Of a DNA stretch of 64,000 nucleotides, positions 1 to 64,000 are shown in pieces (the first letter of the stretch is position 1; each line of letters begins with the position of its first letter). The translations under genes and the position numbers were made by a program. The notes below the pieces were generated by a model, which ran no database searches, was not told the origin of the DNA, and worked only from the letters and a program-made list of their open reading frames with translations. Location of the stretch: NCBI RefSeq assembly GCF_022479115.1, contig NZ_CP092497.1, positions 6,076,001 through 6,140,000 on the forward strand. The letters run 5' to 3'. This DNA comes from Amycolatopsis sp. EV170708-02-1 (lineage in GTDB: Bacteria > Actinomycetota > Actinomycetes > Mycobacteriales > Pseudonocardiaceae).

Positions 1-143
1 CATTCGAGGCCCTCGGTCGGTGACGGTGTCATGCCGTAGTCCGGGCAGGGCGACGTCCACCGGAGTGCCGGAGCCGCCTCGGCGGTCGCCGGCAGTGCCA
101 CGGCCAAGGGCAGGAAAGCCAGTATCGCCAACGTTTTTCTCAT
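1..143 (-). CDS. N-terminus of a secreted protein, probably an alpha/beta hydrolase (partial)
   Basis: Reading leftward from ATG at 143, an open frame of 47 codons runs off the window edge. It begins MRKTLAILAFLPLAVALPAT followed by AEAAPA, a textbook Sec signal peptide with a basic start, hydrophobic core and AEA-type cleavage site near residue 24. The mature part starts with W..PCPDYG and reaches a Glu-Cys near the edge. The spacing W-C...EC resembles the start of actinobacterial secreted tripeptidyl-aminopeptidase-like alpha/beta hydrolases, but too little is present to be sure. It lies 27 bp downstream of the merR-type gene on the same strand, so the two may be co-transcribed. I see no strong ribosome binding site. 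Confidence 0.65.
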   Translation of the reverse strand, partial: MRKTLAILAFLPLAVALPATAEAAPALRWTSPCPDYGMTPSPTEGLE

Positions 144-170
144 GCGGCGAGCTTGGCGCGGCCGACGGCC

Positions 171-641
171 CTACCGCGTCGCCCCGGGGCCTGATCCGGG
201 ACCTCCACCTTCGGTGGGAGACGGGGCTTCCTTCAGTACCCCCTCGGCCAGGCGCGTCTCCACGACGCGCGCGAAGCTGGGGCACGTCCGGATGTCCTCG
301 TGCGGACAGGCCAGGACATGAGCGATCGCGGTCCTCGCCGCCTCGATCCGGGCGAGCCGCCGGTCGAGTTCGGCCAGCTTCCGCCGATGCAGCTCTCGCC
401 ACCCCTCCGCGGCCCGCTCACGGGCGGCGATGAGCTCCTTGAGCTCGCGCAAGGTGAAGCCCACGTCCTGCAGCAGCAGGATCTCCCCGACCCGCTCGAT
501 CACGGACGAGGGATACCGCCGCTGCCCGGAGACCCTGGCGGGAGGCGGCAGGAGACCGATCTCCTCCCAGTAGCGCAGGCCGGAGGCGGCGACCCCGGTA
601 CGGCTCGCCACTTCGCCGATCGTCAACTCGCCTTGGCCCAT
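171..641 (-). CDS. MerR family transcriptional regulator
   Basis: This 156-residue protein has the MerR winged helix at residues 6-75 (TIGEVASRTGVAASGLRYWE, then the GQRRY wing), a coiled-coil dimerisation helix around residues 80-110, and a Cys-X7-Cys pair (ACPHEDIRTCPSF) placed like the effector loop of CueR/ZntR-type sensors. That suggests a thiol- or metal-responsive activator; the ligand is not known. A perfect 18-bp operator sits immediately upstream and faces the divergent methyltransferase, which is the likely target. The C-terminal tail is Gly/Pro-rich and probably disordered. Confidence 0.9.
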   Translation of the reverse strand: MGQGELTIGEVASRTGVAASGLRYWEEIGLLPPPARVSGQRRYPSSVIERVGEILLLQDVGFTLRELKELIAARERAAEGWRELHRRKLAELDRRLARIEAARTAIAHVLACPHEDIRTCPSFARVVETRLAEGVLKEAPSPTEGGGPGSGPGATR

Positions 642-642
642 G

Positions 643-673
643 TTGACTTCAAGCGTACTTGAAGCCGTTGACT
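643..673 (+). promoter_or_regulatory. MerR-type operator/promoter of the methyltransferase gene
   Basis: The -35 box TTGACT is at 643-648 and a -10 candidate TTGACT at 668-673, with the long 19-bp spacer typical of MerR-controlled promoters. The 18-bp perfect palindrome CTTCAAGCGTACTTGAAG occupies 647-664, so its centre lies 13.5 nt from the start of the -35 box. That is the geometry I recall for the E. coli soxS promoter. The ATG at 680 follows the -10 box by 6 nt, which implies a leaderless transcript. Confidence 0.75.
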
Positions 674-679
674 CGGCTC

Positions 680-1315
680 ATGACGAAAACAGGCGGGCTC
701 TTCACCGAACACGTGCTTCCCAGGCTGGTCCGGCAGTTCGGCCATCCTCGCGGGCCGGTGGGACAGGTGGTCGGCTGGATCATGGCGAACAGCGAGTCCA
801 ACCGGCGGCGCAACGGCTGGGTGGTTTCCCTGCTGGAGATCCGGCCAACGGATCGGGTCCTCGAAATCGGTTTCGGTCCCGGTCTCGCCATCGCCGAACT
901 CGCGGACCTGGCCGGCCGGGTCCACGGCATCGACCATTCCGCAGCGATGGTGCGGAAGGCCACCCGGCGCAATTCTCGCGCGATCCGCGACGGCCGGGTC
1001 CGGCTCGTGCGCGCTTCCGTGGACCGGTTGCCGGAATTCGGCGACCGTCTCGACGTGATCATGGCGGTCAATTCCGCCAAGTTCTGGGCGGAGCCCGCCG
1101 CACGGTTACGCGATCTGCGACGCCTGCTCCGGCCGTCGGGACGGATAGCGCTGGCGATCCAGCCAAGGTGTCCCGGTGCCGACGGCGCCACCACCGCACA
1201 GGCGGCCAAGGAACATCACGACCTGCTGGCCGAGGCGGGATTCACCGCGATCCGTGTCGAGACCCTCGACCTCGATCCGCCGGTCGCCTGCCTGCTGGCG
1301 GTCAACCCGGGATGA
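680..1315 (+). CDS. Class I SAM-dependent methyltransferase
   Basis: The 211-residue protein carries the SAM-binding motif I (RVLEIGFGPG, about residues 60-69) followed by the acidic loop HGIDHS, and a Rossmann-like methyltransferase fold ending in a PSGRIALAIQ strand. The substrate cannot be told. I chose ATG 680 because it sits 6 nt behind the -10 box of the MerR-type promoter; an upstream TTG at 659 would start inside the operator. As the only gene driven by that operator, it is probably the effector of the MerR response. It converges with gltD across a hairpin. Confidence 0.85.
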   Translation: MTKTGGLFTEHVLPRLVRQFGHPRGPVGQVVGWIMANSESNRRRNGWVVSLLEIRPTDRVLEIGFGPGLAIAELADLAGRVHGIDHSAAMVRKATRRNSRAIRDGRVRLVRASVDRLPEFGDRLDVIMAVNSAKFWAEPAARLRDLRRLLRPSGRIALAIQPRCPGADGATTAQAAKEHHDLLAEAGFTAIRVETLDLDPPVACLLAVNPG

Positions 1316-1316
1316 A

Positions 1317-1348
1317 GGCACGCGCCGACGACGCTGTCGGCGCGTGCC
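1317..1348. terminator. Bidirectional hairpin terminator between the methyltransferase gene and gltD
   Basis: A perfect 13-bp stem (1317-1329 with 1336-1348) and a 6-nt loop fill the 38-bp gap between the two convergent stop codons. It has no U-tract, as is usual in actinomycetes. Confidence 0.75.
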
Positions 1349-1353
1349 GGGGA

Positions 1354-2862
1354 TCAGACCACCGCGAGCGGCAACGCCGTCGGGTGCACCGGAGCGGGCA
1401 GGTCTGAAGCGCCGGTGAGGTACGCGTCGACGGCGCTCGCCACCGAACGTCCCTCGGCGATCGCCCACACCACCAGCGAGGCACCGCGGTGCGCGTCGCC
1501 GCAGACGAACACGCCGGGCGACGAGGTCTGCCAGTCCGCGCCGCACGAGAGCGTGCCGCGCTGAGTCAGCGAAAGACCGAGCCCGTCCAGCAGCGGCATG
1601 TGCTCGACACCCTCGAACCCGATCGCGAGCAGCACGAGATCGGCGGGCAGCTCCTCGACCTCGTCGTTGACCGGGGTCACCATCCGCTTGCCGGTCTCCG
1701 GGTCCTTCACCACGCGGACCTGACGGAGCTCCACGGCGCGCACGTTGCCTTCGTCGTCACCGATGAACCGGGTGACCGCGACGGCGAACTTGCGCTCGCC
1801 CGCCTCCTCGTGCGCCGGATAGGTGCGCAGGATGTACGGCCACGTCGGCCACGGCGAGCGTTCATCGTCCCTTGTGGACGGTGGCGTCGGGTACTGGTCC
1901 AGCTGGGTCACCGAAAGCGCGCCCTGCCGGGTCGCGGTGCCGTAGGAGTCGGCCCCGGTGTCGCCGCCGCCGATGATGACGACGTGCTTGCCGGCCGCGT
2001 CGACCGGCGACGGGCCGTCGCCCTCGACGTACTTGTTGGCCGGGACCAGATGTTCCATCGCCAGATGGATCCCGGCGAGCTCGCGGCCGGGCGTGGTCTT
2101 GTCGTCGCGGCCGCGCAGCGCGCCGACGGCGAGGACCACGGCGTCGTACTCCGCCCGCAGTTCCTCGACGGTCAGGTCGACGCCGACCTCGCAGCCGGTG
2201 ACGAACTTCGTGCCCTCCTTGCGAAGCTGCGCGAGCCGCCGGTCGAGGACCTTCTTCTCCATCTTGAACTCGGGGATGCCGTACCGCAGCAGGCCGCCGA
2301 GCCGGTCGTCCCGTTCGAACACGGTCACCTCGTGCCCGGCGCGGGTCAGCTGCTGCGCGGCGGCGAGCCCGGCCGGACCGGAGCCGACGACCGCGACCCG
2401 CTGCCCCGACGAAACCGCCGAGACCTGCGGCTGCACGTAACCCGCTTCCCAGGATTGGTCCGCGATCGTCTGCTCGACCCGCTTGATCGACACCGGACCG
2501 CCGGACAGCGGCGAGATCGACAGGACACAGCCCGCCTCGCACGGCGCGGGGCACAGCTTCCCGGTGAATTCGGGGAAGTTGTTGGTCGCGTGCAGCCGGT
2601 CGCTCGCCGCGGCCCAGTCGCCGCGGCGCACCAGGTCGTTCCATTCCGGGATCAGGTTGCCCAGCGGGCAGCCGGAACCACCGGAGTGGCAGAACGGGAT
2701 GCCGCAGTCCATGCAGCGCGAAGCCTGCTTGCGCACCTGTTCGTTGCGCTCGCCGGGCTCCACGTCGGCGTACACCTCGCCCCAGGTGGCGAGACGCTCC
2801 TCTTTGGACTTCTTCTTCGGCTCTTCGCGTTCGTACTTCAGGAAACCCGTCGGATCAGCCAC
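1354..2862 (-). CDS. gltD: Glutamate synthase small subunit
   Basis: This 502-residue protein supplies electrons from NADPH to GltB for making glutamate from glutamine and 2-oxoglutarate. It has the N-terminal cysteine motifs for iron-sulfur clusters ([36 protein letters not shown]), an FAD-binding [13 protein letters not shown] motif near residue 150, and an NADPH-binding GGGDTG motif. I chose GTG at 2862 because [10 protein letters not shown] is the normal family start and it overlaps the gltB stop by 8 bp, which indicates translational coupling. An in-frame ATG upstream would lie deep inside gltB. It is the distal gene of the gltBD operon. Confidence 0.97.
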
Positions 2863-5800
2863 GAGCGGCCTCCATGATCGCTTCGTCGACGTCGCGGCCC
2901 GCGGCACGCGCCGCCTTCGCCGCGTCAAGGACACGCTGGTAGTCGCGGGGCATCACCTTGGTGAACGCCGCCGAGCGACGCGGCCAGTCGCCGAGCAGCG
3001 ACGCGGCCACGGCCGAACGTGTGAGGTCGTAGTGTTTCTGCACGGTCTTCTTGAGCCAGGCGAGATCCTCGGACGACGGCGTCTGGAGGTTCACCATCTC
3101 CTCGTTGACCTTGCCTCGGTCGAGGTCGAGCACATAGGCCTCGCCGCCGGACATACCCGCCGCGAGGTTGCGCCCGGTCGGGCCGAGCACCACGGCCTGT
3201 CCGCCGGTCATGTACTCGAAGGCGTGGTCGCCGACGCCCTCGGCGACGACCACCGCGCCGGAGTTGCGCACGCAGAACCGTTCGCCGACCTGGCCGCGCA
3301 GGAACATCTCGCCGCCGGTGGCGCCGTACGCGAGGGTGTTCCCGGCGATGGTCTGGCCCTCCGCGGCGAACTTCGCGTCCGGATGCGGGCGCACGATGAT
3401 CCGCCCGCCCGAAAGACCCTTGCCGACGTAGTCATTGGCGTCGCCGACCATGTCGAGCGTGATGCCGCGCGGCAGGAACGCCCCGAGCGACTGCCCGGCG
3501 GAACCGGTCAGCAGCACGTGGATCGTGTCCTCGGGCAGCCCTTCGCCGCCGTAGCGACGGGTGATCTCGGAACCGAGCAGCGTGCCGACGGTCCGGTTCA
3601 CGTTCCGCACCGGCAGTTCGAGCCGCACCGGGTGCGCGTCCTCCAGCGCCGCCTCGGCGAGCTGGATCAGCGTCCGGTCGAGCGCGTGCTCCAGGCCGTG
3701 GTCCTGCGAACGCGTGCGCCGTTTCGCCCCGCCGTACGGGGTGTCGGACGGCATCTCGAAGATCGGCGCGAGGTCGAGACCGGAGGCCTTCCAGTGCTCG
3801 ATCGCCTCGTCGGTGTCCAGTACCTCGGCGTGCCCGATGGCCTCGTCGAGGGTGCGGAAACCGAGTGCCGCCAACGTTTCCCGGACCTCTTCGGCGACGA
3901 ACCGGAAGTAGTTCACGACGTGGTCGGCCTGGCCCGTGTACCGCTTGCGCAGATCCGGGCTCTGGGTCGCGACGCCCACCGGGCAGGTGTCGAGGTGACA
4001 GACGCGCATCATGACGCAGCCTTCGACGATCAGCGGCGCCGTCGCGAAGCCGTACTCCTCGGCGCCGAGCAGTGCGGCGATGACGACGTCCTTGCCGGTT
4101 TTCATCGCGCCGTCGACCTGCACGGTGATCCGGTCGCGCAAACCGTTGAGCAGCAACGTCTGCTGGGTCTCGGCGAGACCGATCTCCCACGGCGTGCCCG
4201 CGTGCTTGAGCGAGTTCATCGGGGAGGCGCCGGTGCCGCCGTCGTGGCCGGAGATGAGCACCACGTCGGCGTGTGCCTTGGACACGCCCGCCGCGACCGT
4301 GCCGACACCGAGCGAGGACACCAGCTTCACGTGGATGCGGGCGTTCTCGTTGGCGTTCTTGAGGTCGTGGATCAGCTGCGCCAGATCCTCGATCGAGTAG
4401 ATGTCGTGGTGCGGCGGCGGCGAGATGAGCCCGACGCCCGGCGTCGAGTGCCGCGTGCGCGCGATCCACGGGTACACCTTATTGGGCGGCAGCTGCCCGC
4501 CCTCGCCCGGCTTCGCGCCCTGCGCCATCTTGATCTGGATGTCGTCGGCGTTGACCAGGTACTCGCTCGTGACACCGAAGCGGCCGCTCGCGACCTGCTT
4601 GATCGCGCTGCGGCGCGCCGGGTCGTAGAGCCGCTCGGGGTCTTCCCCGCCCTCACCGGTGTTCGACCGGCCGCCGATGCGGTTCATCGCGATGGCGAGG
4701 GTTTCGTGCGCCTCGGCCGAAATCGAGCCGTAGGACATCGCGCCGGTGTTGAACCGCTTGAAGATCGCCTCGACGGGCTCGACCTCGTCCAGCGGGACGG
4801 GCTCCCGGGCGCCCTCGCGGAAGGAGAACAGCCCGCGCAGCGCGCCACCCTGGCGGTACAGGCGGTGCACCTCGTCGGAGTACTTCTTGTACACCTCTTC
4901 CCGGCCGGTCTTCGTCGCGTGCTGCAACAGGAAGACGGTCTCGGGGGTGAACAGGTGCAGCTCGCCCTCGCGGCGGTACGCGTACTCGCCGCCGGTCTCG
5001 AGTCCACGGTGGACCCGGTCGGTCGGGTTGTCCGGGTACGCCCGGCGGTGGCGGGTGGCGACCTCTTCGGCGAGCACGGTCAGCCCGACCCCGCCGAGTT
5101 TCGACGACGTCCCGGTGAAGTACTCGTCGAGCAGATCCTGTGCCAGGCCGAAGGATTCGAAGACCTGCGCCGCGGTGTACGCGCCGACGGTCGAGATGCC
5201 CATCTTCGACATGATCTTCAGGACGCCCTTCACGAGCGCCTTGACGTAGTTGCGGACCGCCGTGGCGGGCTCGATACCGGTGATCGCGCCGGTCGAGATC
5301 ATGTCCTCGATGGTCTCGAAGGCCAGGTACGGGTTCACCGCCGCGGCGCCGTAGCCGAGCAACAGCGCGACGTGGTGGACCTCGCGGGCGTCACCGGTCT
5401 CGACGACCAGCGCGACGCGGAGCCGCTCCTTGGTGCGCACCAGATGGTGGTGCACCGCGGACACCAGCAGCAGCGACGGGATCGGCGCCATACGGTGGTC
5501 GGAGTCGCGATCGGACAGCACGAGCGTGCGCGCGCCCGCCGCGATCGCCTCGGAGGCCTCGCGCCGGACCCTCTCGATCGCCGAAGCCAGCGCGTCGGCA
5601 CCACCGTCCACTTCGTACAGTCCGGAAAGGACACTGCACGCGAACCCGGGAAGGTCGCCGTCGTCGTTGATGTGGATCAGCTTGGCGAGTTCGTCGTTGT
5701 CGATCACCGGATACGGCAGCTGCACGTGGCGGCAGGAGGCCGGGCCGGGGGCGAGCAGATTGCGCTCGGGGCCCATGATCCGGCTCATCGAGGTGACGAG

Positions 5801-7423
5801 CTCTTCGCGGATCGCGTCCAGCGGCGGGTTGGTGACCTGCGCGAAGTTCTGCTTGAAATAGTCGTAGAGCAGCCGGGAACGCTTCGACAGCACGGCGGGC
5901 GGGGTGTCGGAGCCCATCGAACCGATCGGCTCGGCCGCCTTGACCGCCATCGGCGCGAGGAGGATCTTCAGCTCTTCTTCGGTGTAGCCGAAGGAAAGCT
6001 GGCGCCGCAGCACGGAATCGTGGCTCTGCACGATGTGGTCGCGGTCCGGGAGGTCGGCGATCTGCAGGAGACCGGCGTGCAGCCAGCCCTCGTACGGGAG
6101 TTCCTTGGCCAGCGCCGACTTGACCTCTTCGTCGTCGACGATCCGGCCGGCTTCGGTGTCCACCAGGAACATGCGGCCGGGCTTGAGGCGGCCCTTGGCC
6201 ACGACGTCCGCGGGGGCGACGTCGAGGACGCCCGCCTCACTGGCCAGCACGACACGGTCGTCCGCGGTACGCCACCATCGGGCGGGGCGCAGGCCGTTGC
6301 GGTCGAGCACCGCGCCGACGAGCGTGCCGTCGGTGAAGGTGACACAGGCCGGGCCGTCCCACGGCTCCATGAGGCTGGCGTGGAACTGGTAGAACGCACG
6401 GCGCTGGGCGTCCATCCCGGCGTGGTTCTCCCACGCTTCGGGGATCATCATCAGCACCGCGTGCGGCAGCGACCGCCCGCCGAGGTGCAGCAGCTCCAGC
6501 ACCTCGTCGAAGGAGGCGGAGTCCGACGCGTCGGCCGAGCAGATCGGGTACAGCCGGGTGAGGTCGCCGGGGATGAGGTCCGATTCGAGCAGCGCCTCAC
6601 GGGCGCGCATACGGTTGCGGTTGCCCCGGATGGTGTTGATCTCGCCGTTGTGCGCGACGAACCGGAACGGATGCGCCAGCGGCCACGACGGGAAGGTGTT
6701 GGTGGAGAACCGGGAGTGCACGAGCGCGATGGCGCTGGTGAGCCGGGTGTCGGTCAGGTCGGCGAAGAAGAGCGGGAGCTGCTCGGGGGTCAGCATTCCC
6801 TTGTAGACGATGGTCCGCGAGGACAGCGACGGGAAGTAGGTGCCGCAGCCCGCGGTCACGCTCTCGTTCTCGACGCGTTTGCGGAGACAGAAGGCCAGGC
6901 GGTCCAGTTCGAGCCCGGCGGGACATCGCCCGTCGGCCTCGGCGCCCGCGACGAACAGCATCGCGAAATGCGGCATCACCGAACGCGCCGTCGGGCCGAT
7001 GTCGGCGCGGTCGGCGTCGACCGGTACCTCACGCCAGCCGAGGACGTCGAGGCCCTCTTCCGTGGCGATCCGCTCGATCAGGGCGATGGCCTTGTTCCGC
7101 TCCTCGATGTCCGAGGGCAGGAAACCGATCCCGGTCGCGTAGGTCTGGTGACCGCCGGCGTCCGCCTCGGGCAGGGGGAAGCCCACCTCCGCCCGCAGCA
7201 GCTCGTCCGGGAGCTGCAGCAGGATGCCGGCGCCGTCGCCACTGGTCGGCTCCGCGCCGGCGGCCCCGCGGTGGTCGAGGTTCGTCAGCGCGGACAGGCC
7301 GTCGGTGACGATGCCGTGCGAGCGCCGCCCGCGGACGTCGGCCACCATGGCCACACCGCAGGAGTCCTGTTCGGATTCGGGATCGTAGAGACCCTGTTTG
7401 CCTGGAATGGCGGAGAAGATCAT
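2855..7423 (-). CDS. gltB: Glutamate synthase large subunit
   Basis: At 1522 residues this is full length for the family. The N-terminus ends its propeptide at Ser-21, exposing the catalytic Cys-22 of the class II amidotransferase domain (DSCGVAMV). The FMN/synthase domain with the [3Fe-4S] signature [12 protein letters not shown] follows, and a C-terminal beta-helix domain ([18 protein letters not shown]) ends the chain. It releases ammonia from glutamine and channels it to 2-oxoglutarate. GGAGG at 7431-7435 stands 7 nt before the ATG. It forms an operon with gltD. Confidence 0.98.
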
Positions 7424-7516
7424 GAAGGGACCTCCTTCGTCGTCTGTGCTCAGCGGCCGGACGGGCCGGCCGGGGGATGCGCACGGGACGACGATGGCCC
7501 GTTCGTTAGCGCGACT

Positions 7517-7532
7517 TTAACACCTGTGAAAC
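7517..7532 (-). promoter_or_regulatory. Possible GlnR-like box upstream of gltB
   Basis: On the + strand TTAAC-N6-GAAAC matches the actinobacterial GlnR half-site pair GTnAC-N6-GAAAC in all but one base, including the AC-N9-AC core. It lies about 95-110 bp before the gltB start. Nitrogen control of gltBD is plausible, but if transcription starts near 7630 the box would sit inside the leader, so this is weak. Confidence 0.3.
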
Positions 7533-7636
7533 ACGTCGGCATCAGTTCGGCGGGCGCGAAAGCCCGCCGATGGGTAACGATCTGGACGCCCGGAACGACA
7601 CAGTTCCTGATGAGGTCACAGTAGTTCGTTCCGCTA

Positions 7637-7663
7637 AGTATATGTCCCGTTCCGGGATGTCAC
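7637..7663 (-). promoter_or_regulatory. Candidate gltB promoter with a palindrome in its spacer
   Basis: Reading leftward, TATACT (7642 to 7637) is the best -10 box in this gap, and GTGACA (7663 to 7658) could be a -35 box with a short 15-bp spacer. TCCCG-N3-CGGGA (7645-7657) lies within that spacer and may be an operator. Start near 7630 would give a leader of about 200 nt. The gap also has three copies of CGTTCC or its complement (7592-7597, 7627-7632, 7648-7653), forming inverted repeats. Confidence 0.45.
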
Positions 7664-7725
7664 GAGACTCGGTGAGGCGACCCTAGTCACTCCCGGCGTC
7701 CGGCGCGAGTCCGAGGCGCTCACAC

Positions 7726-7741
7726 TAGAACGTGTTACAGT
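7726..7741 (+). promoter_or_regulatory. KstR-like operator overlapping the -10 box of the SDR gene
   Basis: TAGAACGTGTTACA at 7726-7739 fits the TnnAACnnGTTnnA pattern I recall for the KstR family of steroid/lipid catabolism repressors. The -10 candidate TACAGT is at 7736-7741, 7 nt before the ATG at 7749. A repressor bound here would block RNA polymerase directly. Confidence 0.5.
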
Positions 7742-7748
7742 TCTGCTC

Positions 7749-8534
7749 ATGATCCTGGACCGCTTCCGGCTCACCGACCAGGTCGCCGTGGTCACCGGCG
7801 CCGGACGCGGGATCGGCGCGGCGACCGCCGTGGCGCTCGCCGAGGCCGGCGCCGACGTGGTGATCTCCTCCCGCACCGAGACCCAGCTCGAAGACGTGGC
7901 GGCCCTGGTCGCCGCCACCGGACGGCGCGCCCACGTGGTACCCGCCGATCTGAGCGACCCGGCCGCCGCGGGCGAGCTGGCGCGGATCGCGGCGGCGGAG
8001 TTCGGGCGGCTGGACCTGGTGGTCAACAACGTCGGCGGCACGTATCCACGGCCGCTGCTGGAAACCACCCCGGACTTCCTCGAAGAAGCCTTTCGCTTCA
8101 ACGTCTCCACCGCGCACGCGCTGACCGTGGCGGCGGCACCGTCCTTACTGGAGTCGGGCGGCTCGGTCGTCAACATCTCGTCGGTCATGGGCCGCGTGAC
8201 CGGCCGCGGTTTCGCCGCGTACGGGACGGCGAAGGCCGCGCTGGCGCACTACACCCGGCTCGCGGCGGCCGACCTCGCGCCGAAGGTGCGCGTGAACGCG
8301 ATCTCCGTCGGCTCGGTGGCGACCTCCGCGCTCGAAGTGGTGGTGGGCAACGACGAACTGCGCGGCCGGATGGAGGCCGCCACTCCCCTGCGCCGCATCG
8401 GCGAGGCCGAGGACATCGCGGCCACCGTCGTGTTCCTGGCGTCGGGCGCGGGCCGGTACGTCACCGGCAAGATCATCGAAGTCGACGGAGGACTGCAGGC
8501 CCCGAACCTGGAGCTGGGCCTGCCCGATCTGTAG
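7749..8534 (+). CDS. SDR family oxidoreductase
   Basis: A 261-residue classical short-chain dehydrogenase. The NAD(P)-binding glycine motif TGAGRGIG is at residues 16-23, NNVGG marks the core strand, the catalytic Ser is in NISSV, and the Tyr-X3-Lys pair is in YGTAKAA. The end (VDGGLQAPN) is typical of the FabG-like class. The substrate is unknown; the KstR-like operator suggests lipid or steroid catabolism. The stop TAG runs into the ribosome binding site of the next gene, so the two form an operon. Confidence 0.9.
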
Positions 8535-8546
8535 GAGGCGAGCGCC

Positions 8547-9611
8547 TTGCGCGTGGTCCAGTGGAGTACCGGGAACGTCGGCCGCCACGCGCTGGCCGGG
8601 ATAGCGGCGCGGCCCGATCTCGAACTCGCCGGGGTCTGGGTTTCGAGCGAGGCCAAGGCCGGTGTCGACGCCGGGGAGCTGGCCGGGCTCGGGCGCCCGC
8701 TCGGCGTCGCGGCCACCACCGACGCGGACGCGCTCATCGCGCTGAAGCCGGATTGCGTGCTCTACACGGCGATGGCCGACGACAGGCTCGTCGAAGCCGT
8801 CGAGGACCTGAAACGCTTCCTGCGCGCGGGGATCAACGTGGTGTCCAGCAGCCCGGTGTTCCTCCAGTACCCCGAAGGCGTCGTCCCGCCGGAGATGATC
8901 GAGCCGATCCGGGAGGCCGCCCGCGAAGGCGGTGCCTCGCTGTGGGTCAACGGCGTCGACCCCGGCTTCGCCAACGACTGGCTGCCGCTGGTGCTCACCG
9001 GTGTGTGCGAACGGATCGACGAGGTGCGCTGCCTGGAGATCCTCGACTATTCGACGTACGACAACGGCAAGGTCCTGTTCGACATCATGGGCTTCGGCCG
9101 GGAGATGGACGATCTGCCACTCCTGCTGCAGCCCGGCGTGCTGTCGCTGGCCTGGGGCAGCGTCGTGCGGCAGCTCGCGGCCGGGCTGGACGTCGAACTC
9201 GACGCCGTCGAGGAGGTCTATGAGCGGCTACCGGCGCCTGAGACTTTCGAGATCGCCTCGGGAACCATCAAGGAGGGCACGGCGGCGGCGCTGCGGTTCG
9301 AGGTGCGCGGCATGCGCGGCGGGCGGGCGGTGTGCGTGCTGGAGCACATCACGCGGCTGCGCGGCGACCTCGGGCCGGACTGGCCGCAGCCGACCGGGCA
9401 GGGCTGCTACCGCGTCCAGGTGACCGGCGAGCCCGAATACGTGCTGGACCTGCGCCTGGTCGGGACCGACGGCGACCACAACACCGCCGGGCTGAAGGCG
9501 ACCGCGATGCGGCTGGTGAACGCGATCCCCGCGGTGGTGGCGGCTCCGCCGGGGCTGCTGACGGCGCTGGACCTGCCCTTGGTGACCGGGCGGGGTCTGG
9601 TCTCTCCCTGA
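8547..9611 (+). CDS. Dihydrodipicolinate reductase-like oxidoreductase
   Basis: The 354-residue protein starts with a Rossmann motif, VVQWSTGNVGRHA, as in DapB/2,4-diaminopentanoate dehydrogenase-like NAD(P)H proteins, and has the middle-domain motif VNGVDPGFANDWLP. It is not a lysine-pathway DapB: that enzyme is shorter and lacks this N-terminus. The start is TTG at 8547 with GGAGG at the stop codon of the SDR gene 12 bp upstream. I recall a similar SDR/DapB-like pair side by side in mycobacteria, which supports a joint two-step reduction, but the substrate is unknown. Confidence 0.8.
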   Translation: MRVVQWSTGNVGRHALAGIAARPDLELAGVWVSSEAKAGVDAGELAGLGRPLGVAATTDADALIALKPDCVLYTAMADDRLVEAVEDLKRFLRAGINVVSSSPVFLQYPEGVVPPEMIEPIREAAREGGASLWVNGVDPGFANDWLPLVLTGVCERIDEVRCLEILDYSTYDNGKVLFDIMGFGREMDDLPLLLQPGVLSLAWGSVVRQLAAGLDVELDAVEEVYERLPAPETFEIASGTIKEGTAAALRFEVRGMRGGRAVCVLEHITRLRGDLGPDWPQPTGQGCYRVQVTGEPEYVLDLRLVGTDGDHNTAGLKATAMRLVNAIPAVVAAPPGLLTALDLPLVTGRGLVSP

Positions 9612-9669
9612 AGTCCGTGAAGGCCTCCTTGAGGGACTCTGGGTCCCTCAAGGAGGCCTTCACGGACTT
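9611..9669. repeat. Long inverted repeat at a convergent junction (GTCCGTG family)
   Basis: A perfect 27-bp stem (9611-9637 with 9643-9669) closed by 5 nt begins at the last base of the reductase gene and ends 6 bp before the stop of lgt. It probably terminates transcription from both sides. Its outer arm shares GTCCGTGnAGGnnTCCTT with the repeat at 53752-53805 and is close to that at 42069-42127. Confidence 0.85.
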
Positions 9670-9675
9670 GGAGCG

Positions 9676-10722
9676 CTACTTCTCGGGGTCGGGCTTCGGG
9701 TCCTCGGTCGCCTTGTCGGCGGCGGAGTCCCGGACGGTGTCCGGAGCCGCGGCGACCTCCGCGTGCGACTCACCGGAATCGGAGGAGTCAGCGGAATCGG
9801 CGGAGTCGGAGGAGTCTTCCCGCGGCACGTCCTTGCTCCACAGCGTTTCCGGAGCTTCCCTCGGTCCCCGCTTGGCGGCCAGGACGAAGTACGCGATCGC
9901 CGCGGCGAACAGCAGGATCGAGGTCCACACGTTGACCCGCAGGCCGAGGATGTGGTTCGCGGTGTCGGTCCGCATCATCTCGATCCAGAAGCGGCCCGCA
10001 GTGTAGCCGGCGACGTACAGCGCGAACACGCGGCCGTGGCCGAGGCGGAACTTCTTGTCCGCCCAGATGACCAGCAGCGCGACACCGAGGTTCCAGAGCA
10101 GCTCGTAGAGGAACGTCGGGTGCACGGGGCTGTCCGGCAGCGGGACGTGCCCGATCGCGATGCCGTTCAGGAAGTCGTCCGGGTTGGTCGGGTTGTAGCG
10201 CTGGTAGATCTCCAGGCCCCACGGCAGATCGGTGTGCGCGCCGTAGAGCTCCTGGTTGAAGTAGTTGCCGAGCCGCCCGATGGCCTGCGCGATCACGATC
10301 CCCGGCGCGAGCGCGTCGGCCATCGCGGGCAGCGGGATGCCCCGGCGGCGGCAGGCGATCAGCGCGCCGACGGCGCCGAGCGCGATGGCACCCCAGATGC
10401 CGAGGCCGCCGTCCCAGATCTTCAGCGCGTTGAGCGGGTTCTTGCCCTCGCCGAAGTACAGCTGGTTGTCGGTGATGACGTGGTACAACCGGCCACCGAC
10501 CAGGCCGAACGGCACCGCGAACACCGCGACGTCGATGACGGTGCCCTTCGTGCCGCCGCGGTTCACCCAGCGCCGTTCGCCCAGCCAGATCGCCACGATG
10601 ATGCCGGCGATGATGCAGAGCGCGTAGGCCCGGATCGGGACCGGCCCGATATGCCAGACGCCCTGGTCGGGGCTGGGGATGGTCGCGAGGAACGCTGCCG
10701 AGGCGGTATTCACGTCGGCCAC
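9676..10722 (-). CDS. lgt: Prolipoprotein diacylglyceryl transferase
   Basis: Lgt moves a diacylglyceryl group from phosphatidylglycerol to the lipobox Cys of preprolipoproteins at the inner membrane. The 348-residue protein has about seven hydrophobic segments, the family signature with the essential Arg (IGRLGNYFNQE, about residue 155), the HPTFLYE motif, and Tyr/Arg residues in the last transmembrane part. The roughly 70-residue cytoplasmic tail is highly acidic with repeated Ser-Asp pairs (DSSDSADSADSSDSGES), which is longer than in most bacteria but common in this order. In many actinomycetes it directly follows trpA; here a three-gene block separates them. Confidence 0.96.
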   Translation of the reverse strand: MADVNTASAAFLATIPSPDQGVWHIGPVPIRAYALCIIAGIIVAIWLGERRWVNRGGTKGTVIDVAVFAVPFGLVGGRLYHVITDNQLYFGEGKNPLNALKIWDGGLGIWGAIALGAVGALIACRRRGIPLPAMADALAPGIVIAQAIGRLGNYFNQELYGAHTDLPWGLEIYQRYNPTNPDDFLNGIAIGHVPLPDSPVHPTFLYELLWNLGVALLVIWADKKFRLGHGRVFALYVAGYTAGRFWIEMMRTDTANHILGLRVNVWTSILLFAAAIAYFVLAAKRGPREAPETLWSKDVPREDSSDSADSADSSDSGESHAEVAAAPDTVRDSAADKATEDPKPDPEK

Positions 10723-10751
10723 CGTAGCGCTTCATCCACTTCTTGGGGGCG

Positions 10752-11921
10752 TCAGCCCTCGACGGCGGCCAAATAGCCCGCGATCAGCGCCGACGCCACG
10801 TGCCCGATGGCCGCGTCGGGCGGCAGGAACAGCTCGTCGTGCAGGCTGGGCGCGCCCGCGGTGTCGCCGAGGCCGACGAACATCATCAGCCCGCGCGTCA
10901 TCCCGCAGTAGTGCGCGAAGTCGTCGGCGCCGAACGAGCGGAACTCGGTGTCCACGCCCACCCCGGTCCGGAGCAGCCGCCGGTGCGCGCGCTGGGTGAG
11001 CCCGGGGTCGTTGTGCAGCACCGGTTCACACGGGCTGATCTCCAGTTCCGCGCGGCAGCCGTGCGCCTTCGCGGTGCCGTGGACGACCTCGGCGAGCCCC
11101 TCCAGCGCGAGGTCGCGGTCTTCGGCGCGCATCAGCCGCAGCGAGCCCGACAGGCGGGCCTCGTTCGGCACGACGTTGGCCGTGGTCCCGGCTTCGATCC
11201 GGCCGACCGAGCAGACCGCGCCGAACACCGGGTCGACCCGGCGGCTCGCGAGCTGCTGCAGACTCACCACGATCTGGCTGAGCGCGAGGATCGGGTCCCG
11301 CAGCAGATGCGGGTATCCGGCGTGCCCGCCCTGGCCGCGGACGACGACGTCGAACTCGTCGGTGGAGGCGTTGACCGGTCCCGGCACCGCGGACACCACA
11401 CCCGCCGCGAGCCGGGGCTGGACGTGCGCGCCGATGACCGACTCGACGCCGTACTCGGCGAGCACGCCGGACTCGACGATGTCGAGCGCGCCGGACGGCG
11501 ACGTCTCCTCACGCGGCTGCAGGAGCGCCAGGAGCGGCCGCGGCACCCCGACGACGGCGGCCGCGCGGCAGGTGGCGACGAGCGCGGCCATGTGGACGTC
11601 GTGTCCGCACGCGTGCATCAGCGGCGTCTCCGAAGCCCACGGGATCCCGGTGCGTTCGGTGACCGGCAGCGCGTCGAGTTCGGTGCGCAGCGCCACGGCC
11701 GGTCCCGGTCCGGTGCCGGGGAGCAGCACGGCGCGGCCGGTTTTGGCGACCTGGACGCCGTCGTCGATGCCCAGTGCCTCGACGACGACCCGCGCGGTGT
11801 CCTCCTCGTCCCCCGACGCCCGGGGATCGGCGTGTACGCGATGCCTCAGTTCTATCGCGGCAGGCAGCTCCGCTTCGACCGCGGCCTCCCACCGGTCGTG
11901 CAGTTCATCCAGCTCCGTCAT
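10752..11921 (-). CDS. M20 family amidohydrolase
   Basis: A 389-residue metallopeptidase of the IAA-amino-acid hydrolase/hippuricase type. The metal-binding motif ACGHDVHM is near residue 105, a second pair lies in QPREETSPSGA, and the lid domain carries RGQGGHAGYP. It would hydrolyse an N-acyl or N-carbamoyl amino acid. ATGA overlap (11918-11921) couples it to the upstream amidohydrolase. Together with the divergent glutamine synthetase homologue this suggests a pathway that makes or breaks a gamma-glutamyl or other amide. Confidence 0.9.
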   Translation of the reverse strand: MTELDELHDRWEAAVEAELPAAIELRHRVHADPRASGDEEDTARVVVEALGIDDGVQVAKTGRAVLLPGTGPGPAVALRTELDALPVTERTGIPWASETPLMHACGHDVHMAALVATCRAAAVVGVPRPLLALLQPREETSPSGALDIVESGVLAEYGVESVIGAHVQPRLAAGVVSAVPGPVNASTDEFDVVVRGQGGHAGYPHLLRDPILALSQIVVSLQQLASRRVDPVFGAVCSVGRIEAGTTANVVPNEARLSGSLRLMRAEDRDLALEGLAEVVHGTAKAHGCRAELEISPCEPVLHNDPGLTQRAHRRLLRTGVGVDTEFRSFGADDFAHYCGMTRGLMMFVGLGDTAGAPSLHDELFLPPDAAIGHVASALIAGYLAAVEG

Positions 11922-13060
11922 GTCCCCTCCAGCCCGTACACCCGTTCGGCGTTGCGGTGCCCCACCAGCGCCGCTATCCGATGCGCGTCCACTTCGGACA
12001 GTACGTCCGAAGTGAGCCCCGCGTACAGGAAGTCGGACAGTCCTTGCCGGAACAGCGCGGTGCCGAGGTGGTACAGCTCGGCCAGCCCGAACGCGTCCGT
12101 GGAGAACAGCAGCTTCCCGAACGGCACGATCTCCATTGTCTCCGCGATGATCGCGGGCGCACGATGACCGGCGTTGTGCGTCGCGAGTCCCACGTCGACG
12201 AACACGTGCTCGAACACCTGCGCCAGATACGCCGCGTTCCGGTGGAAGGGATAGTTGTGCAGCAGCATGATCGGCACCCCGTGTGACCGGGTGGCCCGCA
12301 GCAGCCCGGTGAGCAGCAGCGGATCGCAGCGGTGCAGGTCGACGTCGGAATCGCCGAACCCGACATGGAACTGGATCGGCAGCGCCAGATCGATCCCGGT
12401 CCAGATCAGGAACCGGTGCAGCACCTCGTCCGCGAGGCGGACCGGTTCGCCCGCCTCGATCCGCGCGAGCCAGCGCCCCGCCGCTTCGGTGACTTCGGCG
12501 TCCGAGGGCCGCTCCCCCGCCAGGTCGAGGCCGACCCGGTAGGCGGCGATGGACTTGAACCCGACGGCCGTGGTGGCGCGTTTCGCCAGTTCCCCGGTGA
12601 AGGCCTCGATGAATCCGGCCGCGGTGGTCGCCCCGATCACCGATTCGGCGACCTGTTCGAGCCGGACGATATCCCGCGCGCGGGCGCCGGACAGGGCGGC
12701 GAACTGCTCGGTCGTGGTCAGCGTGTCCGGCAGGAAACCGCCGTCGAGCAGGAATTCGGTCGTGCCGGTGGCACGCAGGAACCGCGCGTTGACCTCCGTG
12801 GCGCCCAGTTCGGCGCGGCGGGCCAGGTAGACCTCGGCGGGCACGTGCGGCGGCAGGTCGAGCACGGGAGCGCAGCGGGCCCGCACCGCGAGCCCGATCA
12901 GCGAATCGAACAGGGTCGTGCCCAGTGACGAGACGGTGTCGGCCTCGGTGAGCATCTGTTCGAACTCGATCCGGCCGAGATCGCCGGTGACGACGCCGTG
13001 GCAGTGGTGGTCCACCAGCCGCGTCCGGGCCACGAACGGCAGGATCGGGGTTCCCGGCAT
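11918..13060 (-). CDS. Amidohydrolase family protein (FluG N-terminal-domain type)
   Basis: The 380-residue protein has the metal-dependent hydrolase start DHHCHGVV and later QFHVGFGDSD, LLHNYPFHR and the LLFSTDAFGL motif, as in the amidohydrolase domain fused to glutamine synthetase in fungal FluG. I chose ATG 13060 because the family start DHHCH lies about 17 residues in, and a purine-rich AGAAGGGA stands 7 nt upstream; frames extending further left have no homology-like content. It lies 96 bp from, and divergent to, the glutamine synthetase homologue, so the two halves of FluG are here separate but adjacent genes. Confidence 0.85.
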   Translation of the reverse strand: MPGTPILPFVARTRLVDHHCHGVVTGDLGRIEFEQMLTEADTVSSLGTTLFDSLIGLAVRARCAPVLDLPPHVPAEVYLARRAELGATEVNARFLRATGTTEFLLDGGFLPDTLTTTEQFAALSGARARDIVRLEQVAESVIGATTAAGFIEAFTGELAKRATTAVGFKSIAAYRVGLDLAGERPSDAEVTEAAGRWLARIEAGEPVRLADEVLHRFLIWTGIDLALPIQFHVGFGDSDVDLHRCDPLLLTGLLRATRSHGVPIMLLHNYPFHRNAAYLAQVFEHVFVDVGLATHNAGHRAPAIIAETMEIVPFGKLLFSTDAFGLAELYHLGTALFRQGLSDFLYAGLTSDVLSEVDAHRIAALVGHRNAERVYGLEGT

Positions 13061-13156
13061 GAGCGCGTCCCTTCTCGTGATCGACGAGTGCGGCCCCACC
13101 CTATGGCCGGATCCGGGCGTGGCAAGGGGCTGGAGAACAGGCCAGGATGAGGAACC

Positions 13157-14529
13157 ATGGTGAACCGGGAAGCACTGACCGCCCGCGCGACCGCCCTCAC
13201 CGGGGAGCTCCGGGCACGGGGTGTCGAGCTCGTGGCGCTGACCTTCGTGGACAACGCCGGGATCGCGCGGGTCAAGGCGGTGCCGCTGCGGAAGCTGCCG
13301 TCGGCGGCGGCGTGGGGTGTCGGCGCTTCGAATTCCTTCGACTTCTTCGGCTTCGACGACGTCATCACCGGTGGTGAACATTCCCTCGGCCCGGTCGGCG
13401 ACCTGCGTCTGCATCCGGACCTCGACGCGCTGACCGTGCTCGCCGGGCAGCCCGGCTGGGCCTGGGCGCCGGTGACGAAACTCGACCAGGAGGGCGAGCC
13501 GCACGCACAGGATCCCGCGCCCTCCTGGCGACGGCGGTGGACCGGCTCGCCGCACGCGGTCAGCGGGCGCGGATGAGTTTCGAGATCGAATGGGTGATCA
13601 CCAGCGCCGACGCCCCGGACGACGCGACGTCGGCCACGGCGGGCCCGGCCTACGGCTACGCGAGGCTTTCCGAACGCGCGGACTACCTCCGCGCCCTGGT
13701 GTCCACTTTGGACCAACAGGGCGCCGGGGTGGAGCAGATCCATCCCGAATACGCCGACGGCCAGTTCGAACTGTCCGTCGCCGCGGCCGATCCGGTGCGC
13801 GCGGCCGACGTCGCGGTGCTGACGAAGGAGACGATCCGCGCGCTCAGCCACCGGCACGGGCTGAAAGCGTCCTTCACCCCGAAGTTCGCGCCCGCCGGCG
13901 TCGGGAACGGCGGGCACGTGCATCTGAGCGTATGGGACGGCGCGCGGAATCTTTTCTCGGGCGGGGAAAGGGTTTTCGGGCTGACACCGGTCGCGGAGTC
14001 GTTCAGCGCGGGCATCCTGGAGCGGCTGCCCGCACTGCTCGCGATCGGGGCACCGTCAGTGGTCAGCTACCTGCGGCTGGAGCCGCACCATTGGGCGGGC
14101 GTGTACACCGCGTGGGGGCTGGAGAACCGGGAGACACCGCTGCGGCTGGTGCGCGGCGTCGCCGGGAATCGCGAGTCGGCGGCGAACCTCGAGGTCAAAT
14201 GTTTCGACCTGACCGCGAATCCGTATCTGCTGGCGGCCGCGCTGCTGTTCGCCGGGATGGCCGGTGTCGACGCGGAAGCGTCACTGCCGGAACCTCTCGA
14301 CGTCGACCCCGGAACGCTGACCGAGGAGGAACGCGCCGCCCGCGGGGTCGAGCGCCTGCCCCGGCGGCTGGAGGAGGCCGTCGCCGCGTTCGAGGCGGAC
14401 AAGGACCTGACGGCCGCGTTCGGCGCTCCGCTGGCGACGACGATCGTGGACGTGCGGCGGGCGGAGATCGAGCGGTTCGCCGGTGCGAGCGCGAAGGAGA
14501 TCACCGAAGCGCAGCGGTGGCGGCACTGA
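13157..14529 (+). pseudogene. Glutamine synthetase family protein, broken by a single-base frameshift
   Basis: Two frames make one protein. The first (from ATG 13157) carries the beta-grasp domain, with FVDNAGIARVKAVP and FFGFDDV. The second (to 14529) carries the catalytic domain: MSFEIEW, the ATP/metal motifs FTPKFAPAGVGNGGHVHLS and NRE..LRLV, and the C-terminal helices. The frame changes near 13514-13516: adding one C to that CCC run restores EPHAQDPRALLATAVDRL and gives an intact 457-residue enzyme. So this is either a recent pseudogene or a sequence error. The type is the GlnA-like paralogue group that ligates glutamate to amines rather than housekeeping GlnA. The partner genes are the divergent amidohydrolase and M20 hydrolase. 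Confidence 0.85.
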
Positions 14530-14540
14530 GGCCGGTGGCC

Positions 14541-14618
14541 GAAGGACGCTTTCCCCGCATCAGACGCAGTGAAAGGGCCCTTCACCGCATCACATGCGGT
14601 GAAGGGCCCTTTCAGCCC
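14541..14618. repeat. 78-bp composite inverted repeat, copy 1
   Basis: Between the convergent glutamine synthetase and trpA stops. A perfect 21-bp stem (14570-14590 with 14594-14614, 3-nt loop) forms its right half. The left half (14541-14569) carries GCTTTCCCCGCAT without a good partner. The whole 78 bp aligns without gaps to 53817-53894 at 66 of 78 positions. Confidence 0.85.
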
Positions 14619-14627
14619 ACGTAGGGA

Positions 14628-15419
14628 TCAAGCGGGGGTGACGGCCTTCCGCACACCCGCGGCCAATTCGGCCGAAAGCCCGCGTACCGCGTCGGTCCCG
14701 CTCGCCGCGGCCGTCACCAGTGCCGAGCCGACGATGACGCCGTCCGCGAACCCGGCGACCTGCGCCGCCTGCTCGCCGGACCGGACGCCGATCCCGACAC
14801 CGATCGGCAGTTCCGTATGCGCGCGGGTGCGCTCGACCAGCTCCTCGGCGTGCACGCCGACCTGGTCACGGGCGCCCGTCACGCCCATCACGGCGGTGGC
14901 GTACACGAAACCCGAAGCGGCCGCGACGGTCTTCGCGATCCGCTCCTCCGAAGAGGAGGGCGCGACCAGGAAGATCCGGTCCAAACCATGCTGCTCGGAG
15001 GCGGCCATCCACTCGTCGGCCTCGTCCGGGATCAGGTCCGGGGTGATCATCCCGAGCCCGCCCGCGGCGGCGAGATCCCGCGCGAAGCGGTCGACGCCGT
15101 AGCGGTGCACCGGGTTCCAGTACGTCATCACGACGGCCTTGCCGCCGCGCGACGACACCGACTCGACGACCTCGAACAGGTGCTTGAGCTTGAAGCCGCC
15201 CGAGAGCGCGCTCACCGAGGCGGCCTGGATGGTCGGGCCGTCCATCACCGGGTCCGAGTAGGGCACGCCCACCTCGACCAGGTCGGCGCCGCCGTCGACC
15301 ACCGCGGCCAGCAGATCCTTGGACCCGTCGACCGTCGGGAAGCCCGCCGGAAGGTAGCCGATCAGCGCGCCGCGCCCCTCGGCCCGGGTCTTCGCGAAGA
15401 TCTCGTCCAGCGCGCTCAT
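14628..15419 (-). CDS. trpA: Tryptophan synthase alpha subunit
   Basis: TrpA cleaves indole-3-glycerol phosphate to indole, which passes to TrpB. The 263-residue TIM barrel shows the catalytic Glu in [15 protein letters not shown] (near residue 50) with the catalytic Asp in YSDP, and the phosphate-binding [10 protein letters not shown] and VIVGSALV loops. It overlaps trpB by ATGA (15416-15419), consistent with the equimolar alpha2-beta2 complex. It is the last gene of the trp cluster and is followed by a repeat hairpin. Confidence 0.97.
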
Positions 15420-16645
15420 GCGTTCTCCACCAGGCCGAAGTACTTCGCGGCGGTGTCCATGTCCTTGTCGCCGCGACCGGACAGGTTCACGATGATCAGC
15501 CCCTCGGGGCCGAGTTCACGGCCGAGCACCAGCGCGCCGGCCAGCGCGTGCGCCGACTCGATCGCCGGGATGATGCCCTCGGTGCGCGAAAGCAGCTTGA
15601 ACGCGTCCATCGCCTCGGCGTCGGTCACCGGCCGGTACTCGGCGCGGCCGCTGTCCTTGAGCCACGAGTGCTCCGGGCCGACGCCCGGGTAGTCGAGGCC
15701 CGCGGAGATCGAGTGCGATTCGACGGTCTGGCCGTCCTCGTCCTGCAGCAGGTACGTCATCGCGCCGTGCAGGTTGCCCGGGGTGCCCTTGGTCAGCGTG
15801 GCGCCGTGACGGTTCCCCTCGATGCCCTCGCCGCCCGGTTCGAGACCGACCAGGCGCACCGACGCGTCGTCGATGAAGCCGTGGAAGATCCCGATCGCGT
15901 TGGATCCGCCGCCGACGCAGGCCGCGACGGCGTCGGGCAGGCGTCCGGCCTGCTCCAGGATCTGGGCGCGGGCCTCCTCGCCGATGATCTTGTGGAAGTT
16001 CCGCACCATCATCGGGAACGGGTACGGGCCCGCCGCCGTGCCGAACAGGTAGTGCGTGGTGTCTGCGTTGGTGACCCAGTCGCGCAGCGCCTCGTTGATC
16101 GCGTCCTTCAGCGTGCGCGAGCCGGTCTTCACCGGGATGACCTCGGCGCCGAGCAGTTTCATGCGGGCGACGTTCAGCGCCTGCCGCTCGGTGTCGACCT
16201 CGCCCATGTAGACGACGCATTCCAGGTCCAGCAGCGCGCAGGCGGTGGCGGTGGCCACGCCGTGCTGCCCGGCCCCGGTCTCGGCGATGACCCGCTTCTT
16301 GCCCATCCGCTTGGTGAGCAGCGCCTGGCCGAGCACGTTGTTGATCTTGTGCGAACCAGTGTGGTTCAGATCCTCGCGCTTGAGGAAGATCCGGGCGCCG
16401 CCGGCGTGCTCGCCGAAGCGCTTGGCCTCGGTGAGCAGCGACGGGCGGCCGGCGTACTCGCGCAGCAGGCGCCGGAACTCGTTGACGAAGTCCGGATCGG
16501 TCCTCGCCTTGTCGTATTCCGCCGCGACCTCGTCGACGACGCCGATCAGGGCCTCGGGCATGAACCGGCCGCCGTAGGGGCCGTAGTAGCCCCGGCCGTC
16601 CGGGTCGTGCTCGCCGTGCGGTGTTTCGGTGTACTCCACGCTCAT
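15416..16645 (-). CDS. trpB: Tryptophan synthase beta subunit
   Basis: The PLP enzyme that joins indole to serine. The 409-residue protein contains the PLP-lysine motif HTGSHKINN near residue 90, the phosphate-binding loop VGGGSNAIG, and GRGDKD at the C-terminus. I chose ATG 16645 ([10 protein letters not shown]): it overlaps the trpC stop as ATGA (16642-16645), whereas the ATG 18 bp upstream would extend into trpC. Coupled to both neighbours. Confidence 0.97.
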
Positions 16646-17451
16646 CGAGAAGGCCTCGGGCAAGCGGGGTGCGAACCGGCGGTCACGAGCTTGACCAGGG
16701 CGCCCTTCGGGTCTCCCGAAGCGACGAGCCCTTCGCCCACGAGGACGGCGTCGGCGCCGTGACCCGCGTACGACATCAGGTCACCGGGGCCGCGGACACC
16801 GGACTCGGCGATCTTGAAGACGTCCATCGGCAGGCCGGGGGCCAGCCGCGAGAAGACGTCGCGATCCACCTCGAGGGTGTGCAGGTTGCGGGCGTTGACG
16901 CCGATCACCTTGGCGCCGGCTTCGAGCGCCTTGTCGGCCTCTTCGGCGTTGTGGATCTCGACCAGCGCGGTCATCCCGAGGGATTCGACGCGGTCCAGCA
17001 ACGCGATCAGGGCGTTCTGCTCCAGCGCGGCCACGATCAGCAGGACCATGTCCGCGCCGTGCAGCCGCGCCTCGTGGACCTGGTACGGGCTGACGATGAA
17101 GTCCTTGCGCAGCACCGGGATGTCGACCGCCGCGCGGACCGCGTCGAGGTCGGCGAGCGAACCGCCGAACCGCCGCTGCTCGGTCAGCACGCTGATCACC
17201 CGCGCGCCGCCGTCGGCGTAGTCCTTCGCCAGCGCGGCCGGATCCGGGATCTCGGCCAGATCGCCCTTGGACGGGCTGCGCCGCTTCACCTCGGCGATGA
17301 CGCCGATACCGGACTCGCGCAGGGCCGCGAGGACGTCACGTGGGGGCGCGACCTGGGTCGCGCGCTTCTTCAGTTCGTCGAACGGCAGAGCCGCCTCGCG
17401 CTCGGCGAGATCGGCACGGACGCCGGCGACGATGTCTTCGAGCACGCTCAC
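16642..17451 (-). CDS. trpC: Indole-3-glycerol phosphate synthase
   Basis: A 269-residue TIM barrel that closes carboxyphenylaminodeoxyribulose phosphate to indole-3-glycerol phosphate. Family motifs are [13 protein letters not shown] (catalytic Glu and Lys), [20 protein letters not shown] and AESGVRGP. The start is GTG. No phosphoribosylanthranilate isomerase domain is fused and no trpF is nearby, so PriA is the likely supplier of its substrate. A 192-bp gap separates it from the membrane gene upstream, leaving room for a separate promoter (TAGCAT at 17532-17537 on the minus strand is a candidate). Confidence 0.97.
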
Positions 17452-17643
17452 CGGAGTCCCTCACCGGCCGTCGTACTCACGGATTCCTTCGCAAGGTCGC
17501 TCACAAAAACCTTCCCCTTCCCGCCGAAACGATGCTAACCCCCGCACGGATACGGCCTGGTTCCGGGTATGTCCGTTACTCCGAATGCCCACCGTGTCAT
17601 CTTTCCCGGCGTAGATCTCCGAAACCCGCGAATTCCGCCGTCG
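17452..17643. other. Intergenic gap inside the trp cluster
   Basis: No gene is seen in these 192 bp. On the minus strand TAGCAT (17537 to 17532) could be a -10 box for trpC. I see no convincing hairpin or leader peptide with tryptophan codons. Confidence 0.4.
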
Positions 17644-18212
17644 TCACCGGGTCGCGGTGGGATCTTCGCCGTCGGACAGCGCCTCCCACAGCTCGGTCTC
17701 CGGATCCTTCGCGGCCTTCTTCTTCGCCCCCGGCGCCGAATACTTCGCGCCGAGGCGCGGCATCCGGCCCGCGCCCTTGATGGCTGCCAACCCGCCCGCG
17801 GTCACGAGAATTCCCCGAGGATCGCGAGGCCGCGGGCTCCCAGCATCTGGGCGACGGGCAGTCCGTCGGCGAATCCGCTGAACGAGCCGCCCGCCACGCC
17901 GATCCACACCGCGGCGACACCGGCCACGGCGAGTACCACGCCGAGCACCCGCCGTGGCCAGCCGCCGGTGGCGATCAGCCCCGCGGTGCCGGCGAGCGCC
18001 AGCAACGCGAGGGGAATCAGCGCAATCGCACGCTGTGAACCGGTTTCCGTGTACAGCACGGTGCCGCGCACGCCGCCGTCGCGGAACTCCGCGAACCACA
18101 CGAGCTGCGAGGAACCCCACAACGCGACCGCGCCCAGCAGCAGGCCCACCACGGCGATCCACAGTGGACGCTTGGCTTTCTTCGCCGGGGCGTCAGACAC
18201 GAGTGCTGTCAC
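17644..18212 (-). pseudogene. Trp-operon-associated membrane protein, broken by a single-base frameshift
   Basis: The N-terminal frame (ATG 18212) has a basic start and three to four hydrophobic segments (WIAVVGLLLGAVALWG, IALIPLALLALAGTAGL, VLGVVLAVAGVAAVWIG). It then hits TGA just after LAILGEFS. In the neighbouring frame the normal end continues: GILVTAGGLAAIKGAG, then the hallmark RMPRLGAKY and an acidic tail with LWEALSDGEDPT. Adding one base to the C-run at 17813-17816 (a G on the coding strand) joins the halves into about 189 residues, the usual size. The family sits between trpE and trpC throughout actinomycetes; its function is not known. It overlaps the trpE stop by 20 bp. Sequence error is likelier than decay. 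Confidence 0.8.
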
Positions 18213-19764
18213 CCGCCGGGTCGAGTTCGTCCGCCGCGATCATCGTCTGCGCCGCCGCGACGGCGGAAAGCACCGTGCGGGCCTTGTTGAGCGACTCGTT
18301 GTCCTCGTAGTCGGCCACCGAGTCCGCGACGACCCCGCCGCCCGCCTGGACGTACGCCGTGCCGTCCTTCATCAGCGCGGTGCGGATCGCGATCGCGGTG
18401 TCGGCGTCCCCGGCGAAGTCGAGGTAGCCGACAACGCCGCCGTAGAGCGCCCTGCGGGTGGGCTCCAGCTCCTCGATCAGCTGCATCGCGCGGACCTTCG
18501 GCGCGCCCGAGAGCGTCCCCGCCGGGAAACAGGCGGTGACGGCGTCGAAAGCCGTCTTGTCGTCGAGGAGTTCCCCGGTGACCGTGGAGACGATGTGCAT
18601 GACGTGGCTGTAGCGCTCGACGTCGAAGAAGTCGACGACGCGCACGGTGCCGGGCTTGCAGACCTTGCCGAGGTCGTTGCGGCCGAGGTCGACGAGCATC
18701 AGATGCTCGGCGCGTTCCTTCTCGTCCGCGAGCAGGTCCTTGGCCAGCTGCGCGTCCTCCTCCGGATCGGCGCCACGCCAGCGGGTGCCCGCGATCGGAT
18801 GCGTGGTCGCGCGGCCGTCCCGCACGGTGACCAGCGACTCCGGGCTGGATCCGACGATGTCGAAACCGTCCAGGCGCAGCAGGTACATGTACGGGCTCGG
18901 ATTGGACGTGCGCAGCACGCGGTAGACGTCGAGCGCGTCGGCCTGGGTCTCGATCTCGAAGCGTTGCGACGGCACGATCTGGAACGCTTCACCGGCCTTG
19001 ATCGCCTCGACGGCCTTCTCGACGGCGGCGTGGAAGTCCGGCTTGGAGCGGCGGCGCGTGAATTCGGGCGCGGGACGATCGAAGACCGCGGCCGTGGCCG
19101 GGGCGGCGACGTGCAGCTGCTTGGTCATCGCGTTCAGGCGCGCGACGGCGTCGTCGTACGCGGCGTCGACGCGCTCGGCCGAGTCGTCCCAGTTGACCGC
19201 GTTGGCGATCAGGGTGACGGTGCCCTCGTGGTGGTCGAAGGCGGCCAGGTCGGTCGCCAAGAGCATGGTGAGCTCGGGGATGTCGAGGTCGCGCTCGGCG
19301 AGCTCGGGGAGCCGTTCGAGCCAGCGGACGGCGTCGTAGCCGATGTAGCCGACCATGCCGCCGGTGAGTGGCGGCATCCCGGGCAGCTGCTCGGTGTGCA
19401 GCGCGGCGACGGTCTCACGCAGAACGGTGAGCGGGTCGCCCTCGGTCGGCAGGCCGACCGGCGGGGTGCCGGTCCACACCGCCTCGCCGTCACGCACGGT
19501 CAGCGCGGCGGGGCTGTCGACGCCGATGAACGACCATCGGCTCCAGGAAGCGCCGTTCTCCGCCGATTCGAACAGGAACGTCCCCGGCCGGTCGGCGGCG
19601 AGCTTGCGGTAGACCCCGATGGGGGTCTCACCGTCGGCGAGCACGCGACGGACGACGGGGATGACGCGACGGCCCTCGGCGAGCGCGCGGAACTCGTCGC
19701 GCGAAGGGCTGACCGAGCCGAGCCCCGAGGGGCTGGCGTTTGCGGCGCTGACCATGTCGCTCAT
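18193..19764 (-). CDS. trpE: Anthranilate synthase component I
   Basis: TrpE makes anthranilate from chorismate. The 523-residue protein has the N-terminal feedback motif around [10 protein letters not shown] (the LLES-like Ser that binds tryptophan) and the catalytic chorismate domain with [46 protein letters not shown] and [12 protein letters not shown]. The start at ATG 19764 (MSDMVSAAN) is preferred; an in-frame ATG at 19809 would begin inside a palindrome and lacks family sequence. No partner glutaminase (trpG) is in the window, so it must be borrowed from elsewhere, as is common in actinomycetes. Confidence 0.96.
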
Positions 19765-19802
19765 TGTGCTGCAACGGCCGTGAGGACCTGGACGGGGGGA
19801 TG

Positions 19803-19822
19803 AATTCAAAGATTGTTGAATT
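19803..19822. promoter_or_regulatory. Inverted repeat between trpE and a TetR gene
   Basis: AATTCAA-N6-TTGAATT (19803-19822) lies in the 86-bp divergent gap. It is the obvious operator for the TetR protein read rightward, whose own -10 candidate CATGAT (19839-19844) is 6 nt before ATG 19851. Control of trpE by the same regulator is possible but unproven. Confidence 0.55.
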
Positions 19823-19850
19823 TCTGGCCGGGTCCGTTCATGATGACGCC

Positions 19851-20455
19851 ATGGCTGGTGAAGACACTACCGTGCGACGACGGGGCGGCGGCCCGGCGGA
19901 CAGGACACCCGGACCGCGTTGATCGAAGCGGCGCGCGCGGTGTTCGGCGAGAGCGGTTTCGACGGCGCGACCGTGCGCGCGATCGCGACGCGGGCCGGGG
20001 TCGACGCGGCGATGGTCAACCACTGGTTCGGCAGCAAGGAAGGATTGTTCGCCCAAGCCATCCTGAAGCTCCCGTTCGACCCGCACGAACTGCTCGCCGA
20101 ACTCCAGAACGGGCCCGACGACGAGTTCGGCCGGCGGATCGTGCGCACCTTCCTCACCCGATGGGACGGCGCGGGCGGCGAGGTGTTCCAGGCCCTCGTC
20201 CGCAGCGTCGCCGGGCACGAACAGGCCGCGGCCGTGCTGCGCGGTTTCTTCCAGAACTTCTTCACGAAGGTCATCGGCGGACTGGGCTCGGACCGCGTCG
20301 AACTGCGGACCACGCTCTGCGCTTCCCAGCTCGTCGGGATGGGGCTGGTGCGCTACGTCGCGAAGTTCGAGCCGATGGCTTCGAGCGAGATCGAGCCCTT
20401 GGTGACCGCGATCGCTCCGACGGTGCAGCGCTATCTCACCGGCGACATCGACTGA
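19851..20455 (+). pseudogene. TetR family regulator, broken by a single-base frameshift near its N-terminus
   Basis: The frame from ATG 19851 gives [15 protein letters not shown] and then stops. The body (LIEAARAVFGESGFDGATVR, AMVNHWFGSKEGLFAQAI, and a TetR C-terminal domain) is open in another frame from about 19895. Adding one C to the CCC run at 19892-19894 yields GGQDTRTALIEAAR and a full 201-residue repressor. Initiation at the TTG at 19919 would lose part of helix 1. It is clearly related to the TetR at 23969-24571 (DGATVR.IA, FG.K..LFA, and the same spacing at the C-terminus). The ligand is unknown. Its stop codon lies in the palindrome that follows. Confidence 0.75.
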
Positions 20456-20504
20456 CTCGTGAGTGGTAAGGACGGTTCTAACCGTCCTTACCACTCACGA
20501 GTCA
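20453..20504. repeat. Perfect 52-bp palindrome covering two stop codons (family shared with 30905-30950)
   Basis: Arms 20453-20477 and 20480-20504 pair perfectly over 25 bp around a central CT. Its first three bases are the TGA of the TetR gene and its last three are the stop of the convergent hypothetical gene. It differs from the copy at 30905 by two base pairs, both changed in a compensating way. Confidence 0.9.
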
Positions 20505-21107
20505 GGCCGTGTCCGGCTCGATTTCCTTGACGGGGACCGTGTAAAGCGTGTCCTTGAAGAAGCGCCCGCGCGGGAAGATCACGATCATGTCGGTGTCCTC
20601 GCCGCCGATGAAGACGGGGACTTTCTCGAGCCCTTTGAAACGGGGAGCGATCCGCAGCGACCGGCGCGTCTGAAGCAACTTGTAGTCGCGGTCGAGATAG
20701 ACGTCGATCCTGGGGAACAGCCAGCCGGGTCGCACGGTCGCCATGGCCTCGCGCAAACCGGTGCTCTCAGCGGACCGACGGCGGCCCTTCCAGAGCCAGG
20801 CGGCGTACAGACACGCCGGAATACCGTAGAAAGCCGCCAAAGAAAGCGGGGCCAGCACCTCGAACCGGCGATCTTCCGAAACTATCTGACACGCGACGAA
20901 GTAAGCGATCCAGAACACCGCCCAAGCCGTCGCCCGTTGTTCGAGAAGCGACAGTTTCCCGATCAAGGGGGTGGCCACTTCTTCGTGGACCGTCGGCGGC
21001 TCGAAGCTTTCGGTGAAGTCGTCGTCCGTACCGGAACGAGGTCGCCCGGCGACCCTTGGACGTCGTCTCGGACCGTCGATCTTCTTTTTCCCTCGCCCCA
21101 GTTTCAT
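20502..21107 (-). CDS. Hypothetical membrane protein (MKLG paralogue 2)
   Basis: A 201-residue protein with a basic, Arg/Lys-rich N-terminus, two hydrophobic helices (ATAWAVFWIAYFVACQIV near residue 60 and LAPLSLAAFYGIPACLYAAW near residue 85) and a soluble C-terminal domain ending VFIGGEDTDMIVIFPRG then a V/I-P motif. The same C-terminal pattern and the same MKLG start occur in the next gene upstream, so they are probably paralogues. The -10 candidate TAACCT (21119 to 21114) stands 6 nt before the ATG. I do not recognise a function. Confidence 0.7.
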   Translation of the reverse strand: MKLGRGKKKIDGPRRRPRVAGRPRSGTDDDFTESFEPPTVHEEVATPLIGKLSLLEQRATAWAVFWIAYFVACQIVSEDRRFEVLAPLSLAAFYGIPACLYAAWLWKGRRRSAESTGLREAMATVRPGWLFPRIDVYLDRDYKLLQTRRSLRIAPRFKGLEKVPVFIGGEDTDMIVIFPRGRFFKDTLYTVPVKEIEPDTA

Positions 21108-21209
21108 GCACTGAGGTTAATCGAGAAGAGCGGGCTTTCCGGATAACGAGTCGCTTCTCGCTCCAGGGCAACCGTGAGCGCCCCGCGCGCGTGCAAGTGA
21201 ACAGGCGCC

Positions 21210-22001
21210 TCAGGCCGACGCCGTCCGGGTGGCTTCACCGATGGGTTCCGTCCGCGCGGGGATCGGATAGGGTTTCCCGCTCATCATGCCGCGCGGGAAC
21301 AGCACGACCAGATCGCCACCCTCGCCGCCCACCTGAACCGGCGTAGCTCCCCAATTCCGGTACCGGAACGGTGAGCGGGCGCACCACGCCGTGGCCCACG
21401 CGACGGACTCGGTCCCGTCCTCGGACACGAGATGGATCACCAGCGGGTGTCGCCTGTCGCCGCTGCGGTCCCGTTTCACCGTCGCGACCGCAGGACGCCA
21501 CCCGGACGCCCTCACCAAGTGGTACCGACGACGCCAGCCCGCGGCGGAAAGCCCCGAGCACACGGCGCCGACGAAGCCGATCGCCAACGGGAAAACGCCC
21601 GCCTTGCCGAATGGCTCCGCGTTCGTCTCGTTTTCGAGACGCATCCGGCCGGGATTCGCGGGATCGTAGAACACCATGACCGATCCGTAAGGCTCGTATT
21701 CATGGTCGTGATGCTTGTGGACCAGCACTTCCCGGCGCTCCGTCCGCACCCAGTACTCCACCCGCATATGGCCGCGATCCGGTATGTCGACCACGGTGCC
21801 GTTGACCCGATTCCCGGTTTCCAGCAAGGCGGCGGACCGGGTCCATGGCGAGACCACGATGAAGATCCCGGCGACGAACACGAGAAGGAACATCGGAGCG
21901 AGCACCGCGGACCGCAGCGCCAGCCTCTTCAGCCGCGGTGTCTCCGCGGCCGGATCCGCGACGCCGATCGTGGGCGTTTCCGGCACGGCCCCCAGTTTCA
22001 T
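21210..22001 (-). CDS. Hypothetical membrane protein, DUF3592-like (MKLG paralogue 1)
   Basis: The 263-residue protein has a strong transmembrane helix near residues 30-52 (VLAPMFLLVFVAGIFIVVS), an extracytoplasmic beta domain of the DUF3592 kind (GTVVDIPDRGHMRVEYWV, VFYDPANPGRMRLE), a second helix (VFPLAIGFVGAVCSGLSAAG) and a C-terminal domain ending GGEGGDLVVLFPRGMMSG. The -10 candidate TAAAAT (22013 to 22008) is 6 nt before ATG, so the message is probably leaderless. Function unknown. Confidence 0.72.
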   Translation of the reverse strand: MKLGAVPETPTIGVADPAAETPRLKRLALRSAVLAPMFLLVFVAGIFIVVSPWTRSAALLETGNRVNGTVVDIPDRGHMRVEYWVRTERREVLVHKHHDHEYEPYGSVMVFYDPANPGRMRLENETNAEPFGKAGVFPLAIGFVGAVCSGLSAAGWRRRYHLVRASGWRPAVATVKRDRSGDRRHPLVIHLVSEDGTESVAWATAWCARSPFRYRNWGATPVQVGGEGGDLVVLFPRGMMSGKPYPIPARTEPIGEATRTASA

Positions 22002-22058
22002 ACACCGATTTTACGCCGCCGGAAGGGTCACCGGGATAGGACCAAGGTCCCGACGGCG

Positions 22059-22421
22059 TCAGCCAGCGAGCAGTACCGCGATCAACGCCAGCGTGCCCGG
22101 CACCACCTGCACGAAGAAGATCTTCTTGCTCGCCGTCGCCGTCCCGTAGAGCCCGGCGACGATCACGCACGCGAGACCGTAGATCTTGAACTGCCAAGCC
22201 GTGCCGCCGGTCGCGATCAGGCCCCAGATCAGCGCGGCGGCCAGGAAACCGTTGTACAGCCCCTGATTCGCCGCGAGCGCGGAGCTCTCCTTCGCGAACT
22301 CCTCGGTGGTGCCGAAGGAGGCGCGAGCGCGCGGAGTGGTCCACAGGAACATCTCCAGCACGACGATGTACAGGTGGATCAGCGCGACGATGCCGACCAG
22401 CACGTTGGCGACGACATTCAC
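22059..22421 (-). CDS. DUF1304 domain-containing membrane protein
   Basis: 120 residues, four predicted transmembrane helices, with the DUF1304 landmarks HLYIVVLEMFLW near residue 17 and NQGLYNGFLAAAL in the middle. The role of the family is unknown. It begins 4 bp after the hisI stop, so it is probably the last gene of the hisF-hisI transcript. Confidence 0.85.
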   Translation of the reverse strand: MNVVANVLVGIVALIHLYIVVLEMFLWTTPRARASFGTTEEFAKESSALAANQGLYNGFLAAALIWGLIATGGTAWQFKIYGLACVIVAGLYGTATASKKIFFVQVVPGTLALIAVLLAG

Positions 22422-22424
22422 GGG

Positions 22425-22781
22425 TCACTCGCTCTCGTCGGCCAGCAGCAGCCGTTCGTCGGTGTCGAAACAGGTGTGCGTGCCGGTGTGACAGGCCGGG
22501 CCGGTCTGGTCGACGCGCAGCAGGACGGTATCGCCGTCGCAGTCGATCCGCATCTCGCGCACGTGCTGGACGTGCCCCGACGTCTCGCCCTTGACCCACA
22601 GTTCCTTGCGGCTGCGCGAGTAGTAGGTGCCGCGCCGCGTGGTGAGGGTGCGTTCGAGGGCCTCGTCGTTCATCCACGCCATCATCAGCACGTCCGATGT
22701 GGAGTGTTCCACGACGACGGCGGCGATCAGCCCGTCGGCGTTGCGCTTCAAGCGTTCCGACAAGGCGGGGTCAAGCGTCAT
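22425..22781 (-). CDS. hisI: Phosphoribosyl-AMP cyclohydrolase
   Basis: The third step of histidine synthesis, opening the adenine ring of PRAMP. The 118-residue protein has [22 protein letters not shown], the metal site [11 protein letters not shown], and the C-terminal CHTGTHTCF cysteines that bind zinc. It is monofunctional; the HisE pyrophosphatase is not in the window. Its ATG overlaps the upstream membrane gene by 11 bp. Confidence 0.96.
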
Positions 22782-23160
22782 TCGTGGCTCCGAGAAGGTG
22801 CCGTTTCACCGGCATCGAGTTGAGCAGGACCGCCGTGTAGATGTACCCGGCGAAGAGGATCCCGGAGACGATCTTCACCCAGAAGAGTTCCGCCGCCAGC
22901 ATCGACAGCGCGTGCAGCAACCCGAAGAGGAAGCTGACCGCGAACCCGGCGAACCGCGCGGACGACATCTTCAGCACCAGTCCCGCCACGACGAGACCGC
23001 CGAGGACCAGCGACGTCCCCGGCAGCAGGAACGTCCGCGCGGAGGAGTACGGCGCGAACATGAGGACCCCGGCCATCGCGAGGTACGCGAGGGCGAGCCC
23101 GAGCAGCAGCGCGCAGACGACCTTGACCTCGGTGGCGGCCTTCCACTTGTTCGGGATCAC
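22771..23160 (-). CDS. Small membrane protein between hisF and hisI
   Basis: 129 residues starting GTG at 23160, whose GTGA overlaps the hisF stop. Four hydrophobic helices can be seen ([69 protein letters not shown]) with a basic end. No family is recognised and no enzyme motif is visible. The tight overlaps on both sides show it belongs to the hisF-hisI operon. Confidence 0.75.
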
Positions 23161-23930
23161 CGGACCACGACTCCCCCGGCGCGCAGCGCGCTCTTGACCT
23201 CGCCGATCTTCAACTGTCCGAAGTGGAACACGCTGGCCGCGAGCACCGCGTCCGCACCCGCTTCGACGGCGGGCAGGAAGTGCTCCAGCGCGCCGGCGCC
23301 GCCGCTCGCGATCACCGGGACGCGGACGGCCGCGCGCACCTGGGTGAGGAGTTCGAGATCGAAGCCGTTCTTCGTGCCGTCGGCGTCCATGGAGTTGAGC
23401 AGGATCTCGCCGACGCCGAGTTCCTCGCCGCGCGCGGCCCATTCGACGGCGTCGATTCCGGTGCCGCGGCGACCGCCGTGGGTGGTCACCTCGAAACCGG
23501 AGGGGGTCGGCTCGGTGCCTTCGGGGACCCGGCGCGCGTCCACCGACAGCACGACACACTGCGCGCCGAACCGGCGGGACGCCTCGCGCAGGAACTCCGG
23601 CCGCGCGATGGCGGCGGTGTTGATGCTCACCTTGTCCGCCCCGGTGCGCAGCAGCCGGTTCACGTCGTCGTTCGTGCGCACGCCGCCACCGACGGTGAGC
23701 GGGATGAACACCTGCTCCGCGGTCCGGCGGACCACGTCGAAGGTGGTCTCGCGGTCGCCGGAGGAGGCCGTGACGTCGAGGAACGTGAGCTCGTCCGCGC
23801 CCTCGGCGTCGTACAGGCGGGCGAGTTCGACGGGGTCGCCGGCGTCGCGCAGGTCGGCGAAGTTGACGCCCTTCACCACACGGCCCGCGTCGACGTCGAG
23901 ACACGGGATGACCCTGACTGCGACTGACAT
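23157..23930 (-). CDS. hisF: Imidazole glycerol phosphate synthase cyclase subunit
   Basis: HisF uses ammonia from HisH to make imidazole glycerol phosphate and AICAR. The 257-residue half-barrel duplicate shows [15 protein letters not shown] with catalytic Asp-11 and [14 protein letters not shown] with the second catalytic Asp, plus phosphate loops GGGVRTNDD and [12 protein letters not shown] chose ATG 23930 because it gives the normal [12 protein letters not shown] start; the -10 candidate TACGCT is 7 nt upstream. Its partner hisH is about 8 kb away, an unusual separation. Confidence 0.97.
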
Positions 23931-23968
23931 GGGGACAAGCGTAGTCAAGGGCGTTCTAAGCTCGCGGA
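23931..23968. promoter_or_regulatory. Divergent promoter between hisF and a TetR gene
   Basis: In this 38-bp gap the two -10 boxes (TACGCT leftward at 23943-23938; TAAGCT rightward at 23957-23962) form the arms of one imperfect inverted repeat, AGCGTAG-N11-CTAAGCT. Each box is 6-7 nt from its start codon. A TetR dimer bound here would cover both promoters. Confidence 0.55.
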
Positions 23969-24571
23969 ATGGCACAGGCGGGGCGGCGGCCGGGGCAGAC
24001 CGAGACGCGGGAGGTGATCCTCGACGCGGCACGGCGCAGGTTCGCCGAACAGGGCTACGACGGGGCGACCGTCCGCGGCATCGCGGCCGACGCCGGGGTC
24101 AACGCGGCGCTGCTGCACCATTTCTTCGGCACCAAGCAGCGGCTCTTCGCGATGTCGATGAACCTGCCGGTCGACCCTGGCGAGCTGGTCCCCCGGATCC
24201 TCGAAGGCCCGGAGGACGAGATCGGCGAGCGCCTCGTCCGCGCGTTCCTCGGCCTCTGGCAGGCCCCGGACGGCCGGGCGCCGTTCCTGGCGATGATCCG
24301 GTCCGCGACCACCAACGAGCAGGTCGCGACCATGATGCGGCAGTTCCTGGAGCGGGCGGTGCTGGCGCGGGTCGCCGAGGCGCGCGGCGTGCCGAAGGTC
24401 CGGGTGGCCGGGATCGCCGCGCAGATGATCGGGTTCGCGCTGCTGCGCTACGTCATCGGGCTCCCGCCGCTGGCCGCCGCCTCGGAGGACGAGATCGTCG
24501 CGATGCTGGCGCCGGTCGCGCAGTACTACCTGACCCCCGACGTTCACCGGCCGGACACTCCGCGCGGCTAG
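23969..24571 (+). CDS. TetR family transcriptional regulator
   Basis: 200 residues: HTH at residues 15-60 ([20 protein letters not shown], then [19 protein letters not shown]) and an all-helical ligand domain of the TetR C-terminal type shared with the broken TetR at 19851. The start ATG follows TAAGCT by 6 nt. It is divergent from hisF and followed 10 bp later by the phytase gene, whose -10 candidate includes this gene's stop. The ligand is unknown. Confidence 0.9.
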
Positions 24572-24581
24572 CTTCCCGGGA

Positions 24582-25802
24582 ATGCGCATCGCTGCTCTCC
24601 TCCCCCTCCCCCTGCTGGCGGCCTCGCTGCTCACCGCCGTGCCCGCCGAAGCGGGCCAGAACCCCTCACCCGTGGCGCAGACCAGGGCGTACGTCGACGA
24701 CGCGGGCGCGGACCCGGCGAACGCCGACGCCGACGACCCGGCGATCTGGGTCCACCCGAAGGATCCTTCGGCCAGCGTCGTGCTCGGCACGCTCAAGGAA
24801 GGCGGGCTGGCCGCGTTCGATCTGAAGGCGCGGCAGCTGCAGCATCTCGCCGTTCCCGAAGGCGGCCGGTTCAACAACGTCGACGTCGTCGGCGATCTCG
24901 CCGTGGTGAGCGACCGCGGCCGGGACCGCGTGCGCGTCTACCGGATCGACCCGGCCGGTGCCGCGGCCGGCTCGCGGGTGCTGCGCGACGTCACGGATCC
25001 TTCCGCCCCACCGGTCTTCTCCGCGTCGGAGTCCGAAGTGGACGAACAGCGGACCGCGTACGGGCTCGCCGCCGGACGCGACCCGCGCACCGGCGCGCGC
25101 TGGGTCGCGGTGACCCGGCGGCACGAAACCCGCGTGGCGCTCTTGCGACTTGTCGACAAAGCGGACGGCACCGTCGGCACGGCGCCGATCGGCACGATCG
25201 ACCTGCCGTCGGAATTCCGGCTGCCGAACGGGAAGACATGGTCGCCGTGCGGCGAACCGGACGAGCGGCCGCAGCTGGAGGGTTCGATCCTCGACGCCGG
25301 GAACCGCGTGCTCTACACCGCGCAGGAGGACGTCGGGATCTGGCGGATCCCGGTGCACGGCGCCGGTTTCGGCCGTCCGGAACTGATCGACAAGGTGCGG
25401 TCGTTCGGGGTGCCGCAGCGTTTCGACGAGGCGACCGAGGAATGCGTCGCCGACGGCCCCGACCCCGGTTTCGGCGGCAAGTGGCTGACGGCGGACGCCG
25501 AAGGCCTGGCGCTGGCCGACGGCAAGCTGCTCGCGTCGAGCCAGGGCGACTCGCGGTTCGTGGTCTACGACCGCGCGCTCATCCCGCGACGCGAGTTCCG
25601 GATCGTCGCCGGACGCGGGACCGACTCGGTCGAGCATTCCGACGGCGCCGCGATCACCACCAGGCCGCTGGGGCCGCTATTCCCGCACGGCCTGCTGGTG
25701 GTGCACGACGGCGAACGCCGTCCCGCCGCCACCGGCCCCGCCGGCGAGGAGCTCGCGACCACCGGGTTCGCCTTCGTCCGGCTGGAGACCGCCGTGCGGT
25801 GA
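24582..25802 (+). CDS. Secreted beta-propeller phytase
   Basis: This 406-residue protein would release phosphate from phytate outside the cell. It has a clear signal peptide (residues 1-25, ending VPAEAG), then the beta-propeller phytase signature DADDPAIWVHP (about residues 48-58), further acidic calcium-binding blades (FNNVDVVGDLAVVSDRGRDR, TADAEGLALADG) and a late SDGAAITTRP. The length fits the family. The -10 candidate TAGCTT (24569-24574) is 7 nt before ATG, so it may be transcribed on its own. A hairpin follows at 25839-25880. Confidence 0.88.
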   Translation: MRIAALLPLPLLAASLLTAVPAEAGQNPSPVAQTRAYVDDAGADPANADADDPAIWVHPKDPSASVVLGTLKEGGLAAFDLKARQLQHLAVPEGGRFNNVDVVGDLAVVSDRGRDRVRVYRIDPAGAAAGSRVLRDVTDPSAPPVFSASESEVDEQRTAYGLAAGRDPRTGARWVAVTRRHETRVALLRLVDKADGTVGTAPIGTIDLPSEFRLPNGKTWSPCGEPDERPQLEGSILDAGNRVLYTAQEDVGIWRIPVHGAGFGRPELIDKVRSFGVPQRFDEATEECVADGPDPGFGGKWLTADAEGLALADGKLLASSQGDSRFVVYDRALIPRREFRIVAGRGTDSVEHSDGAAITTRPLGPLFPHGLLVVHDGERRPAATGPAGEELATTGFAFVRLETAVR

Positions 25803-25838
25803 TCACGTTCACCGAGAAAGTTCCGCTCCCGATGCATC

Positions 25839-25880
25839 AGCCGGGTGGTCTCGCGCGTCCTTAGAGGGAGACCACCGGCT
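25839..25880 (+). terminator. Hairpin between the phytase and sigma factor genes
   Basis: AGCCGG-G-TGGTCTC (25839-25852) pairs with GAGACCACCGGCT (25868-25880), giving a 13-bp stem with one bulged G and a 15-nt loop. It probably ends the phytase transcript. Being just before the sigma factor start, it could also affect that gene. Confidence 0.6.
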
Positions 25881-25891
25881 GAGGGGGACAC

Positions 25892-26401
25892 GTGCCTGCG
25901 ACCTTCGACGAGTTCGTCGCGGATCGCCTGGACGGCCTCCTGCGCTACGCGACCGTCCTGACCGACGATCCGTACCTGGCGCAGGACATCGTCCAGGAGG
26001 TGCTGCTGCGTGCTCAGCAACGCTGGCCGAAGATCGACTCGCCGCCGACCTACGTCCGCCGGATGGTCACCAACGAGTACCTCTCGTGGCGAAGGCGGCT
26101 GGCGGCCCGCCGGGTGACCCCGTCGTCGCCGGAAGTGCTCGACCTGGTGAGCCCGCCGGTCTCCGATCACGCCGTCGAGTACGACGAACGCGACGCGATG
26201 CTGGACCGGCTCGCGAAGCTCCCGCGCAAACAACGCGCCGCGATCGTGCTCCGCTACTACGAGAACTACTCCGACGAGGAGATCGGCGCGGTACTCCGCT
26301 GCGCGACGTCGACCGTGCGCAGCCAGATTTCGCGCGCGCTCGCGACGCTGCGGGAAACCGGGCCGTCCCCGTCCGTGCAGCCCACGGGAGCCCGCAAATG
26401 A
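25892..26401 (+). CDS. SigE-family ECF sigma factor
   Basis: 169 residues. Region 2 includes LLRYATVLTDDPYLAQDIVQ and the -10-binding helix; region 4 has LPRKQRAAIVLRYYENYSDE followed by the HTH ATSTVRSQISRALATL. It lacks regions 1 and 3, as ECF factors do, and its short linker is like the actinobacterial SigE (SigE-like) group. The start is GTG with a GAGGGGG ribosome binding site. ATGA overlap with the next gene suggests that gene is its partner or anti-sigma factor. Confidence 0.9.
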   Translation: MPATFDEFVADRLDGLLRYATVLTDDPYLAQDIVQEVLLRAQQRWPKIDSPPTYVRRMVTNEYLSWRRRLAARRVTPSSPEVLDLVSPPVSDHAVEYDERDAMLDRLAKLPRKQRAAIVLRYYENYSDEEIGAVLRCATSTVRSQISRALATLRETGPSPSVQPTGARK

Positions 26402-27396
26402 CCCGACTGAGTGACGAGCACACCGAGGACCTGATCCGGGAGAGCCTGGAGCACCTGGCGACGCGGGCGCCCGACGGTGCCGAGATCCGCGACACGCTGG
26501 CCCAACGGCCGCGAAGCCGTCCGACGATGGCCTTGGCGCTGGTCGCGGCGGCTGTCGCGATCATCGCGCTCGGCGTCCCGCTGGGCCTGCGGGCCTACAC
26601 CGCGGTCCCCCCTGCCTCGCCGCGCAACGCCGATTGGGCGGTGCTGCCGTACAAGCCCGGCTGGCTGCCCGACGGCTTCAAGGAGCTGAACCGGCGCGCG
26701 AAGGCCTATCCCGCGCCGCAGACCAGGACGTGGAGCAGCGGCGCGACGGGGCAGATCCAGCTGACCACCACTCCGCTGGACGACCGGCGCGGACCGTGGA
26801 CCATCGCGCCCGCGCCGAACCAGATCATCGTGCACGGCCGCGTCGGGATGGTCGCGGAGGTCTACGGCGACGCGACGATGCTGACCTGGACGCCCGACGA
26901 CACGTACCTGCTGAGCTTGACGTTGTTCGGGATCAAGGACCCGCGCGACGTCGGTCAGCGGATCGCGGACGAGATGGTGCGGGACGGCCGTGCCCGGGTT
27001 TCGGGCGAACTGCGGTTCGGCGGCCTGCCCGCCGGCCTGGAGCTGTCCGGGGTGCACACGTACATGACCGCCGGCGGGGGCGCGACCGAACTCGAAGCCA
27101 CCCTCGCCGGGCAACCCACCGCGGCGCCGGTCGTCACGGCGTCGCTCCGCGCCGAACGGCCGGACTCGGGCGACGCCGTGCCCGTACCGCTGAAGGTCAG
27201 AGGTGCCGACGGCTTCTACCTGCCGAAACAGACCGGCCGGCTCGGTGTCGAGGACGAAACGGTCGCCGTCCAGGTGGAGGGCGGGCGGTGGCTCACCGTG
27301 TCCGGCAAACGGGACCAGGCCACCCTGCTCGGCATCGCGAACGGCGTCCAGCTGATCCCCGGCGACTACAGCTGGTTCGGGAAGCCGCCGGAATAG
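26398..27396 (+). CDS. Single-pass membrane protein, putative anti-sigma partner
   Basis: 332 residues with a short cytoplasmic N-terminus, one transmembrane helix near residues 43-64 (ALALVAAAVAIIALGVPLGL) and a large extracytoplasmic domain with no motif I recognise. There is no His-X3-Cys-X2-Cys zinc anti-sigma site. Coupling to the sigma factor by an ATGA overlap and the cytoplasm-membrane-outside plan support an anti-sigma or sensor role. That is an inference from context only. Confidence 0.7.
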   Translation: MTRLSDEHTEDLIRESLEHLATRAPDGAEIRDTLAQRPRSRPTMALALVAAAVAIIALGVPLGLRAYTAVPPASPRNADWAVLPYKPGWLPDGFKELNRRAKAYPAPQTRTWSSGATGQIQLTTTPLDDRRGPWTIAPAPNQIIVHGRVGMVAEVYGDATMLTWTPDDTYLLSLTLFGIKDPRDVGQRIADEMVRDGRARVSGELRFGGLPAGLELSGVHTYMTAGGGATELEATLAGQPTAAPVVTASLRAERPDSGDAVPVPLKVRGADGFYLPKQTGRLGVEDETVAVQVEGGRWLTVSGKRDQATLLGIANGVQLIPGDYSWFGKPPE

Positions 27397-27424
27397 TGAC
27401 GGAGGGACGGGGGTTGTCGACGGC

Positions 27425-28348
27425 ATGACGGACACCTACCGCTCCATCGCGTTCACCGAATACGGCGACTCCGGGGTCCTGCGCGTCCTCGAACGGGAAC
27501 TGCCCGAGCCGGGCCCCGGCCAGGTGCGGGTCGCGGTCCGGGCCGCGGGCGTGAACCCGATCGACTGGAAGATCCGCTCCGGGCTGATGGCCGAGGTGTA
27601 TCCCTCGAAGTTCCCCGCCGTCCCCGGTGGCGACATCGCCGGCGTGATCGACGCGATCGGCGAGGGCGTGTCCGATTTCGCGGCCGGTGACGAGGTGCTC
27701 GGCTCCGGAGCGGGCGGATACGCGGAGTACGTTCTCGCGGATCCCGCGAAACTGATCCGCAAGCCCGAGGCGCTTTCGTGGGAAGTGGCGGCGGCGCTGC
27801 CGGCTGTCGTCAACACCGCCTATCGCGCCCTCAACCTGCTGGATCTCCAGAAGGGCGAGACGCTGCTCATCGACGGCGCCGCGGGCGGTGTCGGCACCAT
27901 CGCCGTCCAGCTCGCCGTCGCGCGCGGGCTCACCGTGGTGGGCACCGCGAGCGAAGGGAACCACGAGTACCTGCGCTCGCTGGGCGCCGTCCCGGTGCAG
28001 TACGGCGAAGGACTCTCCGAGCGCGTACGCGACGTCGCGCCGCAGGGCGTCGACGCGTCCTTCGACGCCTCCGGGCGTGGCTCGCTCGCCACCCTGGTCG
28101 AGCTGACCGGCGGTCCGAAGCGGGTCATCACCATCGCCGCGCCGGACGCGGCCGACCACGGCGTCCGCTTCACGTCGGGATCTCCGGCCGAGCAGGTGCC
28201 CGGCTCGCTGGCCGAAGGCGCCGCGCTCGCCGCCGAAGGCAAGCTCGACCTGCCGATCGCCCGGGTCTACCCGCTCGCCGAAGCGGCCGCGGCCCAGGAC
28301 GAGAGCGAAGCGGGCCACGTCCGGGGCAAGCTCGTCCTGGTCCCGTGA
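27425..28348 (+). CDS. NADP-dependent zinc-free alcohol dehydrogenase/quinone oxidoreductase
   Basis: A 307-residue medium-chain reductase. The N-terminal GroES-like fold has VRAAGVNPIDWKIRSG and the GGDIAGVI motif; the Rossmann domain has LLIDGAAGGVGTIAVQLAV near residue 150. No zinc ligands are seen, as in QOR-type enzymes that reduce quinones or enones. GTGA overlap joins it to the DUF1089 gene. Confidence 0.88.
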   Translation: MTDTYRSIAFTEYGDSGVLRVLERELPEPGPGQVRVAVRAAGVNPIDWKIRSGLMAEVYPSKFPAVPGGDIAGVIDAIGEGVSDFAAGDEVLGSGAGGYAEYVLADPAKLIRKPEALSWEVAAALPAVVNTAYRALNLLDLQKGETLLIDGAAGGVGTIAVQLAVARGLTVVGTASEGNHEYLRSLGAVPVQYGEGLSERVRDVAPQGVDASFDASGRGSLATLVELTGGPKRVITIAAPDAADHGVRFTSGSPAEQVPGSLAEGAALAAEGKLDLPIARVYPLAEAAAAQDESEAGHVRGKLVLVP

Positions 28349-28905
28349 GCCTTCCCGCGGCGGCTAGCTGGCTGCATCGGGATTCGAGAACCGGCTTCGA
28401 GGTCGCGTTCTTCCAGAGCCACGAAGGCGGCTGGAGGATCAGCGGGGCGACGACGGCGGTCGAGGACGGCGATCCCTGGTTCGTCGAGTACACGATCACC
28501 GTCGATGCCGCCTGGCACACGAGGCGGGCGGAAATCTCCGGCCGCTCGGCGACCGGCACCCGTCGCACGGTGCTCGAATCCGGCGGCGACGGGCGATGGC
28601 GGGTGGACGGGGCCCCGGATCCGCGCCTCGACGGCTGTTTCGACGTGGATCTCGAGTCGTCGTCGATGACGAACACGCTGCCGGTGCACCGGCTCGGGAT
28701 CGCGCCGGGCACCGCCGCCGAAGCGCCCGCCGTGTACGTCCGGGCGGAAGGCCTCGCCGTGGAACGGCTGGAGCAGCGCTACGAGCGGGTCGGTGACCGC
28801 GACTTCGCCTACACGGCGCCGGCTTTCGATTTCTCCTGCATGCTGCGCTACGACGAACACCTGCTCGTCGTCGACTACCCGGGTATCGCCGTCCGGCAGT
28901 CCTGA
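28345..28905 (+). CDS. Putative glycolipid-binding domain protein (DUF1089 family)
   Basis: 186 residues from GTG 28345, which overlaps the preceding stop as GTGA. The sequence VEYTITVDAAWHTRRAEISG, the LDGCFDVDLESSSMTNTLPV centre and the YRV...CMLRYDEHLLVVDYPGI-like end match the PF06475 family, described as putative glycolipid-binding. No signal peptide is seen, so it is probably cytoplasmic. Function is uncertain. Confidence 0.75.
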   Translation: MSLPAAASWLHRDSRTGFEVAFFQSHEGGWRISGATTAVEDGDPWFVEYTITVDAAWHTRRAEISGRSATGTRRTVLESGGDGRWRVDGAPDPRLDGCFDVDLESSSMTNTLPVHRLGIAPGTAAEAPAVYVRAEGLAVERLEQRYERVGDRDFAYTAPAFDFSCMLRYDEHLLVVDYPGIAVRQS

Positions 28906-28916
28906 AACACGCCCCC

Positions 28917-28946
28917 TTGACGCGCGCTTCTCAACGGGCGCAGAAT
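28917..28946 (+). promoter_or_regulatory. Promoter of the ABC transporter operon
   Basis: TTGACG (28917-28922), an 18-bp spacer, CAGAAT (28941-28946), and then 7 nt to the ATG at 28954. This is the best-formed sigma-70-like promoter in the window and predicts a leaderless message. Confidence 0.65.
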
Positions 28947-28953
28947 TAAACGC

Positions 28954-29679
28954 ATGGCTAATTCAGCGATCTCCGTGACGGGCCTGCGGGTCGTCCGCGG
29001 CGGCCGTGAGGTCGTCAGGGACGTCGGTTTCGCGACGCCGCGCGGCCGGATCACCGGCCTGCTCGGCCCCAGTGGCTGCGGCAAGACGACGCTGATGCGC
29101 TCGATCGTCGGCGTGCAGATCGTCGCCGCGGGCGAGGTCACCGTGCTCGGCCATCCCGCGGGCAGCCCGCCGTTGCGGCGGCTGATCGGCTACGCCACCC
29201 AGAACCCGGCCATCTACGCCGACCTCACCATCACGGAAGCCTTGCGCTACTTCGCTTCCGTGCTCCGCGCACCGATGTCCGATGTGGACAGGGTGATCGG
29301 CGAAGTCGGGCTCGCCGAGCACGCGGGCAAGCTCGTCGGCGCCCTGTCGGGCGGCCAGCACAGCCGCGCCAACCTCGCCGTCGCGCTGCTCGGGAAGCCC
29401 GAACTGCTCGTCCTCGACGAACCGACCGTCGGCCTGGATCCCGTGCTCCGCGACGAACTCTGGGCGCTTTTCCGCCGTCTCGCCGAGGGCGGGGCGACGC
29501 TGCTCGTGTCCAGCCACGTCATGGACGAGGCCGCGCGATGCGACCGTCTGCTGCTCATGCGCGAAGGCCGGATCCTCGCCGACGACACCCCGGCCGGGCT
29601 GCGCGAACGCACCGGGACGACCGATCTGGAGCAGGCGTTCCTGCGGCTGGTCCGCGAGACCGAGGTGAGCCCGTCATGA
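28954..29679 (+). CDS. ABC transporter ATP-binding protein
   Basis: 241 residues with Walker A GPSGCGKTT (about 37-45), Q-loop YATQNPAIYADLT, signature LSGGQHSRANLAV, Walker B LLVLDEPTVGLDP and H-loop VSSHVMDEAARC. It is of the drug/antibiotic-exporter (DrrA-like) group. ATGA links it to the permease, with which it forms the exporter. Confidence 0.93.
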   Translation: MANSAISVTGLRVVRGGREVVRDVGFATPRGRITGLLGPSGCGKTTLMRSIVGVQIVAAGEVTVLGHPAGSPPLRRLIGYATQNPAIYADLTITEALRYFASVLRAPMSDVDRVIGEVGLAEHAGKLVGALSGGQHSRANLAVALLGKPELLVLDEPTVGLDPVLRDELWALFRRLAEGGATLLVSSHVMDEAARCDRLLLMREGRILADDTPAGLRERTGTTDLEQAFLRLVRETEVSPS

Positions 29680-30410
29680 ATCCCGCCCTGACCTTGGCCA
29701 CGGCTCGCCGCATCCTCCTGCAGCTGCGGCACGATCCGCGCACCGTCGCGATGCTGATCGTCGTCCCGTCGCTGCTGATGGTGCTGCTGCGCTTCGTCTT
29801 CAACTCCGAAGCGGTGTTCAGCCGCGTCGCGCCGGCGCTGCTCGGCGTCTTCCCGTTCCTGATCATGTTCCTGATCACCTCGATCACGACACTGCGCGAG
29901 CGCACCACCGCCACCCTGGAACGGCTGATGACCCTGCCGATCGGCAGGATGGACCTGCTCTTCGGCTACGCGCTCGCGTTCGGCTCGATCGCGATCGTCC
30001 AGGTCGGCGTCGCCGCCGGGGTGTCGCTCGCCTGGCTGGGCCTCGACATCGCGGGCTCGATCGGGATGCTGCTGCTCATCGCCGTCCTCGACGCGCTTCT
30101 CGGGATGGCGCTCGGCCTCTTCGTGAGCGCGTTCGCGCGGACTGAGTTCCAGGCCGTGCAGTTCATGCCGCTGTTCGTGCTGCCGCAGATCCTGCTATGC
30201 GGGCTGTTCGTGCCGCGCGGGGAGATGGGCTGGCTCCTGAACTGGCTTTCGAACGTGATGCCGCTTTCGTACGCCGTCGAAGCCCTCACCCGGGTCACCA
30301 CGTCGAGCACCGTGGACGCGACGCTGATCCGGAACCTGATCATCGTCGGGGCGTGTGCCCTGGCGGCGCTGGTCCTCGGCGCGGCGACCTTGCGCAGGCG
30401 GACGGCCTAG
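29676..30410 (+). CDS. ABC-2 type transporter permease
   Basis: 244 residues with six hydrophobic helices and the ABC-2 signature near the end (NWLSNVMPLSYAVEALTRV). The start ATG 29676 overlaps the ATPase stop. The substrate cannot be deduced; homologues export drugs or lipids. Its TAG stop is the edge of an inverted repeat. Confidence 0.9.
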   Translation: MNPALTLATARRILLQLRHDPRTVAMLIVVPSLLMVLLRFVFNSEAVFSRVAPALLGVFPFLIMFLITSITTLRERTTATLERLMTLPIGRMDLLFGYALAFGSIAIVQVGVAAGVSLAWLGLDIAGSIGMLLLIAVLDALLGMALGLFVSAFARTEFQAVQFMPLFVLPQILLCGLFVPRGEMGWLLNWLSNVMPLSYAVEALTRVTTSSTVDATLIRNLIIVGACALAALVLGAATLRRRTA

Positions 30411-30499
30411 GCGCTGTCTTGTAAGTCTGTTCGATGGGCTTCGTGATTCAGGGACCGCCTGGGCGCGAAGACCGCGAACAGACTTGCAGGACAGCGCCT
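30409..30499. repeat. Inverted repeat with 25-nt arms and a 41-nt loop
   Basis: Arms 30409-30433 and 30475-30499 pair except for two G-U type positions, so the stem is better as RNA than as DNA. The left arm contains the permease stop, and the right arm ends in the -10 box of the next gene (TAGACT 30499-30504). Only this one copy is seen here. Confidence 0.75.
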
Positions 30500-30510
30500 A
30501 GACTTTCCAC

Positions 30511-30897
30511 ATGGGATCGGAGTTCGAGCGGATCGCCGCCGAGAAGTACGTCGTCCTGACCACCTTCCGCAAGAACGGCACCCCGGTGCCGACGCCGGTC
30601 TGGGCGGCGGGCGACGGCGGCGAACTGGTGCTCTGGTCCGAGCGGAAGGCGGGCAAGGTCAAGCGCATCCGCAACAGCGGGCGGGTCGAGGTCCAGGCCT
30701 GCGACTTCCGGGGCACCAAGACCCATGGCGACGTCGTCGCGGGCGAGGCGCGGCTGCTGGACCTCGACGAGACGGAACGCGTGCGCAAGGTGATCGCGCG
30801 GAAGTACGGGGTCACCGGCCGGGTCACGATGTTCTTCAGCAGGCTGCGGGGGCCGAAGGACCGGACCGTGGGGATCGCGATCAAACTGGCGGAATGA
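30511..30897 (+). CDS. PPOX class F420/FMN-dependent enzyme
   Basis: A 128-residue split-barrel protein. YVVLTTFRKNGTPVPTPVWAA and the closing RITVGIAIKL-like strand match the actinobacterial Rv2061-type pyridoxamine-oxidase-fold reductases that use F420 or FMN. The substrate is unknown. The -10 box TAGACT is 6 nt before ATG, so it is probably leaderless. It converges on the DUF1330 gene through a palindrome. Confidence 0.85.
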   Translation: MGSEFERIAAEKYVVLTTFRKNGTPVPTPVWAAGDGGELVLWSERKAGKVKRIRNSGRVEVQACDFRGTKTHGDVVAGEARLLDLDETERVRKVIARKYGVTGRVTMFFSRLRGPKDRTVGIAIKLAE

Positions 30898-30904
30898 CCT
30901 GGGT

Positions 30905-30950
30905 CTCGTGAGTGGCGAGGACGGTTCTAACCGTCCTCGCCACTCACGAG
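30905..30950. repeat. Perfect 46-bp palindrome (family shared with 20453-20504)
   Basis: Arms 30905-30926 and 30929-30950 pair perfectly around CT. It includes the stop codon of the DUF1330 gene. Compared with the copy at 20453, a TA in the left arm is CG here and the facing TA in the right arm is CG as well. Confidence 0.9.
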
Positions 30951-31291
30951 GCTTGTAGTGCCCGAAGCCCGGCCGCCAGCGCCGCCGAGTCGTGGTCCGG
31001 CCCGCATCCCTCCACCAGGATCAGATCGCCGGGGATGTGGTCCGCCCGCAGGTGCAGGATCTCCTGGTAGGCGGCCGACGCGTACCACTCCCGCGCGGCG
31101 TCGAGGCTCGGGAACTCGATGAGCACGAGCGCCCCCGGCCACTCCCCCTCGACGACCTGGACCGCGGCTCCGTGCACGAGGAACCGGCCGCCGAAGGGAT
31201 CGAGCGTGGCCTGGATCCGTTCCATGTACTCGAAGACCTCTTCGGCCAGCACTGCGGCGGGGCGAAGGTGGGCGATACCGTACGCGGTCAT
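30944..31291 (-). CDS. DUF1330 domain-containing protein
   Basis: 115 residues of the ferredoxin-like DUF1330/dimeric barrel type: LDPFGGRFLVHG, then ALVLIEFPSLDAAREWYASA and AYQEI. The biochemical role of the family is not known. Its stop codon lies in the palindrome. An 80-bp gap separates it from priA. Confidence 0.85.
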   Translation of the reverse strand: MTAYGIAHLRPAAVLAEEVFEYMERIQATLDPFGGRFLVHGAAVQVVEGEWPGALVLIEFPSLDAAREWYASAAYQEILHLRADHIPGDLILVEGCGPDHDSAALAAGLRALQAS

Positions 31292-31371
31292 GATGTCCTC
31301 CCGGGTTTCGTTGTCCTGGAAGGAATCCTGACCGAGCGGGCGCGTGGCGTCGATTACCCGGGAGGTAAAGC

Positions 31372-32109
31372 TCAGAACTCCGCGACGGCGGCGAGCGCCT
31401 CGGGCAGGGTGAACGCGCCGGCGTAGAGCGCCTTGCCGACGATGGAACCCTCGACCCCGTCGCGGGCCAGCGCGGCCAGCGCGCGGAGATCGTCCACACT
31501 GGACACCCCGCCGGAGGCGATGACCGGCGCGTCGGTGCGCGCGGCGACCTCGCGGAGCAGGTCGATGTTCGGGCCCTGGAGGGTGCCGTCCTTGCTCACG
31601 TCGGTGACGACGTAACGCTGCGCACCGTCGCGGTCGAGCCGGTCGAGGACCTCCCAGAGGTCACCGCCGTCCTGCGTCCAGCCGCGTGCGGACAGCCGGT
31701 GCCCGGCCTCGGTGATCCGCACGTCCAGCCCGATGGCGACCCGGTCGCCGTAGGAGGAGACGACCTTCGCGGTCCATTCCGGGTCTTCCAGCGCCGCCGT
31801 GCCGAGGTTGACCCGGCGGGCGCCGGTGGCCAGCGCGGCCTCCAGCGAGGCGTCGTCGCGGATGCCACCGGACAGCTCCACCTGGACGTCGAGCTTCGCC
31901 ACGACGTCGGCGAGCAGCTCGCGGTTGGAGCCCTTGCCGAACGCGGCGTCGAGATCCACCAGGTGGATCCATTCCGCCCCGTCACGCTGCCAGGCGAGCG
32001 CCGCCTCCAGCGGGCTGCCATAGGAGGTTTCGGTGCCGGCCTCGCCCTGGACGAGTCGCACGGCCTGGCCATCGGCCACATCAACGGCGGGAAGGAGCGT
32101 GAAAGTCAC
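31372..32109 (-). CDS. priA: Bifunctional phosphoribosyl isomerase A (HisA/TrpF)
   Basis: PriA carries out the Amadori isomerisation in both histidine and tryptophan synthesis in actinobacteria. The 245-residue barrel has [21 protein letters not shown] with catalytic Asp-10 and Arg-18, the Arg that in PriA contacts the tryptophan-pathway substrate, and [14 protein letters not shown] with the second catalytic Asp. Phosphate loops are SGGIRDD and [10 protein letters not shown]. The lack of any trpF beside trpECBA supports the dual role. The start is GTG, 9 bp after hisH. Confidence 0.93.
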
Positions 32110-32118
32110 GCGCCCACT

Positions 32119-32757
32119 CTAAGACAGGGTCTGGAGCCAGTTGCGCAGCAGGTGCGCACCCGCGTCACCGGACTTCTCCGGGTGGAACTGCGTCGCCCAC
32201 AGCGGCCCGTTCTCGACGGCGGCGACGAAGTCCTGGCCGTGGTTCGCCCAGGTCACCTTGGGCTGCTGCCCGGCGAGGCCGGAGTCCAGCTCCCAGGTCC
32301 GCGCGGCGTAGGAGTGCACGAAGTAGAACCGCGTGTCCGCGTCGAGCCCGGCGAAAAGCCGCGAGTCCTCGGGAGCGCGGACGGTGTTCCACCCCATGTG
32401 GGGGAGGACGTCGGCCTCCAGCCGGTCGACCGTGCCCGGCCACTCGCCGGCCCCCTCGGCCTCCACACCGTGCTCGACCCCGCGTTCGAACAGGATCTGC
32501 ATGCCGACGCAGATGCCCAGCACGGGGCGGCCACCGGCGAGACGTTTGCCGATGATCTTCTCCCCCGACACCGACCGCAGCCCCTCCATGCAGGCGGAGA
32601 AGGCGCCGACACCGGGGACGACCAGGCCGTCGGCTTCGAGCGCGGCATGCGGGTCGGCGGTGACCTCGACGTCGGCGCCGGCGCGCTGGACGGCGCGTTC
32701 GGCGGACCGGAGGTTGCCGGACCCGTAGTCCAGGATCACCACGCGAGGAGTAGCCAC
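32119..32757 (-). CDS. hisH: Imidazole glycerol phosphate synthase glutaminase subunit
   Basis: A class I amidotransferase of 212 residues that feeds ammonia to HisF. Motifs: [10 protein letters not shown], the oxyanion loop LVVPGVGAF, nucleophile GICVGMQIL, and His-Glu in TQFHPEKSG. The start is GTG at 32757, 6 nt behind the -10 candidate TAACCT (32769 to 32764), so the hisH-priA pair appears to have its own leaderless promoter after being parted from hisDCB. Confidence 0.96.
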
Positions 32758-32877
32758 GCGCCCAGGTTAGCGGACCGGATTTTCCGCGGATTCGCCGTTT
32801 CGACCTTCACTCTTCTGGGTAATAGCGACTCCGAGTGAAAGGCCGGCGCAGGACCGCCCTGCACTTATGGAGGAACG

Positions 32878-33027
32878 ATGCAGGACGCCGACGAACTGAC
32901 CCGCCTGCTCAGCGCGTGGCGTGAGGACATCGACAGCGTGCCTTTCCCGACCTTCGCGGAGCTGCTGATCCCGGCGCAGAAGCGGCGCACCGCCCCGCCC
33001 GCGCGGCCACGGCATCGGTTCAGGTGA
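32878..33027 (+). CDS. Small hypothetical protein, 49 residues
   Basis: ATG 32878 follows GGAGG (32869-32873), a clear ribosome binding site. The frame MQDADELTRLLSAWREDIDS continues with VPFPTF and ends in a run of basic residues and prolines (QKRRTAPPARPRHRFR). It looks like an amphipathic helix plus a basic tail. Third-position GC agrees with coding. No family recognised. It stands alone between hisH and the acyl-CoA dehydrogenase. Confidence 0.6.
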   Translation: MQDADELTRLLSAWREDIDSVPFPTFAELLIPAQKRRTAPPARPRHRFR

Positions 33028-33128
33028 CGAAGACCACCGGATGGCGCGATCGCTGACACCCGACTCCGGTCGCGTGTGTGGTTTTCTTCTTGGGTAGGTG
33101 CCCCACCGAGCCGACCAGGAGTGACCGC

Positions 33129-34301
33129 ATGAGCAGCAGCCCGGATCCGCGCGACTTCCTCGATCTCGACGCCGAGCTCTCCGCAGAGGACCGGGCCATG
33201 CGGGACGCCGTGCGGTCCTACGCGCAGGACCAGCTCCTGCCGAACGTCGCCGAATGGTACGAAACGGGCGCTCTGCCCGCCGCCGAGCTCGCCAAGGGGT
33301 TCGGGCAGCTCGGGCTGCTCGGCATGCACCTGGAGGGCTACGGCTGCGCGGGCACCAGCGCGGTCGCCTATGGCATCGCCTGCCGCGAGCTGGAGGCCGT
33401 CGACTCCGGGCTGCGCAGCTTCGTCTCGGTGCAGGGTTCGCTGGCGATGTACGCGATCCACAAATGGGGCACCGAGGAGCAGAAGCAGGAGTGGCTGCCT
33501 CGGATGGCCGCCGGTGAGGCGCTCGGCTGCTTCGGCCTGACCGAACCGGACGCCGGCAGCGACCCCGGCAGCATGCGGACGCGCGCGGTGCGCGACGGCT
33601 CGGACTGGGTGCTGAGCGGCACGAAGATGTGGATCACCAACGGAACCGTCGCCGACGTCGCGGTCGTCTGGGCGCAGACCGACGAAGGCGTGCGCGGTTT
33701 CGTCGTCCCCACGAACACGCCGGGCTTCACCGCGAACGAGGTCAAGCACAAGCTGTCGCTGCGGGCCTCGCTGACCGCGGAACTCGTGCTCGACGGCGTC
33801 CGCCTGCCGGATTCGGCGGCGTTCCCCGAGGTCAGGGGGCTGCGCGGGCCGCTGTCCTGCCTGAACGAGGCGCGCTACGGGATCCTGTTCGGCGTCGTCG
33901 GCGCCGCTCGCTCCTGCTACGAGTCCGCGCTGGAGTACACGCTGAGCCGGGAACAGTTCGGCAAACCGCTGGCCGGTTTCCAGCTCACCCAGCGCAAGCT
34001 CGCCGATCTCGTCGTCGAGGTCAACCGCGCCGGGCTGGTCGCGCTGCGGATCGGACGGCTCAAGGACGCCGGGACGCTGCACCACAACCACGTCAGCTTC
34101 GGCAAGCTCGCCAACGTCCGCTCCGCGCTGGAGGTCGCCAGGACCGCGCGCGGCATGCTCGGCGCCAACGGGATCTCGCTGGAGTACCCGGTGATGCGGC
34201 ATATGTCGAACCTGGAGACCGTGCTGACCTACGAGGGGACCGAGGAGATGCACGCGCTCTCGCTCGGGCAGTCGGTCACCGGGCTCGCCGCCTTCCGCTG
34301 A
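33129..34301 (+). CDS. Acyl-CoA dehydrogenase, glutaryl-CoA dehydrogenase type
   Basis: 390 residues. FAD/substrate motifs include GCFGLTEPDAGSDPGSM and WITNGTVADVAVVWA; the C-terminal domain has REQFGKPLAGFQLTQ and the catalytic Glu in LTYEGTEEMHALSLG. The EARYGI region (NEARYGILFGVVGAARSCYE) resembles glutaryl-CoA dehydrogenases, which also decarboxylate, but the exact acyl-CoA is uncertain. Start ATG 33129 has AGGAG 8 nt upstream. Confidence 0.9.
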   Translation: MSSSPDPRDFLDLDAELSAEDRAMRDAVRSYAQDQLLPNVAEWYETGALPAAELAKGFGQLGLLGMHLEGYGCAGTSAVAYGIACRELEAVDSGLRSFVSVQGSLAMYAIHKWGTEEQKQEWLPRMAAGEALGCFGLTEPDAGSDPGSMRTRAVRDGSDWVLSGTKMWITNGTVADVAVVWAQTDEGVRGFVVPTNTPGFTANEVKHKLSLRASLTAELVLDGVRLPDSAAFPEVRGLRGPLSCLNEARYGILFGVVGAARSCYESALEYTLSREQFGKPLAGFQLTQRKLADLVVEVNRAGLVALRIGRLKDAGTLHHNHVSFGKLANVRSALEVARTARGMLGANGISLEYPVMRHMSNLETVLTYEGTEEMHALSLGQSVTGLAAFR

Positions 34302-34345
34302 GTCGTCCGCCGGAAACTGTCGGTGCGGGCCCCTATGGTCCGCAC

Positions 34346-35005
34346 ATGACCGATTTCCCCGTCGTAGAGCTGCGCAGGTACACCCTGCACCCGGGCCGCC
34401 GGGACGAGCTGATCGAGCTCTTCGAGCGCGAGTTCGTGGAGAGCCAAGAAGCCTGCGGCATGCGCCTGTTCGGTCTCTTCCGCGAACCGGCGGAGCCGGA
34501 CAAGTTCGTGTGGCTGCGCGGTTTCCGTGACATGGAGGCCAGGCGGGCCGCCCTCGAAGCGTTCTACGGCGGGCCGGTTTGGGGTGCGCACGGCCCGGCG
34601 GCGAACGAGACGATGATCGACGCTTCGGACGTGCTGCTGCTGCGACCGTCCGGGCCCGGCTTCCCCGCTCCTGGTGGTGGTGGCGGGGATTCCCGGGTGC
34701 TGGCGACGGTGTGCCATCCCGCCGTCCCGGTGAAGGAGTTCTCCGAGTACTTCGCGGACACCGTGGCCCCCAAGCTGCGGGCATCCGGCGTGGACACGTT
34801 CGGCCACTTCGAAACGGAGCCGGCGGAGAACACCTTCCCCCGCCTTCCCGTGCGGGAGGACGAGACGGTGTTCGTCTGGTTCTCGAAGATCGCCGACGAG
34901 CACCGGGAAGCACTCGCCCGGCTGGGCGCGGAACTCGCGGACAGGCTCGAACGCCCTTGGCACCAGCTGGAACTGTCCCCGACCGCGCGCTCAGTCCTGC
35001 GCTGA
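34346..35005 (+). CDS. NIPSNAP family protein
   Basis: 219 residues with the NIPSNAP start VELRRYTLHPGRRDELIELF and a second, degenerate ferredoxin-like half (TVCHPAVPVKEFSEYFADTV). Function in bacteria is unknown. The -10 box TATGGT (34334-34339) is 6 nt before ATG. Its 3' end overlaps the convergent NUDIX gene by 15 bp. Confidence 0.85.
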   Translation: MTDFPVVELRRYTLHPGRRDELIELFEREFVESQEACGMRLFGLFREPAEPDKFVWLRGFRDMEARRAALEAFYGGPVWGAHGPAANETMIDASDVLLLRPSGPGFPAPGGGGGDSRVLATVCHPAVPVKEFSEYFADTVAPKLRASGVDTFGHFETEPAENTFPRLPVREDETVFVWFSKIADEHREALARLGAELADRLERPWHQLELSPTARSVLR

Positions 35006-35419
35006 AAGGAGGTCCGCGAGTCCGTCCGGGTAGAGGATCGCCTTGCCACTCGCCACGTCGGCCATCGGCAGCCAGTGCACGCGTGCGCCGTCGTCGAGGA
35101 CGACGCCGACCTCGTCGCGCTCGTAGAACGCCTTGTCGATGAGGTCGGCGGTGAACAGGAACACGATCTCGTGCCCCGGCCTGCCTTCGAAGGTGAACAC
35201 GTTCTCCAGCACGGCGATCTGCTCGACCGAGGTCAGCTCCGCCGCGAGTTCCTCCTGGAATTCGCGATGCAGCGCCTCGGCGGCGGTCTCGCCGAACTCG
35301 ATCCCGCCGCCGAGCGGGCGGTGGTAGGTCACGCCTTTGGTGTTGTCGCGACCTTCGAACACGAGAAGGTCTTCGCCCCGGCGGATGACACCGAGCGCGA
35401 GCGGGCGGATCTTCGTCAT
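34991..35419 (-). CDS. NUDIX hydrolase
   Basis: 142 residues with the Nudix box G-X5-E-X7-REFQEEL at residues 38-60 (within GGGIEFGETAAEALHREFQE). It hydrolyses a nucleoside-diphosphate-linked compound that cannot be specified. TAGCGT (35432 to 35427) is 7 nt before ATG. The stop lies inside the end of the NIPSNAP gene. Confidence 0.92.
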   Translation of the reverse strand: MTKIRPLALGVIRRGEDLLVFEGRDNTKGVTYHRPLGGGIEFGETAAEALHREFQEELAAELTSVEQIAVLENVFTFEGRPGHEIVFLFTADLIDKAFYERDEVGVVLDDGARVHWLPMADVASGKAILYPDGLADLLSAQD

Positions 35420-35429
35420 CTTGGTGACG

Positions 35430-36320
35430 CTAGCGGAGGAATTCCTTGACGGACAAGGCGATCGAGCCGGCGTCGAGACCGTGCGCGAGGTCGTGATCGG
35501 CCATTTCGCCGTAGATCCGGACTTCCGCGTCGCGCCGGACGCCGAGGGAGAGCAGCCGGTGCGGCGTTTCGGGCAAGGCGTCCGTCACCGCGTGCGCCGA
35601 GGTTCCCGCCAGGTAGGGCTCGACCAGTACGACGTCGGTGCTCCCCGTGGCCTCGACGGCCGCACGCAGCCCGGCGGCGTCGAACGGCCGGACCGTCGAG
35701 GTGTAGAGCACGGTGACGTCGAGATCGGTGGTCGCTTCCAGCACCCTGTCGAGCATCGGCCCGACGGCCACCACCACACCCCGCCCGCCTTCGCGCAGCG
35801 TCTGCAGGCCCGCGCCCAGATGCGCCCTCGCGTTCTCCTGCGCGGAAAGCCGGAGATAGACGCGCCCGGTGCCGGGGATCGACTCGAGCAGCAGCCGCCG
35901 TGCTTCCTCGGGGTGCCCCGGCACGTGCACGGTCCAGCCCGGCAACGTGTCGATGAGGGCGACGTCCCCTGGCGCCTGATGCGTCCGCCCGGCGGTCGGC
36001 ATGTCGTAGGACGCGCCCGAGGACACCAGCACGGCGCCGACGTCCTGGTGCCCGAGGTCGAGTTTGACCTGCTCGAAAGCCCGCTCCACGAGGAACGACG
36101 AGAAGGTGTGGACGATCGGGCGCATCCCGGCCAGCGCCAGGCCGCCCGCGGTGCTCATCATCAGCTGTTCGCGGATGCCGACGTTGAGCACCCGGTCGGG
36201 GTGTTTCCTCGCGGCGAAGGCGAGTTGTGCCGCGGAGATGTCGGCGAGCACGACGGCGACATTCGCGTCCGTGTCGAGCACCTCGGCGGCGGCTTCCAGG
36301 AACGTTTCACGCATGTTCAT
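35430..36320 (-). CDS. Transketolase, C-terminal (pyrimidine-binding) subunit
   Basis: 296 residues: the Pyr domain with VLNVGIREQLMMSTAGGLAL (catalytic Glu for TPP activation) and HTFSSFLVERAFEQ, followed by a C-terminal transketolase domain. It forms a split transketolase with the next gene, whose stop is 4 bp away. The pair is in addition to any housekeeping single-chain enzyme. It may serve a special sugar or, given the SoxR box upstream, stress-driven pentose phosphate flux. Confidence 0.9.
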   Translation of the reverse strand: MNMRETFLEAAAEVLDTDANVAVVLADISAAQLAFAARKHPDRVLNVGIREQLMMSTAGGLALAGMRPIVHTFSSFLVERAFEQVKLDLGHQDVGAVLVSSGASYDMPTAGRTHQAPGDVALIDTLPGWTVHVPGHPEEARRLLLESIPGTGRVYLRLSAQENARAHLGAGLQTLREGGRGVVVAVGPMLDRVLEATTDLDVTVLYTSTVRPFDAAGLRAAVEATGSTDVVLVEPYLAGTSAHAVTDALPETPHRLLSLGVRRDAEVRIYGEMADHDLAHGLDAGSIALSVKEFLR

Positions 36321-36324
36321 GGGT

Positions 36325-37017
36325 TCAGGCCTTTCGCTCGACGGTCGCGACCACGGCGAGCGGCCGGTCCGGATGGGGTGTGGTGAAGGCTTCGTGGAGC
36401 GCGTCGTGATCGCGGCCGTCGACCGTACGCGTCGCCCAGCCCTCGACCTCGAACCGGCGCGCGAGCCCGCCGGGCCAGCCGTGCGTGGCCGAGGAGTTGT
36501 CGACGACGACGGCGGTCAGCTGCGGCATGCCGATCCGGCCCGCGATCGCGATGGCCTCGGCGTTGGAGCCCTCGTCGAGTTCCGCGTCGCCGACGAGGGT
36601 GACGACCTTGGCGTCACGGAATCCTTTGGCGCGCAGGCCGAACACGGTGCCGATGGCCAGCGGGAGGCCGTGCCCGAGCGAACCGCTGGAGATCTCGGCC
36701 ACGGGCAGCCTCGCCCGATCCGGGTGGTGGCCGAGGCGGGACTCGGCCGAAGTCCAGTCGGCGAGTTCCTCCTCGTGGATGAAGCCCTTCTTCGCCAGCA
36801 CCGCGTAATAGGCCATCGGGCCGTGACCCTTGGACAGCAGGAAGCGGTCGCGGCCGGGCTCTCGGATATTCTCCGGGGTGATGTCGAGCACACGGTCGTA
36901 GAGCACCCACAAGACGTCCACAGTGGACTCCGCGGCCGCCTGATGCTTCTCGTCCCCGGTCATCAGCGAGATCAGCCGCGGCAGATCCTCGTAACCGGTT
37001 TTGATGTCAGTGGTCAT
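36325..37017 (-). CDS. Transketolase, N-terminal (TPP-binding) subunit
   Basis: 230 residues with the TPP motif GDAELDEGSNAEAI (about residues 140-153), RFLLSKGHGPMAYYAVLA and SGSLGHGLPLAIG. I chose ATG 37017 (MTTDIKTG), which lies 6 nt behind the -10 box of a SoxR-type promoter; the in-frame ATG at 37032 would start within that box. It is the first gene of the two-gene operon and reads away from soxR. Confidence 0.9.
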   Translation of the reverse strand: MTTDIKTGYEDLPRLISLMTGDEKHQAAAESTVDVLWVLYDRVLDITPENIREPGRDRFLLSKGHGPMAYYAVLAKKGFIHEEELADWTSAESRLGHHPDRARLPVAEISSGSLGHGLPLAIGTVFGLRAKGFRDAKVVTLVGDAELDEGSNAEAIAIAGRIGMPQLTAVVVDNSSATHGWPGGLARRFEVEGWATRTVDGRDHDALHEAFTTPHPDRPLAVVATVERKA

Positions 37018-37023
37018 GAACCG

Positions 37024-37063
37024 AGGTTGCAACCTCGACTTAGGTCGAAGTCAAGGCTAGCCT
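37024..37063. promoter_or_regulatory. Divergent SoxR-controlled promoter region
   Basis: Leftward: -35 TTGACT (37054 to 37049), 19-bp spacer, -10 CAACCT (37029 to 37024), 6 nt to ATG of the transketolase. The 18-bp SoxR box CCTCGACTTAGGTCGAAG occupies 37033-37050, a palindrome with two mismatched pairs centred 13.5 nt from the -35 start. I recall the same spacing in E. coli soxS. Rightward: -10 TAGCCT (37058-37063) is 6 nt before the soxR GTG. A second perfect palindrome GAGGTTGCAACCTC is at 37023-37036. Confidence 0.8.
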
Positions 37064-37069
37064 GGCGAC

Positions 37070-37531
37070 GTGACGAGACTGGCTGAACATCTGAGCATCG
37101 GACAGGTCGCCGACCGCAGCGGCGTGCCCCATACGGCTTTGCGTTTCTACGAGGACAAAGGGCTGATCAGCTCCGAGCGCTCGGCGGGCAACCAGCGGCG
37201 GTACTCGCGTTCGGTGCTGCGCCGGATCGCCTTCATCCGCGCCGCGCAGCGGGTCGGCCTCAGCCTGGACGACATCAGCTCGGCGCTGGAGACCCTGCCC
37301 AAGGACCACGCACCCACCAAGGCCGACTGGGCCCGCCTCTCGCGGGGCTGGCAGGACGAACTCGACGCGCGGATCGACGCGTTGCAGCGCCTGCGCGACA
37401 GGCTGACCGGCTGCGTCGGCTGCGGTTGCCTTTCCCTGCGCAGCTGCGGGCTCTACAACGCCGACGACCAGATGTCCCGGTTCGGCCCCGGCGCGGGCAA
37501 ACTGCGCCCGGCTTCCGAGGGCGGGATCTGA
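37070..37531 (+). CDS. soxR: Redox-sensitive transcriptional activator SoxR
   Basis: 153 residues. MerR HTH (SIGQVADRSGVPHTALRFYE), coiled coil, and the [2Fe-2S] cluster motif C-X2-C-X-C-X5-C in GCVGCGCLSLRSCGLYN at about residues 121-137. In actinomycetes SoxR senses redox-active metabolites rather than superoxide as such. The start GTG is 6 nt after TAGCCT. The divergent transketolase operon has a SoxR box in exactly the activating position, and is the likely target. Confidence 0.95.
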   Translation: MTRLAEHLSIGQVADRSGVPHTALRFYEDKGLISSERSAGNQRRYSRSVLRRIAFIRAAQRVGLSLDDISSALETLPKDHAPTKADWARLSRGWQDELDARIDALQRLRDRLTGCVGCGCLSLRSCGLYNADDQMSRFGPGAGKLRPASEGGI

Positions 37532-37577
37532 ATTCCGTTGCCACGCGGGTGCCGGATGTGCGTCACTGTGACTCGAA

Positions 37578-38126
37578 ATGGACAAGAAACACCTCATCCG
37601 GGTCTCGAAACGACTCTCCCGGCATCTGCGGCACGCACCCGGCGACATCGGGATCACCCTCACCCCTGACGGCTGGGTCGAGGTCGACACCCTCCTGGCG
37701 GCCTTGCGGCGCAACGGCTTGAAGCTCACCCGCGCCGAACTCGACGAAGTCGTCGAGGGCAATGACAAGCGGCGCTTCGCCTTCGACGAGGACGGGCTGC
37801 GCATCCGCGCCAGCCAGGGCCACAGCGTCGACGTCGACCTCGCGCTGCCCGCCGCGATCCCGCCGGACGTGCTGTACCACGGCACGGTTTCCCGGTTCCT
37901 CGACGCGATCATGTACGAGGGGCTCCGGCCGATGAACCGGCACGCCGTGCATCTCTCGGCGACCGTGGACACCGCGCGGGCCGTCGGGGCGCGGCGCGGC
38001 GTCCCGGTGCTGCTCGCCGTCGACGCACGGGAGATGACCGCCGCCGGGCACGAATTCCAGGTGAGCGCCAACGGTGTCTGGCTCACCGCCGCCGTTCCGC
38101 CGGAGTTCCTGCGCCGTCTCGGCTAG
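37578..38126 (+). CDS. kptA: RNA 2'-phosphotransferase (Tpt1/KptA family)
   Basis: 182 residues. KptA transfers a 2'-phosphate from RNA to NAD. The N-terminal winged helix is VSKRLSRHLRHAP...GWVEVDTLL, and the ART-like domain has LYHGTVSRFLDAI, the RHAVHLS motif and late strand ANGVWLTAAVP. The conserved Arg-His-Arg-Arg type residues appear present. The natural substrate in bacteria is unclear, since they lack the eukaryotic tRNA splicing pathway. The 3' ends of this and the next gene overlap by 4 bp. Confidence 0.93.
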   Translation: MDKKHLIRVSKRLSRHLRHAPGDIGITLTPDGWVEVDTLLAALRRNGLKLTRAELDEVVEGNDKRRFAFDEDGLRIRASQGHSVDVDLALPAAIPPDVLYHGTVSRFLDAIMYEGLRPMNRHAVHLSATVDTARAVGARRGVPVLLAVDAREMTAAGHEFQVSANGVWLTAAVPPEFLRRLG

Positions 38127-38995
38127 ACCAGGCCGTTGGCCCGTAGTAGCCCCAGCGTGCCCACGGTGAACATGCCGTTCCACTCCAGTGCGGCCGCGGG
38201 CGAATAGCTGGTGTAGTCGACCCGCCAGCCCCCGTCCTCGTGCTGCCCGCCCGCCACTCGCCGCAGATCCGCTTCGATGACTTCGGACCGGAACAGCTTC
38301 CGTGCCGGGCCGCCGGGCTCCGGGGCGAAATCGAGCGGGCGCATGGCCTCGCCCTCGATCCCGCCGCCGACGGCGACCACCCCGTCGTCCGGGAGGAACC
38401 GGCCGAGCTTCTCGACCAGGCGCGTGTCGCCCAGTGCGTCCACCAGCTTCATCGCGAAGGCGAGCACGAGCGCGTGCGGTGCCTCGTCGAGCTTTTCGAT
38501 CTCGCCGAGGCAGTAGCTCGTGGCCTTCGCGAGCCACGGATGCGCGGCGACCGCGGGATCGTGCGCCGCGACGCGATGGGCGGTGACCGCGACGATCGCG
38601 GTGATCTGCAGCGAGGAGACCGACGGATCCGCAGTCGCCCAGAACGGCGCGCTGCCGTCGGGATCCGGCATCGGCAACGCGAACGGGATCCCGCCGTCGG
38701 GTAAGGAGATCGAGGCGAGCCAGTCGCAGAGTTCGGCCGCGCGCGGACTGGTCGCCGGGCCGACGTCGGCGAAGACCTCGAAAGCGTGCAGCGCGCCACC
38801 GGGCTGACTCGTCACCGAGCGGCAGTCTGGTTCGAGCCCGTGGCCGTAGCCACCGTCGGGATTGCGGTACGCCTCCAGCGCGGCTAGTGCCGCCGCCGGG
38901 TCACCGTCGCGGAAAAGGACCTCGAAGCGCCGCCTGTCGAGCAGCCGGGCCTGGGTGGCCATGAACGTGGCCGCCGTCTTCAGATCGATGTTCAT
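38123..38995 (-). CDS. Prenyltransferase/squalene oxidase-repeat (alpha-alpha toroid) protein
   Basis: 290 residues with toroid repeats marked by QW-like segments: RNPDGGYGHGLEPD near residue 48, SLPDGGIPFALP, and QHEDGGWRVDYTSY near residue 255. It lacks the catalytic DXDD motif of squalene-hopene cyclases. Function unknown; similar solitary genes are common in actinomycetes. Confidence 0.7.
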   Translation of the reverse strand: MNIDLKTAATFMATQARLLDRRRFEVLFRDGDPAAALAALEAYRNPDGGYGHGLEPDCRSVTSQPGGALHAFEVFADVGPATSPRAAELCDWLASISLPDGGIPFALPMPDPDGSAPFWATADPSVSSLQITAIVAVTAHRVAAHDPAVAAHPWLAKATSYCLGEIEKLDEAPHALVLAFAMKLVDALGDTRLVEKLGRFLPDDGVVAVGGGIEGEAMRPLDFAPEPGGPARKLFRSEVIEADLRRVAGGQHEDGGWRVDYTSYSPAAALEWNGMFTVGTLGLLRANGLV

Positions 38996-39041
38996 ACCGA
39001 CAGGGTCGCGCGGATCGCGGCCGTCGTCTTGAACACATCGG

Positions 39042-39611
39042 TCACGAGCGGCGGCGCGGGCGGTTGTAGAGCTTGCGTCCGACGGCCAGGAGCGTTTCGC
39101 GCAGCGTCTCGTCGTCGAGCGAGGCGACCTCGGGCGAGCCGCCGGCGACGGCGATCCCCGCCAGCAGCACCTGGGCGGTCACGGTCGCGGTGAGATCCGG
39201 ATCCGGGCCGACGAGGATCTCCATCATCCGGTTCTTGAAACTGTCCGAGCTGTGCACGGACTTCTCGATCGCGCGGGCGATGCCGGGGTCGCTGGAGAAC
39301 AGGGCGACCAGCGAACGGTGCCGCACCACGAGATCGACGAAACCGTCCAGCAGGTGGTCGATCTGCGCGCCCCGGGTGCGCTGGGCGCGGGCGTCGTCGA
39401 CGATGCCCTCCAGCTCGCGCAGCACGGGCTCGGCGACCGACTCGGTGATCTCCGCCTTCGTCTTGAAGTGGTAGTAGACGGCGGCCTTCGTGACGCCGAG
39501 GGCGTCCGCGATCATCTGCAGCGAGGTGCCTTCCACGCCGTGTTCGGTGAACAACCGCAACGCCGTGCCCAGTAGTCGCGTGCGGGTGTCCTCCGCGTGG
39601 ACGACGTCCAT
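39042..39611 (-). CDS. TetR family repressor of the MMPL transporter gene
   Basis: 189 residues; HTH at residues 10-55 (LLGTALRLFTEHGVEGTSLQ, TKAAVYYHFKTKAEI). It has a strong ribosome binding site, GAGGAGGGA, 5-10 nt before ATG. It is divergent from the MMPL gene with three palindromic operators in the gap, so it almost certainly represses that transporter and itself until a lipophilic or toxic substrate binds. Confidence 0.92.
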   Translation of the reverse strand: MDVVHAEDTRTRLLGTALRLFTEHGVEGTSLQMIADALGVTKAAVYYHFKTKAEITESVAEPVLRELEGIVDDARAQRTRGAQIDHLLDGFVDLVVRHRSLVALFSSDPGIARAIEKSVHSSDSFKNRMMEILVGPDPDLTATVTAQVLLAGIAVAGGSPEVASLDDETLRETLLAVGRKLYNRPRRRS

Positions 39612-39671
39612 GTTCCCTCCTCGTTCAGCCGTCGGAGATTACGTCAAGCGTGCCCGCGCGGCCAAACGAGT

Positions 39672-39734
39672 ACTAGCCGTGCGGCTAGTCACACACTTGC
39701 CGATCGGCTTGTAGCCCCCTAGCCGGTCGGCTAG
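39672..39734. promoter_or_regulatory. Three tandem palindromic operators, 23 bp apart
   Basis: Sites CTAGCCGTGCGGCTAG (39673-39688), CTTGCCGATCGGCTTG (39696-39711) and CTAGCCGGTCGGCTAG (39719-39734) have centres at 39680.5, 39703.5 and 39726.5. The consensus is CTWGCCGNNCGGCTWG. They lie between the TetR and MMPL starts. Confidence 0.85.
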
Positions 39735-39771
39735 CTTGGAATGAACCTGATCGAGTGAACGGGAGACTTTC

Positions 39772-41952
39772 GTGGCCAGCTTCCTCTACCGCCTGGGCCG
39801 GTTCTCGTTCCGGCGCCGGGCACTGGTGACGGCGGTGTGGGCCGCCGTCCTGGTGGCCCTCGGCGCGGGAGCGCTGACCCTGTCCGGCCAGCTTTCGAAC
39901 TCGGTGACCATCCCCGGCACCGAGTCGCAGAAGGCGATCGACCAGCTCGCCGACCGGTTCCCGGAGGCCGCCGCCGGTGGTGCGACGGCGCGCGTCGTCA
40001 TCTCGACGCCCGGCGACATCACCGACGCCGCCGGCCAGGCGGCGATCACGGGACTCGTCAAGGGACTCGAAAACGCCCCGAAGGTCGCCGGCGTGGTCAA
40101 CCCGCTGCAGATGCAGGCGATCTCCCCCGACAAACACGTCGCGCTGGCGCAGGTCTCCTATCGCGTGCCGGGCTTCGAGCTCACCGACGCCGACCGCGAA
40201 GGCCTGATGGCCGCCGCCGATTCCGCCAAGGCGGCCGGGTACACCGTGGACTTCGGCGGTGACGCCGTGCAGGCGATGCCCGCGACCAACGCCACCGAAG
40301 GCCTCGGTGTCGCTGTCGCCGCGGTCGTCCTGATCATCACCTTCGGCTCGCTGCTCGCGGCCGGGATCCCGCTGCTGACCGCGCTCATCGGCGTCGGCAT
40401 CGGCATGGCGGGCATCACGACCGCGTCCGGTTTCCTCGAACTGAACACGAACACGCCGGTGCTCGCGCTGATGATCGGCCTCGCCGTCGGCATCGACTAC
40501 GCGCTCTTCATCGTTTCCCGCTACCGGCACGAACTCACCATCGGCCGCGATCCGGAGGAAGCCGCCGGACGCGCCACCGGCACCGCGGGCTCCGCCGTGG
40601 TGTTCGCCGGGCTGACCGTCATCATCGCGCTGGCGGGCCTGACCGTCGTCGGGATCCCGTTCCTCGGCGAGATGGGGATCGCGGCGGCGATCACCGTCGC
40701 CATCGCGGTCGTCATCGCGCTCACCCTGCTGCCCGCCATCCTCGGTTTCGCGGGCGGCAAACTGGCGGGCGGCAAGATCCGCTTGCGCCGCAAGGAAAGC
40801 GCGACGACACACGGCGAGCGCTGGGCGAAGTTCGTCGCCCGCCACCGGATCCCGGTGCTGATCGCCGCGATCGCCGGGCTCGCGATCGTCGCCGTGCCCG
40901 CCGCGAGCATGCAGCTCGGCCTGCCGAACGACAGCACCGCCGCGCCGGACACCACCCAGCGCAAGGCTTACGACACCGTCGCGCGCAGCTTCGGCGAGGG
41001 CGCGAACGGGCCGCTGGTAATCGTCGTCGACCTGAGCGGCAGCACCGACCGGCAAGCCGCGCTCCAGCAGGCGGCCGCGGGTATCGGCGGCCTCCCCGAA
41101 CGCCCGATCGTCACGCCGCCCAAGACCAACCGCGCCGGTGACCTGGCGCTGCTGACCGTCATCCCGAAGAGCGGTCCGAGCACCACCGCGACCGAAGACC
41201 TGGTCAGCGACATCCGGGGCCTGAACGCGGGGCTGGGTTCGGCCACCGGCGCGTCGCTGGCGGTGACCGGCCAGACCGCGGCCAACATCGACGTCTCGGA
41301 GAAACTCGCCGACGCGATGCTGCCCTATCTCGCGCTGATCGTCGGGCTCGCGTTCCTGCTGCTGATGCTGGTGTTCCGCTCGATCGTGGTCCCGCTGAAG
41401 GCGACACTGGGCTTCCTCGGCTCGGTGGTCGCGACGTTCGGCGCCGTGGTGGCCGTGTTCCAGTGGGGCTGGCTCACCGACCTGCTCGGCGTTAAGACGA
41501 CCGGGCCGATCATGAGCATGCTGCCGATCCTGCTGATCGGCGTGCTGTTCGGGCTCGCGATGGACTACCAGGTGTTCCTGGTGACGCGGATGCGGGAGGA
41601 ATACGTCCACGGCGCCGACCCGCAGCAGGCGATGGTGACCGGTTTCCGGCACGGTTCCCGTGTCGTGGTCGCGGCCGCGCTGATCATGATCAGCGTGTTC
41701 GCCGGATTCGTCCTCGCGGAGTCCTCGCTGATCCAGTCGATCGGGTTCGCGCTGGCCTTCGGGGTACTGGTGGACGCGTTCGTGATCCGGATGACCATCG
41801 TGCCGGCGCTGATGTCGCTGCTCGGCCGCGGTGCGTGGTGGCTGCCGAAGTGGCTGGATCGCGTGCTGCCCGATGTCGACGTCGAAGGCGAGAAGCTCGC
41901 GAAGCAGCTCGATGCGCCTGATGAGCGGGAGCTGGTCGACGCCTCGAAGTAG
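39772..41952 (+). CDS. MMPL family RND transporter
   Basis: 726 residues, twelve transmembrane helices in two halves, each with a large external loop. Motifs: first periplasmic domain (residues about 35-170), ALMIGLAVGIDYALFIVSRY in the first bundle (the Asp-Tyr proton-relay type), GVLFGLAMDYQVFLVTRMRE in the second. Family members export lipids or drugs using the proton gradient. GTG start behind GGGAGA. Controlled by the divergent TetR gene. Followed by two inverted repeats. Confidence 0.94.
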   Translation: MASFLYRLGRFSFRRRALVTAVWAAVLVALGAGALTLSGQLSNSVTIPGTESQKAIDQLADRFPEAAAGGATARVVISTPGDITDAAGQAAITGLVKGLENAPKVAGVVNPLQMQAISPDKHVALAQVSYRVPGFELTDADREGLMAAADSAKAAGYTVDFGGDAVQAMPATNATEGLGVAVAAVVLIITFGSLLAAGIPLLTALIGVGIGMAGITTASGFLELNTNTPVLALMIGLAVGIDYALFIVSRYRHELTIGRDPEEAAGRATGTAGSAVVFAGLTVIIALAGLTVVGIPFLGEMGIAAAITVAIAVVIALTLLPAILGFAGGKLAGGKIRLRRKESATTHGERWAKFVARHRIPVLIAAIAGLAIVAVPAASMQLGLPNDSTAAPDTTQRKAYDTVARSFGEGANGPLVIVVDLSGSTDRQAALQQAAAGIGGLPERPIVTPPKTNRAGDLALLTVIPKSGPSTTATEDLVSDIRGLNAGLGSATGASLAVTGQTAANIDVSEKLADAMLPYLALIVGLAFLLLMLVFRSIVVPLKATLGFLGSVVATFGAVVAVFQWGWLTDLLGVKTTGPIMSMLPILLIGVLFGLAMDYQVFLVTRMREEYVHGADPQQAMVTGFRHGSRVVVAAALIMISVFAGFVLAESSLIQSIGFALAFGVLVDAFVIRMTIVPALMSLLGRGAWWLPKWLDRVLPDVDVEGEKLAKQLDAPDERELVDASK

Positions 41953-41991
41953 GTTCTGGCGGCGAAGGCGGCCTGGGCCCGTTGCGCCCAT

Positions 41992-42044
41992 GTCGCGAAA
42001 GCCACTTTCGAGACATCAGACGTCGCGAAAGTGGCTTTCGCGAC
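41992..42044. repeat. Inverted repeat with 19-bp perfect arms
   Basis: GTCGCGAAAGCCACTTTCG (41992-42010) pairs perfectly with 42026-42044 across 15 nt. Each arm itself holds a CGAAAG...CTTTCG subrepeat. Lies in the convergent MMPL/NADAR gap. No second copy of this type is seen in the window. Confidence 0.8.
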
Positions 42045-42068
42045 GCGCCGCTTGGCCCGCCCCTCGAT

Positions 42069-42127
42069 AAGTACGTGAAGGCCCCCTTCATTGCGTCTAG
42101 CGCAGTGAAGGGGGCCTTCACGTACTT
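42069..42127. repeat. Inverted repeat with 22-bp perfect arms (GTCCGTG family variant)
   Basis: Arms 42069-42090 and 42106-42127 pair perfectly; the 15-nt loop has further TGCG/CGCA pairing. The right arm runs into the stop codon of the NADAR gene. The core ACGTGAAGGCCCCCTT matches the arm of 9611-9669 with only two changes. Confidence 0.85.
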
Positions 42128-42692
42128 AGGTGAGCGCCGCGCGGGCCTCTCCCAGCGCGAAGCCGAGCAGGTTCAGCCCGCGCCAGCGTTCGGCGTTTTC
42201 GACGTGCGGATGGTCAGCCGCCAGCCCGATCCCCCAGACGGAGTCCAGCGGGCTGGCCTCGACCAGCACACGATTCCTGGTGCCGAGCAGGAAGTCCCGC
42301 AGGTCCGGATGTTGCCGGAACTTCGCGACCGTTCCGTCGAGAACGATGCCGTAGCGTTCGTCCTCCCAGCGAGCCTGCTCGAATCCCCGCACTTCGCGGC
42401 CCAGAGCCTTGGCCTCACGAGGGTGCCGCGCACCGAGGATCCGTGCCGCGCTCCCGGCGTCGTCGAACAGGATCGCCTTGCGCCACATCATGTAGTGCTC
42501 GGCAGTCGGGAAGGTTTCGCCGTCGGCGGTGAACCGGGCGGGCCACCACTGGCTGAAGCATCCGGGACCGACCGTGCCGTCGCGCCGAGGCTGATGGCCC
42601 CAGAAGCAGAGGAATTTGACCCGGCTCCCCGATCGCTGGAGCCGGACGACTTCGGCGACCGAGCGCGGGTTTCCGGACATGCCGGACAGCAT
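42126..42692 (-). CDS. NADAR family protein
   Basis: 188 residues. FLCFWGHQP, FSQWWPARF and the TAEHYMMWRKAILF motif with ARRIL-like HPREAKALGREV are the hallmarks of the NADAR/YbiA fold, tied to NAD-derived or riboflavin intermediates (N-glycosidase activity on ADP-ribose-like groups). Another possible start is ATG five codons further in (MSGNPRSV). Convergent with the MMPL gene. Confidence 0.85.
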   Translation of the reverse strand: MLSGMSGNPRSVAEVVRLQRSGSRVKFLCFWGHQPRRDGTVGPGCFSQWWPARFTADGETFPTAEHYMMWRKAILFDDAGSAARILGARHPREAKALGREVRGFEQARWEDERYGIVLDGTVAKFRQHPDLRDFLLGTRNRVLVEASPLDSVWGIGLAADHPHVENAERWRGLNLLGFALGEARAALT

Positions 42693-42735
42693 GCTCGCCG
42701 TCGTCGCGGCGCGCAGCTGATTTACCGGGCGGCGG

Positions 42736-42891
42736 TCAGGCCAGCCAGGCGATCGCGCCGCCGATGGCCAGCAACGCGCCGATCCCCAGCACGACGGCCA
42801 TGAACTTGACGCTCTTCCAGGTCGCGTAGACGCCGCCGATCAGGAAGCCGCCGAGCGCGAACAGCAGCACAGCGATGGTCGTGTTACTCAC
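42736..42891 (-). CDS. Small two-helix membrane protein
   Basis: 51 residues from GTG 42891 (VSNTTIAVLLFALGGFLIGG). There are two hydrophobic helices parted by YATWKSVKF, and it ends AIAWLA. Longer forms that start upstream add only Arg/Ala sequence without coding character. Function unknown. Confidence 0.6.
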   Translation of the reverse strand: MSNTTIAVLLFALGGFLIGGVYATWKSVKFMAVVLGIGALLAIGGAIAWLA

Positions 42892-42970
42892 GACCGCCAC
42901 CCTGCCACACGCCCGCCACCGGGACCGCGCCGGGCTCACACCTTGTCACCGGGAACGAACCCGGCTAACG

Positions 42971-42988
42971 TACAACCACATGGTTGTA
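42971..42988 (+). promoter_or_regulatory. ArsR operator spanning the start codon
   Basis: TACAACCA-CA-TGGTTGTA is an 18-bp perfect-arm palindrome. Its centre includes the A of the ArsR ATG at 42980, and its left end overlaps the -10 candidate TAACGT (42966-42971). Bound ArsR would block both promoter and start. Confidence 0.75.
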
Positions 42989-43318
42989 CTTCGAGAGGAG
43001 AGCGAGGAGTCGCTCAACCAGCTCTTCCGCGCCTTGGCCGACGGCACCCGCCGCGACATCCTGGCGCGGGCGATCGCGGAAGCGCCGTCGGTGTCCGAGC
43101 TCGCCGCGCGGTACGAGATGAGCTTCGCCGCCGTGCAGAAACACGTCGCCGTGCTCCAGCGCGCGGGGCTCGTGCGGAAACGCGCCAACGGCCGCGAACA
43201 GCTGGTCTCGACCGACCGCGAGCGGCTCCGGCTCGCCACCGAACTCCTCGACTCCTACGAAGTCCTTTGGCGCCAGCGGGTGGCGCAGCTCGACGACGTC
43301 CTCCGGGAAGGGGAATGA
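42980..43318 (+). CDS. ArsR family transcriptional regulator (SRPBCC-linked type)
   Basis: 112 residues; wHTH with LFRALADGTRRDILARAI and FAAVQKHVAVLQRAGLVRKR. No metal-binding cysteines, as expected for the ArsR group that is paired with an SRPBCC (AHSA1-like) gene. It probably represses its own three-gene operon through the operator over its start codon. ATGA overlap with the next gene. Confidence 0.92.
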   Translation: MVVLREESEESLNQLFRALADGTRRDILARAIAEAPSVSELAARYEMSFAAVQKHVAVLQRAGLVRKRANGREQLVSTDRERLRLATELLDSYEVLWRQRVAQLDDVLREGE

Positions 43319-43784
43319 CGATGCCGATCACCTCGGTCACCAAGGAGCCCGAAAAGCTCAGTCTCACCGTCGTGGCGGACTTTCCCGTTCCACGAAAGCG
43401 CCTTTGGGCGGCTTGGGCCGATCCCCGGCAACTCGAGCGCTTCTGGGGCCCGCCGTTCGCGCCCGCCACCTTCACCCATCACGATTTCCGGACGGGCGGC
43501 CGCGCCGAGTACTTCCTGTCCGGCCCAACGGCGAGAAGTGGCCCAATTCCTGGAAGTTCACCGAGGTGAACCCCATCGACTTCTTCGAGGCGGAGGACGG
43601 CGACGACAACGACGAGGACATGCCCACCTCGATGACCTTCACCTTCGAGTCGACACCCGAGGGATCCCGGATGATCCACGTGACGCGCTTTTCCAGCGTC
43701 GAAGCCATGGAGAAGACGATCCCGGGGATGGAAGAGGGCTTCCGCGCCGCGATGCCCCAGCTCGACGCGTTACTGGAGGCGTGA
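43315..43784 (+). pseudogene. SRPBCC (AHSA1-like) domain protein, broken by a single-base frameshift
   Basis: The first frame, from ATG 43315, has LTVVADFPVPRKRLWAAWAD and FWGPPFAPATFTHHDF and reads to GRAEYFLSGP; then it goes wrong. The second frame resumes with NGEKWPNSWKFTEVNPIDFF and ends with FESTPEGSRMIHVTRF and EEGFRAAMPQLDALLEA. Adding one C to the CCC run at 43524-43526 restores GRAEYFLSGPNGEKW and a 156-residue protein of normal size. So it is probably intact in the living strain. Function: unknown small-molecule binding; part of the ArsR operon. Confidence 0.82.
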
Positions 43785-44356
43785 TGAGAAGGCTCAAGAT
43801 CATCGAGCACATCTCGCTCGACGGCGTGATCCAGCATTCCGCCGACGAGAACGGCTTCCCTTACAGCGGCTGGAACATGCCCTACCGGACCCCCGCCGGC
43901 CGGGAAGCCCTTCTCGCCGCGCACACCGAAAGCTTCGATCTGCTGCTCGGCCGCCGCACCTATGACCTCTGGTCGGAATTCTGGCCGGACGCGCCGAGCG
44001 AGCCGTTCGCGGACCGGCTCAAGGCGGCGACGAAGTTCGTCGTCACCCATCGGCCGGAAAGCCTGAAATGGGGCCCGTTCGAGGGGATCGGCCCGGACAT
44101 CGTCACCGCCTTGAGCCGCATCAAGGCGGAGGACGGCCCGGATCTCATCCTCTCGGGCAGTTCCACGCTGACCTCGGCACTGCTCGAAAACGGGCTCGCG
44201 GACGAAGTCGTGCTGGCGGTCTACCCGCTCCTTTTGGGCACGGGCAAGCGTTTCTTCGCCGAAGGGACGCCTGCCCAGACCCTGGCCTTCGTCGGCTCCA
44301 CGACGACCCCGTCCGGTGTCCAGCTCAACACCTACGAGCCGACCGGACGCATTTAG
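43784..44356 (+). CDS. Dihydrofolate reductase/RibD C-terminal family protein
   Basis: 190 residues: KIIEHISLDGVIQ, LLLGRRTYDLWSEFWP and a C-terminal PLLLGTGKRFFAE motif are those of the YwjB/YyaP-like branch of the DHFR fold. The electron donor and substrate are unknown. Its ATG shares a base with the preceding stop, so it is the third gene of the ArsR operon. Confidence 0.88.
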   Translation: MRRLKIIEHISLDGVIQHSADENGFPYSGWNMPYRTPAGREALLAAHTESFDLLLGRRTYDLWSEFWPDAPSEPFADRLKAATKFVVTHRPESLKWGPFEGIGPDIVTALSRIKAEDGPDLILSGSSTLTSALLENGLADEVVLAVYPLLLGTGKRFFAEGTPAQTLAFVGSTTTPSGVQLNTYEPTGRI

Positions 44357-44403
44357 TCCTCTGGATGCGGTGGTTGCACACGCAAGGAACGCATCCAGAG
44401 GAC
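44356..44403. repeat. Inverted repeat with 14-bp perfect arms
   Basis: GTCCTCTGGATGCG (44356-44369) pairs with 44390-44403; the 20-nt loop has an inner TTGC/GCAA stem. The first base is the end of the RibD-like stop codon, and hisB ends 13 bp further on. Probable bidirectional terminator. Confidence 0.8.
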
Positions 44404-44415
44404 GAAACGCGGGGG

Positions 44416-47434
<3,019 letters not shown>

Positions 47435-47485
47435 GGGTCAAGGGTACGAGGTGGCCGGATCGCCCCGAGCAGGCACACTGGGGTG
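47435..47485. promoter_or_regulatory. Divergent promoters of hisD and the nitrilase gene
   Basis: In 51 bp: leftward TACCCT (47446 to 47441), 6 nt before hisD; rightward CACACT (47474-47479), 6 nt before GTG 47486. No -35 boxes are clear and no attenuator or histidine-rich leader peptide fits in the space. Confidence 0.5.
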
Positions 47486-48313
47486 GTGACCAGCGATCCC
47501 ACGATGAGGGAGGCCTCCGTGCCGCGAATCGGGTTGTGCCAGCTCACGGCGGCCGAGGATCCCGAAACGAACCTGAAGCTGATTCGCGAAGGCGTGACGG
47601 CCGCGGCGGCCGAGGGCGCGCGGATCGTGGTGTTCCCCGAGGCGGCGATGGCGCGCTTCGGCATCCCGCTCGCGCCGGTCGCGCAGCCTTTGGACGGTCC
47701 GTGGGCGTCCACAGTGGCGGCACTCGCCGACGAGCACGGTGTCGTGGTCGTCGCGGGCATGTTCACGCCGTCGCCCGACGGCCGCGTGAGCAACACGCTG
47801 CTCGTCACCGGCGCCGGGCATCACTTCGGCTACGACAAGATCCACCTGTACGACGCGTTCGGGTTCGCCGAGTCCGACACGGTCGCCCCGGGGACCAAAC
47901 CTGCCACCTTCGAAGTCGACGGGGTCACCTTCGGCGTCGCGACCTGTTACGACATCCGCTTCCCCGAACTGTTCCGGAAGCTGGCCGACGACGGCGCCGA
48001 CATCGTGCTCGTGCCCACGTCCTGGGGCGCGGGCGAGGGCAAACGCGAGCAGTGGGAGGTGCTGGTGCGCGCCCGCGCGCTCGACTCCGGCTGCTGGGTG
48101 CTGGGCTGCGGGCAGGCCGATCCGGCCACGACCTCGACCCCGGTGAACCCCAAGGCACCGACCGGGATCGGCTACTCCACGGTGTCCGACGGTTTCGGCC
48201 GCGTCCACACCCAGCTGGGCGCCGGACCGGAACTGGTGGTCGTCGACCTGGATCCGGCGGTCAGCGGGAAGGCGCGGGCGGCGACGGGCGTTCTGGCGAA
48301 CCGTCGCCTTTAG
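47486..48313 (+). CDS. Carbon-nitrogen hydrolase (nitrilase superfamily)
   Basis: 275 residues with the catalytic triad: Glu in VVFPEAAMAR, Lys in GYDKIHLYDA and Cys in VATCYDIRFPEL. The pattern resembles Nit1/omega-amidase-type deaminated-glutathione amidases, but the exact amide is uncertain. GTG 47486 fits the 6-nt leaderless spacing; GTG/ATG further in (MREASVPRIG at 47504) is an alternative. Its last 53 bp overlap the convergent Lrp gene. Confidence 0.9.
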   Translation: MTSDPTMREASVPRIGLCQLTAAEDPETNLKLIREGVTAAAAEGARIVVFPEAAMARFGIPLAPVAQPLDGPWASTVAALADEHGVVVVAGMFTPSPDGRVSNTLLVTGAGHHFGYDKIHLYDAFGFAESDTVAPGTKPATFEVDGVTFGVATCYDIRFPELFRKLADDGADIVLVPTSWGAGEGKREQWEVLVRARALDSGCWVLGCGQADPATTSTPVNPKAPTGIGYSTVSDGFGRVHTQLGAGPELVVVDLDPAVSGKARAATGVLANRRL

Positions 48314-48749
48314 CGTCCACAGACCGCTCGAAGAAGGATTCGAGCACCACGATCGTCTGCGTCCCGGTGACCCCCTCGATCGCGTACAGCCTCCGCAGGG
48401 AGGCCTGCAGCTCCTCGGTGGTCGGCGTGCGCACCTTCACCAGCAGCGAGGCCGGGCCCGCGATGATGTGCGCCTCGACGACCTCCGGCAACGCCTCCAG
48501 CGCGGCCTTGGTCGGCGCGTCGCCCATCCACGAACCCGCCTCGACCAGCACGAACGCCATCACTCCCCGGCCGACGGCCGCCGGATCGACGTCGACGGTC
48601 GTGCGCCGGATGACGCCCTGTTCGCGCAGTTTGCGGACCCGTTCGTGCGCGGCGCCGGCGGACAGCCCGACCGCCTTGCCGAGCGCGGCGTACGCCTGAG
48701 TCGCGTCCTGCTGCAACGCGGTGAGCAGCATGCGATCCACGTCATCCAT
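48261..48749 (-). CDS. Lrp/AsnC family transcriptional regulator
   Basis: 162 residues: N-terminal HTH (MLLTALQQDATQAYAALGKA, AAHERVRKLREQGVI) and RAM domain (VMAFVLVEAG, ASLLVKVRTPTTEEL), which binds amino acids. TATGGT (48761 to 48756) is 6 nt before ATG. It is divergent from the SMP-30 gene, the most likely target along with itself. A Pro/Ser tail extends over the end of the nitrilase gene. Confidence 0.92.
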   Translation of the reverse strand: MDDVDRMLLTALQQDATQAYAALGKAVGLSAGAAHERVRKLREQGVIRRTTVDVDPAAVGRGVMAFVLVEAGSWMGDAPTKAALEALPEVVEAHIIAGPASLLVKVRTPTTEELQASLRRLYAIEGVTGTQTIVVLESFFERSVDAKGDGSPERPSPPAPSR

Positions 48750-48819
48750 GGGTTGACCATATCAAGTTCGGCGGTTCATGATGATCGCAATATCTCATTC
48801 GGAACACTGGGGTTCTCTC

Positions 48820-49713
48820 ATGGACATGGTCAAGGCGCACTTCGAAGTCCTCGACGAGCGGTTCGCCCGCGTCAACGGCGACGAGTGGATGCGGCGGCTG
48901 CACACCGGCTGCCGGTGGACCGAAGGGCCCGCCTACTTCCCCGCCGGGCGGTACCTGGTGTTCAGCGACATCCCGAACGACCGGGTGCTGCGCTGGGACG
49001 AGACCACGGGCGCGGTCGGTGTGTTCCGCGAGCCCGCCGGATTCCACAACGGGCACACCGTCGACCGGCTGGGCAGGCTCGTCAGCTGCGAACAGGGTGG
49101 CCGCCGGGTGACGCGCACCGAGCACGACGGCACGACCACCGTCCTCGCGGAGACCTATCAGGGCAAGAGGTTCAACAGCCCCAACGACGTCGTCGAGTCC
49201 TCGGACGGCGCGATCTGGTTCACCGACCCGAGTTACGGCATCGAAAGCGACTACGAGGGCCACCAAGCCGAGAGCGAGATCGGCGCCTGCCACGTCTACC
49301 GCGTCGATCCGGATGGTTCCGTGCGGATCGTCGCGGACGATTTCTCGCGTCCGAACGGGCTCGCGTTCTCGCTCGACGAATCGCTGCTCTACATCGCGGA
49401 CACGCGCCAGAGTCCCAGCCACATCAGGGTTTTCTCGGTGGATGGATCCGTGCTGTCGGGCGGCGAGGTCTTCGCGACGAGTGACGCGGGCGGTTTCGAC
49501 GGGGTCCGCGTGGACGCCGCCGGGCGGGTCTGGGCCGCCGCGCACGACGGCCTGCACTGCTTCGCGCCCGACGGCACGCGGATCGGGAAACTGCGGGTGC
49601 CGGAGGTCTGTTCGAACCTGACCTTCGGCGGGCCGCGGTGGAACGACCTGTTCATCACCGCGTCCAGTTCGGTGTACACGCTGCGGGTGAACTTCTCGGG
49701 GCCGCGGTTCTAG
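48820..49713 (+). CDS. SMP-30/gluconolactonase family protein
   Basis: 297-residue six-bladed propeller. Metal-site motifs: RWTEGPAYFPAG (Glu), GKRFNSPNDVVESSDGAIWFT (Asn-Asp) and DDFSRPNGLAFSLDE with ADTR. Such enzymes hydrolyse lactones. ATG 48820 (MDMVKAHFEV) is preferred; an in-frame ATG at 48778 would add residues without family match. Its stop overlaps the convergent response regulator gene by 4 bp. Confidence 0.88.
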   Translation: MDMVKAHFEVLDERFARVNGDEWMRRLHTGCRWTEGPAYFPAGRYLVFSDIPNDRVLRWDETTGAVGVFREPAGFHNGHTVDRLGRLVSCEQGGRRVTRTEHDGTTTVLAETYQGKRFNSPNDVVESSDGAIWFTDPSYGIESDYEGHQAESEIGACHVYRVDPDGSVRIVADDFSRPNGLAFSLDESLLYIADTRQSPSHIRVFSVDGSVLSGGEVFATSDAGGFDGVRVDAAGRVWAAAHDGLHCFAPDGTRIGKLRVPEVCSNLTFGGPRWNDLFITASSSVYTLRVNFSGPRF

Positions 49714-50366
49714 CGCAGCAGGCCTTCCCGGATCGCCACGCGGACGAACCCCGCCCGCCGCCGCTCGCCGGTCTTGTCCCGGATCCGGTCGAGATAGGAC
49801 CGCACCGTCCGCACGCTGATGTTCAGGATCTCCGCCACGTCGACGTCCCGTTCGCCGGCCGCGACCAGCCGCAGGACCTGCTTTTCCCGCTCGGACAGGA
49901 CGATCTTGGGCCCGGCGTGGCGGTCTTCGCTGTCCTGGATGATCATCCCGGCCAGCGTCGGCGACACGTACGCGTTGTCTTCGGCGATGGTGCGGATGGC
50001 GCGCAGGAGTTCGTCGCCGTCGACGTCCTTCGACAGGAAGCCCTTCGCCCCGGCCTGCATGGCGCCCAGCACCTCCGGCTGCTCGGCGTGCGCGGACACC
50101 ACGAGCACCTTGTGCCCCATCTGCCCCACCTCGAGTACCGCGGCGGCGTCCTGGACACCGCGCAGCTTGAGGTCGAGGACGACGACGCTGCCGGGAGGCT
50201 GCTCCTGGACGGCGAAGCGCGCGACGGAATCCGCGACGGCACCCAGCTCGATGTCCGGCGCTTCGGTGAGGACACGCGCGACGGCGTCCCGGTACAGCGG
50301 ATGATCTTCGATCACCCCGACGTTGATCGGCGTACTGCGTTTCGGCTGCTGCTCGTCTGCGTTCAC
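49710..50366 (-). CDS. NarL/LuxR-family response regulator 1 (distal to eccB)
   Basis: 218 residues. Receiver domain: acidic pocket VIEDHPLYRDA, phospho-Asp in VVVLDLKLRG, Thr/Ser in VLVVSAHAE, Lys in GFLSKDV. LuxR HTH: LSEREKQVLRLVAAGERDVD. It is a close paralogue of the gene just upstream (about 60 percent by eye), and the two overlap by ATGA. No histidine kinase is in the window. Confidence 0.92.
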   Translation of the reverse strand: MNADEQQPKRSTPINVGVIEDHPLYRDAVARVLTEAPDIELGAVADSVARFAVQEQPPGSVVVLDLKLRGVQDAAAVLEVGQMGHKVLVVSAHAEQPEVLGAMQAGAKGFLSKDVDGDELLRAIRTIAEDNAYVSPTLAGMIIQDSEDRHAGPKIVLSEREKQVLRLVAAGERDVDVAEILNISVRTVRSYLDRIRDKTGERRRAGFVRVAIREGLLR

Positions 50367-51103
50367 CGGCGTCCTTCGAATCCGCCCGCGTCGGCGCGGG
50401 GCGCGACCGGCCGAGACGGACCGGGCACCTCCGGCGGAGACGCGAGCCCGAGCTGGATGGCCTTGCGGACCAGACCGGCCCGCCTTCTCTCTCCGAGTTT
50501 GTCACGGATCCGGTCCAGATAACCGCGAACCGTCCGAACTCCGATGCCCAGGATGCGGGCGATGTCCACGTCGCGTTCGCCCGCGGCGACGAGCCGCAGG
50601 ACCTGCTTCTCCCGCGCGGAGAGCGCGACGTCCGGCGCCGACACGGGACGGTCGGCGTTGTCCTTGATGATCATTCCGGCCACCACCGCGGAAACGTACG
50701 CCCGGCCTCGCGCAACCGTCCTGATCGCGGTCAGCAGCTCGTCGACGTCGACGTCCTTGGACAGGAAACCCTTGGCACCGGCCGCGATCGCGCCGAGCAC
50801 CTGCTCGGGCTCGGCCTGCGCGGACACCACGAGCACGTGATGCCCCAGTTCGCACACCTGGAGCACGGCCGCCGCCCCGGCGATCCCCGGCAGGCCGAGG
50901 TCGAGCAGCACCACGCTGCCGGGCGGCTGCGGATGGACGTGGAACCGGGCGACCGAATCGACCACCGCGCCCAGCTCGATGCCTTCGGCTTCGGTGAGGA
51001 CCCGCACCACGGCGTGCCGGTACAGCGGATGGTCTTCGATCACCGCGACGTCGACCCGGTCGGTCTCCGGCCTGTCTTCGGTCCTCTGCACGTTCCCGAT
51101 CAC
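50363..51103 (-). CDS. NarL/LuxR-family response regulator 2 (coupled to eccB)
   Basis: 246 residues from GTG 51103, whose GTGA overlaps the eccB stop. Receiver motifs VIEDHPLYRHA, VVLLDLGLPG, VLVVSAQAE, GFLSKDV and HTH LSAREKQVLRLVAAGERDVD are all present, plus a Pro/Arg-rich tail absent from its paralogue. Coupling to eccB suggests it controls, or responds to, the ESX system. That link is inferred from context. Confidence 0.9.
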   Translation of the reverse strand: MIGNVQRTEDRPETDRVDVAVIEDHPLYRHAVVRVLTEAEGIELGAVVDSVARFHVHPQPPGSVVLLDLGLPGIAGAAAVLQVCELGHHVLVVSAQAEPEQVLGAIAAGAKGFLSKDVDVDELLTAIRTVARGRAYVSAVVAGMIIKDNADRPVSAPDVALSAREKQVLRLVAAGERDVDIARILGIGVRTVRGYLDRIRDKLGERRRAGLVRKAIQLGLASPPEVPGPSRPVAPRADAGGFEGRR

Positions 51104-52524
51104 CCCGTCCCACCCGCCGCGGGCACCGCACGGCCCGCTTGCGCCGGATCCAGCGCGGGACCGCGCGGAACCAGTGCCAGCAATCCATTCGGAACCGGCT
51201 GCCGGTCGGCTTGGCCGTAGCCGAGGGAAGCGAGTGCCTCGGCGCTCGCCACCGGGTACTTCTGGCCCGTGTCGGTGACGACGTAGACCGTGCCGGAACC
51301 GGATTCCGCCACCACCGCGCCGCCCGACGGGGGCACGAAGACGGCGTCGGCGACCAACGCGTCCGTCCGCGCGGTCACCGGGATCGCCTTCGCACCTTGC
51401 GGCAACGGGACCTGTGCGGAGATAACGATTCGAGAACCCTGTGCGCATAACGTCACGGACTGTCCGGTAACGGGCGCTTTTCGCGGGATCCGGTCCGGAT
51501 ACTCCGCGGGATCGGCCCCGCCGGCCCTCGCCGTGCCCACCTTCGGCACCGCGGCGACGTCGGCCGCGCGCACCGCGACGGGCGCCGGGACTCCGGTGTA
51601 GGCGTCGGCGTTCTGCGGGGTGTTGATCAGCAGGCTCGCCTCGGTCTGGCCGATCGGTTCGAGCCCTTCGGCACGGACGAGGTAGTACGACGTCGCGTCG
51701 TTCGGCGACGCCATCGCGTCGACGACACCGAGCACCGAACCGACCTTCGTCGAGACGCCGCCGACCTTCGGGCCGGGCCGCCCGGCGTCTTCGACCGCGC
51801 GGTAGGCCAGATCGCGTCCGGCGGCGACGGTGCCGATCCACCGGGAGGACACCGCGATCGCCGGGTAGGTGTCGAACTGCAGCGCCGTGGCGGCCTCCGG
51901 GGTGAGCTTGTAGCGGCGCCCGGCCGTCACGAGGTAGCGCTCCCCCTCGGGGACACGGACCACGACGGCCTGATCCCTCGGCAGGTCGATCCCGGCGGCG
52001 GGCGCGCCGAGGAGCACCGTGGTCTCCGGTTCGGCCGACGCGGGCGCGTCCTGGGTCGTCCGCGAGCAGGCCGTCCACGGGGTGTTCACCAGCGCGGCCG
52101 CCGCGGGCAGCGAATCGGGGGCGCCGGGGATGCCGATCTGCGAACCCCTCGGCGCCTTCGCGAGCTTGTCGGACGGGACGGTCACGGTGGCCTCGCCGTT
52201 GCCGCCCGCCATCAGCCGCGCGGAGGCGTAGTTGAGCACCGGATGCAGAGCGCCGTCCTGGCCGAGGATGTAGCGCGCGCCGGTGTCTTCCTCGACGATC
52301 ACCTTGCCGCCCGCCAGCCAGTCCTTGCCGCCGGAAGGGTTCAGGAGGCCGATCACGCCGAACACGGCGGTGACCAGCAACGCCACGCCGAGGCCGCACA
52401 GGGTGCCGATGACGAGCCTGCGGCTCGGGGCGACCGGATGGTTGGCGTCAGCCGAGACCAGTGCCGAAACCAGTCTCCTGCGGAGGAATTGGTAGGCCTG
52501 GATCTGGTCCCGCTGCGTCCACAC
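51100..52524 (-). CDS. eccB: Type VII secretion core protein EccB
   Basis: 474 residues: the short cytoplasmic start with the family signature QAYQFLRRRLVSALV, a single transmembrane helix near residues 37-62, and a long extracytoplasmic part with the EccB repeat domains (for example YPAIAVSSRWIGTVAAG and YPVASAEALASLGYG, near the C-terminus). Cysteines in TPWTACS and VTLCAQGS fit the conserved disulfide. GTG start. First gene of the eccB-response regulator operon, divergent from eccE. Confidence 0.95.
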   Translation of the reverse strand: MWTQRDQIQAYQFLRRRLVSALVSADANHPVAPSRRLVIGTLCGLGVALLVTAVFGVIGLLNPSGGKDWLAGGKVIVEEDTGARYILGQDGALHPVLNYASARLMAGGNGEATVTVPSDKLAKAPRGSQIGIPGAPDSLPAAAALVNTPWTACSRTTQDAPASAEPETTVLLGAPAAGIDLPRDQAVVVRVPEGERYLVTAGRRYKLTPEAATALQFDTYPAIAVSSRWIGTVAAGRDLAYRAVEDAGRPGPKVGGVSTKVGSVLGVVDAMASPNDATSYYLVRAEGLEPIGQTEASLLINTPQNADAYTGVPAPVAVRAADVAAVPKVGTARAGGADPAEYPDRIPRKAPVTGQSVTLCAQGSRIVISAQVPLPQGAKAIPVTARTDALVADAVFVPPSGGAVVAESGSGTVYVVTDTGQKYPVASAEALASLGYGQADRQPVPNGLLALVPRGPALDPAQAGRAVPAAGGTG

Positions 52525-52670
52525 GCTCCCGTCCCCCGCCGTTCGTGCCCACCCGTTTGGAGGGTGCTCACGTTAGGTCCGGCCCCGGTTCGCGGTGAGG
52601 GTATTTTTTACGCCCCTCCCCGCGCGGGGCGGGGCTACCGTCGGGCGCGTGCACGGAGGAGGGGAATTCC

Positions 52671-53744
52671 TTGTCGGTTGACGCCCCGGCCCGCCCGGTC
52701 CGGCGAGAGACACCCGCGCGCGGCGTCGCGGGCGCGGCGCCGCTGCCCTGGCTGCTGCCGGTCCGCCCGCTGCAGGCGGCGCTCTGGGAGATCGCAGGGA
52801 TCGCGATCCTGCTGGCCTTCACCGTCGACGCGATCCCCCAGGCCGCGCGGATCAGCATCGCCGCCGTCGCCGGAGTCCTCGTGCTGACGACGTCGGTCCG
52901 CTTCGCCGGACGCCACGCCGCGGGCTGGGTGCTCACTTGGGCCGGTTACCGGCTGAACCGCCGGAAAAAGCCCGAAGTCCCCGATCCGCTGCACCGGATC
53001 GCCGGTCCGGTCCGGGTACGTCAGCACGTCGACCGCGCGGGCAACCGGTTCGGCGTCGCCGAGGTGAGCGACGGGTGGAGCGCGATCGTCCGGCTCACCC
53101 CCGGCGCCATGTCTCCCGCGCCGGACACCCTCGTCGGCATCCTGCGTGACGCGTACACGAATACCGGGATCCCTTTGTCCAGCGCGCAACTGCTGACCTG
53201 GACCGTCCCCAATGGACAGTCGGTGCTGCGCGTCCGCTGGCTCACCGTCCGGTACCGGCCCGAGGACGCGCCGATCGCGGCGCTGGCCAGGGGCGGCGGG
53301 GAACTGGGCGCGCTGCGGAGCACCGCCTGCGCGGCGCTGTCGCTCATGGGCGCGCTGGCCGAAGCCGGGTTCGAGAGCACCGTGCTCGAAGCCGGCGAGG
53401 TGGCGGAAAACCTGCGCGTGGCGCTCGGCAGCGGCCACGACGCGCCGGTGGACGGCTGGCGCGCCTGGGAGTGGGGCGGCGCGTCGCAGGTCTGCTACCG
53501 GCCACGGTCGGAGCGGGATCTCGCGCGGACACTGGATCTTCACGTCCCCGGCTCGGCGTTCACCGCGACTTCGTACACGCTGTACCGCTCTCCCGGCGGG
53601 CGCGAGAAGTCCGAAGTGACCATCCGGGTCGGCGGGCGGCCGGGGGCGGAAACGGTGCGGCCCAGCGGGATCGCGGTGACCCCGCTGCACGGACGGCACG
53701 CGGCGGCGGTCCGGCGGACCCTGCCGCTGGCGCTGGAGAACTGA
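52671..53744 (+). CDS. eccE: Type VII secretion protein EccE
   Basis: 357 residues. Two transmembrane helices near residues 35-80 (LWEIAGIAILLAFTVDAIP; ISIAAVAGVLVLTTSV) followed by a cytoplasmic/peripheral domain with the EccE-typical RHAAGWVLTWAGYR and SDGWSAIVRLTPG. TTG start behind AGGAGG. It is the only Ecc gene besides eccC on the + strand and is divergent from eccB. Confidence 0.88.
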   Translation: MSVDAPARPVRRETPARGVAGAAPLPWLLPVRPLQAALWEIAGIAILLAFTVDAIPQAARISIAAVAGVLVLTTSVRFAGRHAAGWVLTWAGYRLNRRKKPEVPDPLHRIAGPVRVRQHVDRAGNRFGVAEVSDGWSAIVRLTPGAMSPAPDTLVGILRDAYTNTGIPLSSAQLLTWTVPNGQSVLRVRWLTVRYRPEDAPIAALARGGGELGALRSTACAALSLMGALAEAGFESTVLEAGEVAENLRVALGSGHDAPVDGWRAWEWGGASQVCYRPRSERDLARTLDLHVPGSAFTATSYTLYRSPGGREKSEVTIRVGGRPGAETVRPSGIAVTPLHGRHAAAVRRTLPLALEN

Positions 53745-53751
53745 GGGGACG

Positions 53752-53805
53752 GTCCGTGGAGGGTTCCTTTCTTCTCTGAGGGTAGGGAAGGAATCCTCCA
53801 CGGAC
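53752..53805. repeat. Inverted repeat with 20-nt arms (GTCCGTG family)
   Basis: 53752-53771 pairs with 53786-53805 with two G-U pairs, so it is favoured as RNA. The outer arm GTCCGTGGAGG..TCCTT is shared with 9611-9669. Lies 7 bp after the eccE stop. Confidence 0.8.
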
Positions 53806-53813
53806 GTGACGCC

Positions 53814-53894
53814 GCTGAAGGGCGCTTTCCCCGCATGCGACGCGGGGAAAGCGCCCTTCACCGCATGGCATGCGGGGAAAGTCCCCTTCAGCCC
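53814..53894. repeat. 78-bp composite inverted repeat, copy 2, with alternative pairings
   Basis: The left arm 53816-53834 pairs perfectly (19 bp) with 53842-53860, but 53814-53838 can also pair with 53868-53892 over 25 bp with two or three mismatches. A small inner stem (53861-53866 with 53870-53875) fills the rest. 53817-53894 aligns gap-free with 14541-14618. The right end covers the eccD stop. Confidence 0.85.
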
Positions 53895-55264
53895 CGAACG
53901 GCCTCGTAGACGCCCGCGATCATGCCGACGAACGGGATCAGCGACAGCAGCACCAGGAACTCGACGATATCGAGAGTCCTTGCCCAGTAAGGGGAACGCC
54001 GGCCCTTCGCGACCCGCGTCGCGTAGGTGAGACAGACGCCCGCCGCGACGACGACGGCACAACCGGCGGCGAAGACGAACGAGCGCGGTCCACCCGCGGC
54101 GAGCCAGAAACCGGCCGCCGCCAAGGCCGCCGCGCCGAAACCGATGAGCACCACCCGCTGCGAGCGGCCGGCGAACGCGCGCGAGCGCAGCATCAGCGCC
54201 AGCCCCAGCAGCGCGCACAGCCCCGCTTCCCAGGCCCCGCCGGAAGACGACAGGACCACCGACGCCGAAACCACGACGAGCCCGAGCGCGACGAGCAGCC
54301 CGGTCAGCAACGCCTGCGCGTAGGTCGTGCCGCCGACCATGTCCTCGCCCAGCGAAGGGTTCTCGTCGGCCCGGAACGAGTCCATGTCGTCGGGCACCCG
54401 CGGCAGCGGCAGCCTGCCGAGCCGCAGCGCCATCATCGGCGCCACCGCGGCCAGTGCCGTCGCGACGACGGCGACCACGGCGGCCGCCGAAACCGGGCGG
54501 ACGTCGGCCAGCAGGACGATGGCGGTGGTGATCGCGCCGAGCCCGGCCGCCACCGTCACCGCGACGAACCACGGCAGCCGGTCCGCCACCGAAACGGCCG
54601 CGATCACGCCGTAGACGGTCACGATCGCGAGCCCGGCGGCCAGCGGTCCGGCCGACAGGGAGAACAGCGGATGCGGCGGCAGGATCGACATCCCCGCCAG
54701 CAGGGCCGCGCCGACCCCGGCGAGCGCGCCGGCGGCACCGGCCTCCGCGTCGCCGTACGCGCGGCTCAGCGCGCCGCCGCCCAGCACCAGGACGAGCGCG
54801 AGCAGCCCGGTCCCGATCGGCGCGAGCACGCTGCCGGACGCCGCCGCCTGCACCAGCAGCCCACCGGCGAGCAGCAGCACCACGGAGGCGACGATGCCCG
54901 CCTTGCGCGCCACCGACGGTCCCCAGCGGCCGGTGCCCGCCTCGGCGACGCTGGCGATCGAGTCGACGACGTCGTCGAACAGCAGCGGACCCCGCGGGCG
55001 TTCCCGCGGGGTCAGATGGAGGACCTCACCGTCGCGCACCTGCGCCGCGGCGACCGTGAGCCCGAGCGCGAGCGGAGCGCCGCCGAGCCGGGACAGCACC
55101 CAGCCGGGATGCTCGGCCGACGCCTGCCCCGAAGCACCCGCGAGCCGCACGAGCTGCGGGACGAGTTCGGCGAACGTGCTCTGCTGCGGCAGCGCCACGT
55201 CGACGCGCGCCCTCGGTGTCACCACCGTGACGCGCCGGGTGGAGCCCGCGATCGCGGCCGTCAT
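53888..55264 (-). CDS. eccD: Type VII secretion integral membrane protein EccD
   Basis: 458 residues: an N-terminal ubiquitin-like domain (residues 8-85, RVTVVTPRARVDVALPQQST to GEVLHLTPRE), a linker, then about eleven transmembrane helices. The usual length and plan for EccD. Its ATG overlaps the stop of the YbaB-like gene (ATGA), within a six-gene run from 59314 to 53888. Confidence 0.93.
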   Translation of the reverse strand: MTAAIAGSTRRVTVVTPRARVDVALPQQSTFAELVPQLVRLAGASGQASAEHPGWVLSRLGGAPLALGLTVAAAQVRDGEVLHLTPRERPRGPLLFDDVVDSIASVAEAGTGRWGPSVARKAGIVASVVLLLAGGLLVQAAASGSVLAPIGTGLLALVLVLGGGALSRAYGDAEAGAAGALAGVGAALLAGMSILPPHPLFSLSAGPLAAGLAIVTVYGVIAAVSVADRLPWFVAVTVAAGLGAITTAIVLLADVRPVSAAAVVAVVATALAAVAPMMALRLGRLPLPRVPDDMDSFRADENPSLGEDMVGGTTYAQALLTGLLVALGLVVVSASVVLSSSGGAWEAGLCALLGLALMLRSRAFAGRSQRVVLIGFGAAALAAAGFWLAAGGPRSFVFAAGCAVVVAAGVCLTYATRVAKGRRSPYWARTLDIVEFLVLLSLIPFVGMIAGVYEAVRG

Positions 55265-55590
55265 GCTTCGATCGACTTGGCGGACTCGATGACCGGGGCG
55301 AATTTGGCGCTGCTGGCCTCGGCCAGCTTCTGCAGCCCGTTGTTGACCGCCTCCAGCACGATCTCCGAGAGGTTGCGCGCGTCGTACTGGCGCACCGCGC
55401 GCGGGTCGATGTCGATCGAGGTGAACCGGCCGTCTCCGCGCAGCACGACGGTGACCTCATTCTGCCGGGAGTGCGCCTTGACCTCCATCGCCTCGACCGA
55501 ACGCTGGATGCGCTGCACCTCTTCGGTCTGCTTGCGGACCTGGTCCAGCAACTCGTCCATGTCCGGCATGGCGTAGGGGTCGGTGGTCAC
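55261..55590 (-). CDS. YbaB/EbfC family nucleoid-associated-like protein
   Basis: 109 residues with the YbaB layout: long N-terminal helix (MDELLDQVRKQTEEVQRIQR), a three-strand sheet (NEVTVVLRGDGRFTSIDIDP) and C-terminal helix. Family members bind DNA, but ESX loci often carry a YbaB-like protein whose role may be as a chaperone or regulator. ATGA overlaps on both sides. Confidence 0.85.
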   Translation of the reverse strand: MTTDPYAMPDMDELLDQVRKQTEEVQRIQRSVEAMEVKAHSRQNEVTVVLRGDGRFTSIDIDPRAVRQYDARNLSEIVLEAVNNGLQKLAEASSAKFAPVIESAKSIEA

Positions 55591-56114
55591 GAGTCTTCTC
55601 CTTCATCTGCGGTGGTACCCCGGCGGACGTGGACACTGCCCACGAACCGCCGGAAGTCGTCGCCGAGGCCACGGGCCGCCTCGGGGGTCGCGGTGCAGGC
55701 GATCTCGAGGACCAGCCGCTCGGCGGGGCTCGCCCCCGGCACGGTCAGCAGCACCTGGCTCTGGACGAGATCCTGGCCTTCGCCGGTGCGGATCCGGAGC
55801 ACCTGCGTCACCCCCGGCGCGATACCGGTGCCGATCACCTTGCGCCGCACCACTTCGAGCGCGGCCATGGACCGGCCGAGGCGTTCGACGGCCTCGTCGG
55901 CGATGTCGGTGATCTGCGCCTGGTCCGGGCGCTGCCCGACGCTCAGGGTGATGTTCGGGGTGAACTCCGACGCGGTCCCGCGATGCACCGCCACGAAGAC
56001 GGCGCCCTCGGCACCGACGGACGACGGCTCGACCGGCACCCAGCCGTCGGGCACGTCGAAGCCGAGCGGAAGGGAGACCCGGTCCTGCGTCGCCATGTCG
56101 TTCATCCCCGTCAC
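55587..56114 (-). CDS. ESX-associated LpqN-like soluble protein
   Basis: 175 residues from GTG 56114, which forms GTGA with the upstream stop; ATG 56105 (MNDMATQD) is the other choice. The sequence SLPLGFDVPDGWVPVEP, NITLSVGQRPDQAQI and LVLEIACTATPEAARGLGDD suggests the LpqN/DUF1795-like fold found beside ESX genes. No signal peptide. Function unknown. Confidence 0.7.
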   Translation of the reverse strand: MTGMNDMATQDRVSLPLGFDVPDGWVPVEPSSVGAEGAVFVAVHRGTASEFTPNITLSVGQRPDQAQITDIADEAVERLGRSMAALEVVRRKVIGTGIAPGVTQVLRIRTGEGQDLVQSQVLLTVPGASPAERLVLEIACTATPEAARGLGDDFRRFVGSVHVRRGTTADEGEDS

Positions 56115-57475
56115 CACGTGCCCACGTAGGTGATCGCGTCGTCCCACGCCTCGCCGACGGCGTCCGCCGCCTGGCCGGCCGCGCCGCTCACCGCGTCGAC
56201 GGCCGCGCCGCCGTATTCGCCGACTGTGTCCGCGATCTTCGGCAGGTCGATGTCGATCTTCGCGCCGATCCCGGCGCCGAGGCCGAGCGCGACCCCCGCC
56301 TTGAAGTTGACCTTGATATGCCCGGCGTCGTAAACGGCCTGGCCGTCGAGCTGCGCGCCGAGTCCATATTGGAGGGTGCCGCTCGCGCCGACGCCGACAC
56401 CCGCCACGTCCGCCGCGAGCTCGCCTTCGATCTTGCCGCCCACGAAGGCGTTCGCGTGCACGCCGACGCCGTGCGCGCCCGCCTGCAGCGATCCGTTCAC
56501 CTCACCGCCGACGAACGCGGTCCCCTTGGCACCTGCCGAAGCGACGCCCCATTCCTTCTTGCCTTCGAGCTCTTCCTTGAAAGCGGCCAATTCCGCGTGG
56601 CCGGACGCCTTGAAGTCCCAGCCCTGGGTGGAGATCTTGGCGTCCCACCCCGGGGTGAAGCCGTCCTGCTCCTGCTTCCACTTGGCGTAGGTGATCTCGG
56701 TGTTGCCCCAGGCCTTTTCGCCAAGACCCTCCGGCTTCGGCCTGCCGAACGGGGTGTCGCCGGCACGCGGGGCGCGCGTGCCTTCGAGACCGTCCCAGGT
56801 GAGCTTCTTCCAGCCGGAATTGCCGAACCACGAAGGATGCGAACGCGGGCGCTTGCGGCCGTCGAGTGCTTCGCCGTTCAACCAGTACAACGGGCCGCGG
56901 CCCCATTTGCCGAGTTCGTGCTCGATCCGGCCCGTGCCCTCCGGTGGGAACAGCCGCGCGAGTTCCTCGCTCAGCTCGTCGGCGATCTCCTGCGCCGCCT
57001 GCACGGCCTGTTCGCCGAGCCGGCGCGCGGCGGAGATGAAGGCGTCGACCGCGTTCGCGTTCGCCGTCCGCGCCTGGCTGGTGAGCTGCGCGGCGTACTG
57101 GTCGAACTGCGCGAGGATCGAGTCCACACAGGACTTCGCGCCCTGCAGCGCCTGCGCGCCCGCCCGTAGCCGGTTCGACTGGTCGCTCAGTTTCGCGCCG
57201 AGCTCGCCGAGTTCCTGGCACAGTTTCGTGGCGGAGGTGGAGAACGCCGTGTAGGCGTCACCTTCCCAAGACGCGTTGAGCGCCTTCGACGCCTTGCCGA
57301 TCTCGTCCGCCCGGCCGGAGACCGTCGACGCCCGGTCGCCGCACCGCTGACCGGCCGCGGTCAGCGCCGAAGGATCACCGGTGACCCGCCGCTGGTACTC
57401 GACCACGAGCCGCCGGTAATTCGACAGGATCGAGCTGACGACGCCCGAAGCGTCGACCACACCGCTCCCCCACAC
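56111..57475 (-). CDS. Large WXG100-domain protein, putative type VII substrate
   Basis: 454 residues. Residues 1-110 form a WXG100-like helical hairpin with the Trp-X-Gly turn in NASWEGDAYTAF. A second helical segment to about residue 175 is followed by a Trp/Gly-rich middle (RKRPRSHPSWFGNSGWKKLT, ITYAKWKQEQDGF). The C-terminal third holds two tandem repeats of about 23 residues (AFVGGEVNGSLQAGAHGVGV from about 320; AFVGGKIEGELAADVAGVGV from about 343) and then an Ala/Gly-rich hydrophobic tail (GVALGLGAGIGAKIDI). This resembles a toxin- or pore-forming cargo on an ESX targeting domain. No known toxin motif is seen and no immunity gene is obvious. Confidence 0.7.
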   Translation of the reverse strand: MWGSGVVDASGVVSSILSNYRRLVVEYQRRVTGDPSALTAAGQRCGDRASTVSGRADEIGKASKALNASWEGDAYTAFSTSATKLCQELGELGAKLSDQSNRLRAGAQALQGAKSCVDSILAQFDQYAAQLTSQARTANANAVDAFISAARRLGEQAVQAAQEIADELSEELARLFPPEGTGRIEHELGKWGRGPLYWLNGEALDGRKRPRSHPSWFGNSGWKKLTWDGLEGTRAPRAGDTPFGRPKPEGLGEKAWGNTEITYAKWKQEQDGFTPGWDAKISTQGWDFKASGHAELAAFKEELEGKKEWGVASAGAKGTAFVGGEVNGSLQAGAHGVGVHANAFVGGKIEGELAADVAGVGVGASGTLQYGLGAQLDGQAVYDAGHIKVNFKAGVALGLGAGIGAKIDIDLPKIADTVGEYGGAAVDAVSGAAGQAADAVGEAWDDAITYVGTW

Positions 57476-57478
57476 GGT

Positions 57479-58513
57479 TTACCTGCCCTTCGCCGGTGAA
57501 TCCGCGCCTGCGTCGATGTCGATGTGCTGCTCGAAGTGCTTCCCGCCGTAGTTCATGTCGATGTCGATATCGATGTCCTGACCACCGGGCGCCTGCACGG
57601 TGGACTTGCCGGTGCTCAGGTCGGTGGTGATGGTGACGGTGTTCCCGTTGCCCGCGCCCGGATATGTGCCTCCGGCGCCCGCGCCACCACCCGAGGGTCT
57701 GTCCACCGGGATCCAGGCGTCGGCGCCGCCGGGCCAGTTGCCCTGGGATCCGTTGCCGCCCAGCGCGGGCGGCCGGTACTGGGTGAAGGGCGGTGTCTCG
57801 CCCGGCGTCGAACCACCGCCCGCGCCGCCACCGGAACCGCCGATCGCGGCCTGTCCCGAACCGCTCGCGACCGAACCCGGCGCCTGCGGATTGGTGACCG
57901 GGGTGCCGGAGACCGCCGAGTTGCCCGCCGCGCCGTTGTCCCCGGCGTCGTTGTGGCCGAACAGTTTCTGGACCTCGCCGATGATGGTGGCGATCTGGGT
58001 GATCTGGTTGGCGAGGTCGACCACGCCGAGCGCCTTCAGCAGCGCGCCGATCGCGGTGATGAACGCGCGCAGCGAAGCACTGGTGGCGGTGGAAAGCGCG
58101 ACCGCGGCGCCGTAGGTCCACGGATTCGACATCAGGCCCGCGACCGTCGGGTTCACCGCCGAGACCACCGCTTTGTAGGCGGTCTGCGCGGTCTTGATCA
58201 GCGTCCCGGCGATGCCGAGCAGTTCGGCGCCCTTCTGCACGACCTGGATGATCTTGGTCAGCGAGTTCAGGGAGTCGGTGATCTTCTTCAGCGCGGAGTC
58301 CGACGCGCCGCCGGACCAGATCTTGCCCAGCTGCTCGGCGGCCTTCGTCACCTCGTTGTACATGGTGAGGAACTCGTTGGCCTTCTTGAGCACCTCGAGC
58401 ACGTGCTTCGCGATCTGCTCCGGCTGGCCGGTGAGGATCTGCGGCAGGATGGTGATCGGCCCGCCCGAGGACGCCGTGGCGTCCATCGCGCTGGAATTGG
58501 GGTAAGTCAGCAT
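57479..58513 (-). CDS. WXG-like helical protein with acidic C-terminus, ESX-associated
   Basis: 344 residues. Residues about 25-110 form a helical hairpin with the W-X-G-like turn GKIWSGGASDSALKKI; further hydrophobic helices follow (residues about 125-190), then a Gly/Pro/Ser-rich linker and an acidic end with alternating Asp-Ile (QDIDIDIDMNYGG, QHIDIDAGAD). The design suggests a secreted structural or adhesive protein. It lies 3 bp before the WXG100 gene and 21 bp after the EspC-like gene. No homologue recognised. Confidence 0.65.
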   Translation of the reverse strand: MLTYPNSSAMDATASSGGPITILPQILTGQPEQIAKHVLEVLKKANEFLTMYNEVTKAAEQLGKIWSGGASDSALKKITDSLNSLTKIIQVVQKGAELLGIAGTLIKTAQTAYKAVVSAVNPTVAGLMSNPWTYGAAVALSTATSASLRAFITAIGALLKALGVVDLANQITQIATIIGEVQKLFGHNDAGDNGAAGNSAVSGTPVTNPQAPGSVASGSGQAAIGGSGGGAGGGSTPGETPPFTQYRPPALGGNGSQGNWPGGADAWIPVDRPSGGGAGAGGTYPGAGNGNTVTITTDLSTGKSTVQAPGGQDIDIDIDMNYGGKHFEQHIDIDAGADSPAKGR

Positions 58514-58534
58514 GGTCGCTCCTCAGGCCGGAAG

Positions 58535-59314
58535 TCAGACGGAAGCCGGGCGGTAGACGCTGACCTTCGCCAGGCCGTTGATGTCCGCTTCGACGATTCC
58601 GTGGTTGTAGAGCAGCCCGCCTTCTCCGGCGATGGCGATGATCGGCTTGCTGTCGGAGAACAGGAGCGGTTCGACCACGACGACGTCGCCGCTGTGCACA
58701 CCGCCCGGCACGTCGCCGAAGTTGCGCGCCGTACCGGCGTAGACCTCGATGACCCCGACCCGCGCCTGGTTGTCGGCGTCACCGGCCAGCCAGTCGTTGA
58801 AATCCGAGACGCCGTGGAACCGGGTGTCGGTGATCGGGTGGTCGCCGAGCTGCCCCAGGCGAGCGTCCTGCAAGTAGCGAAGCACGTTGCCGACCGAGGA
58901 TGGCTCGCCGTCACCGCCGGCGCTGTCGTTGATGGCCAGCGTCGCCAGCTCGGAGGCGTGCGAGTTCCCCCAGATCGACGAAGACGGCGATCCGGCACCG
59001 CCGCCGGGGCGGCCGCCGTATCCGCCCGCGACCGCCTCGTCGGCGGCCTGGTAGGCGTCGGCGCTGCTCTTGATGAAGCCGTTGATCTGCTGCAGCAGCT
59101 GAAGCAGGGTGCGGACCGCGACCACCTGCTGGCTCTGCATCGCCGTGTTCGCCGCCGCCACCGCGCTGCCGAAGGTGGCGAACGACATCGGCTGCAGGAC
59201 GGTGCGTTCGAGGTCGGCCACGACGTTGATGCCCTGCATGATGATGCCGCCCAGGTTCCCGACCGCCGAGCGCATGGCCTCGGGCTCCGCCCGGTACTCG
59301 CCCGTGCCGACCAT
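58535..59314 (-). CDS. EspC-like N-terminal domain protein, ESX-associated
   Basis: 259 residues from ATG 59314, with GAAGGAG 6 nt upstream. The N-terminal 100 residues (YRAEPEAMRSAVGNLGGIIM to DAYQAADEAVAGGYG) look like the ESX-1 EspC/EspA-type helical domain. The rest is a soluble domain with VGVIEVYAGTARNFGDVPGG. It is first in the run of minus-strand ESX genes and is divergent from eccC. Confidence 0.7.
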   Translation of the reverse strand: MVGTGEYRAEPEAMRSAVGNLGGIIMQGINVVADLERTVLQPMSFATFGSAVAAANTAMQSQQVVAVRTLLQLLQQINGFIKSSADAYQAADEAVAGGYGGRPGGGAGSPSSSIWGNSHASELATLAINDSAGGDGEPSSVGNVLRYLQDARLGQLGDHPITDTRFHGVSDFNDWLAGDADNQARVGVIEVYAGTARNFGDVPGGVHSGDVVVVEPLLFSDSKPIIAIAGEGGLLYNHGIVEADINGLAKVSVYRPASV

Positions 59315-59466
59315 GGCTCTCCTTCTCTCGTTCCCCCACGTCTGCGTGACCAGCAGCGTAAGTTCGCCACCAGACGTGAGCGGACGGCAAAAGTACCCAC
59401 CGCAAGGGCGGCACGAGTGGCCAGAATGATCGGCAGGATTACCCACAAGCGGCCAGAAAGACCCTG

Positions 59467-62400
59467 ATGAGCGCCACTCGCGACCGCCTGCCGGCCCTGG
59501 GCGAGCAGCCCGGTGAGATCGTCCTGCAGTCCCCGCCGATGCTGCCGAAGGGCTCCTCCGGCGGAGCCATGCAGCTACTGATGTTCATGCCGATGATGCT
59601 GGGCATGGGCGCCATGTCGTTCGTCTACATCGGACGCGACGGCGGGGTGATGACCTACATCTTCGGCGCGTTGTTCCTCACCGCGATGGTGGGCATGGTG
59701 GTGATGTCGCTCGGCCGCGGCGGCGCGCAGAAGAAGGCGCAGATCAACGAGGAACGCCGGGACTACCAGCGGTATCTGACCGGTTTGCGCGGCCAGGTCC
59801 GCGAGATCGCGGACAACCAGCGCGCGGCGATGGCGGCGTTGCAGCCCGACCCGGCGGATCTGTGGGCGTACGTCGAGACGGGGAAGCTGTGGGACCGCCG
59901 CCGGTCGGATTCGCAGTTCGCGCAGGTGCGCGTCGGGACGGGGCCGCAGCGGCTGGCGACCCCGTTGAAGGCGCCGCAGACCGTACCGCTGGAAGACCTC
60001 GACCCGGTGTGCTCGACGAACCTCAAGCACTTCATCCGGACCTACTCGACGGTGGACGGGCTCCCGGTCGCGATCTCGCTGCGGTCGTTCGCGCAGGTCA
60101 GCCTGTCCGGCCGCCGCCCGGACACCCTCGGGACGGCGCGAGCGCTGCTGACCCAGCTCGCGACCTTCCACTCGCCCGGCGACCTGCGGATCGCGTTGTG
60201 CGTGAAGAACGACAGGCTGCACGACTGGGAATGGGCGAAGTGGCTGCCGCACGTCGCCTCGACCGCCGCCGACGCCGCCGGCCCGCGACGGCTCGTCGAC
60301 GCCGACTCGGGGAAGCTCGCCGACCTCCTCGGCCCCGACCTCGGCGACCGGCCCGCGTTCACCCGGCGGCCGGACGCCCGCCTCGATCTGCCGCACGTCG
60401 TCGTGATCGTGGACGGCGGGCACGTCCACGGCGACACGCGGCTCGTCGCCGAAGAGGGCAGGCTCGGCGTCACCGTGGTGGAGATCGGCACCGAGCAGCC
60501 GCGTTCGGTCTCGTCGGAACGGCTGCTGAGCCTGCACATGAGCCCCGACCAGCTCGGGATGGTCGTCGGCGACGGGACGGAGCAGCGGCTCGGTTTCCTC
60601 GGCAAGCCGGACACCCTGGACCGCGGCGCCGCCGAGGCGCTTTCCCGGATGCTGACGCCGCTGTTCCAGGGGGCGGCCGTGGTCAGCGAGGCGCCGATGT
60701 CGGCGACGTTCGGGCTGGCGGGGCTGCTCGGCATCGGCGATCCGCGCGACACCGACACTGCGGTCACCTGGGCTCCGCGTTCGGCGCGGGACCGGCTGCG
60801 GATCCCGCTGGGCATCAACCCCGAAGGCAGGCCCGTCGACCTCGACCTCAAGGAATCCGCGGAAGGCGGGATGGGCCCGCACGGTCTCGTCATCGGCGCG
60901 ACCGGGTCCGGCAAGAGCGAGCTGCTGCGGACGCTGGTCACCGCGCTCGCCGTCACGCATTCTTCGGAGAAGCTCAACCTCGCGCTGATCGACTTCAAGG
61001 GCGGCGCGACGTTCGCGGGGATGACCGGGCTGCCGCACACCTGCGCCGTCATCACCAACCTGTCCGACGATCTCGCGCTGGTCGACCGCATGGCGGACGC
61101 GCTGAACGGCGAACTGTTGCGGCGTCAGGAGCTCCTGCACGCGGCCGGGAACTACGCCTCGGTGCGGGACTACGAAAAGGCCAGGGAATCGGGTGCCAAC
61201 CTGCGGCCGTTGCCGTCGCTGCTGGTGATCATCGACGAATTCAGCGAGCTGCTGTCGTCGCGGCCGGAGTTCATCGACCTGTTCGTCGCGATCGGGCGGC
61301 TGGGCCGGAGCCTCGGCATCCACCTGCTGCTGGCCTCGCAGCGGCTGGAGGAAGGGCGCCTGCGCGGCCTGGACTCGCATCTTTCGTACCGGATCGGCCT
61401 TCGGACGTTCTCCGCGTCGGAGAGCCGCGCGGTGCTCGGCGTCGCGGACGCGTACCAGCTGCCGCCCGTGCCGGGTTCGGCGTATCTGAAGTCCGACAAC
61501 GACACCCTCATCCGGCTCAAGGCCGCCTACGTCTCGGGGGAACTGCCGCCGCGCAGCAAGATCGTGCGCAAGGACGGCCAGAGTCTCGGCCTGATGCCGT
61601 TCACGCTGGCGCCGGTCGAGATCCCGGTGACCGTCGAAGCCGAGGAGCCGGTCGAAAAGGGCACCGGCGAGACGATCATCGGCGCGATGATCTCGCGGAT
61701 CGAAGGCAAAGGCCCGGAGGCGCACCAGATCTGGCTTCCGCCGCTGGCCGAGCCGCCCACCCTGGACCAGCTGCTGCCGCCACTCGGCGAAGACCCCGCA
61801 CGCGGTTTGTGCCCGTTGGGCTGGGGCGGCAACGGCAAGCTGATGATCCCGGTCGCGTTGGTGGACAAGCCTTTCGAGCAGCGGCGCGACATGCTGTGGG
61901 CCGATTTCTCCGGCGCCGCCGGGCACGCACTGATCGTCGGGGCGCCGCAGAGCGGCAAGAGCACGCTGATGCGCGACATCGCCGCGATGCTCGCGCTCAC
62001 CCACACGCCGGAAGAGGTCCAGCTGTTCGTGCTGGACATGGGCGGTGGCGCGCTGGCGCCGATCGCCGGGCTGCCCCACGTGTCCGGCTACGCGACCCGG
62101 CGCGACGCCCAGCGGTGCCGCCGGGTGGTCGCGGAACTGACGACCCTGCTCGAACAACGCGAGGAGTTCTTCTCCGCCAACGGGATCGAGTCGATCACGA
62201 CGTTCCGCCAGCGGCGTTCGGAATACCAGGAGAGCACGGAAGGGCGCGAATTCGGCGACGTCTTCCTGTTCGTGGACAACTGGACCACGATCCGCCAGGA
62301 ATACGAGCAGCTGGAGGAACAGATCACCAGCCTGGCCTCGCGCGGGCTCGGCTTCGGCATCCACGTCGTCGTCTCGATCAACCAGTGGATGGGCATGCGC

Positions 62401-63408
62401 GCGCCGTTACGGGACGCGATCGGCACCAAGTTCGAACTGCGGCTCGGTGAACCGGCGGACTCGCTGATCGACCGCAAGATCGCGCAGAACGTCCCGGCGG
62501 ACCGGCCGGGACGCGGGCTGACCGCGGACAAACTGCACTTCCTCGCGGCGCTCCCGCGGATCGACTCGGACCAGCGGCCGGACACCGTCGGCGCCGGCGG
62601 TCTCGACCTGAATCGCCGGATTTCGGCGGCCTGGAAGGGTAAGCCGGCACCTTCCGTGCGGTTGCTACCGGCCGAGGTCCCGCTGGACTCGCTGGAAGCC
62701 GGGCCGCGCAAGCAGATCACGCTCGGCATCGCGGAATCGAACCTGCGGCCGGTGCATCTCGACTTCGCCACCGAACCGCATTTCCTGGCCTTCGGCGACG
62801 TGGAATCCGGGAAGAGTTCGCTCCTTCGCGCGATCGCGCACGGCATCGTGTCGAAGTACTCCCCCGAAGAAGCCGCGATCGTCGTCGCCGATTATCGGCG
62901 AGGGATGCTGGGCGCGGTGCCGGATTCTCATCTGCTCGGTTACGCGGGTTCCGAAACCGTGTTGAGCGGGCTGATCGACCAATGCCAGCAGGCGATGCGG
63001 AACCGGCTGCCCGGCGCGGACGTCACGCCGGAACAGCTGCGGAACCGGTCTTGGTGGCGGGGACCGGAGCTGTTCGTGCTCGTCGACGACTACGAGATGG
63101 TCGCGACCGTGGGCCGGAACCCGTTGCAGCCGCTGCTGGAATTCCTGCCCCAGGCACGGGACATCGGGCTCCACCTCGTCATCGCGCGTGGCAGCGGCGG
63201 CGCCGGACGGTCCCTGTTCGAGCCTGTGCTGCAACGGATCCGGGAGCTGGGTTCGCCCGGTCTCGTGATGTCGGGCTCGCGGGACGAAGGAGCTCTGCTC
63301 GGGGATGTGAAGCCGGGACCGCAGCCTGCCGGGCGAGGGGTGCTGGTGTCGCGGCGGCATGGGACGGGGCTGGTGCAGGTGGCGTGGACGAAGCCGGTGG
63401 AGGACTGA
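59467..63408 (+). CDS. eccC: Type VII secretion ATPase EccC (fused Ca-Cb)
   Basis: 1313 residues, a single chain. Two transmembrane helices near residues 36-85, then three FtsK/SpoIIIE ATPase domains: Walker A GATGSGKS (477-484) with Walker B VIIDEFSELL (about 586-595); GAPQSGKS (825-832) with FVDN (Asp-937, Asn-938); and GDVESGKS (1110-1117) with LVDD (1207-1208). ATPase 1 powers secretion, and ATPase 3 usually binds the export signal. The Asn in place of the second acidic residue in domain 2 suggests that domain is regulatory. ATG 59467 lies 152 bp from the divergent EspC-like gene. Confidence 0.96.
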   Translation: MSATRDRLPALGEQPGEIVLQSPPMLPKGSSGGAMQLLMFMPMMLGMGAMSFVYIGRDGGVMTYIFGALFLTAMVGMVVMSLGRGGAQKKAQINEERRDYQRYLTGLRGQVREIADNQRAAMAALQPDPADLWAYVETGKLWDRRRSDSQFAQVRVGTGPQRLATPLKAPQTVPLEDLDPVCSTNLKHFIRTYSTVDGLPVAISLRSFAQVSLSGRRPDTLGTARALLTQLATFHSPGDLRIALCVKNDRLHDWEWAKWLPHVASTAADAAGPRRLVDADSGKLADLLGPDLGDRPAFTRRPDARLDLPHVVVIVDGGHVHGDTRLVAEEGRLGVTVVEIGTEQPRSVSSERLLSLHMSPDQLGMVVGDGTEQRLGFLGKPDTLDRGAAEALSRMLTPLFQGAAVVSEAPMSATFGLAGLLGIGDPRDTDTAVTWAPRSARDRLRIPLGINPEGRPVDLDLKESAEGGMGPHGLVIGATGSGKSELLRTLVTALAVTHSSEKLNLALIDFKGGATFAGMTGLPHTCAVITNLSDDLALVDRMADALNGELLRRQELLHAAGNYASVRDYEKARESGANLRPLPSLLVIIDEFSELLSSRPEFIDLFVAIGRLGRSLGIHLLLASQRLEEGRLRGLDSHLSYRIGLRTFSASESRAVLGVADAYQLPPVPGSAYLKSDNDTLIRLKAAYVSGELPPRSKIVRKDGQSLGLMPFTLAPVEIPVTVEAEEPVEKGTGETIIGAMISRIEGKGPEAHQIWLPPLAEPPTLDQLLPPLGEDPARGLCPLGWGGNGKLMIPVALVDKPFEQRRDMLWADFSGAAGHALIVGAPQSGKSTLMRDIAAMLALTHTPEEVQLFVLDMGGGALAPIAGLPHVSGYATRRDAQRCRRVVAELTTLLEQREEFFSANGIESITTFRQRRSEYQESTEGREFGDVFLFVDNWTTIRQEYEQLEEQITSLASRGLGFGIHVVVSINQWMGMRAPLRDAIGTKFELRLGEPADSLIDRKIAQNVPADRPGRGLTADKLHFLAALPRIDSDQRPDTVGAGGLDLNRRISAAWKGKPAPSVRLLPAEVPLDSLEAGPRKQITLGIAESNLRPVHLDFATEPHFLAFGDVESGKSSLLRAIAHGIVSKYSPEEAAIVVADYRRGMLGAVPDSHLLGYAGSETVLSGLIDQCQQAMRNRLPGADVTPEQLRNRSWWRGPELFVLVDDYEMVATVGRNPLQPLLEFLPQARDIGLHLVIARGSGGAGRSLFEPVLQRIRELGSPGLVMSGSRDEGALLGDVKPGPQPAGRGVLVSRRHGTGLVQVAWTKPVED

Positions 63409-63656
63409 GCGCCTGTTCGCGGTGCGCCGGCGTGGGCCGGGGCGGGGTCGAGCATCGTCTGGAGCTGCCTGCCGCGTTCGCCTTCGTTGGGCAGGGCGAT
63501 GATCAGGCGCGACATCGAGTTTCGCGCGAGTCGGCGCAGGCAAGTGCGGCCGCGCCGGCTTGAGCGGAATGCTCGGCCCGAACATTCCGTGCTGGCCGAA
63601 AGCCTCTGCTCCCTTCTTTGTGGTTTCTTTCGCGCTCGTCGCCGATTCAGTGGTGG
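63409..63656. other. Intergenic gap after eccC
   Basis: No convincing gene. One inverted repeat, CGGAATG (63565-63571) with CATTCCG (63583-63589), could be a terminator or operator. A minus-strand frame here has no family-like content. Confidence 0.4.
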
Positions 63657-63679
63657 TCGAACGCGTGTTCGAGTATGAT
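63657..63679 (+). promoter_or_regulatory. LexA (SOS) box and -10 of the DUF222 gene
   Basis: TCGAAC-GCGT-GTTCGA (63657-63672) is a perfect match to the actinobacterial LexA box TCGAAC-N4-GTTCGA. TATGAT (63674-63679) directly follows and is 7 nt before ATG 63687. LexA bound here would exclude RNA polymerase, making the gene DNA-damage inducible. Confidence 0.85.
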
Positions 63680-63686
63680 CTTGGTC

Positions 63687-64000
63687 ATGACCCAGTCTCT
63701 TGCTTTCAATCCGAAAGCCGCTCAGTTTCTCGATGCCGCGTATGACGAGGAGGTGGTGCTTCGTCGCGCGCAGGGCCGGCAGGTGCATGCGATAGCCGGG
63801 TTCGCCGCGGTGGGTGGTTCGCGAAGATCGGTGACCGAGGAGGTCGCTCTGGCCTTCTCGGTCTCCCGTAACCAGGCGTATCTGCTGGTCGAAACCTCGT
63901 GTGCCTTGGTGGCCCGGTTGCCGAACACGTTGGCCGCGCTGGAGAAGGGTGACATCGACCTGTACAAGGCGTCGAAGGTCAGCCAGCTGACGCGTGAGGT
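63687..64000 (+). CDS. DUF222 (13E12-repeat family) protein, N-terminal part
   Basis: 104 codons before the window edge. The sequence VTEEVALAFSVSRNQAYLLV, LPNTLAALEKGDIDLYKASK and VSQLTREV is the N-terminus of the DUF222/13E12 family, which usually ends in an HNH nuclease domain beyond the edge. Mycobacterial 13E12 genes are known members of the LexA regulon, which fits the SOS box here. No flanking repeats or insertion ends can be seen from this side. Confidence 0.88.
   Translation, partial: MTQSLAFNPKAAQFLDAAYDEEVVLRRAQGRQVHAIAGFAAVGGSRRSVTEEVALAFSVSRNQAYLLVETSCALVARLPNTLAALEKGDIDLYKASKVSQLTRE

Follow-up and report, generated by a model that had tools for sequence, protein, structure and literature searches.

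A REP-like family of dispersed hairpins at gene ends in the Amycolatopsis orientalis group, and a companion family as the putative attachment site of a serine-integrase element

Background

Repeats of the REP/REPIN type are described as short, high-copy palindromes that fall into several families, lie between convergent or unidirectional genes, form hairpin doublets and are patchy between strains (PMC3116915, PMC3733652). A GTAG tag has been given a role in the REP/RAYT system, and CGTC-tagged REPs without a dedicated transposase are also reported (PMC3733652). Neither the word actinobacteria nor the word Amycolatopsis appears in the text of PMC3733652. In Neisseria and the Pasteurellaceae, high-copy DNA uptake sequences occur as inverted pairs that are reused as gene-end hairpins (PMC1852404). 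REPs, often placed between convergent genes, can be specific targets of elements from the IS3, IS110, IS4, IS256 and IS5 families, with half-sites flanking the insert (PMC1525189). The attB site of a large serine integrase spans 40-50 bp (PMC3783163), and in a multi-targeting clade of these recombinases, of which DUF4368 is typical, a single integrase lineage recombines at many attB sites with a common core dinucleotide (PMC10083194). AICEs combine an integrase with an FtsK/TraB-like protein; a survey found serine recombinases in 19 of 144, and the sites it names include protein genes as well as a tRNA-Leu gene (PMC3218068).

The Amycolatopsis repeats described here resemble REPs and REPINs in high copy number, multiple families, bias towards convergent ends, hairpin structure and patchiness. 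They differ in that the genome lacks a Y1 gene, the ends of families A and B lack GTAG, one family has a three-box form, and the family present at a given junction is frequently replaced. They share with the CGTC-tagged REPs a REP-like form and the lack of a known transposase, but the A and B ends do not carry CGTC. Compared by hairpins alone, they are also reminiscent of the uptake-sequence terminators, yet comprise several families and have no U-tract. Insertion into the palindromes recalls the targeting of REPs by insertion sequences, although the main inserter in this genome is a 13.1-kb serine-integrase element placed precisely on the central dinucleotide of family B. Unlike those of the multi-targeting recombinases, its sites belong to one dispersed 46-bp palindromic repeat type, and DUF4368 is absent among the Pfam hits of the element. 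Its integrase and transfer gene are AICE-like, whereas dispersed-hairpin sites are not mentioned in the consulted part of PMC3218068. No paper on Amycolatopsis repeats of this kind surfaced in the open-access literature.

Results

Two 78-bp copies at convergent junctions

The window, the whole stretch of 64,000 nucleotides analysed from Amycolatopsis sp. EV170708-02-1, contains two 78-bp stretches that align without gaps and with 12 mismatches (blastn within the window, E 1.4e-20; Table 1). Gene calls confirmed that each lies between a plus-strand and a minus-strand stop. Copy 1 is separated by 11 bp from the glutamine-synthetase-like gene, whose stop is at 14529, and by 9 bp from the trpA stop at 14628. 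Copy 2 is flanked by EccE (stop 53744) and EccD, and extends on the right into the stop codon of EccD at 53888-53890. The pairing that the earlier note had proposed was borne out: in copy 1 the middle box pairs with the right one, while in copy 2 the left box pairs fully with the middle box and, with 2 of 13 box mismatches, with the right box. A second, imperfect hairpin of different sequence at the copy 2 junction is recognisable, partly by reading the sequence, in relatives L101-L110, G019, G031 and G020. An Rfam scan of the window matched no family.

Table 1. Coordinates of repeat copies, hairpins and neighboring genes in the window
Feature	Position	Strand	Pfam
Copy 1 of family A, 78 bp	14541..14618	+	
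Copy 1 boxes	14541-14553, 14571-14583, 14601-14613	+	
Copy 1 small hairpins	14554-14570, 14584-14600	+	
Copy 1 long hairpin, middle and right boxes	14570-14614	+	
Copy 2 of family A, 78 bp	53817..53894	+	
Copy 2 boxes	53817-53829, 53847-53859, 53877-53889	+	
Copy 2 long hairpin, formed by left and middle boxes	53816-53860	+	
Second hairpin (imperfect) at copy 2 junction, different sequence (GTCCGTGGAGGGTTCC...)	53752..53805		
Glutamine-synthetase-like gene, convergent partner of copy 1 (start is a codon-model call; listed ORF starts 13537)	13573..14529	+	PF00120
trpA, other convergent partner of copy 1	14628..15419	-	PF00290
EccE-like gene, convergent partner of copy 2	52671..53744	+	PF11203
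EccD, convergent partner of copy 2	53888..55264	-	PF19053, PF08817
Family C2 hairpin (GTCCGTGAAGGCCTCCTTGAGGGACTC...), convergent junction	9611..9669		
Family B hairpin, 46-bp palindrome centred on CT, fills convergent junction	20452..20505		
Family B hairpin, fills convergent junction	30905..30950		
Family F hairpin (GTCGCGAAAGCCACTTTCG...), convergent junction of MMPL and NADAR genes	41992..42044		
Family D hairpin (AGTACGTGAAGGCCCCCTTC...), same MMPL/NADAR junction	42068..42128		

Anatomy, copy number and distribution of family A

The two stretches are three-box copies of family A, a dispersed REP-like repeat that forms hairpins and belongs to the Amycolatopsis orientalis group. The arms are near-palindromes of 13 bp (GAARGNNNCYTTC) with small 17-bp hairpins of the CCGCRTNNNAYGCGG type set between them, so that the composite reads box-hairpin-box-hairpin-box. 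This anatomy is common to 30 aligned copies, which are those most similar to copy 1 and were chosen as intact.

The genome search that the earlier note had called for revealed a dispersed family rather than a pair. Twenty copies were found in a 0.8-Mb sample (40 x 20 kb) of the 9.66-Mb genome, against none in the reversed-sequence control, which extrapolates to approximately 240 genome-wide; a separate 0.4 Mb held 12. These counts leave out F-type hairpins that fit the A box plan, namely two in the 0.8 Mb and one in the 0.4 Mb. Close matches occupy at least 40 places, which are the part of 215 candidates that was scored, and small-hairpin matches numbered 218 versus 31 in the control. Within the genus, family A is patchy (24 of 60 genomes). 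The suggested clustering at convergent 3' ends was also seen, with 20 of 31 non-edge copies convergent, nine codirectional and two divergent; among the 30 best-scoring copies, 14 are codirectional.

Pairing between boxes

A three-box copy has a choice of two long hairpins that exclude each other, and most such copies retain one good one. A perfect box pair occurs in at least one long hairpin in 22 of 30 copies and in both in four, while the other box pair has decayed in most. A 20-bp hairpin with no more than two mismatches is present in 25 copies, and in the remaining 5/30 both hairpins carry at least three. When the better pairing of each copy was counted, mismatches summed to 17, compared to 37.8 after shuffling of middle boxes, and none of 20000 shuffles was as low, in a test that ignores the relatedness of the copies. 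This best-of-two-hairpins test is the informative one, rather than per-pair covariation. For left-middle pairs of the 30 copies the latter did not rise above shuffles (101-460 of 500 reached the observed value in five measures), and for middle-right pairs of the same alignment it was mixed. Middle-right mismatches comprise 23 G-T and 20 A-C, so RNA of one strand is not favoured, whereas left-middle mismatches comprise 11 G-T and 55 A-C and that hairpin would therefore pair better in a transcript of the opposite strand. Template switching can perfect the arms of a palindrome.

Other hairpin families and their positions

At least six dispersed hairpin families, A among them, can be recognised in the genome, and together they are concentrated at convergent gene ends. 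Grouping by common 9-mers gave four clusters, and in 9-mer clustering of all hairpins A, C and D merged through a common box into one set of 92. With this merging, and with F hairpins also fitting the A box plan, family borders are partly a matter of definition. Among spacers of 30-149 bp, a hairpin was present in 27 of the 46 between convergent genes, in 8 of the 141 between codirectional genes and in none of the 65 between divergent genes, and only one of 125 divergent spacers of 30-800 bp held one. Stems scoring at least 18 (n=47) were distributed as 31 convergent, 13 codirectional, one divergent and two at sequence edges, against a background in which convergent junctions make up 136 of 729.

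Tests for known modes of mobility

Family A (by the extrapolated figure) and family B (232 copies) both surpass 100 copies per genome of a short extragenic palindrome, the threshold taken here for a REP/REPIN-RAYT system. The Y1 (RAYT, IS200/IS605-type) transposase domain PF01797 had no match in the strain's own genome and matched in 5 of the 14 genomes scanned as controls; a REPIN system driven by a Y1 transposase of this genome is thereby rejected. The GTAG end is absent from the A1 consensus and from the family B position table. Across 48 copies of family B, direct repeats of 2-10 bp were not in excess of shuffles, that is, no target-site duplication was detected.

Orthologous junctions

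Comparison with relatives confirmed that family A is missing from part of the orthologous trpA and EccD loci, a check likewise proposed in the earlier note. At the 11 trpA junctions with both neighbours (own included), five carry family A, five an unrelated long hairpin and one (G007) none. At EccD, ten close relatives have no family A within 1 kb; L104 carries a family-F hairpin that fits the loose A pattern, and G020 a two-box family A hairpin. Neither an absence of further copies nor conservation of both sites everywhere, the two outcomes named beforehand as counting against a mobile element, was encountered.

Hairpins tend to persist at orthologous convergent junctions, though often with a change of family. 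Relatives carried one in 24 of the 33 comparisons in which our strain has a hairpin and in 6 of the 73 in which it has none. With spacers of at least 20 bp the figures were 24/31 versus 4/14 (Fisher p 0.003), and at a stem score of 18 the effect was weaker (12/20 versus 7/25, p 0.039; p 0.066-0.072 with other gap limits), all of these comparisons being non-independent in that junctions are common to several of them. Where our strain has a repeat-family hairpin at a convergent junction, 31 comparisons yielded another hairpin in 18, absence in seven and the same hairpin in six; by eye, 6 of the 18 share a family or an outer arm, leaving 12. Single-copy hairpins were the same in 2/2 comparisons at convergent junctions, and at codirectional ones were the same once, different three times and absent once; the contrast with repeat families is slight.

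Boundary microhomology with relatives was not notable, with a mean of 0.94 matching bases at 16 boundaries that are non-independent. By eye, 6-7 shared bases that include the stop codon were read at two sites, the right end of #270 and that of copy 2. As a sign of insertion mechanism these bases are suggestive only.

Family B and the serine-integrase element

Family B is a 46-bp palindrome centred on AG/CT, and in 41 of 48 copies its variable dinucleotides agree between the two arms. Its outer CGTGAGTG and inner CGGTT blocks recur at fixed spacing around the dinucleotide in 8 of 9 genomes searched, and the 7-bp middle varies. This middle is mostly unpaired in G021 (8 of 50 listed copies perfect, 35 with at least three mismatches) and paired in G039 (22 of 25).

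Two 13.1-kb elements in the strain's own genome are inserted exactly at the central dinucleotide of family B, with cores of AG/AG and CT/CT at both ends. A B arm adjoins the integrase-side end in all eight integrase genes examined, of nine found at 70% identity or above. In a search of 2.4 Mb for parent elements bounded by the arms of families B, C, D and E, set 0.6-40 kb apart, only B gave pairs, three in number, and each was an insertion into a hairpin. The family G pattern had no match in this search. The B site also has the form of an attB, lying within 40-50 bp and being quasi-palindromic about the crossover dinucleotide. From these sequence features, the family B hairpin is the predicted integration site (attB) of the large serine integrase carried by these conjugative-type elements.

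Between its att sites the element carries the integrase and an FtsK/TraB-type transfer gene. Pfam models PF00239 and PF01580 scored above cut-off and PF07508 just below, and the match to the TraB model was weak (25 bits versus a cut-off of 800). Among the Pfam hits of its 10 reading frames, short frames left out, there was no replication-initiator or excisionase domain. Three of the 10 had no Pfam hit; one of these matches an NsdA-type regulator and one had no NCBIfam hit. Integrase matches in plasmid and phage records were all below 60% identity, and no relative with a solved structure was found by sequence.

Discussion

The earlier note held that the 78-bp stretches are a mobile or gene-converting element rather than an ordinary terminator. 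The first half of this statement agrees with the dispersal, the patchiness and the absence from some orthologous sites. The opposition to a terminator does not stand in that form, because a gene-end function is indicated too: the copies lie mostly at convergent 3' ends, a perfect box pair is frequently kept, and some hairpin is retained where orthologous junctions are compared. As in intrinsic (rho-independent) terminators, a stable hairpin lies near the stop codon: both copies, on all four strands, folded with z of -6.2 to -7.5, and 0 of 200 shuffles each folded as well. There is no T-run directly 3' of the stem at either copy, and no U-tract at 142 hairpin flanks, which average 1.6 T per 8 nt.

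We consider it fairly probable that these repeats are REP-like, bidirectional gene-end hairpins without a U-tract, whose family is swapped at slots that are kept, with B acting as attB. Either long hairpin would stop or stabilise transcripts arriving from both sides, by termination or as a 3' barrier without a U-tract, so that any hairpin family could fill the slot. Copies would be gained by clean insertion or by replacement of a short spacer, with no Y1 transposase encoded by the genome itself, and lost by deletion, which could leave half-arms. A more specific version, that convergent ends are hairpin slots under selection, that a non-Y1 copying process swaps the families and that serine-integrase elements evolved to use one family as attB, is put forward tentatively.

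That the repeats are selfish, REP- or MITE-like and without host function, surviving in the 3' spacers of convergent genes and operon ends where they do least harm, seems rather unlikely to us. Such a view would fit their uneven amplification among relatives (0 to 350 B arms per genome in 60 genomes, 0 to 213 copies of family F, and family A in a minority of genomes), the stacking of several families in one spacer (G031 #157, G020 #222) and the occurrence of elements at codirectional ends too. It accords less well with the slot statistics, though these are non-independent and weaken at the stricter cut, or with the upkeep of one box pair while the other decays; nor do the missing target duplication in B and the missing Y1 transposase speak for it. 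The near-emptiness of divergent spacers also counts against it, although promoters could explain this too.

A role at the DNA level, in which palindromes persist as recognition sites of a site-specific recombinase or of a DNA-binding dimer and gene-end position follows from safe insertion, is quite improbable. Family B would suit it, given the fixed spacing of its blocks around a variable middle, the poor pairing of that middle in G021, though not in G039, and its apparent use by the integrase; the evidence is limited to this family, however. A single binding protein would not account for the presence of unrelated families in the same slots, and the 3-nt central loop of family A provides no symmetric central dinucleotide. 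As for two independent, ordinary intrinsic terminators that are alike by chance or base composition, their convergent position and strong hairpins are what one would expect, but this is scarcely credible given the close copies elsewhere, the empty reversed control, the shared anatomy and the missing U-tract; chance likeness is refuted by copy number.

Conclusions

If the favoured reading of swapped gene-end hairpins is true, the gene-end hairpins of a major antibiotic-producing genus would be interchangeable parts that spread and replace one another within a few percent of protein divergence, and selection on the hairpin as against its sequence would become directly testable through orthologous junctions. 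With family B as the putative attB, gene-end hairpins would, for this family only, double as harmless landing sites, and a large serine integrase would have a natural supply of sites, about 230 in each genome, that are nearly identical and for the most part safe for genes. These sites may help to understand how conjugative elements spare their hosts and could potentially be used for multi-copy integration in industrial strains. If the slot reading holds, terminator turnover and mobile-element landing would use the same DNA.

The two 78-bp copies and family A

The gap-free likeness claimed in the earlier note for the two 78-bp copies was borne out on alignment, with 12 differences. Copy 1 lies between the convergent ends of a glutamine-synthetase-like gene and trpA, and copy 2 between those of EccE and EccD, where it overlaps the EccD stop codon. 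Each copy consists of three near-palindromic 13-bp boxes with two small hairpins of 17 bp between them. The middle box can therefore pair with either the left or the right one, never with both simultaneously. All four strands of the two copies fold far better than shuffled sequences.

Positions and sequences of the hairpins and inserted elements (L, individual loci; G000, own genome; G019, a relative)
Feature	Location	Sequence	Description
Copy 1	window 14541-14618		three-box family A copy
Copy 2	window 53817-53894		three-box family A copy
Family B		CTCGTGAGTGGYRAGGACGGTT, centred on AG/CT	recurring long inverted repeat
Families C and C2		TCCGTGARGGCCTCCTT...	recurring long inverted repeats
Family D		AGTACRTGAAGGCCCCCTTC...	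recurring long inverted repeat
Family E		CGCGTTTAGTCCTCTGAATGCGG...	recurring long inverted repeat
Family F		GTCGCGAAAGCCACTTTCG...	recurring long inverted repeat
13.15-kb element	L036:2685-15829, G000 1.30 Mb		integrated at exact B hairpin centre
13.15-kb element	L050:3817-16960, G000 4.66 Mb		integrated at exact B hairpin centre
IS481-like insertion (PF13011, PF00665)	G019 L166:4737-6107		at centre of B hairpin, palindrome centre of B on both sides

The genome is a single contig of 9.66 Mb. With copy 1 as query, at least 40 places were scored (the best 40 of 215 candidates), and the small-hairpin pattern occurs 218 times versus 31 with a reversed control. Forty genome-wide stretches of 20 kb hold 20 family A elements (13 two-box and 7 three-box), versus none in the same sample reversed, which extrapolates to about 240 per genome; another 0.4 Mb holds 12. 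F-type hairpins were left out of these counts, and a stricter cut gives 16 and 10, respectively. The 32 sampled elements comprise 20 at convergent, nine at codirectional and two at divergent junctions, and one at a sequence edge. A convergent setting on each occasion, as the earlier note had it, thus holds for copies 1 and 2 and is a tendency, not a rule, for the family. Family A is present in 24 of 60 genomes of the genus and, under a stricter cut, in 24 of 297 genomes and 4 of 46 genera of the taxonomic family.

Upkeep of hairpin pairing

The 30 three-box copies most similar to copy 1 were aligned. Summed over these, the better box pairing has 17 mismatches, versus 37.8 with middle boxes shuffled among copies, and none of 20000 shuffles gave as few as 17. 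One box pair is perfect in 22 of the 30 copies and both are perfect in four; over the whole 20-bp stem, the better hairpin has at most two mismatches in 25 copies and at least three in five. Middle-right mismatches comprise 23 G-T and 20 A-C, and left-middle mismatches 11 G-T versus 55 A-C, so that the left hairpin is better paired in RNA of the opposite strand. Per-pair covariation counts were no higher than in shuffles for left-middle pairs and mixed for middle-right pairs. Family B (48 copies) is near-invariant save for its centre and one variable dinucleotide per arm, at which the arms match fully in 41 copies. Perfect arms could reflect selection; template-switch correction of palindromes is an alternative that could also yield them.

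Hairpin families at gene junctions

Genes were called with a codon model trained on 864 kb of own sequence, giving 770 genes and 729 junctions, 136 of them convergent; a subset of calls, including one contested strand, was compared with Pfam. Long inverted repeats with a stem score of at least 18 number 47, of which 31 are convergent, 13 codirectional, one divergent and two at sequence edges, and none lies within a gene. The 38 weaker ones (score 14-17) divide into 17 convergent, 19 codirectional, one at an edge and one within a gene. Among sampled spacers of 30-149 bp, hairpins are present in 27 of the 46 convergent, eight of the 141 codirectional and none of the 65 divergent ones; for spacers of 150-800 bp, the counts are 12 of 26, 16 of 83 and 1 of 60, respectively. 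In the window, all seven hairpins scoring at least 14 are at convergent junctions, filling six of the eight convergent spacers of at least 30 bp. None of the 56 convergent junctions with gaps below 10 bp in our sample holds a hairpin; many are exact 4-bp overlaps with shared stop codons.

Clustering by shared 9-mers gave four clusters (A with C and D, B, E, and F); family F also conforms to the box plan of A. Family sizes differ sharply among relatives: B arms range from 0 to 350 per genome (matches in 52 of 60) and family F from 0 to 213 (27 of 60). Family B has sharp ends and no target duplication among 48 copies, of which 33 are convergent, 12 codirectional, two divergent and one within a gene. 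At convergent B copies, 11 of 66 gene ends fall within the element, which therefore supplies those stop codons. No Y1 transposase is encoded in the own genome.

Other hairpins were seen among relatives. A 6.9-Mb genome (G001; L215-L226) has another family, GCTGTGAAGGGGCCCTTCACGGACTCAGAGTCCGTGAAGGGCCCCTTCACAGC, whose boxes are of the same kind (563 first-look candidates, the best 40 scored). The distant genus members A. iheyensis (L119) and A. sp. MtRt-6 (L130), and also L115, carry hairpins of different sequence (AGCGCCCCAATGTGGCCTTGG...), which in L119 and L130 run box-hairpin-box-hairpin-box, like the family A plan.

Retention and replacement at orthologous junctions

Both trpA neighbours are common to 11 loci, our own included, with three-box A in five, unrelated long hairpins in five and no hairpin in one (G007). 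Three further loci share trpA alone; two-box A is present in two of them and a different hairpin in the third. One more locus is a contig end. By its EccD neighbourhood, our genome groups with Amycolatopsis sp. WAC 01376, A. keratiniphila, A. azurea and A. orientalis (ten loci, 97-99% identity). Family A is absent within 1 kb of EccD in all ten; a loose A pattern is matched by an F-type hairpin in L104. On reading the sequences, L101, L102 and L106 lack any added hairpin, and the remaining loci carry either a small hairpin or ones from different families. The expectation that related strains lack the element at some sites was thus confirmed, family A being absent at EccD in 10 of 10 loci and at trpA in 6 of 11.

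Stretches of 400 kb were compared with three relatives (median protein identity 94-96%), giving 49 comparable convergent junctions. In 31 comparisons of our convergent repeat-family hairpins, the relative had another hairpin in 18, none in seven and the same in six, at a 70% identity cut-off for sameness. By eye, the two hairpins belong to one family or have an outer arm in common in six of the 18 (junctions #172 in G019, #167 three times, #263 and #334), leaving 12 clear replacements. The only single-copy hairpin in a convergent setting (#280) was unchanged in two of two comparisons. Codirectional junctions gave one same, three other and one absent for low-copy hairpins, and two of each for repeat-family hairpins. 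In these non-independent comparisons, a relative had some hairpin in 24 of 33 cases where ours had one versus 6 of 73 where it had none. For spacers of at least 20 bp, the figures are 24 of 31 versus 4 of 14 (p 0.003) and, at stem score 18, 12 of 20 versus 7 of 25 (p 0.039), with comparisons sharing junctions and non-independent; other gap limits at score 18 gave p 0.066-0.072. Half-arm remnants of family E were seen by eye at two G019 junctions.

Family B and serine-integrase elements

B arms without a pairing partner pointed to two elements of 13.15 kb that are 99.96% identical. Each interrupts a B hairpin exactly between its halves, and the central dinucleotide is found at both ends (AG/AG in one case, CT/CT in the other). 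Their genes specify a serine recombinase, in which a Resolvase domain is accompanied by a sub-threshold Recombinase domain, and a protein of the FtsK/SpoIIIE family. A third own integrase, 71%-identical, at 1.126 Mb (L287) also adjoins a B arm. The 60 genomes contain nine full-length integrase genes at 70% identity or more, three of them our own; the integrase-side end was read for eight, and all eight show a B-type arm followed by CT. An integrase fragment in G022 has a B-like arm with TT. Integrase hosts carry dispersed B-type hairpins (G042, 176; G039, 39; G009, 276; G035, 59; G007, 81; own, 232), versus 0 in the control. The arm that holds the G039 integrase is of the version most frequent among the G039 copies listed.

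Serine-integrase attB sites are described as 40-50 bp long with a central dinucleotide (PMC3783163), and family B, a 46-bp palindrome, looks like such a site in size and central dinucleotide. B-type hairpins of the relative G021 keep outer and inner blocks, perfect in listed copies by construction of the list; most no longer pair along the 7 bp in mid-arm, where pairing is perfect in 8 of 50 listed copies (of 143). In G039, listed likewise, these 7 bp pair in 22 of 25 (of 39). G021 central dinucleotides are AG, CT, GG or CC, never self-complementary (50 of 50 listed copies). The mostly unpaired G021 middle arms, while those of G039 pair, favour recognition of B by its sequence, besides hairpin formation.

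More distant integrases (L263-L268, 43-47% identity) have half-sites upstream of their genes, some of which look by eye like arms from different types of hairpin (L264, CCGTGAAGGCCTC...; L265, CCAATGTGGCATTGG...).

Discussion

REPs likewise lie between convergent and unidirectional genes (PMC3733652), are described as hairpin doublets with RAYTs (PMC3116915) and are insertion-sequence targets (PMC1525189). The Amycolatopsis system has neither the RAYT association nor the GTAG of REPs, and is therefore classed as REP-like rather than REP. As far as our searches reached, interchangeable gene-end hairpin families in an actinobacterium are new, as would be a serine-integrase element with one hairpin family as its putative multi-copy attB. 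Hairpin families besides B may serve other integrases as attB sites.

The hairpins keep a gene-end position, their pairing is frequently maintained and their slots, orthologous junctions holding some hairpin of whatever family, are retained. In Streptomyces, of the same phylum, read-through at convergent genes is reported to give antisense RNAs (cutoRNAs; PMC3765725). These gene-end hairpins have no U-tract of the classical intrinsic terminator; we infer that transcripts terminate at them. Most likely, the REP-like hairpins would end or block transcripts arriving from either side.
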